Shown: positions 1-64,000 of the stretch, piece after piece
Position numbering within the stretch: position 1 is the stretch's first letter
Layout: each line of letters starts with the position of its first letter
Assembly: GCA_033439295.1 (NCBI GenBank)
Contig: JAVTLE010000016.1
Span: forward strand, 2,108,001-2,172,000
DNA length: 64,000 bases
Direction of reading: 5' to 3'
DNA from: Deuterostichococcus epilithicus
Lineage: Eukaryota; Chlorophyta; Trebouxiophyceae; Prasiolales; Stichococcaceae
Position numbers and translations under genes: made by a program
Notes under the pieces: generated by a model
What the model saw: the letters and a program-made list of their open reading frames with translations, nothing else
The model's database searches: none
Told to the model about the DNA's origin: nothing

Positions 1-3000
1 CTCGTACGCAAGATTTCAATTCCGAGTATTTGGTACGCCATGGAGCCCTTGGGGCACCTGCTACGGCCTGCTACAGTATTCATTTATTTTGCATGAATAC
101 GATGGCCACCTGCTACAGAATTTCTTTTGAACGTCTGGCGAGGACCAGAAATCTGCACGCGCCTCACTGTCTCAGCAGGCTTGCTGTAACGCTTCTCTGT
201 TCAGGTTGCAGTTGCTGCACGTGCCGCATCGCGCTGCACAAGGGACGCACGAGCGGAAAGGCCTGATCTCGCATGACTCTTGGGTCATCTCTGGTCTACC
301 CATGCATGGTCATGGGTACGTATCCTTCGTCGAGACCAGCCGTTCAGAGAAATAGCACACCCGCGTGCCGTCACGCAGCAAAGGCAATCGAAGACAACCC
401 ATGACGCGTCGCAGCAAGATGTGACGCTGATGACCGCAGCTGCGCTCGCAGAGCGGGGATCAGCATCCCAGCAGCGGCGCTGACCTAAGCGCGCGGCGTG
501 CATCGCATGTCAGCCGGAGGCGTCGTGACGGCGCTGCTCCTTCTGCTGCGCATCTGCAGCCGCTTGGCAGAGCTTGACTGCGATGCTCCAGGTCTGGACA
601 ACAATTAGTACCCGCCAGAGGCTCGGGTGCTGCAGACGGCTTATTAGAACAATGCAGGACGACCAACTGCACAGCCGCGTCATACGCGCCAAGCTCCTCG
701 GAGTCTCAGCCGTGCATAGGGAAATGCTGCAGTCAAGGCCTAAAGGCCAAGGCCAAGGCCAAGGAAGTGAGAGAGGGTGGGGCGGTAATATGGCCGCTAA
801 TAGCTCAGCACAGGCTGTCGTATGCTGGGCGTGAACGAGGCGCCACCATATACTTTCCGCCCCTGCCGTGGGACCTGCCGCAGGTGTTGCCAGCAAAGCA
901 AGGCGGGTCCGTCGGCCAGGTACAATGGAGACGGCAGGAGCTGAGACAGTATGGGTCAGACTGGCAGGGTTTTTACGCTCTGACGGAATACCAAAAGGTG
1001 TATGTGCAGCGCATGCGGCAGCATCAGGGCGGGACGAGCCAGTCACGCCCGCATCGCAGCACTCCCCAAGCGCTGACGGGGGGCACAGCGGACAGTCGCT
1101 GGGCAGTTTCGACTCTGCGCAGCAGCGCACCAAGCCAGCTGTGGCCGAAGAGCAGCCCGGCCAGCACACCAGGGACAGGGCAGAGCGGGTGTATGACCTC
1201 GGCAAGATGCACCGTTTGTTTGACGGGTTTGAAGTTTTTGGTTGGCGACAGAGAGTTGGACGGATGGTATGTCATACACTTGAATGTGGTGGCATCGTAT
1301 ATCGCAGTCGGCTCGGTGATATGGCTGGCGGCCGCTTCCCAGGTGAGGCAGCCCTTCCGTGTCCTGCAAGGGATGCTGGGGATAGAGCTGATGACCGTAT
1401 GCCACTGCACATCAGTGACACACGACACACATGCACTGCAGCTGACGAGTGTGCATCAGGGTGACTATCTAACAACGCTGTGGCTGCAGCAGCGGCGACG
1501 CAGCGCCGGCCAGTTGGCGACCTCCGCCTTGGGGCTCCTTTGTGTCACCCGCTCTGCGCTGCACCCCTGGGATACAGTCCCCTACCTGGTCGCCGTGGCA
1601 CTACTGGCGCATACGTGCTGGGTAGTGGACCAGATGGAGGCCGGCCGCACCAGCCGCTTCCTGCCTCGCCCCGTCACGTTCATCACAAAGCTGGCTGCGG
1701 CGGCCTCCTGCGGCACGCTGGCGGTCAGGGCCGCCCGGCCAGCTGTCAGGGCCGCCTGCCAGGTGGGAGCAGCCCGCCTCAAAGCCCAAACCTTGCAGAC
1801 GATGAGCCTTGCAAGTGCAGTATGTCAAGCTTGAAGGCTGCCAGTGTTGTGCAATCATCCTGCTAGCATGCTGTAATGCTTGCCTGTTGCAGTTGTGCAG
1901 ATAAATTGTATTACGAAAACATTGTGGCGTGTGCTGCACGACAGGGGGTGCATCGAGAAGCTGGTCTCCCACTGCGCTGTCCGAAGGCCATGCCCAGTCT
2001 GCAGATCCAAGGTGAAGCCATTGTGACTGTGAACGTTCCAGCGCCATGGGTACTGCCACGTCGCGTAACTCCTGCATTCTTCATGAACACGCCCAATATG
2101 ACATGTGCACCTTGACCGCACATAGTGAATGCATGGACATGAGCCGTCGTTGATGCACCTGGCGACATATGGAAATGCTCTGGACACACTGATAATGTAT
2201 TTTCGTGCTCAAGTGGAATCGTGGATCACACGAGGGTATGATGTGGCCGCCGGACGGCACGTCCTCCAGCTATTTGCGGCGAGCTGCTACAGGATGCGAG
2301 CCCAAGCTTCCAGGGTCCAAAGCCTGTAAAGCTACATACATACACAGCTGTAATGTGTATATACATCGCTGTGCCGTACCTAGGGTTTGTCTGCGGCGCT
2401 CTCGTAGGCTTTGTACTCCTTGGTACTCCTCCTGAGCAGCTACATGAAACCCAGGAAGCTTTCCCGGCCTCTGTGACAGTGAGTCGAACCTGGAACATCA
2501 CAGAACAAAGCCCCAACTAACTCCACATCGCCCTATCCAGACATACTCCAGTGCCTGGGGAACGCACTTGGCGACATGTCGCACCGCAGATGAAACCGCT
2601 TGCAAGCGTCACAACTACGCCGAAACCCTGTCACACCTGCTGATGCAAAGGAACCCACCCGCAATTGCTGCGGCACCTGGCCTAAGACGAGATGATCACT
2701 TGCAGGATTTTTAAGCAAGAATTGATTGATAGCAAGATCAATTCTGGGACAGGCAAGCGCATACCTTTCGCCTTTACCGGCGAAACCTTGACGTACCCAT
2801 GCATTGCATTACATCGACAGGGAGCCGTCATCAAGTCGAGAGCAGGCGAACTTACGGCTGCCGCCATCAATTCCACCGAGGCGCAACAGGCATCTCTGTA
2901 GCAGGTGAACGACCAAGGCCGACATATTGCAACAATTGTCTATAGCCAGCGATCGACCATCGGCAACAGAGCCTCCAGCGCGTTATGTATATTGATGTTG

Positions 3001-3100
3001 GCATGATTTTCAGCCATGTTCAGCTTGCGCGCTGAAAGACAGCGCTTTAGGTTTGCAGGTGGCAACCTCGTTTTCGCAGGACCGGAAGATGGGTCACTGA
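1..3100. other. No firm gene; one weak open frame
   Basis: I see no recognisable domain here. The longest open frame lies at 767-1834 on the + strand. Its C-terminal half (about residues 225-320) has hydrophobic stretches that could span a membrane, but overlapping open frames on both strands are typical of GC-rich DNA. No exon chain with conserved residues could be built. It could be part of an unidentified membrane protein or simply intergenic sequence. Confidence 0.3.
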
Positions 3101-3119
3101 TCTCGAAGTCGCAGCTCTA

Positions 3120-4080
3120 GCAGCCGGTCCGGCAGCCGCGACCGTTGGCGGCGCCACAGCCGCAGCAAACGAGACTGAAGCCGTGACCGCAGGCGCCACA
3201 GCACACGCCGACACCACAGGAGTAACCACAGCAGGCATTACAGGCACCGCAGCCGACGCCGCAGCCCTCAGCGCCGCCACAGCAGCCACCACCGCAGCCA
3301 CAGCAGGCACCGCAGCAACCGACGTGAATACAGCCCCAGAGAGCGGAGGCGCTACAGCCGCAGCCGCAGCCGCAGCCGCAGCCGCCGCCGCAGCCGAGAC
3401 GATGGCCGCCGCCGCCGCAGCCAAGACGATGGCCGCGGCCGCAGCCAAGACGACGGCCGCCGCCGCAACCGCGGCAGCAGCCGCAGGAGGGACCACAACC
3501 GCCCGCGCGACCGCCATCGCGGCCATGGCGGCAGCGATCGCCATGAAAGCAGCAGGGACCAGCCTGGGCGTGGGGGCAGCAGCCAAGACCTTCGCCCGAG
3601 CCGCGGCATCTGGCAGCACATTGCTGCACCCCAGCCGGCAGCAGGCGCAGGTGCTGGCGAGGAGCTTGCATCAGGCGCCTTCCCGTCCAGTCCCGAGCCG
3701 GCGGAGCCTGCCCGGCAACGAAGCCGCTCGGGCCCGCCCACGGCAGAGAGTGGGCTGTCTTCAGCGCTGCAACCAGCCGCTGCATCGTCAGACGCTGCGC
3801 GGCTGGCGCCTCTGAGGCGGTCGCCAGCACAGCAGACTGATGCATCGGCAGCCCGCCTGCCAGTGCCAGGGCCGGCGGCAGCTCAGTTCAAACATCTGCA
3901 GCTACAGCACTGCGAGGTGCGGCTGCCGCCGCCGCCGCCTCGGCCCCCGCCACTGCCACTGTCGCCGCAGCAGCATCAGCAGCAGCAGCAGCAGCAAACA
4001 TCATCGCCGCCGCCGCCGCCGCCGCCGCTGCCGCCGCAGCAGCACCAGCAGCCGGCGCCGCCGCCACCCCCTGCGCTTCG
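3120..4080 (+). repeat. GCC/GCA-rich low-complexity tract (Ala, Pro, Gln coding)
   Basis: The stretch is dominated by GCCGCAGCC-type and CAGCAG-type repeats, densest at 3350-3480 and 3960-4070. Every frame is open on both strands, so the reading frame cannot be decided from openness. In one + frame it would code runs of Ala and Thr, in another Pro and Gln. It lies just upstream of the B3-like exons and is probably the low-complexity N-terminal part of that protein, which is inference. Confidence 0.6.
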
Positions 4081-4139
4081 CAGTGGCCCCGTGCTGACGC
4101 AGCCCGCAGCCGATGGCTTCACAGCCGTGGCCCTGCCCA

Positions 4140-7100
4140 AGTCCATCCTGGCGGTGGCGCTGGAGGACCATCTTGCGGCTGCCGCTGTCAGCAGAGGCGG
4201 CCGCCCCGCGGTGTCAGATCCCAACAGCCAGGGGGCAGCGGCTTCGTGCCTGCTGTGGAATCTGCCAGCCAGCAGACGGCGGCCGAGTCGGACGAGAGCT
4301 CTTCGTTGGACTCCGACACCTCCAGCTCCGACGGCGCAGCCCAGGCAGCAAGCGACAGCGAGGCGTCACTGGCAGGCGGCAGCAACACAGTCGAATCTTT
4401 GGGCGTGCCTGAGGTGAGTCTTTCCCCGTGCTGCTGCATGTGCCAGTAGCATAACTTTGCAATATGCAACACATCCTCTCGTTCGTGGTGACATGGCGCT
4501 TTGCTTGCCTTTCAACCTCGGCAAATGCCCTGACCTCTGGAGCAATTCTGAGTTTCTGCAGCGATGTCAGCTGCAACAACTTTCCTGACTGTTGCAAGCC
4601 CCTTGACGCAGTGCGCCCTCGAGATTGCCATCGCCGGCATGAACAACTCCCGCCAGTTGCTGCCCGCGCCAGTGCTGCACCAATTGTTCCCGGCGGGGCG
4701 CCGCCAGAAGCCGCAGGATATCACCGTCGTCACGCATCCCAGCGGCCGCGCCTACGCCTCCAACTGGGACCGGCGCAGCTACATCAGTGCAGGCTGGCAC
4801 CTGGTGCGGGACGAGCTGGATGTGGGCTTGGACGACACGCTGCTGGTGTGGTCGGAGCTAGCGACAGCAGCGTCTGGGGTGCTGCACATGGCGAGGAAGG
4901 GCGGCAGCGGCAGCGGCGGCCCAAACCCGCCTCGGCGGCGGCGCAAGGCGCTGGAGCCTCAGCAGCCAAAGCGCAAGACGCCAGCGGCAGCGGCGGCGGC
5001 GCCAGCGGCAAAACGGCAGCGGCCGGCCAAGCGCAGCTGCTTCGAGCCTACAGACGTGCCATGGCAGACAGCGCTGTCGCCGCTGGCACCACCAGGCTCC
5101 TCTGCGCCGGTCGAGACGCACACACCGCAACGGGCCTGTGGACGCAAGAATCGCCAGGTGCGCCTGCTGTGTCACGCTATGTATTAAGGGGTGTCGGGCA
5201 ACCGCGTGCCCATGTGGGCTGTCACATGCAGGTTTCACCAGTGTAGCAGTGGGATGCATTTTCCTGTCTGCGCCTATGGATTGAGGACACGGCTGTTCTG
5301 CCATGTACGCCAGCGTGCTGAGCGATCCTGCAGCATGTATTTCTGTGCCGCGTTCCCGCTGTCTTTCTCAGTTTCGGGTAAGTGAGTTTGGTTGCCCCAC
5401 GATCACTCGCCAGATCCCTTTGCCTGCGGTGCACAGCGCCACCCTGTCTAGTGTCATTCGTAAGCGATTTCCACGTTCGTAGACAGGGTGGCGGCGCACT
5501 AGCGCTGCGCGCCGCAGGCAAAGCTGACATGGCGACTAACTGCAGAATGACCGAACTTACTTGCCCAGGGCTGAGGAAGAGAGGATATGGCAAAGGAATA
5601 TTGGCAGGAGGATCGCTCGACACTTTGGATTACACAAGCCTAACAGCCAGTGTTCCTCAAATCACAGGCTCAGACAAGACGAGGATCCGCTAGCTAGACT
5701 GATGTGAATCTGCCTGTGTCAATTGCATCCGTCTGTTTCTGAAAGCTTTGGCGGGTGCTGCATACCAGGCCCCTTCATGCGCCCACAGACACTAGTAGAG
5801 GCGGTGCTGCTGCTACATCTTCTGCTCATTCTTGCGCTGCTTCGCTGCCAAGGCCGTGCACATTCCGACACTAGCGCGTCGTATGGTCCCCGAGGCACTT
5901 CGTGTGCCATGCACCTGTTGCATACATGGGGTCCAGGGCACCGCACCGCAGGCAACGGAACCGCATCCTCGGGTGCTCTGCAAGGCGGCCCAGCGGTGCG
6001 GCTGCCCTTTCGTCGCTGGCACAGCGTCATGCATAATTCCCAGGTTCCAGGCTTCAGGTTCCAGGCTTCAGGTTCCAGGCTTCAGCTTCAAGGTCAGGCT
6101 GATCCGTGCAGGCCTGACCTGCTTGCCCACCGTCAACAGGTGTCAGGCGTGCCGCTGGAGGTGCGCGTCAGCATGAAGGCCACCCCGGCTCGGCTGTACG
6201 TCGGCGCGGACCCGACGCACGCGCTGCTGGGCGGCGCCGTGCGCGGCGACGTGCTGACCTTCGTCGCGGAGACGCCACCGGGCCCGGGCGGCGGCGGCCG
6301 CGAGCCGCTTGGCGGCCCGGTGCAGGTGCCAACGCGTCCTGCGGCGACCGCCTACCCGAACCGGGCACCGCTGCCGCGCCTATGCCCGCCGCTCTGCCGA
6401 GCACCAAGCGCCCTGCCGCCGCCAGCGAGCCGCCGCAGTCTGGCGGCGAGGCGGCGGCGGCAGGCAGCAGCGGCGGCAGCGCAGCCGCCCAGNNNNNCTC
6501 CGGCATCNGCTGCCGCTGATGCCGGCCGATCGGCCAGCCAGCGCCACGCCGCCAGTCCACGGCAGCAGCGCACCAGCGGCAGCGTGTGCGGCCTGGATGC
6601 CTCGCCGGATGACAGGGTCCTGCTGGAGCGCCGCGGCAGCGACCGCCGCAGGTGAGTGCTGCTGCTCCGCATGCGGTCCTGCCCCTCCGCGTGCGATCCC
6701 ACTCGGACAAATGATCTGGTTGAACTGCAGCAGTGCTGAGCCTGCTGGGAGCTTTGAGACACTTGGATGGCATGGCAGCCTCCGCTGCTTTACTGCGCCT
6801 TGCTGCCACAGCTGGCGCCCGATGCTGACGGTATCCCACTGGGCGGGGCACCCCTCGATCAGGAGGGTGCTGCAGCTCAGCCATCTGCGCTGCTTGCCCA
6901 CCGAGCTTCGCCATGCACCACGGTTGTTGGAAATGCTTGCCAACTTCCGCTGCAGGCTGCATGTCACCATCATTGAGCACGGGGACGCCGATGAACATGC
7001 GCCCCAGGCCAGCGGCGGGCGAGGGGCTCGGCCTGGCGCTGGGCGAAAGGGCGGCAGCGGCAGCGGTGGCGGTGCCGCCTGCAATGCTCGCCCGACCGCT

Positions 7101-7265
7101 GCCGACAGCCGCCCGCCTCCGACGAAGCCAGCTGCTGCCGCTGCGCCGCTGGGGCCACGCCTGCCGGCGCCACCGCCGTTGGAGGTCCCGCTTCCGTCCA
7201 TTGCTGCCACAGCAGGTGGCGAAGCGGTCAAGCGAGGAGTTGACTGGCTGGCGTGGGATACCTGA
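4140..7265 (+). CDS. B3-domain-like DNA-binding protein, 5' end unresolved
   Basis: This is a likely plant-type B3 transcription factor relative. A Ser/Asp-rich exon ends at a GTGAGT donor (4412). The next exon, about 4612-5157, carries the clearest B3 match: NSRQLLPAPVLHQLFP, then ITVVTHPSGRAYASNW, then ISAGWHLVRDELDVGLDDTLLVW split over its end, matching the RLVLP start and GW..F...L..GD end of the fold. Basic runs such as PRRRRK and KRQRPAKR follow and may be nuclear signals. A second half-domain, LLGGAVRGDVLTFVAE, starts near 6141. A last exon from about 6953 ends in DWLAWDT and a stop at 7263-7265. The reading frame appears to shift near 6310, and an N gap at 6494-6508 leaves the middle unresolved. 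The first exon is not identified. The family call rests on the first domain; the DNA target is unknown. Confidence 0.55.
5417..5523. repeat. Imperfect inverted repeat, hairpin-forming, intronic
   Basis: The left arm, 5417-5450, begins CCTTTGCCTGCGG and ends CCACCCTGTCTA. The right arm, 5480-5523, is its near reverse complement (TAGACAGGGTGG ... CCGCAGGCAAAG) with an extra segment of about ten bases. The loop is 29 nt. It lies in a presumed intron of the B3-like gene. It could be a short palindromic element or a hairpin RNA precursor; no target-site duplication is evident to me. Confidence 0.7.
6041..6082. repeat. Three perfect tandem copies of a 14-bp unit
   Basis: The unit CAGGTTCCAGGCTT occurs three times without mismatch at 6041-6054, 6055-6068 and 6069-6082, followed by a decayed fourth copy. 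It lies upstream of the acceptor near 6140 in the B3-like gene, so it is probably intronic. Each copy contains an AG|GT-like core. Confidence 0.9.
6494..6508. other. Assembly gap (N bases)
   Basis: Five N at 6494-6498 and one N at 6508. They interrupt a low-complexity exon of the B3-like gene, so the true length and frame there are unknown. Confidence 0.95.
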
Positions 7266-8012
7266 CTGGGCAGCTGTAGGGCAGCAGTCCAGCACGTGGC
7301 ACACAGCCACCGCGAACGTGTTCTTCCAGTCAGTAGGTTGACAACAGTCGAGCTTTTATCAGCAACGTTATGGGCGCGGCGCAGTAGCACCAGCTGTCGC
7401 ATGAAGAAGCATCCAGTTTGCGTTTTGCTTGTCGCATCAGCAGCTGCGTCACGCAGTGCGTGGCGTTTTTCTCGAAGCTTTGATCATCCGCCACGCACGT
7501 GGTGGGCTGCAATCAGTACATTGGGTACAGCGAAGCTGTGGCTGGCGGAAAGATTTCCGGAACCTCCCGCGCAAACCCGAAGCGAAGCTCGGCTTTGGAG
7601 TGTGGGGGCCAAACGTTTTCCATTCACAGTCTCACATAAAGAGGTAACGATATCTGCGATCAGTGATAGTGTCGAGATTCGGGATTGACAGGTCTGCCTT
7701 CCATCTTTGGCGCTGATCGCGCTCGATAGCATTGGTGAAGCCCCGTTAGGGGAGGTGCAGCACCAGCACACGCAACCGGCATCCTATCTCATTGCTTCCT
7801 GCACTCGGCGACCGTCCCGAAATCTTATCGGCTTGCAGGCAAGACCCCGGGCTTCAGAATAGCTTGTGAGCACTATTCAGCGTGCATGACTAGTCTCGGT
7901 GCTGCACTCGGCGCTTGAGCCCGTCGGCGTACTGCGCATCGCCACGAGCACGTCAGAAGGCTGCTGTGACTGTGACATGCGGATGTCCACGGCCGCAGGC
8001 ACTCGCAACAGC

Positions 8013-11000
8013 ATGGCAGAGAAGGGTGGTGCGGTGGCGCATGCTGCGCAACGGACACTGATCTGTGCGACGCTGCACGCCACCAGCGAGGAAGAAGCAC
8101 TTAAGCAGCTGTCTCAGGCGGCAGAGGACGGCGCTGATCTGGTGGAGCTGCGCCTTGACCGCCTGAGCCTCGGGGCTGACCCGGTGGCGGCCCTGCAGCG
8201 ACTCATGTCTACCAGTGTGCTGCCAGTCATCGTGGCCTGCCGCTCCGGCTCAGCAGGGTGCGCTGCCTGTTTGCAGAGCAGCAGGTGCATCCTGCACCCG
8301 GGTCGATAAGCTCGTTTACGGCACGAGCTACCATGTACATGCTGACGTGCAATGCGCTTGACGTTGCATTGCACATTCAGCCCTCAACTCGGTTGTGCAC
8401 CAAGTCACACGACAACAACCAAGCAGCGTTGTCCTCACGGCAGAGGCCGGTTTCAGGGCAGCGAGAATGATCGGCTGCAGCTGCTGCGGTCTGCGGCCCA
8501 GCAGGGTGCCAAGTACGTGGATGTCGAACTGGACGCTGCGGAGGCTTTCCTCTCAGGTGGGTTCACGCCTCTCTGTTCGGCTCCCTAGTTTGTCAGACTC
8601 GCTTTGGTGTGTGCCGACAGGTTCTGTCGGTGGGGTTGTGTTTCCGAAAAAATCGTCGTGGCAGTTTGTGTAGGTGATTTGCGCGTGTGTTCAGAGGCCA
8701 CGCTGGTCCTAATGCCATGCCACATGAAGCCAGTGCAGCAGGATTCTGGCTGAAGCATGCTGCGCATGCGGCGCCGCAGGCGGGCAGATGCCGGAGGGCA
8801 CGCGTGTCATCGTGTCGCACGAGGAGCAAGGGGGCGGGGTGCCGGATGATGCAGCGCTGCAGGATCTGCTGCGCAGGCTGCAAAAGGCCGGTGGCGATGT
8901 CTTCAGGCTGGTGACGACCCCAGAGGACATTACCGACAGCTTGCGCTTGCTGGCGTTGCCAAACACATTCGAAGGTGGGCTGGTGAACGAAGCGAATGTG
9001 GTGAACATGTTCTGACTGAAAGGATCCGGAAGTAGGCCTGATGCCCGTGGGCGGCTGCGAGCTGCACTGTGACGGCATGTTGATGGTCATGATCACGCTG
9101 AGCTTGGTATCGTCTATCGTGTGGAGACACGATAGTTTGTGAGGTGAACTATGCCTCCAGAGGCAGTCCGCCAGTGATAGTGCTGCATGCACCACACCGC
9201 AGGACAGCTGATTGCGCTGGGCCTGGGGGAGCGCGGTCTGCCGACCCGCATCCTGGCAGCCAAGCACGGCGCCTTCCTCACCTATGGCGCCCTTGAGGAC
9301 GGCATTCCAGGTGCTCCCATCGAAGCTGGGTGCATGCCGACCTGACGTCTGCCAAATGCAAGAAGACCGCAAGCAGCGCGGATCCTCAGACTGCAATGTG
9401 ATGTATGAAGTGTTTTGACACGCACTGGCTTGCCGACTGGAAGCATGGCGCATCAGCCGCAGAATGGACTGGATCCGACACCCAATAGAATGTTGTGATG
9501 GGACATACAGGGGAGCCATCGGTCAGCCAGCTGGTGAAGTCATACCGAGTCAAAGAGCAGACTCCAGAAACCAAGGTCAGAACATCCTTCTATACCAGAA
9601 ATCCGGAACAACAATTGCAGCTGCGGACACAGCTTGACCTCCAGGCCTAGTGAAGCGTCTCTATTGATTCACTGAGAACTGCTCAACACACAATGAATCT
9701 ATTTCATTATTTTGGGTAAACACCCAGGTGTTCGGCATTGCGGGCACCAATGTGGCGCCGGACCGCAACTACGTCGCACACAACACTGTGCACGCAGGTA
9801 CTGGGTTGCAGCTCCTGCATTCTGCTGTTCCATGCGGCTGTCTCTGTTCCCGACTGTCAAACGCCTGCCGCATATCCAGTTGCCTGGCATGGAAGCCCTG
9901 CAACCCTGGCTGCTGGACTGCTTCGTTGTGCCAGCGAGCACTGTTACCCCAATTCGCAGTGGTCATGCTCAAAATGTTCTGCTGATGAATGCATTGCAGC
10001 GATTGAGCTGTGACTGTCACTCATGTACATGGTGTAGCGCTGGGCAGCAACGCGCTGTACCTGCCGCTGCGGGTGGACGACTTCCCCCGCTTCCTGCGCG
10101 CCTTCACTGGGCCTGACTTTGCCGGGTTCTCCGTCACCATGCCCTTCAAGGTGCACAGAATGCCGCCGACTGCCAGTCTAACAAGCTGCCATCATATTGC
10201 CGGCATTGCTGAAAGCCTTCGTCCTAGGTTTTCACCAACCAGTGCCGACTTTGCAAGCTTTTCTGTCACTATGACCTTCAAAGTGCGGCGGCAACTGATC
10301 GTTTCAACAGAGTACACTGCAGCACCTGAGGCGCCATACAGTTGAGTGTTGTTGACCCCAACGACCCAGCGTGTTCATTTCAGCGCTCCACCTCCACCTC
10401 CGCAGCCTCAAGCTCTGCATGTTGCTCAGCCGGGCTGCAAGCAGCAGTGTGCATTTTCTTCGCTCGACGCCCATGTCTGATTCCTTTCTACAGGGCCAGG
10501 CACTGGCCCTCGCGGACGAGAAGGACTCCACCGCGCAGCGCATCGGCGCCTCCAACACGCTTGTGCGGCAGCCGGATGGCCGGTGGAAGGCACTCAACAC
10601 AGACTGGGTCGGCGTGGTGTCCGCCCTCAAGCTGGTCCTCGGCGCCGGTTCCGGCGGCAAAGACAAGGCCCTGCTGGCCGGCAAGCGGGTGGTGGTCGTG
10701 GGCTGCGGCGGCGCCGGGCAGGCCATTGCCTTTGCCGCGGTCGAATGCGGCGCCCAGCAGGTGACGCTGTGGGAAAATGCAGATATGGTGCAGTGCCGAT
10801 GGTCAGACTGTCCGCCCGGTGGTCTTGACCCTGTGCCACGTGAGGCTTCATGTCTCTGCAACCTATCAGCAACCTGTCCGCAGTTTGGCGCCGGCGTTCT
10901 GCAACTGTATGCAGAGCGCTTCCGTTCATTCCTGAATGTGTGTGAGCTCCGCGCAGGTGTTTGTGGCGGATGTCGCGACAGAAAAGGCGCAGGCGGTGGC

Positions 11001-11928
11001 CGACGGCCTGGGGGACCGCGTCTCCACCGTCTCCATCGAGGACGTGAATGCGGGTGGGCGATAGGAATGGCAGAGACGTGTGTTTCTGCGTGCTGGCAGC
11101 GGATGTGATCGCGCGCGCCAGCACTGCAGGTTGTGCATCAAGTCGTCCTTCTGCGAGCCCGTCTGCACTTTGCAGACGGGATGGAAGCAAGCTGCGCACC
11201 GGGCTGGCAACCTGCAGATGGGTGCGCAGGTGATGGCACTGGTCTGATGCCGACCGTGCCAGCGCTGTGGTGCCGGTGCGCAGCGCTCGACGCCCAGCTG
11301 CTGACCCCGCCTTGCAGCCCGATCCTGCCTGTGCGCCGAGCAGGCGGGCTGCGGGAGGGTCCCATAACCGCGGCTCCAGCCCTCTGCCATGCTGCCAGGC
11401 CGGGACTGCTCATGTGACAGCTCCCTTGTCCTGCACTGCGCAGGCAAGCTGGAGGTGGACATCCTGGCCAATGGCTCGCCAATTGGCATGTCACCCCTTG
11501 TCGACGCCATGGCCGTCAGCACGGAGGCAATCGCCAAGGCCGGCCTCGTCTTTGACGCGATCTACACGCCCCCAAAAACCAAGCTGCTCAAGGTGCGTAC
11601 CGAAATGCCGGGCCAATGTGACTGACTGCTCTTGCTGCTATATTGCGCCGGTTCTGTTGTGCACAGCTCGCGTAGCACAGCGCTTATCGGCCCTTGCTGG
11701 CCTTGCTGGCCGATGTGTCATTGGAGGCGGGTGGCCGCCGCCCAGCCTGAATGCGCGAACGACACCATGCACTCCCTCCCCACAAAGGTGGCGGAGGAGC
11801 GTGGCATCCCGACGGGCAGCGGATTCGACATGTTTGTGGGCCAGGCCGCATACCAGTTCCAGCTGTTCACGGGGCGGCAGGACGATGTTGCCGACATCAT
11901 GCGGGAGGCGGTGCTGCCGACGCTGTGA
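8013..11928 (+). CDS. Dehydroquinate dehydratase-shikimate dehydrogenase fusion (DHQD-SDH), divergent active sites
   Basis: Eleven exons in phase: 8013-8257, 8462-8556, 8780-8974, 9203-9310, 9511-9575, 9728-9797, 10038-10150, 10494-10760, 10957-11053, 11444-11592, 11788-11928. They give about 514 aa, the size of the plant plastid enzyme without a long transit peptide; the frame is open back to an ATG at 7899, so the start is uncertain. The DHQD half shows ELRLDRL, VIVACRSG and GERGLPTRIL. The SDH half keeps SVTMPFK (catalytic Lys), IGASNT, ALNTDW (catalytic Asp), the GCGGAGQA nucleotide loop, NGSPIGMSP, YTPPKTKLL and GQAAYQF. The family normally performs steps 3 and 4 of the shikimate pathway. 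However, the Schiff-base Lys of DHQD is Arg here (GGDVFRLVTT where relatives have ADIVKIATT), and the shikimate-binding SxS of SDH is DRN. Activity on the usual substrates is therefore doubtful. Confidence 0.88.
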
Positions 11929-12207
11929 GTGCAAGTAGTGAAAGGAATGTTGGTGTGTTGATTCATACATCGCTATGCAAAGTATTTGTACCGAGCTCGC
12001 GCGACATGTAGCAGAAGCCCCCGCGTACATGCCGGCGACGCCTGCCTGCGCGCATTCAACAGAATTCTTAAGCCTGCCTGCTGAATCGTGTGTGGTTAAT
12101 TTGCGCTGCTTGGGAATTGTTGCTCTGAGGCAGAAACTATATTTTATCGCCGCCACAGCTGCCTCCACATACAGACTTTAAACCCTAAAGGTCAACAGAT
12201 TTGACTT

Positions 12208-12212
12208 TGTAA
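12208..12212 (+). terminator. Possible polyadenylation signal TGTAA
   Basis: TGTAA, the usual green-algal poly(A) signal, occurs 280 nt after the stop of the DHQD-SDH gene. A five-base match is weak on its own; the position fits a 3' UTR. Confidence 0.35.
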
Positions 12213-12787
12213 TAGTAAAGCGGGATACATCTGCTGCGAGCACAATGCTGGATGAGGTGGGTGCAGGTGTTTCCTAACACCACGGCGCAATTTGTTGCAG
12301 CGGCGGATGCCACAACGGTGAACTACGCAGTTCGTAAGTAATGGCGAGCCCAGAAAGCAGATATCTGGGTGCCTGGAAGACCGAGTCTTGCCCATTCTCA
12401 TCGCCAGGAGTGGCGCCTGGCAGAGCTGCGTGCGCAGGTGGAACGAGAGCAGATGCGGCTGGCGTCTCTGCGACGCATATAGCGGAGCTTGAGGCTGAGA
12501 TGCACTGGGAGCAGCAGATGACAGCTGAGCCTACTTGGCCGCCCAACAGCAGACGCCTTGGCAGGAGCAGTGGGCTATCTCCGCTGCGACGGCGCCGCCA
12601 GCGCTCACAGTCCGCCAATGTTCGCTGCCGCACCCGCAGCCGCAGCAGCAAGCGGCGCTTCGGCGCGCTGCTGCAGATCGCCATGGAGCAGCAACGAGAA
12701 GGTTGCACGGTTCCCCGGCATCGAAATCTCTGGCGAGAAGGGAGCCCGCCGTAACAGCAAAGCTGGTGAGATAGAGAATTAAAGCCC

Positions 12788-13441
12788 TCAACGGCGCTGG
12801 ACAAGCCGCAACCGGCGCCAATGCTGCTGGCAGCAGAAATGGCACAGCATCGCCAGGCAGCAACAAACACCGGTGTAGAACACAAAGACGAGCCATGGCT
12901 GGCGCTCGACGAGCCGCAACCGGCGCCAGCGCTGCCGGCGGCGGAGGCAGCACAGCAACGCCAGGCGGCACGCCGTCGTAAGGACTTCCTGCACGGCGAG
13001 CAGCAGACCGTCGCCGGCGAAGCGTGCCTGTGCATGGCGGTGCGGTCGACTGCGCAGCTGCTGATGCCGTTGCGCGTGGTGCGAATGCTGTACCCCGACC
13101 GCGCCGCAGCGCAGCCGCCTCAGCGCTCCCCTGTCGACTGCCCCTTCTTTGCCGGGCCTCCTGGCAGTGAGCTTGCAGTCCTTGGCGGCGGCTTTTGACA
13201 GAGCGGCACCGTGCCGGGCGGCCATGTGAAGGACGCCGCCTGGCAGCAGCTGGTCGCCTCGCTGGGCCTGCAGGCGGGCTCTGTGGTGGCCGTCACCCGC
13301 GTCGGCATGGCCAGCCCGGACCTGGGGTTCGAGGCTGCGGACTGCGCCGGCGGCCACGTGCTGGCGCCGGCGAGTGAGCTGCTGTTTCGGCGGCGCGGCA
13401 GCGGCACCCGCAACAAGAGCAGCAAGGCCTTGGTGATGTAA
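12788..13441 (+). pseudogene. Second B3-like gene or fragment, frame interrupted
   Basis: One frame carries AQLLMPLRVVRMLYPD, resembling the RQLLPAPVLHQLFP start of the B3 domain at 4.6 kb. A second frame from about 13195 carries AAWQQLVASLGLQAGSVVAV, resembling the C-terminal W..F...L..GD part, and ends in a stop at 13439-13441. The two parts are out of frame near 13170-13200 and I could not place a clean intron, so the gene looks broken or misassembled. Upstream, 12791-12870 and 12903-12980 are diverged copies of one segment (LDKPQPAP and LDEPQPAP). It may be a decayed relative of the first B3-like gene. The exon structure 5' of 12788 is unknown, though coiled-coil-like codons occur at 12400-12520. 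Confidence 0.4.
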
Positions 13442-14392
13442 CGCCGACGGGTGAAGTTAGACCCCATTCATACTCTGTATCTGATCGGAGACATGTTCCT
13501 GCCGTTCCTGCTAGCTGTGAGCCAAACCGACCCTTGCAGTTGTGCAACACCTGTGCAGGATGGGGCTCAAGCGTGGGGAATTAAGGTCGTGATTGCATCC
13601 CGTCCAGGATCACCGCGAAGCTCCTCTGTAGTCCAATGTCACGGTCAAACTCATTCCGGTTCAACAGGCCCAGGTGGAGGTGCCGCTGAGTCAGCCGGGC
13701 GTGCCAGGTGACATGGTGCCAACCACAGCTGTGCTGCCGTCGCCACCATGCTGCTGCCCGAGGCGGACGGCGTCTCAGGCAGCGCAGCTGATGAGCAGGC
13801 TGTTGGCGCACAGGCGGCGGGCGGCGGCGTTGGTACTGGTGCTGCGGGCAGTTGAGCAGCTTTGGCAGCATTCGACAGCCTATGTTTCTGTAAGTGACTT
13901 TACCAGTCTGACCAGGGTGGCAACTCCCACCGTTGATGTTTATGGCGGATTTGACGCTGGGTGATTTGCATCAGTATCGCTGCTTACCCCAGCAACTAAC
14001 AGGTCGTCAGCTCTGCATGGTGTGCGTCCCGTGACAGATTGCTGTTTGCGAGCCACGCTTGGGTGCCTGAACGAATGTATTCATGAACAGCAATATCGAG
14101 ATGGACTGTCGTTAATGAAATGGCGCCAGGCATGGTCATGCATGGCAGGGTTCAATTGTGCATGATCAACATGATGTTTTCACCGCAGTAGGCAGATAAG
14201 AAACGACAGCCATGCCACAAAGCCACAAACGGCTTCAGACCGATCAAGCATTGCGACATTTGTGAGAGTTTACAAATCTCGCAACCGATTTGTTGGCATT
14301 TATTCAGTCTCGCCACCGAACGTCACCCTTGTTGCCTGTGCAGTGTGAGCTGTCAAGGTGTCCCTGCCACCGCAGCTGCACGAGGCCCTCGC
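13442..14392. other. Intergenic stretch, nothing firm
   Basis: The interval lies between the 3' ends of the second B3-like gene (+) and RING gene A (-). A short + frame near 13740-13860 reads MLLPEADGVSGSADEQAVG and could be a 3' exon, but nothing supports it beyond composition. Confidence 0.4.
14270..14274 (-). terminator. Possible polyadenylation signal TGTAA of RING gene A
   Basis: On the minus strand TGTAA lies about 120 nt past the RING gene A stop. The distance is plausible for an algal 3' UTR; the match is only five bases. Confidence 0.4.
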
Positions 14393-17300
14393 TCACGTCC
14401 TGAACACCTGCGCCACGAAGCTGTCGATCTGCGCGGAGCCGGGAAGCACAGTCACGGTCAGGCCTGCTGCATACACGTGGTATCCCAGTCAATTATACGC
14501 TGTGTGCAGCACCTGTCAAGACTTCAGGGACTTGGCCATGATGATAAGAATGTATGGTGGTTCGTCAAGCAGTCGTCAGACACACCTTGGTGCGGCAAAT
14601 GGGGCAGCAGCGGCCCGAGTCCATGCTAGACGCCACCAGGACGAGCGTGCAATCCCTGCGGTCGGCACAGCTTCACATCAGGCAAGTATGGACCTTTCAT
14701 AGTATTTCTACAGCCTGACAGCAGGATGACACGCCGTCAACAAGCACACCACACGTTCAAGGCTCGAACAAGCGGCCGGGAGGTCAAAACCAGTGCGCAC
14801 CTGCACAGGCACTGGTGGCCGCACGGCGCCAGGATGACGCCAGACGGCGCATCGAGGCACATGACGCACTGGCTGTCAGTCGCCGCAGCGGCGGCGGCAG
14901 CTGCGAGGTGGACTGCGGCATCCGCAGCCATGACAGCAGCAGGCCCCGCACTCCTGAGGTCTGGTTGCAGTTCTCTCTCGGGTGCTGGCACGCCAGTAGG
15001 TGCTGCTGCTGCAGACTGCAGATCTTCCTGAACAATCATGAGGTCCTCGTTGAAGGTTGCAGCTTACACATCATGCTCTATTCATGACTCAACGTTGGCA
15101 TAATGTATGGAAATGTCAACGCGTGGCGCCGGCTTGACGACCCTGCGCAGCACAGCTGCAGCATGTAATGAAACGTGTACCTGGATGCGGACACCTGGAT
15201 GCCGGCAGTTGAAGGTGGTGCCGCCATTGCCGCCGTCAGCTGTGGCGGCGTCTGCGGCGAGCGCATCCACCGGGGCGGAGGCTTCGGGACTGTAGGGCAG
15301 CAGCGCTGCATGAGACACAGCCCGCCGATCCTGCTGCTGCAGTGCCAGCTCCGCAGGGACAGACAGAACAGCATTCGCCGCCATGGGCTTGGGAGGCGAC
15401 GCAGGCACTGCACCCGCCGCCGCCTCGAGCACAGCTGCCGCCTGGCTCTGGTGCCGCTGTCGCCGCGCGCGACGGCTGCGCCTGGCCCCCGAGCCTGCTG
15501 CCAAGGGGTCGGCAGCTCTGCCGTCCAGGGATTCTTCCCTGATGCCCTGTGCTGCCGCCTTGCTGCCACTCTTCTGCTTGACCGCCCGCTGCTTGAAAAG
15601 CTGCTTGCTGTTCGGTTTCCCAGTGCTTGGCACTCTTGCTGCAGACACCGGGCTGTTATGATGACCTGCGGCCGCGCCTGCCTTGCGGGAGGCTCGCAGT
15701 ACGCGCACGGCTGCGACTGTGCGGCTGCAGAGCACGCGCCAGGCGCCACGGGCTAGCAGCGAGGTGCGTGCAGCCGCCGCGGCAGTCGCCGGCCACACCG
15801 CCGCCGCGGCCTGTATCAAGTGGCTGTGCAGCTCCAGCGCCCAGACCAGCACCCAGATGGCCCCTTCACTCAGTGGCGCCTGCACCGCCCGGACGCCATC
15901 TCTGATTGCCTGCAGCAATAAGGCAGGCGGGGTGTTGGTTATTGACGGCATCTGCGCATGTGAAGTGTGTGCAGGGCGCAAAGGTGACGCGACGGTCGCC
16001 CAGGTCTCTGCTGATTGCTCGCCTCAATAGTGGTTAGAATAACCCGGACCCTTTGCTAAACCGAGAAAGCGGCAGGAGGTGCGACTCACCTGGCGCTTGA
16101 AGATGGCCGCTGACACTGCCATTAGGGCAATCAGGACTGCCAGAGTCCCGCTGGCTGACAGTCCCTCATCTTGCCAGTCATCATCGAGGAAGCCCTCCTC
16201 GTCATCTGCTGCAAGGCAGAAGCCGGCCATGTCTTCCCCGACTTCGGCTCTGTCTCCGCCATCGCTGCATTGCTCCTCATCAGCCTCATCATCAAACTCA
16301 GACTCCAGCTCATCCCCTTCCGCCAGATCCTCGTCTTCTCCAGCCTCGTCAGTATCAGCAGCAGCGCCGTCATACGTGTCAGCCTCCTTGCCGTCCGCAT
16401 CGCCGTCAGCATCGACAGCATCTGACTCGTCATCAGAGCCGTCATCTGTTGGCTGGAAAGTCCACCTTACAGGAAACTCCTGCGAGTCGCCTTCCTGTGC
16501 ATCCTCTCCCGCGGCAAGCGCTCGGTCCCAGGCCATCTGCAAGTACCCTTCTGGCGGAAAGACGGCCGCGTCGTACGCCTGCTGCTGCCAAGGCGCTGGC
16601 TTTACTAAGCCAACAGCTCGATGCGGTGCACCAGCGCCGACCGATTGCTTGGGCAGCGGCGGCGCTGGGAGGATGGGAGGACCAGATGCTGCGGCGCGGC
16701 GGCCAGCAGCCGCATGCGGCTGAGCGGCGGGTCTGCCATTCGCCGGCATCTGCTGGAACGTGGCATACCTGCCCTGCCTGCCGCGGCTGTCGCTGACTAC
16801 TGCACACTTGTGCGTGGCTTCATTGCACCAGACTTGGCCGGGACACAGCGTTGTGGCGACGAGTGTGCCATGGAACAGCGACTGTCGCATGATGCACCCG
16901 CCTGGCAGCTGCTGGTCCCGCGCTTCGGCGTCCGGGGCGCCAGAGTAGCGGTCATACTGCTGCCGCTTGAGCGGCGCTGTCGGCTCGCTGGGAGTGTGGC
17001 GGCCGAGCGCAGCTGCTGGACGGGGACTGTGACTGCCTGTGCCTCTGTCTCCGATGCCACTGCTGGCACTCGGCCCGGCAAAGCCCTTGACAGCGTCGCT
17101 GGCGCCGCCTCTGCTGTTGTGCGCTCCACGGCCGCAAGTGCAGCACCTGGGAGCAGAGTGCAGCTGCGGAGATGATGTGGGTATGCATTGGGTAGTCGGC
17201 TGCTTCTCGACAGCAGAGGCCTGCTTGCGCCCCGGATGCTGCCTGCCACTGCTGCTGCAGCTTGTCGCCTTGTCCACTTTGCTGTCCGAGCTCGCGCCAC

Positions 17301-17466
17301 TGCAGACGAGCACCGCCAGCAGCAGCGTCAGAAGGTAGCCAGAAGCTTGGTAGCCGCTGGACACCCTCATCTCGCTTGGCTGCACCGAGGACGGAGTTCC
17401 TGCGTCGGGAGGAGGCCAAGCATTCACCAAGACGAGCGACTTGCAGCCCGCGGGAACGAACCACAC
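14393..17466 (-). CDS. Membrane-anchored RING-finger protein (copy A)
   Basis: A putative E3 ubiquitin ligase. Exon 1 (17466-16090) encodes an N-terminal hydrophobic anchor (SGYLLTLLLAVLVCSG), a Cys/Ser-rich region, a long Asp/Glu tract and a second hydrophobic segment (GTLAVLIALMAVSAAI), ending at a GTGAGT donor. Exon 2 starts at 15951 and carries another hydrophobic region (AIWVLVWALEL) and basic runs. The last three exons (15027-14801, 14655-14586, 14428-14393) splice in phase to a C3HC4 RING at the very C terminus: CVMC, then CGHQCLCRDC, then CCPICRTK, ending IDSFVAQVFRT. A C-terminal RING of this kind resembles the MUL1/SP1/XIAP class. The donor of exon 2 is not certain. Substrate and membrane are unknown. 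It is the intact member of a tandem pair. Confidence 0.72.
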
Positions 17467-17941
17467 GATAACTCAACAACTGATGGATCATTGCAGGCGT
17501 GAACAGCTCGTGCGTCGCCTCACCGTACCAGTAAAAGCTTTCTACGCATCAGCTATTGTTATCAGCCTTGCGCGGGGTCCAGCTTGCAGTCCGTTGCAAG
17601 GAGCCGAACGTGGCGGTCGTGCGTGCACTTTCATATTGACTATCGAACACGGCCTGCAACTCTTGAGCCAGTACGCTTCGCTGGTGAGCGGACTTCACGC
17701 CGCCTGGTAACGATGGGCCCACATTTCGAGGCGCTCTGGGATGGACGACATGGACGTCTGGGTCTGGCCAGGGCCATGGCGGAAAAATGTGCGGTCGGGA
17801 GAGTTCACCAAACTCTCACTTCTATCGCAATGGCTGTTCTGTCAACAGGTTCATTAGATAGTCTCCGCCGCACATCACCCTCGTCGCATGTGCTGACTTT
17901 TCAGGGTATGCTTGCTGCAGCTGCATGAGGCCCCTCCCGTA

Positions 17942-20872
17942 TTACATCCTGAACACCTGCGCCACGAAGCTGTCGATCTGCAAAGAGCCAGGCAGCACAG
18001 TCAGGTTCAGATCTGATGCTGCATATGTGTAATATCACAATCAATTTCATTTCTGTGCGGGGCACCTGTCAAGAATCGAAGATGACTTAGCTGTGGTTAA
18101 AAGGGAGTGCAGTGAGTTGTTAAGCAAACGTCTGGCACACTTTGATGCGGCCCGAGTCCTTGCTGGATGCCATCAGGACGAGCGTGCAATCCCTGCAGTC
18201 GGCCCGCAGTCGCATCAGGCAAGCGTGGACCTTTCAGTACAGCTTTTTGACCACACCCTGACAAGCCTGATGAAACCCATGTGCTGAGACGCCATGCTAT
18301 AAGCACAGCGTATGAGGTCCGAGCAATGCCACCTGGAGGTCAAGACCAGTGCGCACCTGCACAGGCACTGGTGGCCGCATAGCGCCAGGATGACGCCAGA
18401 CGGCGCATCGAGGCACATGACGCACTGGCTGTCAGTCGCCGCAGCGGTGGCGGCAGCTGCGAGGTGGACTGCGGCATCCGCAGTCATGACAGCAGCAGGC
18501 CCCGCGCTCTTGATGTCTGGTTGCACTTCTCTCTCGGGTGCTGGCACGCCAGTAGGTGCTGCTGCTGCAGACTGCAGATCTTCCTGAACAATCATGAGGT
18601 CCTCTCTGAAGGTTGCCACACACCACAAGACAATTCGATTTGGACAGAAGTTGGCGCCTAGCACTGGCCTGACGACCCTGCGCAGCAGAGCTACAGGCTG
18701 TGATGAGAAGGGCACCTGGTTGTGGACATCGTGCTGGCGGCTGTTGAGGGTGGTGCCGCCATTGCCGCTGTCCGCGACGGCGGCGTCTGCGGCGAGAGCA
18801 TCCGCCGGGGCGGAGGCTTCGGGACTGTAGGGTAGCAGCGCTGCAAGAGGCACAGCCCGCCGATCCTGCTGCTGCAGTGCCAGCTCCGCAGGTTCAGATT
18901 GAACAGCATTCGCCGCCATGGGCTTGGGAGGCGACGCAGGCACTGCACCCGCCGCCGCCTCGAGCACAGCTGCCGCCTGGCTCTGTTGCCGCTGTCGCCG
19001 CGCGCGCCGGCTGCGCTTGGCCTTCGAGGCTGCTGCCGAGGGGGTCTTAGCTTTGGTGTATGGATATTCCTCCACGTTGATGCCCTCTGCCGCATTGCGG
19101 CCAGGCTTGTGCTTGGGCGCCCGCTGCTTGACGTTGGGCTGCTGCTTGCAGTTCGCACTCCCAGCACTGGGCACCTCGGCTGCAGGTACTGGGCCGCCAT
19201 GATAGCCTGCGGCCGCGCTTGCCTTGCAGAAGGCTCGCACGAACCACACGCCTGCGGCTGTGCGGCTGCAGAGCACGCGCCAGGCGCCACGGAATAGCAG
19301 CAATGTCTGCGCAGCCGCCACGGCAGCCACACACCACCCTGCTGCCGTCGCGGAATGCACCAGGTGGCTGTGCAGCTCCATCGCCCAGACAAGTACCCAG
19401 ATGGCCGCTTCCCTCAGTGGCGCCTGCACCGCGCGGACACCGTCTCCGATCGCCTGCAGCAGCAAGGCAGGCGGGGTGTTGATTGACAGCATCAGCCACC
19501 CTTGATGTCGTGCAGAATGCGGAGAGATCTGGTGGATGCGATGTATGCGATTGAAGCTGGGAGGCACATTGGTGAGCTCAGTCCGCGCAATATGGTGTCA
19601 GAACGACCGGGATCCATCTGCTAAGTTGAGGAAGAATTGGTGGTGCAACTCACCATGTGCATCCAGCCGACCGCTGCTCTCATAGTCATGCCAACCAGGA
19701 TCAGCACTGCTATAGTCCAGCGGTCGCTGCTTTGCTCCTCAGCAGACTCATCGTCAAGCTGAGACTTAAGGTCATTCCCTTCCGCCAGTTTCCCCTCTTC
19801 ACCAGCCTCGTCAGTATTTGCAACAGCGACGTCATATTTGTCAGCCTCTAGCACGAAATTCCCGCCGAACACCACACGAACTTGCTCTGAGGCGCCTTGC
19901 TCTGCACCCTCTGCCGCGGCGAGCGTCTCATACCAAGCATCCTGCAAAAATTTGTCGTCTGGCAGGAAGACGGCCGCGTCATACGTCTGCTGCTGCTGAG
20001 GCGCTGGCATCATTGAGCCGTCAGCACGATGCAGTACGCCAGTGCAGGCGGTTGCTTGGGTGACGGCGGTGCTGGTAGGAATTGGAAGAGGCAGATGCTG
20101 CGGCGCAGCGGCCAGCGGCTGCATGCTGCCGAACGGCGGGTCTGCCGCCCGCCGGCATCTGCTGGAACATGATGTTTTTGCCCTGCTTGCCGCCGCCGCT
20201 GCTGGCGCTTATACACTTGAACGTGGCGGAGTCGCACAAGCTTGGGCCGGGGCACACCATCGTGGAGACCGTTTCGCCATAGAACAGCGACTGTGGCATG
20301 CTGCATCCGCCCGGCAGCTGCTGGTCCCGCGCCTCTTCGTCTGGGGCGCCAGAGTAGCAGTCATACTGCTGCGGCTCGTGCAGCGCTGTCAGCTCACAGG
20401 GATCGTGCCGACCGAGCGCAGCTGCTGGATGGGGACTGTGGCTGCCTGCTCCTCTGCCGCTGATGCCACTGCTGGCAATCATACCGGTGAAGCCCTTGAC
20501 TGCGCCGCTGGCGCCACCTCTGCTGTTGTGCGCTCCGCAGCCGCGAGTGCAGCACTTATTGGGGGCAAAAAGCAGCTGCGGAGACGAGATTCCACCGCTG
20601 CTGCTGCTTGCCGCCTTTCTCACTTTGCCGTCCAAGTATAATGCGCCACCACAAACGAGCGCTGCCAGCAGCAGCGCCAGAAGATAAGCACGGTGGCGGC
20701 TGAACACTACCCTCGTCTCGCTTGGCTGCGCCAAGAACGGGTTTATTTCTGTGTCAGGGTTGGAAGTAGGCCAGGTACTCAGCAACACGATATGCAGCGA
20801 GCGGGAACAAGCCACACAGTGAGCCTTACATGCGTGAACAGCTCGTGCATTATCCTGCCTCACCGGTGGCAA
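17942..20872 (-). pseudogene. RING-finger paralog (copy B), degenerate
   Basis: A tandem copy of gene A in the same orientation with the same exon order. The N-terminal anchor is kept (RAYLLALLLAALVCGG). The RING exons at 18583-18357, 18192-18141 and 17977-17942 splice in the same phases and keep CVMC and CGHQCLCRDC, but the third reads DSGRIK where copy A has DSGRCCPICRTK: 18 nt coding CCPICR are gone in frame, removing the last zinc-ligand pair. The acidic tract is also much shorter. The acceptor before exon 2 appears lost: copy A has CGCAG before ATGCCGTCA, while copy B has GGCTG before ATGCTGTCA, near 19491. An independent start at 19567 could still give an open frame through the first RING half. 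It may be a pseudogene or a truncated, perhaps dominant-interfering, protein. Confidence 0.65.
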
Positions 20873-21366
20873 GTAAATGCTTTCTACGCATCAGGCATTG
20901 TCATCAGCTTGGTATGCGAAGTCAGTTTGCAGCCCGTTGCAAGAAGCCGAGCGTAGCGGTCGTGAGTGCACTTTCGGTTTGACTGCCGAACGCAGGATGC
21001 AACTCCTGAGCCAATACGCTGCGCTGCTCGCACCTGCGTGGACTTGGGGCCGCGTGCCACGAGTGAGCACGCAGTTTGATGCGGTCCGGTGAGACATTGC
21101 TGGCCCAGACTGCGGAATTTTCGGCGGTCGAGAGACTTCACATGAGACAAGTTTACGAACTGGTTTGGCCTGGAGAGCCGACCCCCTGCCAAGCTCAGAC
21201 TTCACCGTACCGACGAGCTTTGAAAGGCCCGGTTCGGATTGAGGAAGAGCAAGCTTAGTGCCCACGGGCATAGCCGCATACGCCCTAGTCCCATCCGGCA
21301 GCCGCAGCTGACGTGCAGTAGCACCGCCTCTCATGCCTCCGATTTGCCTCTTGTCATGCCTCCTTG

Positions 21367-24300
21367 TTATGCCGCCATGGCCTCCGCCGTGGCCCCGCTG
21401 CCCAGCAGGCCGCGGTCTACTTTTCGCTTCCCGGCCTCGCTGTCGAAGGTTCCCTCCGGGCCACTGGGCCCATGCCCCGTGGCCAGCTGCTGCGCAAAGG
21501 CCTGCTCCGACAGCAGCGCCACTGTCGCCGCCTGCGAATGTCACATGCTGGTCAGTCAGCCAGTCGCATGGACATCAAATAAATTGAGCATCATGCTGTG
21601 AGCTGACTGGTGCAGAGGCTGCCAGCAAACTGCGCTATAGTGCCACTGCTGCAACGCAAGTGTACCTCTGAGTCTGCTTCTTGGGAAATAGCATGCGAGC
21701 ATCATGCACCCCTTGACATGCGGTGCATTCAGAGCCGTCCGAGTCGCTGTCCGGCCCTCAGTGAGCCCATACGGCGGGTTCAGTACCGCGCCCAAGAAAC
21801 ACGAGATCCCACCTTCATCTCCTCGATGCCCAGTCCTGCGGTGGCGGAGGCACGCAGCGCGTGCGGCATTGCCGCCGCCATCTGCGACGCCGTCATCGCG
21901 CCGATGCCGCCGCTGACGCCGCCGCCGCCGGCGGAAGCGTTGCCGCTGCTGTCCCAGACCTTCCGCCGCCCCTTGTGATCCACAGCCTGGTGCGCGTCGG
22001 ACTCGTCCGCTGGCACCGCCACCTGCACGTCTACACCGCTGCTGCCGTTGCCGGCGAGCGCAGCGTCTGCTGACACGCTGGTGGCCGCCGCTGGGATATA
22101 ATCCGCTGGCATGTGGCTGTCGCCTTCTGCTGCAGCACTTGCGACGGCCAGCATGTTGTCCGCCTCGTCAAACTCCTCTTCCAGCAGGTCTGCCTTGCTG
22201 AGGATGTCCAGCCACAGTTTGCCCGGAAAGCGCGCCCGCAGGTGCTGCCTGCACAGAAGACAGGCGCCACCTTCTTAGCAGCAATACCGTCGATGGAACT
22301 ATGGTGTTATCAGCGACAAGGAAGTGTCCGTGCTTGCTGATGATATCCAACCACAGGTGCTGCCTGCACAGAAGACGCACCCCGTTTTCAGCAGAAAATT
22401 CGACTTCACGACTCTTTGACTTGCTGACAACCAGACCCCCAGCTTGACATGAGCGTCACAACCAATGTATGCGCTACCGCATCGGAGCAGATGCAGCGAC
22501 TCCAATCTGAGTTTGATTGGGGCAAGCAAATCCCTCGGGCCACAGCGACTCCTGGAGACGGGGGGCGTCACCACGAGGGGTGCTGCAGCGCAGGCGCTCC
22601 AGAAACCAAGGGCCCACCTGATGGCCCACTGGTCGGGCACTGAGGTGCCGCACTCGCCGGTGAGGTCCGCGACAAAGACCGCCGCCGTCGGCAAGTGCGC
22701 CAGCGCTGCGAGCGTGAGCCGCTCCATCGCGTTCCGCTCGTCCTCCGGCCGCCGCAGCAGCCCTGGCGTGTCTGTCACCTGGAGTGGATGCATTGTGAGG
22801 TCACTTGGAGACACCCCGTTACGCAACGCCTGCCGCAAAATCGCCACAGCGGCGGAGCCGGTGGCGGTGGCGCTGGCGGCGGCACCTGGCCGCGAAGCAG
22901 GAACTCATGGGAGATGGAGGGGCGGCAAAGGGAGCACACCTCTGGGTGTGTTGGAGTCTCAGGAGAGAATGGAAATCGCGTTCAAGATTATGCAAACTGA
23001 TGCATCCCCCCACCTGGTGGCGGCGCCCGGAGACGAAGAAGTGGCCCATGGAGATGGAGCGGGTGGTGAAGGGGTAGTCGCACACCTCCGGGGCGCCGCT
23101 CGACAGCAGCGCCACCAGGCTGCTCTTGCCCACGTTGGGCGCGCCCACCAGCGCCACCTGCGCAGGATGTTTTACTGTGAGTGAAGACTGTGACTGGAAC
23201 CCAATCCGAGGAAATGGTGAAGAGCGTGGTGTGCAAGTTGTGGCATGGAGTGCAGCACACGGCAGCGCCACCAGGCTGCTGCTGCGCACGTTGAGCGCGC
23301 CCGCTTGCGCCCTCTGAACAGGCGGAGGGACCCAGATTTTCGTGCTGTGGCCTGCGGCAAAGACTGCGACAACCATTGCGGCAGACGCTGACGTGTGCGG
23401 CCTTTGCGTCGGGAATGTACCCCGGTTTCGTCTCCGCGTGGCTGGTTGCAAGACACTTCGACAGAGGCTGCTCTCGCACACCCACGATCGACTGAGCGAG
23501 GACGACGACCATGCACCAAGCAGCAGAGGGCGTTGGCCTTGCGCTGCAGTGGCGCACGGACAGTCCTGCTCGAGCATGTCGGTGGTGGGGACGATGCACG
23601 AACCTGTGCAGGAAGGGGCCGACGAGGGGGAGGCGGCGCAGCAATCTCACACCGCATCGCTGGTGCGGCACGAGTTCTTGAGGGGACTTGTGCGCAAAAG
23701 CACAAACAGGAGCAGAAGTCCGTATTCAAAATCCCCACCGTGGGCAAGAAGGGGTCGACGAGGGGCAAGCGGCGCAGCGCCCGCGCCACGCCCACCAGCT
23801 CGTCGATTGCCGCGCCCGACTTTGTGAAGAGGCCCTCCAGCGCGGCAAAGCCCTCCTCCGCCGTTGCAAGCGCCTCCTTCTTGCTTCCCGCCTTCGCGGC
23901 GCGGGCCGCGTAGCTTTTGCCCACCTGCATACAGGAACGTCTGTGAGATGACACTGAAGTGTTGGAAATCGAGTGTTCCAGGAGGAGCCTCGAGAGGTCT
24001 TCGTCGCCGTCAACACATCCTGCTCTGAGGCTGCTCTCGCACCAGGGTCACCGTGGCAGTCGCCCACCTGGAGGGACTGTATTTGGTTTTGCTGAAGCCA
24101 GCAACAGGCGGAGCATGGAGCAGAATGCCGTGTCAGTGCCCTGTGTCAGCTCTTTTCCATTGAGGCATGTGTGAAGAGCGCCCGCCTCTGTATAAGCGGA
24201 GGCTTGGCGAGCGCCGGCTGGCAGGCTCGAGAGGACGCAAAGTGCAGCATGCGCTGGCCATTTCCACCCTCCAGCACAGGCTTTGCCAGTGCGGCTGATG

Positions 24301-25739
24301 CAGCGCATGCCTTGACCCTCCATGTGCGAGTTCTGGCGTGTGCTCGCATGCATGCACGCCAGTGCAGAGCGTCCCCGATGGGCGCCAGGTTGGCCGTAAC
24401 AGTGTTGGCAGTGACAAGGCTGCACCTTGGTGACGTTTTCCGATGCAGCGCGTCCACGCTCCGCCAGCATGGCCGCATAGCGTTCCCCGCCGATGGTCAA
24501 CACTGACAGTCCTGAATCTATGACCAAATGGACCAGCAGAGAACCAGACCAGGGTTTCCAAGATGTCAGCTGTGCTGGAAGCTAACTGAAGTGGATGCAC
24601 CTCTGTAAGCTTCTTCCGCAGGGCATCCACCCGCGCCAGCACCGCCGCATAGCGGTCCTCGCCCACGGTGAGGTCCAGCAGCGCGCGCTCGAAGGGGTGC
24701 AGCCGGCCAGGCGCCGGGAAGCCCTTGCAGTAGGCCGTCAGCGGCGCCGACAGCGCCTTCATAGCAAAGTCCATCTGCCGCGCCGTCCTGTGCATGGGCA
24801 CCACATGGGCGGTTCCACACGTCAGATTCGTCTGCAGTAGGCTGACGGCGGCGCCAACAGCGCCTGCATGGCAGAATTCATCTGCTGCGCCGTCCCGGCA
24901 AAGGCGACAGCACGCGGGTTTTCCCAGCGATCTGACACGTGCAGTGCACCCGGAGGCTGCCATCCCGCACATCCAGCACAGGTGTGAGGTCCAGGCGGTA
25001 GTGCTCTGGAGCACACTGTGCGAACTTTGGCACTGCCCAACTTGGGGATGCACAGCGGCATCAGGACGGGTCGCCCAGAGCACGCAGGCCGCGGCGCACC
25101 TGTTGCGCGCCTTGGCGGCCTCGTTCTTTATGGTCTTGCTGGCCGCCAGGCGCTGCGACTTGCGCATCGCGGACGTCAGCTGCTCGCTGGCCAACTGCAC
25201 CTGCGGGCCACAGCGCCATGGAGCGCGTCGGTGCTGGGTAGCAGCCAAGGTGCCCAGCAGCGTCAGCTCCAGCAGCCCTCAGCTTCATCTCGGCCAGCTG
25301 CTGCCCGGCTTGGGTCCCACTCTACGAGGCCGAGCCGACAGAACTTGCAAGCGAACAAGGGCTCAGGTCCCGGACCAACTAAACCACGTGTCAGAGGGCT
25401 GTCACCGCCACATTGCCCCCTTGTACAGGCCCATCACTGCAGGCAATGTGGTCTTGCCTGCGGCAGCCGCTGGAAGGCGCCGATGGGCAGCTGCGATAGC
25501 CGGCGCGGCTGCGCCTGGCCGTGTGCTGCTGCTGACGCCTCGCCAGACGGGTCTGCATCGCCGTCCGCCGCGCCGACATCAAGCTCCGCCGCCCCCTGCT
25601 CATCGGCGTGCGCATGCCGCTGCACCGCCACCGCCGCGGCGTCCGCGCCGATGCCCGCGGCGCGTTCGACCGCGCTGCGCTTGCGCCGCGTCCACCGCAG
25701 CGCTGGCGGCTCTGTGGCTGTCGACAGTGGGCGCGCCGC
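21367..25739 (-). CDS. NOG1/Obg-family GTPase, PDE318-like (probably chloroplast)
   Basis: Exons in phase on the minus strand: 25739-25458, 25200-25100, 24787-24601, 23924-23739, 23157-23014, 22778-22618, 22248-21813, 21531-21367. The NOG1 N-terminal helical part shows QLTSAMRKSQRL, RTARQMDFAMKAL and LHPFERALLDLTVGEDRY. The G domain has G1 GAPNVGKSS, switch region YPFTTRSISMGH, G3 DTPGLLRRPEDERN and G4-like LSKAD; TGECGTS between them is typical of the plant PDE318 group. The Arabidopsis relative acts in chloroplast development, and NOG1 proteins act in large-subunit ribosome assembly. The first exon found has no ATG and begins at an acceptor, with Arg/Ala-rich sequence suggesting a transit peptide, so the start codon lies upstream of 25739. 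The first intron seems to use a GC donor. The C-terminal part (about 190 aa) is poorly conserved. Confidence 0.82.
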
Positions 25740-26584
25740 CTGGATGCCAGTTGGTCAGCAGCGTAAATTTGCTGTCAAACATTTGATTGTAGAGGTTCTG
25801 CACCAGAAAGCTGAGGCATCAGCTGCAGTTCGTCGTTGCCGGCACCCATTGGACATGCGGCCGAACCTGCCAATGTGACGACTGCAGGCTGGTGCCTAGT
25901 CTGCAGGCGGCGCCAAAGCAGCTGTGCGCACGCCTGTGCTGCAGCATATGCAGTCGCCGAACCAGCATGGCCTGCGAGATAAGAAATGACTCTCAACTGG
26001 GGTCTCTCATGATCCCTCTCAGGGTCGCAATTCAGGCTGGCAGCATGACAGGGGCGCCGCCTCACCATCCTGACACTTGACATGGCGCACTCGAGGCTTG
26101 TGAGCTACTGCGACATGTACTAGCGGCTCATTTGCATCGTTCTAGATGAACGATAGCGTGCAGACGGTCCAGCGGCGTCTGCTGTGCGCAAGCAAGGTGT
26201 CGGAACTTGCAGGAATGTGCGAGCTTGCAGGCGTGACAGGAAGCACTGAGTCTGCAGGACGGTCGTGGATTTATGAGTTTTAAAGCTAGACTGACGAAAC
26301 GTGTACTGCGAGCTGGTTGTGGTGCCTGAGCCCCGAGTCGTCCTTCGGCTCACGTGACTTTGCACGACACATGCGGGTTTGCTCATTTGCTGTTTGCAGC
26401 AGAGTGCAACCAGCAGTTTGCCATGCCCACGCTAGCAGTGGGATCTTCTCGCTGTCCTTGCACAGCTCACCTTCTTTGCCGCACGCTGGTGCACTGGCAG
26501 CTTGTGCACGTACAAACCTTACTCATTTTTGTGTCACCTCGCAACGCCGCCGGTCCGAGCCTGGATCGGCCAGCAGATTGAGAG

Positions 26585-26614
26585 CCGTCGTAACGATATA
26601 TATCGTCACGACGG
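26585..26614. promoter_or_regulatory. 30-bp near-perfect palindrome with TATA-like centre
   Basis: The left half is CCGTCGTAACGATAT and the right half is its reverse complement with one mismatched pair; the centre is AT-only (GATATATATC). It lies 279 nt upstream of the kinase start codon, in the interval shared with the divergent GTPase gene. The symmetry suits a dimeric regulator or a core promoter, but this is inference. Confidence 0.55.
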
Positions 26615-26892
26615 GCGCCTGCGACATTCGCGTCGCACGCCGCTGCAGCCGAGCTGACAAGGCCTCCAGTGCACCATCCCTCAGAAGCAGGGCGGGCCAC
26701 CAGCGGCTGCCAGGAGCAGAAGCCGGTCCGACGCCCGCTCCACAGTACATCCTGGGTGCCGGACGCTGGCGCCGGCCCGCAGGGCCCCCGTCAGCGCTGC
26801 GGCCCTGAGCCCAACCCCAGGCACAGCCAGCGGCAGCGCGCCGCAGCACACGGCGCGCACTGCACCACCCGCCAGCCTCTGCAGCCGCCGCG

Positions 26893-29800
26893 ATGCTGGC
26901 CCAGAGCCTGGCCAACCACAAGCCGGGGCTGGAGCGGCAGCCGAGCGCCCCGCAGTCCATGCCCACGGTTCGGGAGTCGGTGTCCCTTCGCACCGAGGAC
27001 GCCGACTCCAGCGCCTCCAGCGCCGGCGTCCCGACGACGCAGCACCCCGGCGACAAGGCTCGCCGGCCCAGCGGCGCCTACAACCCGGGCGACCGGCCCA
27101 ACGGCCGCACTAGTGGCGGGCATGATCCGGCGCTCCGCACCATGGAGGCGCCAGACCTGAATGGGGCCGGCAGCAGCGGCAGCCCGCGGGACGAGACCGA
27201 CGGCTTCGCACCCGCGCCCGTCAGCAAGCCGCAGCCCATCCCTGGGTCCAAATCACCGAGCGAGGAGCCGCCGCTGCCGCCATCCAGCCCGTTCAAGACG
27301 GTCTCGGCGTCCGCCTCGGGGCCGCCCGCATCGGGGACCTCCGCCGCCTCCTCCGTTGAAACCCCAAAGGTGCTGCTTTCTTGCAGCACGGGTGCAATTG
27401 TAGCAGCATACGCTGCATCCCGTGCGTGCTTCTGCCTGCATCCCCCTAGCTTGCGCACACAGCTCAGGAGCACCGTGCAGAGGTGTGCCTGGGCAGTGAG
27501 ACTGTACGGTCCGAGCCCTGAGGCACACAGCACCAGGGCTTGGCGCTGGCTCGCACCGACCGGCACCTAAGGTTCTGCTGCTCGTCCGCGCAAGGTGCTA
27601 GGGTCCAGCCTGGAGGCCGATGGGGCCGGCTCGGCAGACAGCCTGCACGGCGTGTCAGCGGCCGTGCGGCGAGCCAAGCAGGTCAGCCGCCCCTGTTGGC
27701 ACCCCCATGCTGTGCAACAGAGCGGTCTGCCTTGACTGCAGCCTGCAGCAGCACGGTGGCCATGCATTTGTGAGCTTGCCGGCACGATGCAAACTTGTGT
27801 GCTGCAAGATGTGTACCAGTGGTGCCGTGGCCCTCCGCATGTGATCTCGATGCCCTTGCCCTCACGATCACAAACGCAGGAACTCATGTTCTTCGCGAGC
27901 GTGGGCGACCTGAAGCGGTGCACCATCCTAGCGCGAACCGCTAAGCAGCTGTACAATGCGGATATCACCGACTGCCAGGACTGGGACTGCCGCCGGCCCC
28001 TGTGCGTCAATCTTCCGGCCTTCCGCATCGACTATCAGCCGAATGCTGCTTGAAAGCAGCTGCCTCTACTTGCTGTGTGGCCGAATCCAAAGCCTTGCAT
28101 GCTCTCAGTGCCTGACACCTTTCAATGCAGGCAGTGTCGACCCACGACCCGCATCCCTCAAAGCAGCATGCGCAGCACCGCATGTCTGATGCGTTGCCGG
28201 TCCCCAGCCCAGGAGTGCCGACATGTCAGCCAACTGATGCGTCTGCCGTCGTGACTCCAGGCATGCGGCGGCGGTGCACGGCTGCTACCAGGTGTGCAAG
28301 TGGCTGCTGAAGGTGGAGCGCGTGCCCCCCAGCCCCGTCGACAAGTTCGGTCGCACGCCGCTAGCAGTGCGCACATTGCCTTATGGACTGTCAGTTGGAG
28401 ACTCGGCTGCTGCTCGCTCGCTGCTGCTCAGCCTGCAGGCCGTGTTCCGTTCAGGCCTGCTCTCTCAAGGCTGTCTGCTGTTCACAACCGGGGACGCCAT
28501 GCAAGTGCAGGGACTGTGCAGCGGTGGGCCGTGCAGCGTTCACAGCATCGCAGCGCCAGGATGAACGCGAGCAAGCTTGGCTGTGCCAAATGCATGTCGC
28601 AGATGGTGTTCAGGGCGCTCCGTCCATGCATCTGCTCCTTTGACTGTGCAGGATGCGGTACGGGGGGACCACATGGAGGTCATCGCCCTGCTGCAGAAGT
28701 ATGGCGGCAAGGTGCAGCTTTTGAAAGATCTACCCCTGGCCGCGACTCCATGACTCCAGCTGCTCGCAGAGGCTTCATGCTGGCCAGCTCCTTGCCGACG
28801 GCTGCGCTTGATCTGCATGCCCTTCCCGTCGCCACCGTTCCCCATCCTGCACCCGAGGCATTGCGTCCCCAGGCGCCCCCGTTCGCTCTGGGTGCTGCAC
28901 GCTGGTGCGGCGCCCCCCAGGCACCACCGGTATGTTTAGCATGCAGCGCGCTGCTGATCGACGATCCGGTCTTACCCGCGGCACATACACTTGAAACTAC
29001 AGGTCAAGGACCCGGAGGGGCGGCTGGTAGAGTACCAGATATTCAATGTCAAGTCGCTGGAGGAGGCGGTCATGCGGGAGTGGGAGATCGATCCTGCTGA
29101 CATCCGCCTGGGCGAGAAGATCGGCGAGGGCGAGTTTGGCACCGTCTTCAAGGTGCTTTCTGCCTCTCGAGAGAACCTGTCCTGGCCTCCAGGCCACAGC
29201 TGCACGGTCAAAGCAAGCAAGAGCAGAATACTGATCAATACTGTTTGCCAAAGGGGGGGTGGGAGTGATTGCAGCCGGCGGAGAGGCGCATTCACGGCAC
29301 CCAAGTTGTCCGGGATGGGGTCTGCAGCACCAATGCCAGAGGCTGCGTCTCCGGTGGCAAAGCTGCGCTTCAACCTCATGGATGCACCCCATGCGCGGCC
29401 GCCTCAGCGCCTGCTCACCTGCTGCTGTTCCCAGGCCGAGTGGCACTCCAGCACGGTTGCGGTGAAGATGCTCAAGCGGTCAGACAGCATCGCAATGAAC
29501 GACTTCCGCACAGAGCTGGACGTCCTGCAGAAGGTAGGCTTTGTGTGGCTCGGAAGACCTTCTTGCCAGTCGCATAACACACGTGTACTGCGCCTGTGCC
29601 GCCATTCAACTATGCCCGATGTGTTGGGAAGTGATTCGCATGAGGCGTTGCCCGCTCGCTCATCCAGTGCGTCTCCCATGCTGCAGATGCACCATCCGAA
29701 CCTCGTCCAGGCGAGTCGCTGCAATGCTGGACATCTGCCGTGCTCAAGCATGACGTCCACCGTTTGATCAGCTTATTGTTGGTTGGCGATCACTTTCTGG

Positions 29801-32800
29801 TCAGCTGCCGGGTGGTATGCTGCATGGGAAAGCCACTTGTCGATCTGGCCAGCTGCACGGCAGCCAATGCCCTGTCGCTCTTTCCTCTCCCACAGTTCCT
29901 GGGCGCCTGCACCAAGACAAAACCCTACATGCTGGTGCTGGAGTACCTTCCCGGCGGCTCCCTGGCGGACCTGCTGCGGCTGCCAGAGTTCCACCCCTCG
30001 CTGCGCCGCGCCATTGTTATGGCCCTGGACTGCGCCAAGGCCATGACCTACCTGCATGCCCACATGTGCGCGCCGCTCCCTCGCCTGGTTCCGCAACGCT
30101 GTCCATGCTGACCCGAGGCGGTCTCCACCGGCAGCGCGGTTGCACCTGCGTTTGGAGTTGTGCAGGGTTGTGCAGGAGCTCGCCGTGTGCAGTGTGCCTT
30201 TCTTGCGCATGCGCCGCCGACGTGCGGCTCCAATGCAGCGGACCCTGGCCATGCCAGAGTGCGATTCTGCCCAGCAGCGGCACCCTGACCCGACTCCTTC
30301 GTGGCACGCGCCTGGACAGCAGGAGGGCGACATTGCTCGCACCGCCCTCACTGTGTGTGTCCCGCTGTCGGTTCTCCACAGGCGGCAGATGGTGCTGCAC
30401 CGCGACCTGAAGCCGGCCAACCTGCTGATCGGCGGCATCCACGCCGCCCCCGACAACACCACCTACGTCGGCGCGCGCTACGGCCTCGTCAAGGTGGCCG
30501 ACTTCGGGCTCAGCCGCGTCACCACGCTGCTCAAGGCGGACCTCACGCCAGCCGCGGTGCGTTTGGTGTTTGCAACCGCAATGCCCAGCAACGCTTGCAT
30601 CTGTGTTTGTTATTGTCGTCTTTGGGGCACACGCTGTCATAACACACGCTGCTGTAAGAGGAATTGACGCCGCCTGCAAGTCACGGCAGCGTCTGCTCGC
30701 TCTCACGGCCGCGGCCCTGCAGCAACAGTCAACAGCATGCACGGTTGACACGCATCATCTCCTTGTGTGTTCCAGCACGAAATGTGCACGTCAAGTCCCG
30801 GGCCGGCCGTCGGGCGAGGCGTGCGGCCCGCCCTGCCCTCCACCCTTCCCCTGCGTAGTCACTGGGTCCCATGCTGAGTTTGTGTCCTGGGCTGGTCCCC
30901 GCAGAGCATGCAGAATTCAACGAATCGGTCGGGCAGTGCGGCGCTGCGGCAGGACGTGCTGCGGCAGGACTCCGTCAACGACTCCCTTAACCTGCGGGTG
31001 CGGATTTGTGGCGCATGCTGGCTTGAGGCTCTTTAACACGTTTTTGAAAATCTCGGCTGAAGCTCGGCCTTCGAGCTCGTAGACTTGACCGCATCATGGG
31101 CAGTCCAGGAAATTCAGACAGGAGGTGCACAACCATCTAGAGTTTCGGGTTCTAGGGTTGCAGCGTGCACTTGCTGCTTCTCCATTGACCCCGCAGGTGC
31201 GGTCCATGGAGGAGGTGTAGTCGGGGATGGAAAAGCGTCAGAAACGTCTGGTCTCGGCAGTCGCTACACTCTCTGCGCAAATGTTCTCTTTCCTGCAATC
31301 CTTTGTCACTGTCAGCTCCGCAAATGCGGTCAATAGAAGAGCAGGAGGTGTATAATTGCACCAACGAGATGGCTGAAGCAATATGAATGCTTTCCTGATA
31401 GAAGAGCACTTTTCCTAAATGGAAAGCCACCGTCATACGTAGGTGCGGTCCACGGAGGAGCTGGACAGAGAGGTGTACAACTACACGGGGGAGACGGGGA
31501 CGTACCGCTACATGGCGCCCGAGGTGTACCGCCACGAGCCCTACAATGGCAAGGCCGACGTCTACAGGTGTGGAATCATTTTCCGATGTTCTGTCGCGCA
31601 CGCTGCCCCACCGGCCCGTGCTTTTGCCCACGGCTTGGCTGCGTCTGCGCCTGCGGCTGCGGGATCCCAGGAACCTTGCTCCGGCGGAGGGTCAGCCATC
31701 GCCCCCTGCGCCGCAAAAACACAGTGCACTTTCGGGAAATCGTGCAGTGATGGTTTTGCGCACTACCGCAGCTCCAGGGCAGTGGCCGCAGCTACGCCAT
31801 CATGCCTGTTCCAAATCCGCTATTTGGGTCCGCCGTGCAGTTTCGCGATGATCTGCTACGAGCTGTTCGAGGGGCGCAAGCCGTTCAGCGAGATGAGTGC
31901 GTCATCGGCGGCGCGCGCCGCCAGCATGTTCGACCGCCGGCCCCCCTGGGGCAAGGTCAACAGGTGCACTCCCTGTGCTGACGGGCCGAGCTGCAACGAG
32001 TGCTGGATGCGGCTTCGCTTTCACAGCTGTTGGGTCCTGATATTGCTGTTGTCGGTCGGCTGCTGGCGGTGCAAGCTGGTCCCCGGTCGCAGCATCTGGC
32101 CAGCCCTTGCCCAGGACCGCCGCATCCATGGCGTTGCGCGAGGCCGAAGCACAGCCGCCAGTTGCTGCTCGAGAGACTGGGGACGGGCGCGGCACTCCAC
32201 CTGAGATGCTTTTCGAGATCCCGCTGCAGGTTTGGCAAGCAGGTGCTGGCGGCGCTGAAGGACGCAGTGCTGGGCATCAGTCACGGACAGATTGTTGGGC
32301 GTAACACTGACATTCGGCGCATCATTCCCAAGCTGGCGTTCCTGAGCTGCTGTCAACCCGCCTGCAGGTTCGGGAAGCAGGTGCCGACGGCGCTGAAGGA
32401 GCTCGTGACGCAGTGCTGGGCACCAGTCATGGACGACCGCCCCGACTTCGGCACCATCACCCGCCGCCTGGAACACATCGCCAAGGCTCTGCCTGAGGTA
32501 ATGAAAACTGGTTCTTATTTTGGAACATGTCTCATGTGATCCGTTCTGCATTAAGCGGCATTCACGGTGCCGACATCGTACCACATGACCATCACGCAGC
32601 CTTTCTCCAAGGGCTGTGATTGGGTCACCACTGACATGCTGTTGCTGTGGCGCACTGATGCAGGACTGCAGATTGCTGTCTGTGAGGGCTGAAAGTTGTT
32701 GGGACTGAAAGAGGTTTTACCTCTCCAATCTGAGGCTGCCTGCGCTGGTGCGCAGGACCTGGACGAGAACAGCCTGGTGGGCGCCGGCAACTGCTGCGGC

Positions 32801-32821
32801 GGTAACTGCTGCGTGCAGTGA
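26893..32821 (+). CDS. Ankyrin-repeat protein kinase (ILK/Raf-like)
   Basis: Fourteen exons keep phase: 26893-27369, 27595-27681, 27880-28001, 28261-28366, 28652-28711, 29003-29152, 29435-29533, 29687-29710, 29896-30065, 30382-30556, 31443-31567, 31841-31963, 32368-32497, 32756-32821, giving about 637 aa. Residues 1-190 are Ser/Pro-rich and probably disordered. Ankyrin-like repeats follow (ELMFFASVGDLKRC; RRPLHAAAVHG; FGRTPLADAVRGDHMEVIALL). The kinase domain has GEGEFGTV, VAVK, HRDLKPANLL, DFGLS, GTYRYMAPE, DVYSFAM and DDRPDF, so all core catalytic residues are present. This ankyrin-plus-kinase order matches plant ILK-like (Raf group C) kinases. The tail is NCCGGNCCVQ, a double Cys pair suited to lipidation. 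Exon 8 is only 24 nt and is followed by a GC donor. The start ATG is the first of exon 1; an upstream exon is not excluded. Confidence 0.88.
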
Positions 32822-33774
32822 GCGTCTGAAGAAGTGGCGCTTAGAGGCCGGGGCGGAAGTGCAACTTCCGCTAGGGCAACGCCGGAGGCACGTGCGCGCG
32901 CTGCACCGTGGGATGGCGGCGGCACCAAAAGCCCTCCCAGCGCACTTCTGGAGGCAGCGCCACTGCTGCCTGCTGCCAGCGCATGTGTCATACGAGCCTC
33001 GCCGCCCCATGTGACAGGGCTGTTCGGGCGGGAAAGGCGGCAATAGAGGCAAGTTTGGAGCCTCGTCATGGGCTCTGATACCCAGCTCGTCTTCACCCGA
33101 AGACGAGTCTCTGGGCGGTTTGGTGCTCTGGGGGACAGGCGACAGTTGCTGGGTGCACTGTAGCACTGGTGTCGCTTGGCATGAATCGTGAATTGCTATC
33201 ACACTGCACCTCCTGTACTCCTGAGCACGATAGCTGGTAGTCTACACTTTCGTTTGTCGTGGCAGTGCTCGTGGTTTCGTCTGCCTACTGTCAGGGCCGC
33301 TGCTGTGCCTTCTTGGTTTTGGGTCCTCCACATCAGCACCCTGCCGCTGCTATGGAGCGTAATCTGAACACGTGATTGGTTCTACACATGGCAGCACTCA
33401 TGCGCCAAGCTGAAACTGAAGGAATTACCACTGATGTGGCCGCCGTCGTAGCTAGAGCTCGAGCAACACATGGATCAATAACACCACATCTGGCTGGTCG
33501 CCTGCATGCGCTGGTACGCCCTGTGCTCACTTTCTGAAGAAGCTGAAATATTTGAACCTGTGCCCGTGTACCTCCGGATGGGTGGATCAGCAATCACGAT
33601 GTGGGTAGAAAAGTTGTCCACAGACCTTTCCGCAAGCAATTCGGGTATGCGGCAGGCTTTTGCCAAACATGGCTCGGTTGCTGTTCCGGCGCGATCACCA
33701 AATTGCACAGCCGCCGCCGTCCCCCAGACCGTTGCCGCCCTAAAACCTCGCTCGCCATCTGCGAGATGGCAGCC
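32822..33774. other. Intergenic, nothing recognised
   Basis: Between the kinase stop and the stop of the AT-hook gene on the other strand. Open frames here are short and lack conserved motifs. It should hold the 3' UTRs of two convergent genes. Confidence 0.5.
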
Positions 33775-34619
33775 CTACCAAATCTTGCGCGGCCGCCCGC
33801 GCAAGCCCGTGCGAACCAGACGCCGGCGCCCCCTCTTGCCCGGCGGCCGCCCCCTCTTGCCGGCGACTGTGTCACTCAGGAAGCTACGCGCCGTCTCGGC
33901 GTCGGCCGCCTCCCGCTCGCTGGAAGCCAGGACAGGCGCCTCATAGCTGGTGACGGACACTTCCACGCGGACAGCCTCGTTTGGCAGCTGCCGCGCGGCT
34001 TCGCTGGCGACGCCGGCCAGCCTGCGGCCGTGGGCGGCACGACGAGCTGCTGCCAGGCCTGTGCTGCACGCTGCGCTACGGATCGTCGCGGCTGCCGTGC
34101 AAGCGGCGGCTCGCCAACGCACGTGGCAGCTCTGCCGTCGCTGTTGGGTAGGGCAGGGTCTGCTGCCCTCGGCGGGGCAGCACGTGAGCTGGGCGCGCTG
34201 TCTCTCGGCTCCCGCGCTGCTGCTGTCGCTGATGCCGCAGCTGAGGCCAGAAGGCTGTCTGGCTCTCCACCCGCTGCAGCTGCAGTGTTGGCGGCTGCAC
34301 CAAGCCGGGTCCCGAGGTGTAACACCCGTTGCCGTGACTCGGTTTGGACGTCTGCGGATTGCCACTGCTGTTGTGCCGCCGCCACGGTTGCCGCTGCGGC
34401 CTGCTGCTGTGGCGGCAACAGGCGTGCGGCAGCCGGGCAGCCGCAGTCGCCGGCGGCACAGCAGCAGCAGCCGATGGCGCAGCCGCAGCCTCCAGAGCAG
34501 CCCGAAGTGCGAACTGCCGCAGCTGTCCCGCTGGAGGCGCCGGCGACACCGCTGCATTGGGCTGTGGCGCGACAGAAGGCGAAGCAGGCGGCATGGGACA
34601 GGTTCACGTTTTGGGGCAC
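33775..34619 (-). CDS. AT-hook protein, partial model
   Basis: The C-terminal end is convincing: GKRGRPPGKRGRRR followed by LRGRPRKIW and a stop at 33775-33777. GRP cores flanked by basic residues are AT-hook motifs, which bind the minor groove of AT-rich DNA in chromatin proteins. The part just upstream (ASEAARQLPNEAVRVEVSV, then SSEREAADAETARSF) reads as real protein in the same frame. Further 5', several frames are open through an Ala/Gln-rich stretch (34076-34600) and I could not choose among them, so the start and any intron are unresolved. It may be a small chromatin protein or the last exon of a longer gene. Confidence 0.45.
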
Positions 34620-34689
34620 ACCTACAGCATTTTAAGTTCCCTCATCTATGAGGGGGCCGACTCATCCTAAGCAGGGTCGGCCGGGCGTT

Positions 34690-34809
34690 TTACCGCCCTC
34701 CCCTGACTAGGGGGTTTTGTTCCTCCTTGACCATCTGGCGCAGCTCGCGCCACCCCTGCGCCGACGCATCTGTCGTTGAGGACACAACGAGGGCCGAGAG
34801 CGCCACATC
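34690..34809 (-). CDS. Likely terminal exon of an unidentified gene
   Basis: After an acceptor CGACAG, the minus strand reads DVALSALVVSSTTDASAQGW and ends VKEEQNPLVRGGR before a stop. The composition looks like real coding sequence, but no family is recognised. It could be the 3' end of the SET-domain gene lying upstream on the same strand, or a separate gene. Confidence 0.3.
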   Translation of the reverse strand, partial: DVALSALVVSSTTDASAQGWRELRQMVKEEQNPLVRGGR

Positions 34810-35931
34810 CTGTCGGCCTATGTGCAAGGCATGCGGCACAGTGATTGGTGTGCAGCACGGTCTCTGTAGCTTCTGCGCGGATGCAATGTGGCAAGTCGGT
34901 CTGTCAAGCAGCAGAACATCCGGGAAGAGGTGCAACGATGCTCACTTCAGGCGGGTGGCCGCGCCACCGGCGGCCACCAGCAGCTGTTGTCTGAGGCATC
35001 CTGCAGTGGCATTTTGGGGCGCGGCCTGCAGGGTGCTGGAAGGCATGCGAACAGCTGCGCAATTAAATCGGTTTCCATCGTCCTGTGCCTCGCCCAAGGC
35101 TCTGCTCCATTGTGCAGTGCTCCATTGTGCAGTGACCAACATCAGCAGGTAACACCATCGTCCCGCCAGGGCTACTCGTGTTGCATGCAACGGCTTCTCA
35201 GGCGGTATCAGAAGACCAAACATATGGGTGCTGCCCGGATAAACATGCTGAGTAACAATGAATGTGCGTGACTCTGGGTTCCGCCGTGCGCAAACTGCAA
35301 CTGGCGCTCGCGTTTAAGCAGTCAGCAAGGTTGCAATATATCGATGCTTGCAGGCAGGCGCGCCGCGGCTATGGCGTGCAGGCAACATCGCATCAGTCGT
35401 TGAACACCCGCGCCTGCTGTACCACACGACCAGCGGCATAACAGCTGGGGAGTATTTACGGCTTCCCTGCTGAGCTGGCCGCTGGACAGGGTACATAGTA
35501 GTGACGCGCCCTGCAGAACGTTCCACCTCTGGCTGCGGATCGCCTTTCAGCAAGTGAACCCTCGGCAGGCTCCACCTGTGGCCCCACAGCGGCAGGTTTT
35601 CAGGCCCTGTAGCTTTGGCCACCTCGCCGGCGACGTGAAGCCTCGTCCTGCATATCTGATGTAAGTTCCATGTTAGCGGCTGTGACGACTGGCCAGTATG
35701 CTTGAGGCCAGCAGGAGCATGCTCGCATGCAACCATTTCAGGCGTTGGGTCGGCGGACTGCATGGCAAGAGTCGAGGAGCTGGTAGTAGATTGCAGGACA
35801 AGTCATCAGCAAGCAAGTTGGCGGTAAGGTCTGGTCAGCTTTGCAAAGTACATGCGCTGCAGCAGGCATGGTCTGCCAGCACTGCATTCAGAATATGTGC
35901 ATCTCAGGCGAAGGTGGCGGCGGCGCGTCAC

Positions 35932-36811
35932 CGGGGCATATAATCGATAAACAGCTCCTCGCCGGCGACGATGTCCCTCGTGGTCCGAAACAGCAGCCGC
36001 GGGCGGCAGCCTGGCCGCTGCACTGTTTCCCTCAGGCAGGGGTCACACGAGTGGTTGAACATCCTGCGCGCACCGCCACCCACGGTGTCTCGAAACTTGT
36101 CTTCGCCATCAAGCACCCTGGGAATGGCCGCAACCCGAGGCACATATGCATGTCTATATCCGCTGCCGGGCGCGCAGGGCGCCACAGGCAGGAGTGCTGT
36201 CAGGACAGCGGCTGAAGTATGGCACCTGCCATATCCTGCGCACAAATTGCAGAACTGCCGCACTTCTGACGAGGCACGTCGATCCAGCAGTGGCAAGTCG
36301 TCATCACGCTACCTGGAGACGTTGCCAAAGCGCGAGGCATCCACATACAGCTTGTCGTTGAGGTCGAAGGTGTAACAGCCCATCCTGGCACGGGTGCGCG
36401 CGCCCTGTGGCTCTGCCGACTGCTGCGTATTGGCCACATACTCGCCTACGCGGGAATTCAGATCAGCACCTCTTGATGCCACCTTGTCGAGTGGCTCTTT
36501 AGGTGGTCAAGCTCCATCCTGAGCCGCGCGCATCAAATGTCGAGCGTTGTTGTGTCGTTCCAAAACAGTGCCAACCCTGCCGCATCCCGAAAGATACCAA
36601 GCTCGGACAACATCAGGCCTCGGCGTCCAGCAAGATGCTGTGCTGTTGCGCCAACATGGCCAGCGGCGGACTCGCATCCCCGGAGGTGCAAGGGACGACT
36701 CGCACCTGTATACTGGCAGAGGCACTTGCCCTTGGCGATGAACTCGAGCGCCTTCACGCCCCAGCCCTGCGTCGCCGACTTGCCAACCCACAGCTTGTAC
36801 TGTGCCCCACC
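35932..36811 (-). CDS. SET-domain protein lysine methyltransferase, core exons
   Basis: Three exons in phase (36811-36706, 36445-36313, 36063-35932) make a nearly complete SET domain. The first has YKLWVGKSATQGWGVKA and ends in QYTG, completed by the next exon as GEYV (the GEYV-type start motif). Then CYTFDLNDKLYVDASRFGNV, joined across a splice to SRMFNHSCDP (the NHSC knot that binds S-adenosylmethionine), and finally GEELFIDY, holding the catalytic Tyr region. The order and the VDA..GN..R.FNHSC wording fit histone H3 methyltransferases of the SUV39/SETD type. A donor follows ATGCCCCG, so post-SET cysteines should lie in a later exon I could not identify. Upstream pre-SET exons (37.0-37.7 kb) are also unresolved. 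It acts presumably on chromatin in the nucleus. Confidence 0.7.
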
Positions 36812-39430
36812 CTGCAAAAAGTACGTACAGTACCAATGCGCTGCTGCCAGACACGGATTGTTCAGACATAACACGATCTACAAGATGCATATCAAAACAC
36901 CAGTAACACCAGCACTCGTCATTGCTGTTGGCAGCAAGTTGCAGAGCAAGTACCAAGGCCGCCGCGGCAGCATCCGCCCGGCCCTGCACGTGCACATCCC
37001 GATGCATGGGCTTTTTCAATGCTGATGCAGTGTGTCTCGTCACACGTCAACCGCTGTCACCTGAAGCACGGCTTCACGGCTGCCGCGGGGCGCGGACCCC
37101 GGCGGAAAGTGCGGCAACTGCACTGCTGCAGCAGGCCCCACATAGGGCTCCAGTCCCTCCTCTGACATCGTCGGCTGCAGCAGTAGGGTACAAGCTCAGC
37201 ATATGGCCTGAGGTGATTCATCGGCAGCCAATTTGCCAGGGCCCTCACGATATGAGCTGCCCAGAACAACAGCCAAGTCTCTGCGTTTCAACGCCTGTCA
37301 CTTTCGAGCTCACAGCAAGAAACGCACAATCACAGGATGCACACATGCCTTACCAGATACTCTGCCCAGCGGTAACCAGCATCTCCAATGGGCAGCCCGT
37401 CGACCCACACTAGGGGTTCGGGGCGCAGCGCTTGTCTCAGCTGGCTGGCGGTCACTGGCGGCGCCGCCGCTGCGGGGGGAGTCCAGCAGCGCCACATCAG
37501 AAACCAGTAGTCACGTATCAACGATGCTGCCTGTGACCTAGGCGTGCATTGCGCCTCGGCATTCACTGCTGGAATGCTTGCAGCATGTGCAGGTTTTTGA
37601 CCTCGCCATGGGCATACAATCATGTGACGAGTTGCGGCAAGGGAGAGCAGCTGCGCCATGCTGACATGCCTGAAGCACGACGATCAAGTGATATCGCCTT
37701 CCGAATAATGATCTATTGCAGGCTGACGAACGCCAGATGTGAGCAGTTTGGCAGCGACATATTACCTGCAACCCTCGCACCAGCTGCAGCTGCTGAATTT
37801 GCACACTCCTCTGCTTCAGCAGCGCGCATACAGGTGCGGCAACTCCGCCGCAGCGCGCAACGCGCCGCAGTCCAGTAGTGGTCATCATAAGATCAGAAAG
37901 CTGGTGTCTGGCTGTGAGCTCACAGCCAATGGTCGTGCCCTCAGATCCTTAGTGGACCAGCTGTGCTGTCCGTGCATGTGTTTGCGTCTGCCCAGATGCT
38001 TCAATCGCCGCCAGTGATGGCAGCGATGGTGCCGAACATTGCAGGTTCAAGCCGCTTGGATAAAGTCACGACATGCTGTCTGCTTCAAGCATCTATCCTT
38101 TTCCAACATCGATCTGCATCCATCCGACTTTGGCTCGACAGCCAAACAGAAGGCAGGAAAACTCACCTTTTCGATGCAGCAGACTATTATTGCTGTCAGC
38201 TGGACTCACGTCCGCTTTCGTTGTCATGCGCCTATGCAGCAACCAGCTTTTGCACGTTATAAGGGGTCAGCATGTTGGTACACAAGCCTTTGTTTCCCAC
38301 CAAAGCTTTTGGACATGCCCACTCGGCTAGGTAGAAAAGGTGGCACAGCTGCAGCAGGTGCAAGGTAGCGGTCTGTCATACGTATTACAGGATGTCCTAT
38401 CTTCACGTTGGTATACGAAGACGCAACATTGCGAGGTGTGAGGCTGTGCAACACTCGGCATGCATCATCTAAGAGTCAGGCGCGGCGGCGTGCAGCATTG
38501 CAGCAATACACACAAGACCCTGCCTGAACCAAGCATCTAGATGCCTGCTCATTCACGACGGCAACGTTAGGTTGCCTAGCAAGTCTCATTCAGAGCAGGC
38601 CAGGCGTGGGACACCACTCGGCGCAATCGCAGCTTGTAAAGCTGCATGCATCCCTCGCCCTCCTTGTCGCATCAACAATGGTACCCTGCCGACGAGCTCG
38701 GCAGCACGCCGCTAGCCGGCTCCTTGGCTGCTGTGCAGGGCTCGGTGGCTGCCCAGGCCACAGCCGCTGCCCAACGAGCTCATCCTCGGCGGCACCAGCG
38801 GCCGCTGCGCTGCGAGGACGGCGCGGCCGCAAGCGCAACTATGTAAGGGGCTTTGACGTGTGGGACAGCAGCGGCAGCGGCAACGTGTCCGAATGCCAGA
38901 TCTTGGCCTTTGCCCTCAAACCAAGATGAACGGCGCCCTCGGCAGCCGACAGCGGGCAGCACGTCCACAGAAGTGTAGTCAGGGCTCGGTGGCTGCACTG
39001 GGTCAGGCGCAGGACAGCCTGCCGCAAGGGTGCCAGGTATCCCACATGTCATCGCGCTCACGACTGGGCACTAGTGGCGCCTCAGGCTGCTGGTGCAGCC
39101 CAATAAGCAAGGGCAAACTGCTGGTGGCCCCACTCAAGTCCATCCGTGTGTGTGGATGTCATGCGGTGCGGGCTGGAGGCGCTCGCTGCTACTGATTCAA
39201 GAGACAGCTCATAAGTGCACACGTGTGCACGAGGGGTCCTCACCTGTGCATGTCGGAAGCACAGCATCGTGTTCCAGCGATGATTGCCCGCATGCGGTCG
39301 GTGGCATGCCGACGAGCCCGGCATCCAGGCCATCCCTGCCCGCTTCAGTTCCGCCGGACTGTGCGCAGAACGAGTGACCACCCTGGCCGCGCTGCAGCCA
39401 GAAGGGGGCGGTATAATCAGCCCTCACTCG
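36812..39430. other. Unresolved region, possible 5' exons of the SET gene
   Basis: Upstream of the SET core on the minus strand there are short open pieces, for example 37659-37540 (WVDGLPIGDAGYRWAEYL), but no complete pre-SET cysteine pattern was found. From 37900 to 38600 I see nothing coding. At 38780-38930 an Arg/Lys-rich + frame and an Ala-rich - frame overlap; neither is supported. Confidence 0.35.
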
Positions 39431-39439
39431 ATGTAGACC

Positions 39440-40330
39440 TGCCGAAACTTGAGGGCAGGTAGGCCATGTTGTTAGATATCTGCAGGCACCGGCCCGCCTC
39501 GCAGCCACACCGTGCCTGCGGGCTGCTCGCAGGGGTGGCCGACCAGCCAGGCAGCCAGGCGCAGGGTGGCGGGCAGCAGCGATGGGAGACGAGTCGTCAT
39601 TGTGGGGCCATCAACCCACTTGGTGGCCTGGTGTATCAGCTGAGCAGCAGCAGCAACATGCGACAGCGGTGCTCCCGGCCCCCTGCCGTCCACCGCCGCA
39701 GCGGCTGCAGCAGGCGCCACATGGACCACGGCCTCACATAATGAATCTGTGCCGCCTTGCCCCGCACTCCGACAGGTCCACGCCAAACCCCAGCATGGCC
39801 CCAGGGCAGCACGTCTCCACTGCTGAGATGAGGCCGGGCCGGCCCACTGCTGCCACGGTGCGGCCTGACAGCTGCGCCAGCATCAAGTGCAGGCCTGCTC
39901 CGTCAGGTTCTGCGCTGGCGGTCTCGAGGAACATGCTGCCGAGGGCAGCCAGCGAGGCTGTCAGCAGCGTCTCGTTGTCAGCAAGTAGCAGGCTGCCTCA
40001 CGCCGCGACGAGCTTTGCTGCATCGTGGTGCAGCCGCGGGCGGTCTGTGCCAAGGCGGCACCCATCCTGTGGCAGCCTGCAGCCAGCGCATTCATTGAGG
40101 TCACTGTGCATTCACTGTGTTGACTAAGTATGCAAGCGGTAGCATCAGCAGTGGCACGTGCCGCACCCCAGCAGCGTCTGCAGGCAGGTCAGGAGGACGT
40201 GGTGGGGTGCCGGCTGCTTTGCCACCGCCGACAGAAGCGCGGTCTTGCGCCGCTCCCCGTCAGCATCTCCGAAGCGCACATCCGAGTAGTCAAGGTAGCG
40301 TCTGGTCGTCAATTCAGCCATTGCCACCAT
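39440..40330 (-). CDS. Unidentified protein, possibly HEAT/ARM-like helical repeats
   Basis: An exon-like piece around 40310-40160 reads RRYLDYSDVRFGDADGERRK and ends in LLTCLQTLLG at a GTGCGG donor. The next open piece, about 39975-39800, reads LLTASLAALGSMFLETAS and LHLMLAQLSGRTVAAVG. A further Leu/Ala-rich stretch ends near 39474. The alternating helical, Leu-rich character suggests alpha-helical repeats, as in HEAT or armadillo proteins, but no family match is certain and the splice chain is not fully solved. Confidence 0.3.
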
Positions 40331-41485
40331 GCAACGGTCCCCGGCGGTAATGGACGCCTCAGGCATGCGAGTCACACGCTCCATTCTGATGACTGCACGC
40401 ATGAACAACTTCTTCTGCAAGGGTGAGAAGAAGGATGAGACGCCACCAGAGCACAAAAGGATCATAGGTCTGCATAGCAAGCACACGGAATGCGGCACGC
40501 AGGCACTCACGCGGGAGCTAAGTAGAACAGTAACCGACGAGCCACTATGGGCAGCATGCCTTGTCGTCTTCCCGTCTTGCCTTGCCTTACCGCTTATTAT
40601 CTCAAAGGGTTCATGCTGTCAGTTGCTGTGACAGAGCCAACGAGAGGCAGTTTCCCGGGCACCCAATCATGCCGAAATGGTTTCTGTGATAAGCTCGGCT
40701 TCTGTAGCGCAGCCCCAGTAAGTATTTGTTCCGCTCCTACACTTGAGGAATCGATCCTCTGCGCGCTACGAAGCTGTAGAAACCTCGCTTGCCTGCCTAC
40801 GGTGACCTTGAAGACACTGAATGAAGCTGCCAGCCTCACCCAAAGCTTCTTCAAAGCCTGAAATCAACCGTCGAATGTATTTCGATCGCCAATTGGTCAC
40901 GCAAGGGCCACTAGCCAGATGCACCAAGAAGGCCCATTTGCTGCTGCCGCAATCATGCAAGAATCAAAAGCAGTGTGAACACAACCTTTGACTGGTGCCG
41001 CACAGCAATTTTTGCAGCGTACTTTCTCAACAGATGTTGCTCATTGCCCACGGCGCCGCTTCATGGGCAGGAGGCCGGGAGTTTGGACGGTAAGATTGTC
41101 TGTCCGCGCATTTTTTTTGGAGGAATTCGGACGCCTATGCCTATGACGCCTATGCAGCATTACCAACTGAAGCATCGGGGAAGACCAGTAACAATTGCAC
41201 GAATACAACAATTGCACGAAACCAAGGTCAACAGCAATGACCTGACCCACAAAGGTATTGGATACACTAGCAACAAATTCACGACACCCCTCAGATGCTG
41301 CTCAGCCGACAACATCCTATGCCAAAGAAACTTCAGTGCGATTAATGGGACTTCACCCGGAGCCGCCGTAGTTGCCGCAGAGAGGCTCAGCGGTGAAGGC
41401 ACAAAAGCCAAAGGCAGTTGGCGGATTGTGCGCCACAGTTGCTCTCGCAACATGCGGCGGAGAACCGCTGCTATACATGTGCTGC
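40331..41485. other. Intergenic, nothing recognised
   Basis: No coding motif found. Composition is less GC-rich than in neighbouring genes. A short CGCCTATG direct repeat occurs near 41130-41155. It should include the 3' UTR of the DUR3 gene. Confidence 0.45.
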
Positions 41486-44400
41486 TCAGACCTTGTTGGG
41501 CAATGTGGCCTGCTCCAGCTCTTCCTGCTTCCGCTTGAGCTGCTCCTCCTCCACAAGGTACGGGTTGCCGTGCTTGGACGGGTGGTCCGCCTTGTCGCCG
41601 AAGAAGTCCCTGCGGCAGCGAAATGTAGGAATTCGTAAGAAGAGGATGAAGTGTTCTCGTCATCAGAATTGCCGCACGGGCAAGCAAAGGCGTGGAAATT
41701 CACTCGCAGGCAGAGGTGCAACCTTGTGAGGAGGCAATACGACGTGTCAGAAGTCAGAACATGTGATGCACAGGCTGACAGGCGTGCGAGGGGAAGCTGG
41801 AAATGGGGCAAGCCGCCTGCGACCAGGACTGCGATGCCGACGTGCGAAGAAAGCGATTGGTGCCCACGAACAGGCGCGCTGAGAGCAGATTTCCAACAAT
41901 GGCTTACCCAGCGTGCTTGGAGAGGTCTGCGGAGGCGGGGATGTTGCCAGTGAGCGTGTTGCGGATGGTCATCCACAGGTGCTTCCGCGCCTCCCAGATC
42001 TGCAGGTATGGAGGTCGGTTGCGGCGTCAGCAGACGGACTTTACTTGGACTTTTAAGAATCGCAGCATATGAGAACGTGCAGCTCGCGTGTATCGCACTT
42101 GACTTGCAAGACTGGGCAGGCGAGACATGCTGGTGGTGTGAACATTGACGGCACAGAATCTTTGTGTGGGTCTTGACCAATTCCGTCTTGCGTATCAGAG
42201 CCGTCTTGGGAAGGCGCACCGGCAGGACTGTGGAGATGATAGTTGCTGTAAAGCCCCATGTCATGCTGATGACCACCCCTGCAGCATCAACGTCACAATC
42301 ATCAGATACCATTCGCTTTACGGTCCAAGCCCCCAGCAAGCCGTCGCAACAGAAACACCTGGACAGCTGATCTGATGATTCAGACGGCTAGCAGCACTGC
42401 TGCTCGCGCTAGAGTTTTCAGAAACCAACGCCCTTGGGCTCTGGCGTGTTCAAAAAGCGCCAGAGCCCTGAATTGCTAGGCAGCAGGACAGACTTTTGAA
42501 GAGGGACGCACAGAACGTGAAGTAGCCCTTGCTGAAGACGCGTGCTGGCAGGGCTAGCAGCGGCCACAGGATGAACAGGATGAGGGCCAGCGCGGTGCCC
42601 CAGATGAGGATCCACTTGTACGCATTGTCCATGGCTGCTGCGCTGTCCTCTCCGTCCTCCGTGATGCCTGCATCCATGATGATTAGTTCGGGGAAATGCT
42701 TGCGATGATTGATCTTCTTGTGTTTCAAGCAGCGCCACTGGGCCACTTGGCAGGTCAGGGCCAGGTCAGGACATGGCCACTGGGCAGGCCGAGCAGCGCC
42801 GCTGGGCAGAATGAGCAGGAGATGCAGCGAGCGCGGGGCTGACAGTGTGTGAGCACAGGCTTTCAGCCGCTGAAGCAGCACAGGTTTGACACCCGCGTGC
42901 ATGTGCTGTCTCCGCCTGCAGCCAAGGAGGCTGCGGGAAGCAAGCATGGGGGCGGAACAAATGCTGTCGAGGGGGCAGGGCAAAGCAGCTGCTAGTGTCA
43001 TATCACTGTGTGCGATCATCGGGAGGCGCACCGGTGAACTCCTCCTCGACCATCTTCAAGTTGCGCGTCGCCTGCCAGTCGAAGTTGTCGGGCCGGATGA
43101 GGGAGACGATGACGCACACGAACATGGAGATGAGGATGGAGGCCAGGTTGCCTGCCAGCATTGGGTAATTGTAGCCAGTGGTCGTCAGGTTGATCTCGCC
43201 ATAGCCGACCTGGATTAATGAGAAGCGTGATAACTGTTAGGGTCAGGCCAGTCAGAGAGCGAACCGAAGCCAGGGGCGGCCTGATTTCTATCAGGATTGG
43301 CTGCTGGCGGCTGTATGTGCAGAGTTGAGGGCAGGCACACCTGCCCTGACCCGCAGCACTGACTTGTCTTGAATGCAACGCACAGCAAGGCGTCTGCATC
43401 GGCACGTATATAGGCAGGGCCAGCAGTGCAGGCGAGGAATATCTTGCGTGCAGATGAAGGGAGCATGCTGCTACGCACCTTGGCCCAGGTAAGCCAGAAG
43501 ATGAGGCCGGACCACTGGCCAATGAAGGCACCGGCGATGGCGCCATACTTGGTGCACTTGGACCAAAGCAGGCAAGCGGCGATGGGGAATACCGCCGAGC
43601 CGATGAGCACGCCCTGCGGTGCACGGAACCAAAGCGGCGGGTGAGCAGCAGCAGAAGTATCTCAACGCGGTGCTCGCAGCACTTGAACACGTATAGCAGG
43701 AGCCCAGCGGCAGCACACAGGCGCATGGGCCGAGCAGCGAAGAGATTGAGTGCGCGAAACAGAGAGTTCACGACTCACCATGGCGAGGTACACCCAGCCG
43801 AGGGACACCTTGGCCACGTTTAGCAACACCGCGAGGATGCCCATTAGGCAGCCGAAGACGATGACACAGATGCGGGACACGGTGATGGTCTGCTTAGGGG
43901 TGGCATTCGGGTTGATGTAGGTACGGTAGATGTCATAGGTGAACAGCGACGACACGGCGATGAGCTCGGCAGAGCCTGCGGGACAGCGAAAAACGACGAG
44001 GTCGGTGCAGCACAGGTTAAGAGGTGGCTGCGTGCAGTACAGCGCCGCTGTGCCAAGAGGCAGGTACAGGCAGCCTGGGTTGAAGCCGCAGAAAGGGTTG
44101 CCACCGGCTTCCAGTGGGGACACGTTCGTTTTGCTGGCTAGGTTTGCATCGAAGGGGTTGAGTGGGACTCGGACAGGCAGCCCGGGCTGGGCGGCGGCGG
44201 CGCACCGGAGCTGGTGACGGCCATGAAGAGCATGAGGATGATGAGGATGGCGCCGCCCTTGCCGAGCAGGTAGGTCGCGGCGGCTGGCGGCACGAGGCCC
44301 TCGCCGGCCTCGGCAGCGGTGAGCGGCAGGTCCAGGGCGCGGGACGCCAGGCCCAGGCAGGTGGCCAGCGTGAAGGGGATGCAGAACCACAGGATGCCGC

Positions 44401-47112
44401 CTGCACACAGAGGGTGAGTGCTGGTCAGTTGCTTGCGGTGTCGTCGGGAGGCGTGCTGGCAGGTACCAAACAGGTTAGTGCTCATTGCTGCAGCAGGTGC
44501 TGCGGGGCATATAGGCCGCTGCATGTGCCCGTCGAAGCGGGGCGTCGATGCTCAAATTTGTGGCAAGGAATGGCCTCGCATGCAGCCGGATGGCCTCGAA
44601 TGCCCAGGGGCACGCGCACCAAGGATGTAACCCTTGTGGGAGGCGGAGGGCTTGGCGGCAATAGCCGACTGCCAGTAGGCTTGGTCCACGAACACTGTGC
44701 CAAAGTTGCCCACCAGGTTGATGATACCGAAGATGAGGCCGCCCTGCGAGCCAGGGTCTAGGGTTCAGGGTTCGCGAGCCAGGGCATGCGGGCGCAGGTC
44801 AGCCTGCTGACCAGGTGCAGAATTTGCGGAATCGATGCTTGGGACGAAGCTGAGCACAGCAGCATGGCGGCGACAATGCTCTGCAGCTTGGGTGTGCGCC
44901 GTGTGCAAGCTCGTTGGCAGGCCACAGTATCACAGAGTGGCACAGCTGCTGCTCCAGGTTCTGCACGGCATGACGCAGCCGACTCACCCTGCTGAACATG
45001 GTCAGGTACTCGCCATCCAGGTTGTTAGGCACCGGGTTGATCTTGGCAAGCGCACTCAGGTTGTCCCACACCTGCAGCATCACGAGAATGATGCATCAGC
45101 ACGGCAGTGGCAATTGCAGCATTTGCTGGACGTGACGAGCCAGTAGCACGGCACACGCGCCAATGCTCAGGCCTCGCTCCTCTCATGCAAAGCGCTTGGC
45201 GGAGGAGGCAACGAGGTCGTGAATGCGGAAGGTGCAGGGCAGGGCCTCGTCAGGGCGTACCTTGCCCGGCGAGCCCAGGTCAGGCGAGGTGGCATACACC
45301 ATGATGGTGAAGAGACACAGAACCACGTAGATGTAGACGGTGTGGATGTAGCTCGACATGAAGGTAGCCTGTGCAGACGGATAGAGGCGTTGTGAGTCTA
45401 GAGTTGCAGCGTCATGTCTCCCGAAGTCGAGCGGGGCACGGCGGGCGGGCACACGGGTTGACGAGCCGTCCACACTACGGTGATGTCGAATATCAGCCTC
45501 GAGCTCCTGTTCACCTTGAGGCCGCCCACTGCGGTGTACATGATGATGCCGATGGGGATGAGGAAGGCGGCGGCATAGATGTTCATGCCGGTCAGTGCAT
45601 GGATGACAGCAGACCCGCCCAGCAGCAGCATGCCTGCGGCGAGAACAAGCAGACGATCATCAGACACGAGTTGGGACACCATCAGCACACAAGGGGAGGA
45701 CTGATGGTTGCAAGTTGCAGGATTGATGATGTGAGACCTGTCAACAAACTGCGTGTCAATCTGCAGTCACTGGGATCAGATCGACCCACCCGTCACGATG
45801 ATGTTCGTCAGGAACGTGAAGAAGAGGAAGGTGATGTGGGCAGCTGCAAATGGAGGAGGAACACTCGTCAGGACCGAGTCTGCAAGCGAGGTGTTTTGCA
45901 GGCACACGTGTGACAAGACGCATGTGTGTGACTGCGCATCCGAGGAATGATGTCCATGACTCACCGGTGCCCCATCGTGCGCGGACGATCCTGTAGGGAC
46001 AGTCCACAGAGCCTTATTGGGGACAACACCGCTCGATATTGCTTGGAGCGCTCGTCCATGCGCAAATGGAGGTTGCAATCCTTCAACAGCCCAAGCATGT
46101 GGCAGTGACACGCACAGCCAGGTTGGAGCGCTCCTCTATGCGTGAATGGAGGCTGCCATCCTGAACAGCCCAAGCGTGTGGCAATGTCGTGCACAGCCAG
46201 GAGAGGGGCGCACTCGAGTATGGTGTGCGCCTTGGGCGCCTTGCGCTTGACTTCCACGGCGAGGATGCCGAACAGGATGATCTGCACGGTGGCGCCCGAT
46301 GCATACCTGCGGCAGCACAATATGCGGCATGTGGACTGGCTGTGCAGCATGATCACTGGCAGCACCTGTTGTGATGTCAACGGTCATGTGGCGGCAGACA
46401 GCAGCAACAAGCGGTAACGGCGTTGTTCAAGAGCGGAATAAGAAGCAAGGCGCACCAGAAGGGGCCCGACACGCCATACTGCCAGGCGACATTGGAGGAC
46501 TGCAGCAGCGTTGCGGCCCAGGTCCAGTGCGACACGATGTCGACAGCGATGAGGCCGGTCTTGATGGTGCGCCCGGCGCAGTTGAACTGCTCGGATGATG
46601 TGCGGGTCCCGCCAAACCTGCGCCGCAACGTGCACCGTGCATCAGGGCGCAGTGCAGCCGAGCATGGAAGCCGGCGTGCAGTGCGGCATGGCTGATGCGC
46701 AGACTGGAGGGATGCATGCTGCATGCGCCGCGAGTGGCGGCGGGCAGGGGGGCATCTGAATGGCAAGCGGACCTGTAGTCGAGGAAGACGATGAGGGAGG
46801 TGAAGAGCGAGAAGAAGATGCCGAAACCCACGACGATGCCGTAGCCATAGGCCTCTGCGAGTAGGAGGGTAGCGGCTCAGCTGTGCGCCAAGGTCACAGT
46901 CGCTGGCGCAGACGCACATGCTGGAGACGAGCATTGCCGACAGGCGGCCGGCACGTGGAAGGCACAGGCTACAAATTCTGAAAGGGCGTGACAGCACAGA
47001 AGCGAGCTGGAACGAGGAGGGGCGCACGGCTCATCACGGGGTGGCCGCCAAAGAAGGAGGTGTAGTTGTCATATTTGGTGATGCCGAACGCGTTCAGCTC
47101 GCCGACCGGCAT
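41486..47112 (-). CDS. DUR3: High-affinity urea/H+ or Na+ symporter DUR3
   Basis: About 17 exons on the minus strand encode a sodium:solute symporter-family urea transporter. The start used is the ATG at 47112 ([17 protein letters not shown]), joined in phase to [20 protein letters not shown], which matches the DUR3 N terminus. Family signatures follow in order: [124 protein letters not shown] and [13 protein letters not shown]. Two cytosolic C-terminal exons end in EQATLPNKV. About 14-15 membrane segments are expected, at the plasma membrane. It sits divergently beside urea carboxylase, so it probably supplies that enzyme's substrate. An upstream exon near 47230-47290 is possible. An 81-nt tandem repeat lies in the intron at about 46040-46205. 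Confidence 0.9.
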
Positions 47113-49212
47113 GGTGAGCGCGCTGCGCTGCAAGCTTGGCTAGAATCTGCGCGTTGTCAACAGAGCTCGTCAGAACTTGCACCCTTGACTTGTCAGATCA
47201 AGCAGTCAGGCTCAACGGGGACGGCGCCGCAGACTAGAGGGACAGCAGACCCACCCAGCAGGTAGCCTTCAGGGTCTCGACGTGAAGGGTGTATGGCTCC
47301 TTGTGGTCCTGGATCTGTGAGCAGAAGGGTGAGATTCATCCAAGGGGCAACCAGGAGGGCACCGCCTCGATGGATGCGCCATTGACTTCATGGGGTGTCA
47401 AGGTATAACTAGACCTCTAGGAAGGTGAAATGGTGTGGTGCAGAGGGCCAGAGCTGCCAGCGTACAGCAAGCGGCCATGCCACGTGGTCGGTGCCCATCA
47501 CGGGGACAGCAGAAAGAGTGGCAGAGGGCGAGCGGAGAGGCAAGAAGACTGTTGTGATGGAGACTAAGATAAAAGATGATCGCATAGCTGCAAGGCGATC
47601 GCCTCGCCTCGGCTGTGAGGCCGAGTACAGAGCCACAGATGGTCCGACAGCGCAGGGTGCAACGCAGACACACAGTGCCGCTTGACGTGCCCCAGGACTG
47701 GCGTTCTTCTGCACAAACCGTCTTAAGGTAGCAGGAAGTGCAGTTCGCTGATCCCATGCGGCTAAAGGACCGGACATGAGTCGGACCAGCAAACCCTTGC
47801 GGGGCCCAAAAACCAACCCGACGCGGGCTTGGCTATCCTCGTGCCTGATCGTGTAGTGCGTGCTAGATCATTGCAATCGCGTCGCTCTAGACGAGGCAGG
47901 GTTGTCGGGAAAGGCACCGCAGCAGGCTGAAAGCCCCCAGGTGTACGGCGCTTGCCTCAAGGCAAGGACGCGGACCGCCGCTAGCTTCCGACCACGATGC
48001 AGGCCAAGCTCAGGTTGATATGCACGCTGGAAGGGCATGCATCGAGGACAGCAGGCAGGTTTCTTGACTGTTGCATGTCAAACGGGGGATGACGGTCCTG
48101 ATCAAGAGTGAGCGCGCGGCGCTTACTTGCAAAGGATGGAGGATGACTTGAGGTTGTCGAGCTCCGATCGCGCGGTGGACAGGCCGGGCAAAGGTGGGCT
48201 GCGGAAAACGGGAAGTGGCGATCGAGAGAGCGAGCGCTGGCTCAAAACATCTGTGGGGACCCTAAAATATGTGGGACTCTTTCCTCGCTCATCGCAAATC
48301 GCCGGCGATCGGGCCAGACATGCAGTCCAGACATCGCGATCGGGAAGCAAACGCTTGTACGCTTGCCTCCAAAAGCCTTCAAGGTGGCGTCCAAGCCCAA
48401 GGCACGACAGCGGGCTCCTCCTTTCTCTCCTGGCCTCTTCCTCCCAGACCCTCGCAGCAGGTACGTGGTCGTATGCGTTGAGTTGAGAGCCTCTGCACCG
48501 TCGTATTGCTTGCTCGAGAGACTTGTCCAGCATCGTAGCTGGGAGCCAGACCCGCATCTGCCCGTCCGAGGCGTTTGGCACGAGAAGCCCGTGGACCACA
48601 TGACTAACCCTTTCCCTTCTCTGAAGCACGACAGGAATGAGCTCTCAATACTCCTCCCCACCTGTCCGCCTACTGGCCGCTACCCGCACAGGGGGACCAG
48701 CCCCCCTGGCAGCAGCACTAGGGGTGCGGCAGTCACGCTGGCTGCCTTGAGGCTCAACAATCCATCTCTTTGGTGCAGGAAGGACGTGCGCGACCAACCT
48801 GGATAAGCACCATGACGACGGGTGCGTCTGATTGCAAGTAAGGGGTATTAGTTGGGCGCCGAGCTCCCGCGCCACCTTGTACCCGGCGATCTGTCTGATC
48901 TCGGTGTGAACGGATGAGGTCAAGCACCGGCAGCTTGAGCGCTTACTTGACTAAAGCTGCGAGGCTCGAGGCAGACGGTCGCTATGATCTGCTCTTTGGG
49001 AATATCTCCGTGCACCTGCCCGAAGTGTGTCCCAGTGCATTTGCTTTACTTGCATGAGCCCGCCACACATGCGCTGCAAGGGCAGCGGTCTAACAAGTCC
49101 GGCACGTCTGGTTCGGGCCAGACTGGACTCACTGGGGCCAGCAGGCATGTGGACACGATCACATGCTGCTGCGGCAGCAGGACACTGCCGCTGACGCTCC
49201 GCCTGGTTGCGC
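47113..49212. promoter_or_regulatory. Shared divergent promoter region of DUR3 and DUR1
   Basis: A 2.1 kb interval separates the start codons of the two urea genes. It holds no recognisable gene; open frames such as 48363-48806 have no conserved motif. Five CGATCG palindromes occur at 47596, 48165, 48219, 48306 and 48337, well above chance for about 750 bp. Bidirectional control by nitrogen status is likely from gene function, but no known nitrogen-regulator site could be assigned. Confidence 0.5.
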
Positions 49213-52200
49213 ATGCGCACAGGCACGAAGGTGCTGATCGCGAACCGCGGCGAGATCGCGTGCCGCGTGACGCGTGCGGTCAAGGCGCTGAACTACACGC
49301 CCGTCATCGTGTACACAGAGGCGGACGCGCTTTCGCTGCATGTCCTCGGCGCTGAGGAAAAGGTGCGGCCCTGTACCTGTGCCGCTTGTTCAACTGCTCG
49401 GTCGTGAGCTCGCTGGAGGGTTTGGCGTGAGGCTGGCGTTGTGGTATCGGCTTCCACTGGGCTCGTGCGTCAGGGCAGGGCGCCAGCGCAGGGCATGGCA
49501 ACGGCAAGCGCATTCACGAGGGACTCGGACTGCAGCCATCTGCTGGTCATGGCAACTTGCATCGCGCCGCGCGTACGTGGCGCCATTCAGCTTCAGACAG
49601 CAGCCTGCGGCATGCATAGGGCCCCCAGGCCACCTACTGTGTTGGGTCGGGGGGAAAGCAGGGTGCTTCGGCTGTTGAATGCCGGATCCCTCCTGTGAGC
49701 ACGAGCATTCAAGAGGCGCGCAATGACCCCCGCGCAGGTGTGCCTCGGCAGCGACAAGCGGGCATACACGAGTGTGCAGAAGCTGGTGGACATCGCCAAA
49801 GAGCAGGGCGCTGTGGCCGTGCACCCCGGGTACGCGCTAGCTCGCTCTTTTCGCATTGTGAAATGGGCTCCCTGTTCATCAGGTCGAATACACGCTCGAT
49901 AGTGCAGTGCCAGCTCGTCGTGCCAGCGCCCTGGCGCTGTAAAACGGCCTCTGTGCCGCGGATCTTGCGCTGCAGCTGCAGGATGGTGTAGCTCGAGGGC
50001 TGCGCGGCCGGTAACGATCCGACAGGCTCTCCCTCAGCATGTTGATGTGGGTTGCCGCACTTTGACGTGCCGCAGGTATGGCTTCCTGTCGGAAAACATC
50101 GAGTTTGCCGCGGCTGTAGAAGCCGCAGGCATCGCGTTCCTGGGCCCCACGACAGCCACCATGGAGCAATTCAGCCTGAAGCACACCGCTCGCGCCATCG
50201 CAGAGGATGCTCAGGTGACCAGCTTGTTCGTGTGCCAGCCAGCAGAGCGGCCGTCACATGCTGCCGGGGAGCTGCTTGCCAAGCAAGAGCGGAGTCACGC
50301 CAGCAGCTGCTGCAATCTTGCCTGCTGGCCTGCTTGCGTATTGCATACACGCGGCGATGTTGTAGCGCTCCTCACAGCGCCAGATATGCTAAACAAAGCC
50401 AGGGTGCATCCACCGACAGGTGCCGGTGCTGCCGGGCAGCGGCCTGCTGACATCCGCAGAGGAGGCGGGCCAGCTGGCAGACGGCATCGGCTACCCGGTG
50501 CTGCTGAAAGCCACCGGCGGCGGCGGCGGCATTGGCATCTACATCTGCGCCTCGCACGGCGAGGTGGTGGACCAGTTTGCCGTGGCGGCCCGCCAGGGCC
50601 AGGCCAACTTTGGCGACTCGGGTACGGCGCCTGATATCCCTCGCACACAGGCTTCTCGTTCCGCTGATGTGTTTTCATCCAGAATTGCAGGCATCCAGAC
50701 AGCGCAAGCCAGGCACCATTCTGTGGAGTCGTGAATGCCAGCGCTTCAGTACTGCCTGCAGCAACATAATCCCACCAGCATCCGATGAATAAGACTCTCC
50801 AACCCCGAAGGCCGTGCCAATTTCAGACTTCAGAAGCCTCTGACAAATCCTGGTGCAGGTGTGTTCCTGGAGAAGTACGTGCTGCATGCGCGGCACATCG
50901 AGGTGCAGATCTTTGGCGATGGGTCCGGCACCGTGGTGCACCTCGGCGAGCGGGAGTGCTCCATCCAGCGGCGGCACCAGAAGATCGTGGAGGAGACGCC
51001 AAGCCCCTACGCCACCCCCAAGTTCCGGGAGGCCATCACCTCCGCCGCGGTGCGGCCATCCTCCTAGAACCCTGTAGAAACACGAGTCTTCATGGCACAG
51101 AAGATCGTGGATTAGACGTTTAGCCCTCACGCTATCCCTACAATTCACGAAGCAGTCACCTCTGCCGCTGTAGTTTCCTTCATGTGTTTATTGGGACTGT
51201 GGTTAGGGTTTCCTCGGAGCCTTCGCCCTACTCCATGCCTTTATAGGTCATTAACTCCACCGCAGTGTATGGGCGGCGCGGCTCCGCGGCTGTGCGTGCT
51301 GGGGTTCAGTCGTCTAAGTACGATTCAGCTGACGGGCCTGCCTGTGGCCGATCTCCAATCCCTCTGCATCACGAGCGGATGAATGCCAAGGAGCATCGCC
51401 AGTGGCGACCACGACAGCTGGCTCACAGCTTTGCATTGCCTGCGCAGGTGCGGCTTGGGGAGCACGCCAAGTACCGCTCCGCGGGCACCGTCGAGTTCCT
51501 GGTGGATGACGACACCGGCGAGTTCTACTTTCTGGAGGTGCGCTGCATTCCAGTCAATTTGATGATGCAACATGAGACAACAATCGTGATGCGCCTCAGT
51601 GCCTTGCCAGGCAACTGCAGGCGTGTAGAGGACCACGGTTGCTCGCGCTCAGTGTCGCCTTAGTTTGATGCAGTTGCCTCGATGAGGTCCCTCACGCTTT
51701 GATCCTTTCGCGGATCAAAGCTTGTGAGGCACCGATCTGAGGCAGGGTTCTGCTCCGCGGGAATCTCTCGCTCCAATAACTTGAGTGGTACTCACTTGAG
51801 CTTGTTGAGCCTGCGCGCCGCAGGTGAACACGCGGCTGCAGGTGGAGCACGGCATCACGGAGTATGTCTCCCGCCAGGACCTGGTGCAGTGGATGCTGCG
51901 ACTGCAGGTGGGTCGCCTGAAGCCTCAAGAACTGTCCCACTCAAGAATCCTCTGAGAGGTCATGCCTGGCCCCGTGTCCGGCTGTGCCTCTGCCACTCGG
52001 GCTGTGTGACGCCGATGATGGCGCCGGCAGGCGGTGCCGCCGCCTGCCTTCGCTAGCTAGGGCCGTTTGGTGCTGTTAACGTCGCCCTTTACTGCCCGCC
52101 ACCGCCCTCCAGCGCTCCAGCTGAGCGCCTTCAACCGACTGTAGCGTGCTGCAGCCCATGCCAGTCGCTGCCACACAGCTGTGCCGAGGCAGGTTTCAGG

Positions 52201-55200
52201 TCCTGCCAGCCATTGAGAGCGTCGCAAGCGCCAAACCTGACGCAACCTGACCTGATTCCATCCAGCCCACGCATGCGGCAGGTGCCGGGCCTGACGCCGC
52301 CGGACCTGCAGCAGTACACCTTTGACAACCGGGGCTCCGCCATCGAGGTCCGCATCAATGCGGAGAACCCCACCGCCGGCTTCACACCCTCCTCAGGTAT
52401 GCCGGCTTGTGCAGCTCGTCGCATCGTTGGCTGGACTAGTTTCCAACAGGTTCTCGGACTGGCACACAGCCTGCGCTTGCGCTTGTGCCCGACACAGTGT
52501 TTTCTGAATGGAGGATCCGGGAATGTGACGTGGATCAGGGATGCGTGTAACACCTGGACATGACGGCGCCAATGGGCAGGCACACTGGGCGAGGTGACCT
52601 GGCCCAGCATGGGGGCCATGCGCGCGGAAACCTGGTTCCATCTGATGTGTTGTGAAACTTCCAGTCGTCGGCGTGCACTTTGACGTTTCATTTTGGGTTC
52701 AAGGGTCGTGTCTGCTTCTGCAGGCACGCTGGGCGAGGTCACCTGGCCGGACATGGAAGGCGTGCGCGTGGACACCTGGGTCGAGACGGGGTCCGAGGTT
52801 ACGCCCTTCTATGACAGCCTGCTGGCCAAGCTGATGGTGTTCGCGCCCGACCGGCCCGCCGCCATCGCAAAGCTGCAGCAGGCGCTCGCCGCCACGCAGG
52901 TGCCCCCTCGTCACATTTAGATGTCTGGTTTTGTCTTCTTCATGTTACCAGGCATTCGAAGGAGGTACGAGGCAGCAATGAGGACACAAACCCTCGAGTG
53001 GCTGACCTGGCTGGCCACCTCAGACATCCCATCCTCGTACGTTGGTGCAGGCGCTGCATGCTCAGGAAGTTGCCCAGCTGCATTGACATGCTCCCCAGCG
53101 GCCCAGATCACATGCGGCAGCTGATGCGCGCCACCCCTGCGCACCTGCTGCAGCTCAAGGGCATCCCCAACAACCTGGAGCTGTGCAAGACCATCGCCGC
53201 CAGCCAGCGCTTTGCGGACGGCGCCACGACGACCGGCTTCTTGAACGACCATCAGTTTGCGCCGCACGCCGCTGAGGTCGTGGCGCCCGGCATGAACACA
53301 ACTGTGCAGGTGCCTGAAACCCTCAACGCCTCAACTCCTCAAACCCTGCATCTGTCTCGGACTTGCCGAGGCGAGCACACAGCTGTGCAGCTGGGCGTGC
53401 TGCCAAGCGGGCCCTTGGTGCATGACTCTCGGAGATCCCCCTGCACCACAAAACAGGCCTCGTCGCCCTTTTCATCAATCTTCATTTGTTTAGATATATC
53501 GTATATTACAAATATACTTTGGTTACCATGGTATAGACTATATATCTTTCTATAATAACGACATCAACGCATCTGCACAGGACTGGCCAGGTCGTGTGCA
53601 GCTGTGGAACATCGGCGTGCCGCCGAGCGGCCCGATGGACGCACGTGCCTTCCGCTTCGCCAACGCCCTCGTCGGCAACGCCCCTGACGCCGCCGGCCTG
53701 GAGTTTGCCATCGCGGGTGCGGCTTGTGTGGCAGCACCCCGTTCGAAATGTTTACCTTCCGAACGGTGACTTTGGTGCTCACTGGCCATGCTGTCAGGCT
53801 GCAGGAGAGCCGCAGCCTACGGCGCAGCCCCCCAGCAGCATAAGCAGATGCATTCCGATGCCACATCCGACCAGCGGAGCAGGGACGGCACGTGGGCCAT
53901 TGCGCCGGTCGTCTGTGCACAATTCTGAACCTGCGCTGCGAGAAGAGACAGCAACATTCTCATACATACAGTGACAGCTGCAGATGCCGCATCTCTGCCT
54001 GGCTGACCTTGCAGGCCCGACGCTGAAGTTCCATGCGGCCGCCGTGGTGGCACTCACGGGCGCGGAGTTCGATGCAAAACTGGACGGCTCGGCGGTTCCC
54101 TGCTGGACCAGCGTCGCAGTCGCGGCCGGCACCGTGCTGACCGTGGGCATGGTGAGCCTCCCCTGCAGCGACATCGCGCAGAACGAACCACCTCGCCTTG
54201 CAGACGCTTTGATTGCAAACGCAGTGAAAGAACGCCATTCGATGGGCTTAGCCACTCGCGCCGAGGCACTCGCGCCTGCCTCGGCAGCAGCGGCCTGAGG
54301 CGCCGCGCTGCGTTGCACGTCAGCTGCTGCGGTGCTCAACAGCCCACGATGCATCGCACAGTGTGGCCGTCTGAGATCTGTAAGAGACGCTGTGCTTCTT
54401 GAGCAGGCGAAGGGCAACGGCGGGGCGCGCGGCTACTTGGCAGTAAGTGGCGGCTTGGACGTGCCGGTATATCTGGGCAGCCGCGCCACCTTCCCCGGCG
54501 GCGGCCTTGGCGGCGTGCAGGTGCGCACTTCTCGTAGATGCAGTTGTTGAATTGAATCCCAGCTTCCGATCTCCTGCGTGTGACGAGTGCACGTGGGGGC
54601 TTGGCCAAGAATCGGCTCCCTGTTGGCATGGTCTGTCAAGCGGGGCAGACCTCGTGCGCAGACTGTCTGCTGCATGTCGGGATGCCTGTGCCAACGCTGC
54701 AACCGACTAAGTCGCAGTGTTCAAGCCGACGCCTGCATGAGAAGGCTTCCTTGACGATGCCTCCAACCTGCTTTGAGCTTCTGTTCCGAGTTTACGCTCT
54801 GTCTTGAGCTTCATCTCGTGCGCGCTGTCATGCAGGGGCGCCCACTGAAGGCGGGCGACTACCTGCCGCTGGGCGCCGCCGCAGAGGCGGGCGGCAGCCC
54901 CAAGCCGGGCGCCGAGGTGCCCGCCGCCTGGCGCCCCGCCTTCCCGCCCCCCAAGGTGCAGTGTGCGCACATAGAGTGCTCGCACGACTGAGCTCCGGTC
55001 CGTCTGTTCGGTCGTCTGCAGCACTTGGAACATCTTCACGGGGTTGCAGGTGCGGCTGGCAATGAGGGGCTGTGCCAGCTCTGGAGAAGCTGTGCTGGTG
55101 CCCTGTGCACAGCAGTACCCAAGCTGCCTTGACGTGCTGGAGCTGGCCCTCTTTGGGTGTTGATATCCTCTGGCAGAGCCGCAAAGCATACGATCGCCTC

Positions 55201-58200
55201 ATGCGGGCTCCTGTGTGCCGCTGCAGGCGGGCGAGTGGAGCATCGGCGTGCTGCCGGGGCCCAACGCCGCGCCCGACTACTTCACCCCGGAGGACATCGC
55301 CACGCTGTACAGCAGCCCCTACTCCGTGCACTACAACTCGTGCGCCTCCTGCAAACCTCATTGTGAAAGAACAGCACTGAGTCAGGGGCATCCCCACGAA
55401 GTGCCCCAACCTGCACGGCGGTCTGTTGTGGCGACCTGTGTTGGACAACAGGCGGCGAGACCAAGAACAATGTTGCAGCAACTGAGCCAATGCATGCACA
55501 ACGCTCTCGAGACTTCAGCCTTGCCAGACAAATTGCACAATGCCAGAGTGTGTCGGGAGCTGACATAAATGTCAGCAGCAAACAAAAGCAAACTTCGTGC
55601 GCGGCACAGGAACCGGCTAGGCGTGCGGCTAGAGGGCCCCGCACCCAAGTGGGCGCGCACCGACGGCGGCGAGGGCGGCAGCCACCCCTCCAACGTGCAC
55701 GACCACGTCTACGCGCTCGGCAGCATCAACTTCACCGGCAACATGCCTGTGCGCTGCCCTGCTGCTGCTGTGGCCTGAATGCATCGAAGCATCCGTGTCA
55801 GCACGTCGAGACAGAGGCGAGTCGGAGCTGTGCATAGCTTCTGCAGCAGGTGACTGCTGTGAAAATTTTAGCCAACCCCAGCCAACCCCAAGCTGGCAAT
55901 CAACAGTGTACAGATCTGCAATTTGCCTCTGCAACGCCTAAAGCCCGCGCAAGAATGAAGTCATGTATGTTTCATCTCCTGATTATGATTCTAGTTCGTG
56001 CTTCCACTTCCACAGGTTGCACTCATGCCGGACGGCCCAAGCCTGGGCGGCTTCGTGTGCCCCGCCACCATCCCCTCCGCAGAGCTGTGGAAGATGGGCC
56101 AGGCGCGCCGCTTTGCTTGAACAATAATTATGAAAACATGCCGCTCCGGTTTGTACCCGCACGGCCCAGATGGTGAGCACTCGACCTTCAGGAGATGACT
56201 GCCAGCCAGCCCAAGCAATGTCGGGAATCAGTGCGCTGGTCCATGAGCGATGCCACTCTCGCATCATCGTGCGGCTGGAAGCAGCTGACAGGCTGTGGCA
56301 ACAGCTCGTAGGTATCTGCCGGCGACACGGTGCGCTTCAAGGAGCTGACGCTGGCAGAGGCGGCTGCGCTGCGCATTAAGACCGATGCACAGGTGGATGC
56401 GCTGGCCGCGCTGGCGGCCGGCAAGTGCAGCCCTGCGGAGGCGGAGGCGCAATTGAAGGTGGGGCGCCGCTGCGCATGCACGTTGACATTCGTGGACTCT
56501 AGGCCAGGGCTGTAAGCCTCGCCTGGGACAAGCGAGCAGCCTTTGAATCTTTGGGCGGCAGCTGTGCTGATGTGAGTCTTTCTCAAGCTTCACAGACTGG
56601 TTTCGGACGGCATCCGTCGTTTCAGCTGCTGGCTGCTCTTTTTGTCCTGTTAAATCGCGATCCGCAATGCGCACGCACAGGTTGACGAGACGGCGGCGGG
56701 CAAGGGGCTGCCGGAAACCAAGGTGGTGCTGCTGCAGGTCCCTGCCTCCGACACCCATCCGGGGCTGCAGGTGCGCTCATGCCTCTTGGCCCTGTTCTTG
56801 CAACCCTAAGGTTCCTGTAACCTGTTCTTGCGGCCCTCTGCCGAGTCGAGCAGCGTCTGTGCGTCGCGAGTGCGCCGCCACACTCCGCGCCGTCCCTGTG
56901 CACACCCACCCAGTGCACAGGGACGGCGCGGAGTGTGGTGGCACTCTCTCAGGCATTGCGTCAAACACATGCTGGACGGGCTTGGGGCTGGGACGCCATG
57001 CCTGTCCCGGCACACCAACGAGTTGCAAAGATGAGGCAGAGCAACCATGCAGATGACAGGCAACACGTTGTGTTAGCAGCTGGGCCGACAGATGAAAGCC
57101 CTGTGCAATATGCGCTGACCAGACTGCCGGCTGACTCTGCAGGTGCGGCTGGCGGGCGACCGCTATGTGCTGGTCGAGTACGGCCCCATGGAGCTGGACC
57201 TCAACCTGCGTGTGCGGGTGTGGGCGCTGCAGGCACACCTCGCCGACGCCAAGGTGCGGCGGGCAGAGCTTGTGTGAAGCACCTTTCGCTTTGGATATCC
57301 GACTGCAGATCCTGCGACCCCCACTGAGGTTCCCCCCATGAGGTGGGGTCACACAATGCCTGGCGGTCCAGGCGGGCTGTTGTTTGGCGGATTGCTGCAA
57401 GGAGGCGTCTCCAGGTGCTTGCCCCTACAGACGCTCGACCATGTCCAGTACCTATGCTGGCATCATGTTGATTATCTGACGAACCTCATCACTCATTACT
57501 CTTTCAAACCTCAGGTGCCGGGCCTGGTGGAGACAAGCCCAGGCGTGCGCTCGGTGATGGTCGAGTACGAGCCCCGGGTGCTGCCGCTGTCGCGGCTGCT
57601 GGAGGTGCTGCAGGATGCAGACGCGGGGCTGCCGTCCAGCGACGCGGTGTCGCTGCCAAGCCGCGTCCTGCGGCTGCCCATCGCTTTTGGCGACCGCTGG
57701 ACCGAAGCAGCCATCCAGAGGTGGCGACACTGCTTTGACGCATCGATCCCAGCACATCACAGACAAAATTTAGTTTCGAAGGTCGGCATTGCGCCCAAGC
57801 AGTGCTGGCACATCGACGCGCATTCAGTGGAGACGACTTCGAGGTTTGAGAGGACAGGACACGTCCGCACCTAAATCTCCGCCCGTTGGAGTTACCACCG
57901 GCTGCCCTGTAAAGCGCATGTCTAGCCTGCTGATTTCCACCCTTTTGCTGCCGCCGTAGGTACATGAAGTCGGCGCGTGACGACGCTCCCTACCTACCCA
58001 GCAACATCGACTTTGCGGCAGCCAACAATGGGCTGGCGGGTCCGGAGGACGTCTGCAAGACGCTCATGGACGCCTCCTACATGGTGCTGGGTTTGGGCGG
58101 TGAGTTCTTCTTGAGGATATCTTGTTTGTAAGAAAGGAGCGAGAACACATCTGCATCAGACATATCTTCGGCAAGGGCGTGAGACTATGATGCTGTAAAC

Positions 58201-60913
58201 CCTGCTGCCGTGCTGCGTGAGAAATATGCCTTGCTGCAGCGCTGATCCGTCTGACGCCTGTCGACGATGCTGCCCGTGCTCGGATGGCAGCCTTTCGCAG
58301 TGCCGCGGCCTGGCTGCCAGGCAGGTCAGCAAGCATCTTGCGGCTGCCATGCTATACTCAGCAGCAAGAGGCTAGCTGGAGGAATAATTCTCCCAAGCCC
58401 GCGCATCTCACCAGGCTCCAGGCTCTCCCAACTCGAGTGGCTGCTGCGCTCTCTGAAACTCTGCCAAATCTGGCATGCAGATGTGTACCTTGGGGCGCCA
58501 TGCGCAGTGCCGCTAGACCCGCGCCACCGGCTGGTCGTACCCAAGTACAACCCCGCCCGCACCTTCACCCCCGAGGTGCGGTGCCGGCCACGGCTGATGA
58601 ATGAGGCTGTGCTGGCGACGAGACTGCAGGGCTGTTCTTGACGCCCAGCTCACGGAGATGCCTCTGCAGCAGAGGGACCCTGCAGCGCATGTACAGGGCG
58701 GAACACCTGTGAGACAGACGAAGCCATGCCCGCAGGTTTCTGCCTCTGGCAGCTGCAGGCAACAATCAAACCTGCAGCTCCGGCAATTCGCCTCCCTCTT
58801 GTCTGAGATTGTGCAGGGGGACGTGGTCAGCGGAGGCTAAACAGATCCCACACAACATCCAGGCCGAAAGTCCGAAGACAGGGATGCGGTGACACGCCGT
58901 GGGCCTGCGCGGCCGTGCGCAACATCTGCACCCTCGTCATCCTCGCCTTTCTTACATGACACACTGGTTTTGCAGGGCGCCGTGGGGCTGGGCGGGGCCT
59001 ATCTGTGCATCTACCCCATGGAGTCGCCGGGCGGGTACCAGCTGGTCGGCCGCACGCTGCCCATCTGGAACACCTGGGGCCGCACGCCGCCCTTCAGCCC
59101 CGCCACGCCTTGGCTGCTGCGCATCTTCGACCAGGTGCCGGCGCGGTTCACCTCTTGCATGGGCTCGCTGCGCGCTGCTGATCTGAAACACCTGGGGCCG
59201 CACGTCGCCCTTCAGCCCTGCGACCGAATGAGACACAGCGAGCAGGCTATAGCCCTGAACATTGCTAAGTTCAGCCCTCAATCAGCACATCCCCTGCTGC
59301 AAAAGAGCGCACAAGTGGGGCGCCGCACTTGCCGCACGGCAGCCGCCACGACCGCCATATAGCAGATGCCGCTGCAGCCGCCGCAGCCGCCTGGCCAGCC
59401 TCATACACTCATTCTGATGCATGCAGCCCCGCAGATGAAGTTTTGCATGTCCAAGGAGCCCCGGATTCCTAATGGCCTCGGCAGCTGCTGCAGCCGGCCA
59501 ATCAAATCCGTCGTGACAGGTCGCAAGATGTAATTTTTTTTGCTTTGTTGTGTGCAGGGATCGTCGATGTGTCGGAGGAGGCTCTTGAGGCGCAGCGCGT
59601 GACAATAGCTGCCGGGCAGCTGCTGCCAATGGATACCGCAAAGCTGTCTGTGCTATCTGACCTTCAATGCTTTGTCACGATCGCAGATCAAGTTTTTCGA
59701 GGTGTCGGAGGAGGAGCTCGAGTCGCAGCGGGCGGCGTTCGCGGCAGGGCAGCTGCAGCTGGAAACCGAGGAGCAGGCCTTTGACATGGGAGCCTACAAC
59801 AAGTTTGTGGCCGACGTGGCGCCTGAGGCCGCCGCCTTCCGCGAGCAGCAGCAGGCTGCGTCCGCAAAGCAGGCGCGCTTCCGACCTCCATGCTGGGACG
59901 ATGTCACTGTGGCGACCTAGAGCATTCTCGGTGCCAGGGGCGCTCCTGACACTGAGGCATATCCTCTGATGGCTGCAGTCTCAGCTGTGGCGCCAGCCGG
60001 CAGGGTGCTGAATGGTTCACTGCCAAATGCCAGCAGATTGAATGCCTTGCCTGCACCCGCAGAACGAGTTGGACGAGGCGTCGCTGGCGCGGCTGGCGGC
60101 CAAGGCGGCGGCGGGCGGCGGCCCCAAGCCCGAGGCCGACGCGGGGCCCGAGGCCATCCCCGGCGGTGCCGACGTCACCTCTGCCATCGCAGCCAACGTG
60201 TGGGAGGTGCTAATTAAGGTGTGCGGTTTCGAAAAAAAATACTTCAACTCGTTTGCGCGCGGGTTCTTGCGACACGTGCTGCAGTCAGCACATGCAGGTG
60301 CTCCTGCAATAGGAGAGGTCAGGTCAGGATGTCAGTACCCAGGATGCTGGCTGCTGTGCCGTGCAGTACCACATCCGCACGCATCATGCACATGACGGAT
60401 TGCCCCCGTGGTTAATTGTGTTGAACCCTTGAAAGATGGATGGCTGAACGCTGCGATCCTGCGTCAGGTGGGCGACAAGGTGAAGGTGGGCCAGAAGCTT
60501 ATGGTGTTGGAGGCAATGAAGGTGCGAAGCTGCTGCCCCTCCCCAACCTGTCGGGTGTCCTAGCCAATGTGGGTACTGGGGTGTGGAGCATCTGCTCTTG
60601 CTGGTCGAAGGATGGCTGCTGTGCCGGCTGCTACATGGAGGGCCAGGATGTGTGGCTGAGACCTCTCGGAGTTCTGACTGCAGCCAGCTACACCGCATGC
60701 TGCTGCTGACTGCCAGCGAGGCAGCGCCTGCACCCGTGACGGCCATCGGAGGCTTTGCACGTCTGAACTCAAACCTCATAGATCGTGCCGCTGTAAATGC
60801 AGATGGAGGTGGCAGTCACAGCGTCCGTTGGCGGCAGGGTGGCGGCGGTGCGTGTGGAGGCAGGGCAGCTGGCGCAGCAGGGCGATGTGCTGGCCGTCGT
60901 CGTCCCCTCCTGA
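49213..60913 (+). CDS. DUR1: Urea carboxylase (biotin-dependent)
   Basis: Twenty-eight exons keep phase throughout and total 3696 nt, 1231 aa, the usual size of the enzyme: 49213-49362, 49738-49829, 50076-50214, 50420-50621, 50859-51049, 51448-51537, 51824-51907, 52282-52396, 52724-52899, 53154-53309, 53581-53716, 54015-54151, 54407-54520, 54836-54955, 55227-55339, 55610-55748, 56016-56102, 56312-56458, 56681-56770, 57143-57253, 57515-57720, 57960-58099, 58481-58575, 58976-59134, 59687-59872, 60063-60218, 60468-60521, 60803-60913. It carboxylates urea to allophanate with ATP, bicarbonate and biotin. Domains in order: biotin carboxylase ([47 protein letters not shown]), the KipI/KipA-type carboxyltransferase ([31 protein letters not shown]) and biotin carrier (VLEAMKMEV). 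Allophanate hydrolase is not fused, as in other green algae with separate DUR2. Two introns use GC donors. Confidence 0.95.
53490..53562. other. AT-rich island inside a urea carboxylase intron
   Basis: About 70 bp of almost pure A/T (for example AGATATATCGTATATTAC) in the intron between exons at 53309 and 53581, directly before the acceptor. It includes the palindrome TACCATGGTA. No other intron in the window is so AT-rich. Confidence 0.7.
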
Positions 60914-60921
60914 GCACACAT

Positions 60922-61551
60922 ATGGCACCGGGGTCGACCCCCACTAACGTCTGGCGCCTGCGCAATGGCGCTGCTTCGAGGTGGAACAATTACAACATGG
61001 CGGTGGCCATGTTGACCGCGATCGAACGAGCGGACGCTGCCGCCGCCGTTGATGCAATCAAGACTGTCCGCGAAATTTCGGCAAGGGTGGAGGCGAGCAG
61101 GGGTGTTGCCGACGCGGGAAAAACACTTGCCGAGCAACGGCTACTGAAAGTCGACGGTCAGTGCAGTCGACTGACGTGGAATAAGAGTGACCTTGAGGGT
61201 ATTGAATCGCTCGTCACTTCCCGGCCCTGCCATGAGTTCAGGGCGGGATTTCTTCAGCACGTCAAACTCGAACCTGCCATCAACGAAAGTGTGTTGGCAT
61301 GGCAGGGTACTACTTCTATTTCCTCTGACATTACGACTTGTACCTATTCGTCGTTGACCTCAGCATTTGGTTCCATTGTGTACAGCTACATCTGTCAAGG
61401 TTTTCTTCCTGACGGCTACTTGCCGTGTCCTGCTCTATTCACGCCTTCGCACTGCTGGCAGATTTGCGGGCTGTCACGCACCGTCATGGAGCACACAGCA
61501 CGCCTACTGTCGTCTTGGGGCTCAGCGGCCCATCCAATAGAACTTGCCTAG
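60922..61551 (+). CDS. Open frame of about 209 codons after DUR1, unidentified
   Basis: An ATG nine bases past the urea carboxylase stop opens an uninterrupted frame to 61551, ten bases before the end of the convergent CCCH gene. Its codons look less GC3-biased than the neighbouring exons. The predicted protein starts MAPGSTPTNVWRLRNGAA and contains helix-like segments (AVAMLTAIERADAAAAVDAI), with no domain I recognise. It could be a small independent gene, an alternative last exon, or simply open 3' UTR sequence; the last is quite possible in GC-rich DNA. Confidence 0.3.
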   Translation: MAPGSTPTNVWRLRNGAASRWNNYNMAVAMLTAIERADAAAAVDAIKTVREISARVEASRGVADAGKTLAEQRLLKVDGQCSRLTWNKSDLEGIESLVTSRPCHEFRAGFLQHVKLEPAINESVLAWQGTTSISSDITTCTYSSLTSAFGSIVYSYICQGFLPDGYLPCPALFTPSHCWQICGLSRTVMEHTARLLSSWGSAAHPIELA

Positions 61552-61560
61552 TTCCTTCGA

Positions 61561-63805
61561 TCAAACATCATGAAAGGCTGCCTGTGGCAGCATCTCGGCC
61601 GAAGCCAGCGGCGGCGGCGCCATGCCCACTCGCCATGGCCGCAAGCGGATCTTGGGGTGCTGCCGAGCGGGCTGAGGCTGCTCCATCAGATGCGCCGACT
61701 GCCTCTCACCAAGCCCCTTTTCGTCTGCGCTCGTCCGCGCGGCCTCAAGTTCTGATGCAGGGGCTGCGTCAATATGCTGCGTATTTGCTAGCTTCGCCAT
61801 CACTGCCGCCCCCGCCTCTGGCGATGCTGACCGCCAGCGGCCGCGGTATCCTCCAGGATCACTGACAGCGTCCGTATGGGAAGGCGGGGGCGCCAAATCA
61901 GGTTGTCTGCTGGGGCGGCCGTCGCCAAAACTGTCGTTGGCAGCTCCACCGCCGCCGCTGTCGGCACCAAGAAACAGCACTCCCTGCAAAGCGACGGCTG
62001 CGGCGGCCGCTGCAGGCGAACACGCAGGAGCTGCTGGGAACTGCTGTGCCGCTGCCTGCTGCGCTGCATCCAGCTGCCAGCACCTGCCCGGTGCATCGAG
62101 CCCGTGCACCATGGCCAGCTGCCGTGTATCCTTTGGCTGGTACGCAGGAACCCCAATCGATGCGTCACCTGCTGCCGGCATGCCGCCTGATCCGGCGCAG
62201 TCGGCTGCGGCGCCCTGCCAGGGCCCGTTGGCGCCGTCTGGCGGCAGCTCGCCGTCAGACCAGGAGCCGCCATCGGCCGAGGAATGCGGTGGTGGGCCAT
62301 CAGGCCACCAGCCGCCTGCGTCGTCTGGCGGGGCCTTGCTGTCTGGCCTGATGCCGGCTGCGCCGCCCATCTGATACCCTTGGGCGCCGTCGTGCCAGCA
62401 GCCAATTGCACTGCCTCGCGGCAGCACAATGTCAGGCCTGCAGCCGCCTGCACCGTCTGGCGGCAGCTCACCATCGGACCAGAGTCCGCCTGTCGCCGCA
62501 TCCGGCCGCACCTCGCCATCAGACCAGGCGGCGCCATCTGCAATGTAGTCTGGCGGCGCAGCGTGCAGGGCAGCCGCCTCCTGCAGCGTGATGAGCTCGA
62601 CTGGCGGCAAGTAGTCACCAACTTCCGGTAGGGACTCGGCGTTGGGGTCCAGATATCGCGGATCTGGCACCGTCGCAGCGGCCGCCACGGGGCCGCTGGG
62701 TCCGGCAGGATGAAGGTGGATGCCACGGAAGAAATGGCCGCTGGGCGGCGATCGCTGCGGCATCATCGCGTGCGGCCGCCGCACGGGGACTGCTGCTGCT
62801 CGAGGCAGCGGCCTGACCGCAGGCCTGTGCGCAGGTTGCGATACATGCCCGGCGATGTCCTGCTGGTGCAGCCGCAGTGGCGGCAGCGTGCTCAGGTGCT
62901 GGTGCACGGGCGGCGGGCCGAGCGTGGATCCGACCCGCCGCAGCTCGTGCCTGCCGTGCGCGTAGCTGCAGCGCTCGTTGTTGCAGCGGCCCTGCGCAGT
63001 CCAATGCTGCATCGTTCCAACATCGGATCGGAAGGAGGCAGTCGGGCAGGGAGGGCAGCACTACTCTCTGCTAAGATCAGGGGCGATCATCTTCCAAACA
63101 ATGTATCAGTGGCAGAGCGTCACACTGTCCATTGACGGAGAGTTGATTGACATCCTGCATACTATGCGGTTGCCTGCCTAAGACATGCCACCACATTGCA
63201 TGCCAGATGCGCTTTGCCGCGGCGTTGCACACGTAATCATGGAGATACACAAGAAAGTTTCCAGTCGACTAATATTGCGGATACGCACATTTCTCATCCA
63301 GAAGGTGCACAGCTGGGTCTTGAACCTCGGGTTCTGCCAGGGCTCCAGGTCGCTCAAATGACATGGTGCTCCATCGATTTTCGCGATGGGTCTGCACATG
63401 GCAGCGAGAGCAGCAACTCGCAATGGCATGAAATACATAGTTCACACATTTATCAAATTTGTTTTTATGATCCATCCAAAAGACATTGGCATACGTCTCC
63501 ATCGCTGCTCCTGCACTTGACGATGATTCGGCAGCTTTCAATTCTGTAGCGAAGCCGCATGGCGCATTTGCGCCGCACCTGCTGGCATTGCGCTCATGTC
63601 GTGCGCTTGTCTCATCTACTTCGGCTCCGAGACGGCCTAGATCCCACTCCGGGCTGAGGCTGTGCGTAACTTCGCGGCTTCTGCGGTGTCTGCTGTTGTG
63701 GTCGGCATGACGATGGCCGCTTCTATGCCTGCGCCCGCGGCTGCGGCTCCTGCTGCGGTGCCTGCTCGAGCGAGGCATGGTGAGCTGCTCCGAGGTGAGC
63801 TGCAC
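61561..63805 (-). CDS. RS-rich CCCH zinc-finger protein
   Basis: A likely RNA-binding or splicing-related protein. Exon 1, from an ATG at 63805 (or 63778), encodes an Arg/Ser/His-rich N terminus (SRHRSRSRSRGRRHRSGHRH) and ends at a GTATGC donor after GAAMET. Exon 2 follows an acceptor near 63397 and reads NPRFKTQLCTFWMRN; exon 3 continues in phase GRCNNERCSYAHGRHELRR. Together they make one CCCH finger with spacing C-x8-C-x4-C-x3-H, preceded by the typical FKTQLC lead. Exon 3 then runs to a stop at 61561-61563 as a long Pro/Gly/Asp-rich, probably disordered tail with three copies of WSDGE(L/V)xPD. It is convergent with the urea carboxylase gene, 650 bp apart. Target RNA is unknown. Confidence 0.75.
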
Positions 63806-64000
63806 CTGGCGGCAGGATTTTTACTAAGCGAGTCTCTGCTGCATAACGTAGCCTGGCACACGATCAAGTGCTCTGCCCGTGACAAGACTGTATGGTGCTT
63901 GCTGTAAAGCTGACGATGCCACCATCGGGAAACGAGTCTAGATCGGTTGCGCAGCACCGACCACCTGGCTAGCAACGTGTAGTTTGCCCCTGTCAACAGG

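Follow-up and report, generated by a model that had tools for sequence, protein, structure and literature searches.

Results

Gene Content of the Window

The window, by which we mean the whole 64,000 nt stretch of Deuterostichococcus epilithicus DNA analyzed here, has a G+C content of about 61%, with simple repeats and high G+C in parts. Five spliced genes comprising 77 exons and 72 introns were modeled by means of a codon and splice-site model with curation by hand (Table 1). Curation of the exons was guided by protein homology, and three of the five products were afterwards compared with known structures; the other two, which we take to be an ankyrin-kinase and a DUR3-type urea transporter, were named from reading their translations. 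All five gene models read through to one final stop and 71 of the 72 introns have GT-AG borders; the gene ends are approximate, most of all in NOG1 and DUR3. The sole non-GT intron, which follows urea carboxylase exon 17 and was placed via protein homology, is apparently GC-AG. The spliced proteins without the copies described below match known structures: the urea carboxylase product aligns over almost its full length with the Kluyveromyces enzyme 3va7 (residues 6-1209 of 1211), the DHQD-SDH product aligns with Arabidopsis 2gpt (residues 15-504 of 520), and the NOG1 product aligns with 2e87 across exons 3-7. The fused DHQD-SDH is of plant type, as would be expected of a green alga. The DUR3-type transporter and urea carboxylase genes are divergently transcribed and possibly constitute a urea-use gene pair. 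A search of the NOG1 and DUR3 proteins against viral_contigs returned no relative.

Table 1. Genes, exon copies, and other features of the window; the offset is given in nt, and the intron half is the part of the putative duplicated unit that lies beyond the splice junction.
Feature	Position	Strand	Offset	z	Identity	Remarks
DHQD-SDH gene	8013-11928	+				11 exons
NOG1 (GTPase) gene	25434-21367	-				8 exons; gene ends approximate
Ankyrin-kinase gene	27886-32821	+				12 exons
DUR3-type urea transporter gene	47127-41486	-				18 exons; gene ends approximate
Urea carboxylase (UC) gene	49213-60913	+				28 exons
Intron after UC exon 17	56103-56311					apparently GC-AG
SET-domain-like exons	35932-36811	-				likely histone methyltransferase gene
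Copy of DHQD-SDH exon 7 (10038-10150), 3' end	10247-10281	+	132	7.7	80%	downstream intron; reaches 5' splice site
Copy of NOG1 exon 3 (24601-24787), 5' end	24833-24894	-	107	14.2	84%	upstream intron; intron half p = 0.056
Copy of NOG1 exon 3, 3' part	24445-24497	-	172	9.5	81%	downstream intron
Copy of NOG1 exon 4 (23739-23924), 3' end	23605-23642	-	136	10.8	87%	downstream intron
Copy of NOG1 exon 5 (23014-23157, P-loop exon), 5' end	23210-23311	-	156	17.2	77%	upstream intron; P-loop residues altered
Copy of NOG1 exon 5, 3' end	22873-22946	-	146	10.9	78%	downstream intron
Copy of NOG1 exon 7 (21813-22248), 5' end and upstream intron sequence	22333-22397	-	115-145	6.0		upstream intron; intron half p = 0.028
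Copy of kinase exon 9 (31443-31567), 5' end, farther	31197-31217	+	246	6.5, 7.3
Copy of kinase exon 9, 5' end, nearer	31325-31372	+	119	6.8
Copy of kinase exon 11 (32368-32497), 5' end	32230-32288	+	138	19.4	90%	upstream intron; intron half p = 0.014
Copy of UC exon 5 (50859-51049), 3' end	51094-51168	+	121	14.9	73%	downstream intron; in-frame stop
Copy of UC exon 9 (52724-52899), 5' end	52580-52638	+	144	14.9	80%	upstream intron
Copy of UC exon 11 (53581-53716), 5' end	53360-53465	+	221	9.7	72%	upstream intron
Copy of UC exon 24 (58976-59134), 3' part	59167-59224	+	118	18.6	86%	downstream intron; in-frame stop
Copy of UC exon 25 (59687-59815), 5' part	59564-59667	+	133	14.6	74%	upstream intron; in-frame stop; intron half p = 0.042
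80-nt tandem duplication within DUR3 intron 4	46043-46201			21	83-84%	no exon involved
Tandemly duplicated locus	14310-17683 and 17862-21026				0.72-0.97 in 100-nt bins	3.2-3.4 kb; same orientation
108-nt direct repeat	12793-12970				81%	outside modeled genes
Cluster of diverged direct repeats	62161-62609					spacings 42-264 nt

Exon Copies in Flanking Introns

The introns on either side of every exon were searched for copies of it (144 pairs), with 144 reverse-complement pairs and 308 sampled non-flanking pairs as controls. At z of at least 5 there were 14 same-orientation matches among the flanking pairs, vs. one among the reverse-complement pairs and one among the sampled non-flanking pairs, i.e., exons match their own introns rather than those of others; the corresponding numbers were 17, three, and one at z of at least 4, and 11, zero, and zero at z of at least 8. 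Masking of the first match exposed one further strong copy, beside kinase exon 9, giving 15 copies in all. These lie in 12 of the 72 introns (about one in six) and in four of the five modeled genes, with copies in five of seven introns of NOG1, four of 27 of urea carboxylase, two of 11 of the kinase, one of 10 of DHQD-SDH, and none of 17 of DUR3. The enrichment in NOG1 with respect to the other genes (Fisher p = 0.001) was a comparison picked after the data were seen. The same four genes had been named in a preliminary description of this DNA as carrying exon-like, same-orientation copies in their introns, and these copies are real: neither the sampled non-flanking introns nor shuffled sequence scored as high as the true flanking introns.

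Scans made independently of the exon-intron pairs gave the same orientation. A window-wide gapped scan of 1236 segments yielded 38 direct, eight reverse-complement, and no shuffled matches with a score of at least 38. With low-complexity sequence masked, along with five repeat stretches picked by hand, ungapped direct repeats scoring at least 16 numbered 33 at offsets of 30-600; two equally wide ranges of control offsets gave one and two. BLAST self-comparison identified 30 direct and no inverted pairs less than 500 nt apart, low-complexity pairs included. Five weaker candidates with z between 3.4 and 4.9 (UC exons 2 and 13, DHQD-SDH exons 2 and 3, and DUR3 exon 15) were left uncounted, two of which exceeded z = 5 under other shuffles. 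The duplication in DUR3 intron 4 is the sole clear case confined to an intron.

Some further features of the window should be mentioned. Inverted exon-intron matches with z of 4.4-5.6 were seen between UC exon 28 and the intron at 60522-60802, UC exon 9 and the intron at 52397-52723, and UC exon 11 and the intron at 53717-54014. The SET-domain-like exons belong to a gene whose identity we assume from reading its translation; for four of its exons no copy was found in six exon-intron pairs and one flank, and another flank gave a 25-nt match with z = 4.1. Repeats also occur elsewhere in the window (Table 1): the identity along the tandemly duplicated locus follows no clear codon pattern, and several of the spacings in the repeat cluster near the end of the window are close to multiples of 44.

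Position, Unit Size, and Intron Length

Eight of the 14 copies found at z of at least 5 represent the start of an exon and lie in the upstream intron, while six represent the end of an exon and lie in the downstream intron. The similarity ends inside the exon on one side and at or near the splice junction on the other, with 10 of the 14 alignments reaching within 3 nt of the junction; similarity extending deeper into the exon is weak (p ≤ 0.05 in two of 14, kinase exon 11 and UC exon 25). The offsets of the 14 copies were 107, 118, 121, 132, 133, 136, 138, 144, 145, 146, 156, 172, 221, and 246 nt, and the 12 of these within 107-172 nt have a mean of 137 nt (sd 17). The two copies of kinase exon 9, at -119 and -246, read as a tandem triplication. 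The gap between copy and source exon was 19-115 nt in 13 of the 14 and 225 nt in the remaining one. Copies lie closer to their own exon than expected under random placement (p = 0.00015). Among the 12 copies with offsets below 200, longer exon-like parts go with shorter gaps (slope -0.93, Spearman -0.74, p = 0.006); the sum of the two, the offset, is thus the constant, as a constant unit requires.

Copy-bearing introns are long, with a median of 383.5 nt in these 12 vs. 246.5 nt in the 60 others (p = 0.0001). This difference vanishes once the offsets are subtracted (p = 0.38) and persists if only the exon-like part is subtracted (p = 0.027). Judged from the lengths of present-day introns, the DNA gained per intron would thus amount to one unit.

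Decay of the Copies

The copies diverge by 10-28% from their source exons. Mismatches to the exon fall at 53 of 288, 50 of 288, and 77 of 293 sites at codon positions 1, 2, and 3, respectively (18.4, 17.4, and 26.3%), and at 47 of 165 fourfold sites. The preliminary description had stated that the differences concentrate at third positions: a 1.5-fold excess does exist there (p = 0.005), but at 26% vs. 18% it is no concentration. The reading frame is broken by 13 of the 18 gaps, and 275 codons of the copies contain three stops. All of this fits copies which drift as non-coding sequence while the exons change mainly at silent sites. A shift from G/C to A/T had likewise been described, and this did not hold up as a mutational bias: G/C-to-A/T changes were found at 92 of 602 G/C sites (15.3%) and A/T-to-G/C changes at 45 of 267 A/T sites (16.9%), the net shift arising because the exons are G+C-rich. 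Retention of splice sites was borne out insofar as the dinucleotide, read by eye, is present at 10 of the 14 copies, but this is about what drift alone would leave. Clustering of identical runs within the copies, such as a gene-conversion patchwork would produce, was sought and none was detected (p = 0.32), so that no recent patchy conversion is seen. Young cases are scarce, since mismatch at positions 1 and 2 is below 10% in one copy only, that of DHQD-SDH exon 7 (two of 24).

The Intron Half of the Putative Duplicated Unit

Similarity in the intron half (p ≤ 0.06) was recognized in four of the 14 copies, namely those of kinase exon 11, urea carboxylase exon 25, the 5' end of NOG1 exon 3, and NOG1 exon 7, for the last of which the junction was placed by hand. 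All four are at 3' splice sites, and none of the six copies of 5' splice sites shows an intron half. The combined p against no intron-half similarity is 0.028. Mean identity in the 60-nt flanks was 0.531 vs. 0.524 for mismatched pairs, with one of 14 exceeding the 95% point. The test for kinase exon 9 overlaps the second copy and hence is unfair as a test. Intron halves relocated elsewhere within the same intron were sought and not found.

Simulations of tandem duplication without a detection step predict a mean z of about 8, vs. 0.6 observed, and in 10 of the 14 cases the observed intron-half score lies below nearly all simulated ones. It should be noted that the measured divergence is too low, because the copies were found through their well-preserved exon part. 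With a detection step and a true divergence of 0.22-0.30 per site, the simulated mismatch of the exon part at positions 1 and 2 is 0.18-0.23 (observed 0.179), and the intron-half score, observed at 0.57 null standard deviations, drops from 2.2 to background level with increasing divergence and indel rate. Mismatch and intron-half score were matched jointly by none of 5000 draws at the poorest settings of divergence and indel rate and with P = 0.09 at the best; the latter yield 0.050-0.055 gaps per nt, vs. 0.021 observed. Unit size and spread were inputs to these simulations, and the spread of the simulated offsets therefore lends tandem duplication no support. Adding the detection step removes most, but not all, of the conflict. 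Fewer intron halves are recognizable than a simple tandem duplication model predicts.

Discussion

The copies are probably the relics of short tandem duplications, with a unit of about 137 nt (sd 17), which crossed exon-intron junctions. Such an event at a 5' splice site would produce two successive rounds of exon edge, splice site, and intron piece; at a 3' splice site the order would be the mirror image. Splicing would have been kept to the edge on the exon's side, leaving the protein unaltered and turning the second edge intronic; selection would then have held the exon copy fixed and left the intronic one to drift, and every event would have added one unit to the length of the intron. Same orientation, adjacency, a near-constant unit, a matching gain in length, one apparent triplication, a duplication confined to an intron, and non-coding decay are all observed here. 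That duplication took place, and that it arose by repair of staggered breaks or by replication slippage, is what we infer. Among the three explanations offered in the preliminary description, tandem duplication as a process of intron growth fits best, on account of adjacency, constant unit, and length gain. A second, biased conversion keeping exons GC-rich, is unneeded, there being no per-site bias and no clustering of identical runs. The assertion that fresh duplication would not give such a pattern fails for old duplication, as a frozen exon copy together with a drifting intronic copy gives a similar picture.

Duplications of about 140 bp would mostly be purged within exons, would quickly become invisible within introns, and would be both tolerated and long visible across junctions. 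The pair should remain recognizable for longer than a wholly intronic duplication because its exon copy is frozen by selection; since junction-crossing copies stay visible longest, the density seen here partly reflects detectability. The simulated detection rate was 61% (158/259) at r 0.24 and 37% (96/259) at r 0.30, from which the true number of events is perhaps about twice that seen.

The scarcity of recognizable intron halves makes a serious rival of exon-limited copying or exon-anchored gene conversion, in which the exon edge and its splice site are copied or refreshed and the intron sequence is not. In most cases the splice junction, or a point no more than a few nt from it, is where identity sinks to background, as this would predict, while tandem duplication simulated without a detection step calls for more intron similarity than is found and fits with strain even when detection is included. 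We nevertheless judge exon-limited copying unlikely: the offset is constant, the gain in intron length equals the offset and not the exon-like part, the intron halves are similar in four of 14 cases, and the unclustered identical runs argue against conversion. A spliced-RNA template, as one origin of such copies, was rejected, the outer flanks having no similarity to the neighboring exon (none of 14 at p ≤ 0.05, lowest 0.053). Further points against junction-crossing tandem duplication are the scarcity of young copies and the finding of a single clear duplication within an intron. The reading thus survives, with tension.

Mutually exclusive exons are whole, spliced, and under coding constraint. 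That the copies are old, dying exons of this kind was the third suggestion of the preliminary description; in this form, or widened to alternative exons in general or to decoys still in use, it appears quite improbable to us. Several copies do retain a splice site and can still be read in frame (e.g., those of DHQD-SDH exon 7 and the nearer copy of kinase exon 9), two mini-exons predicted by the gene finder (23290-23313 and 22355-22363) correspond to parts of copies, and in the six copies of 5' splice sites the hand-summed mismatch is 12/110 at position 2 vs. 32/110 at position 3. The copies are, however, partial and drifting: only part of each exon was copied, at offsets (107-172) which are often below the length of the exon, the P-loop is altered in the NOG1 copy, and the frame-breaking gaps and stops, together with the about equal overall drift of positions 1 and 2, do not point to coding constraint.

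Tandem duplication within a gene is also said, in work attributed to Rogers (1989), Gao and Lynch (2009), and Hellsten (2011), to give rise to introns of exon-like sequence. Creation of the present introns by duplication of an AGGT-containing exon segment, as in the Rogers model, would account for the direct orientation of the copies and for the presence of exon-like sequence, but would have the intron begin with a copy of the downstream exon and end, beside the next exon, with one of the upstream exon, whereas here the copies lie near their own source; for the introns as they now stand the model is contradicted by copy position, and we regard it as very improbable. Chance, composition, or an assembly artefact, which the locally high G+C and simple repeats of the window might invite, has next to no probability in view of the shuffled, reverse-complement, and non-flanking controls and of a divergence too great for a mis-assembled duplicate.

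Junction-crossing tandem duplication has a precedent. In a potato RNA-dependent RNA polymerase gene, a tandem duplication across an intron-exon boundary is described that turned part of the upstream copy of the exon into intron, and the same paper mentions an 83-bp tandem duplication within the first intron (PMC4974935). Common to the two systems are adjacent, same-orientation copies and, on our reading, the crossing of the junction; the potato case as described there is one recent event which created an extra intron, whereas here there are 15 old copies in 12 introns, each of which remains a single, longer intron (PMC4974935). Intron gain by tandem duplication is established and likewise leaves exon-like sequence within an intron, but there the duplication is internal to an exon and gives rise to a new intron, and here it would cross an existing junction and lengthen the intron (PMC3443670). 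As to cause, repair of breaks with overhangs yields short direct tandem duplications at Cas9-induced breaks in mouse, and apparently human, cells (PMC8355091); this is a possible source of the copies, although the introduction of that paper speaks of insertions of less than 100 bp. Introners too add intron sequence to many genes, but they are copies of one element (PMC9860276), whereas here each copy matches its own neighboring exon. Tandem exon duplication, as with mutually exclusive exons, has in common with our observations an exon-like copy beside an exon (PMC5740500). Among the literature matches listed, judged from titles and the openings of abstracts, none surveyed such relics at a comparable density. 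If our preferred reading holds, the mechanism is ordinary, and it is the density and the uniform unit that are unusual.

More tentatively, and with rather more doubt than confidence, the lineage may have, or may have had, a process which tandemly duplicates preferred units of about 137 nt, which has hit junctions so often that about one in six introns retains its mark, and which has been a main source of intron sequence, with the exon edges acting as a slow clock. As a matter of speculation, the near-constant unit recalls the length of a nucleosome or an Okazaki fragment. Intron growth normally leaves no visible trace, as the sequence of introns is under no constraint and quickly ceases to be recognizable. 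A duplication crossing a junction anchors one half in a conserved exon, so that one can tell how old and how large it is and where it lies. If the density seen in this window holds genome-wide, a single assembly would suffice to measure how often short tandem duplications arise, how large their units are, and how their ages are distributed, and the choice of the spliceosome between near-identical splice sites about 140 nt apart would become addressable. If tandem duplication across junctions is indeed the true reading, these introns would hold an unusually clear record of intron growth.
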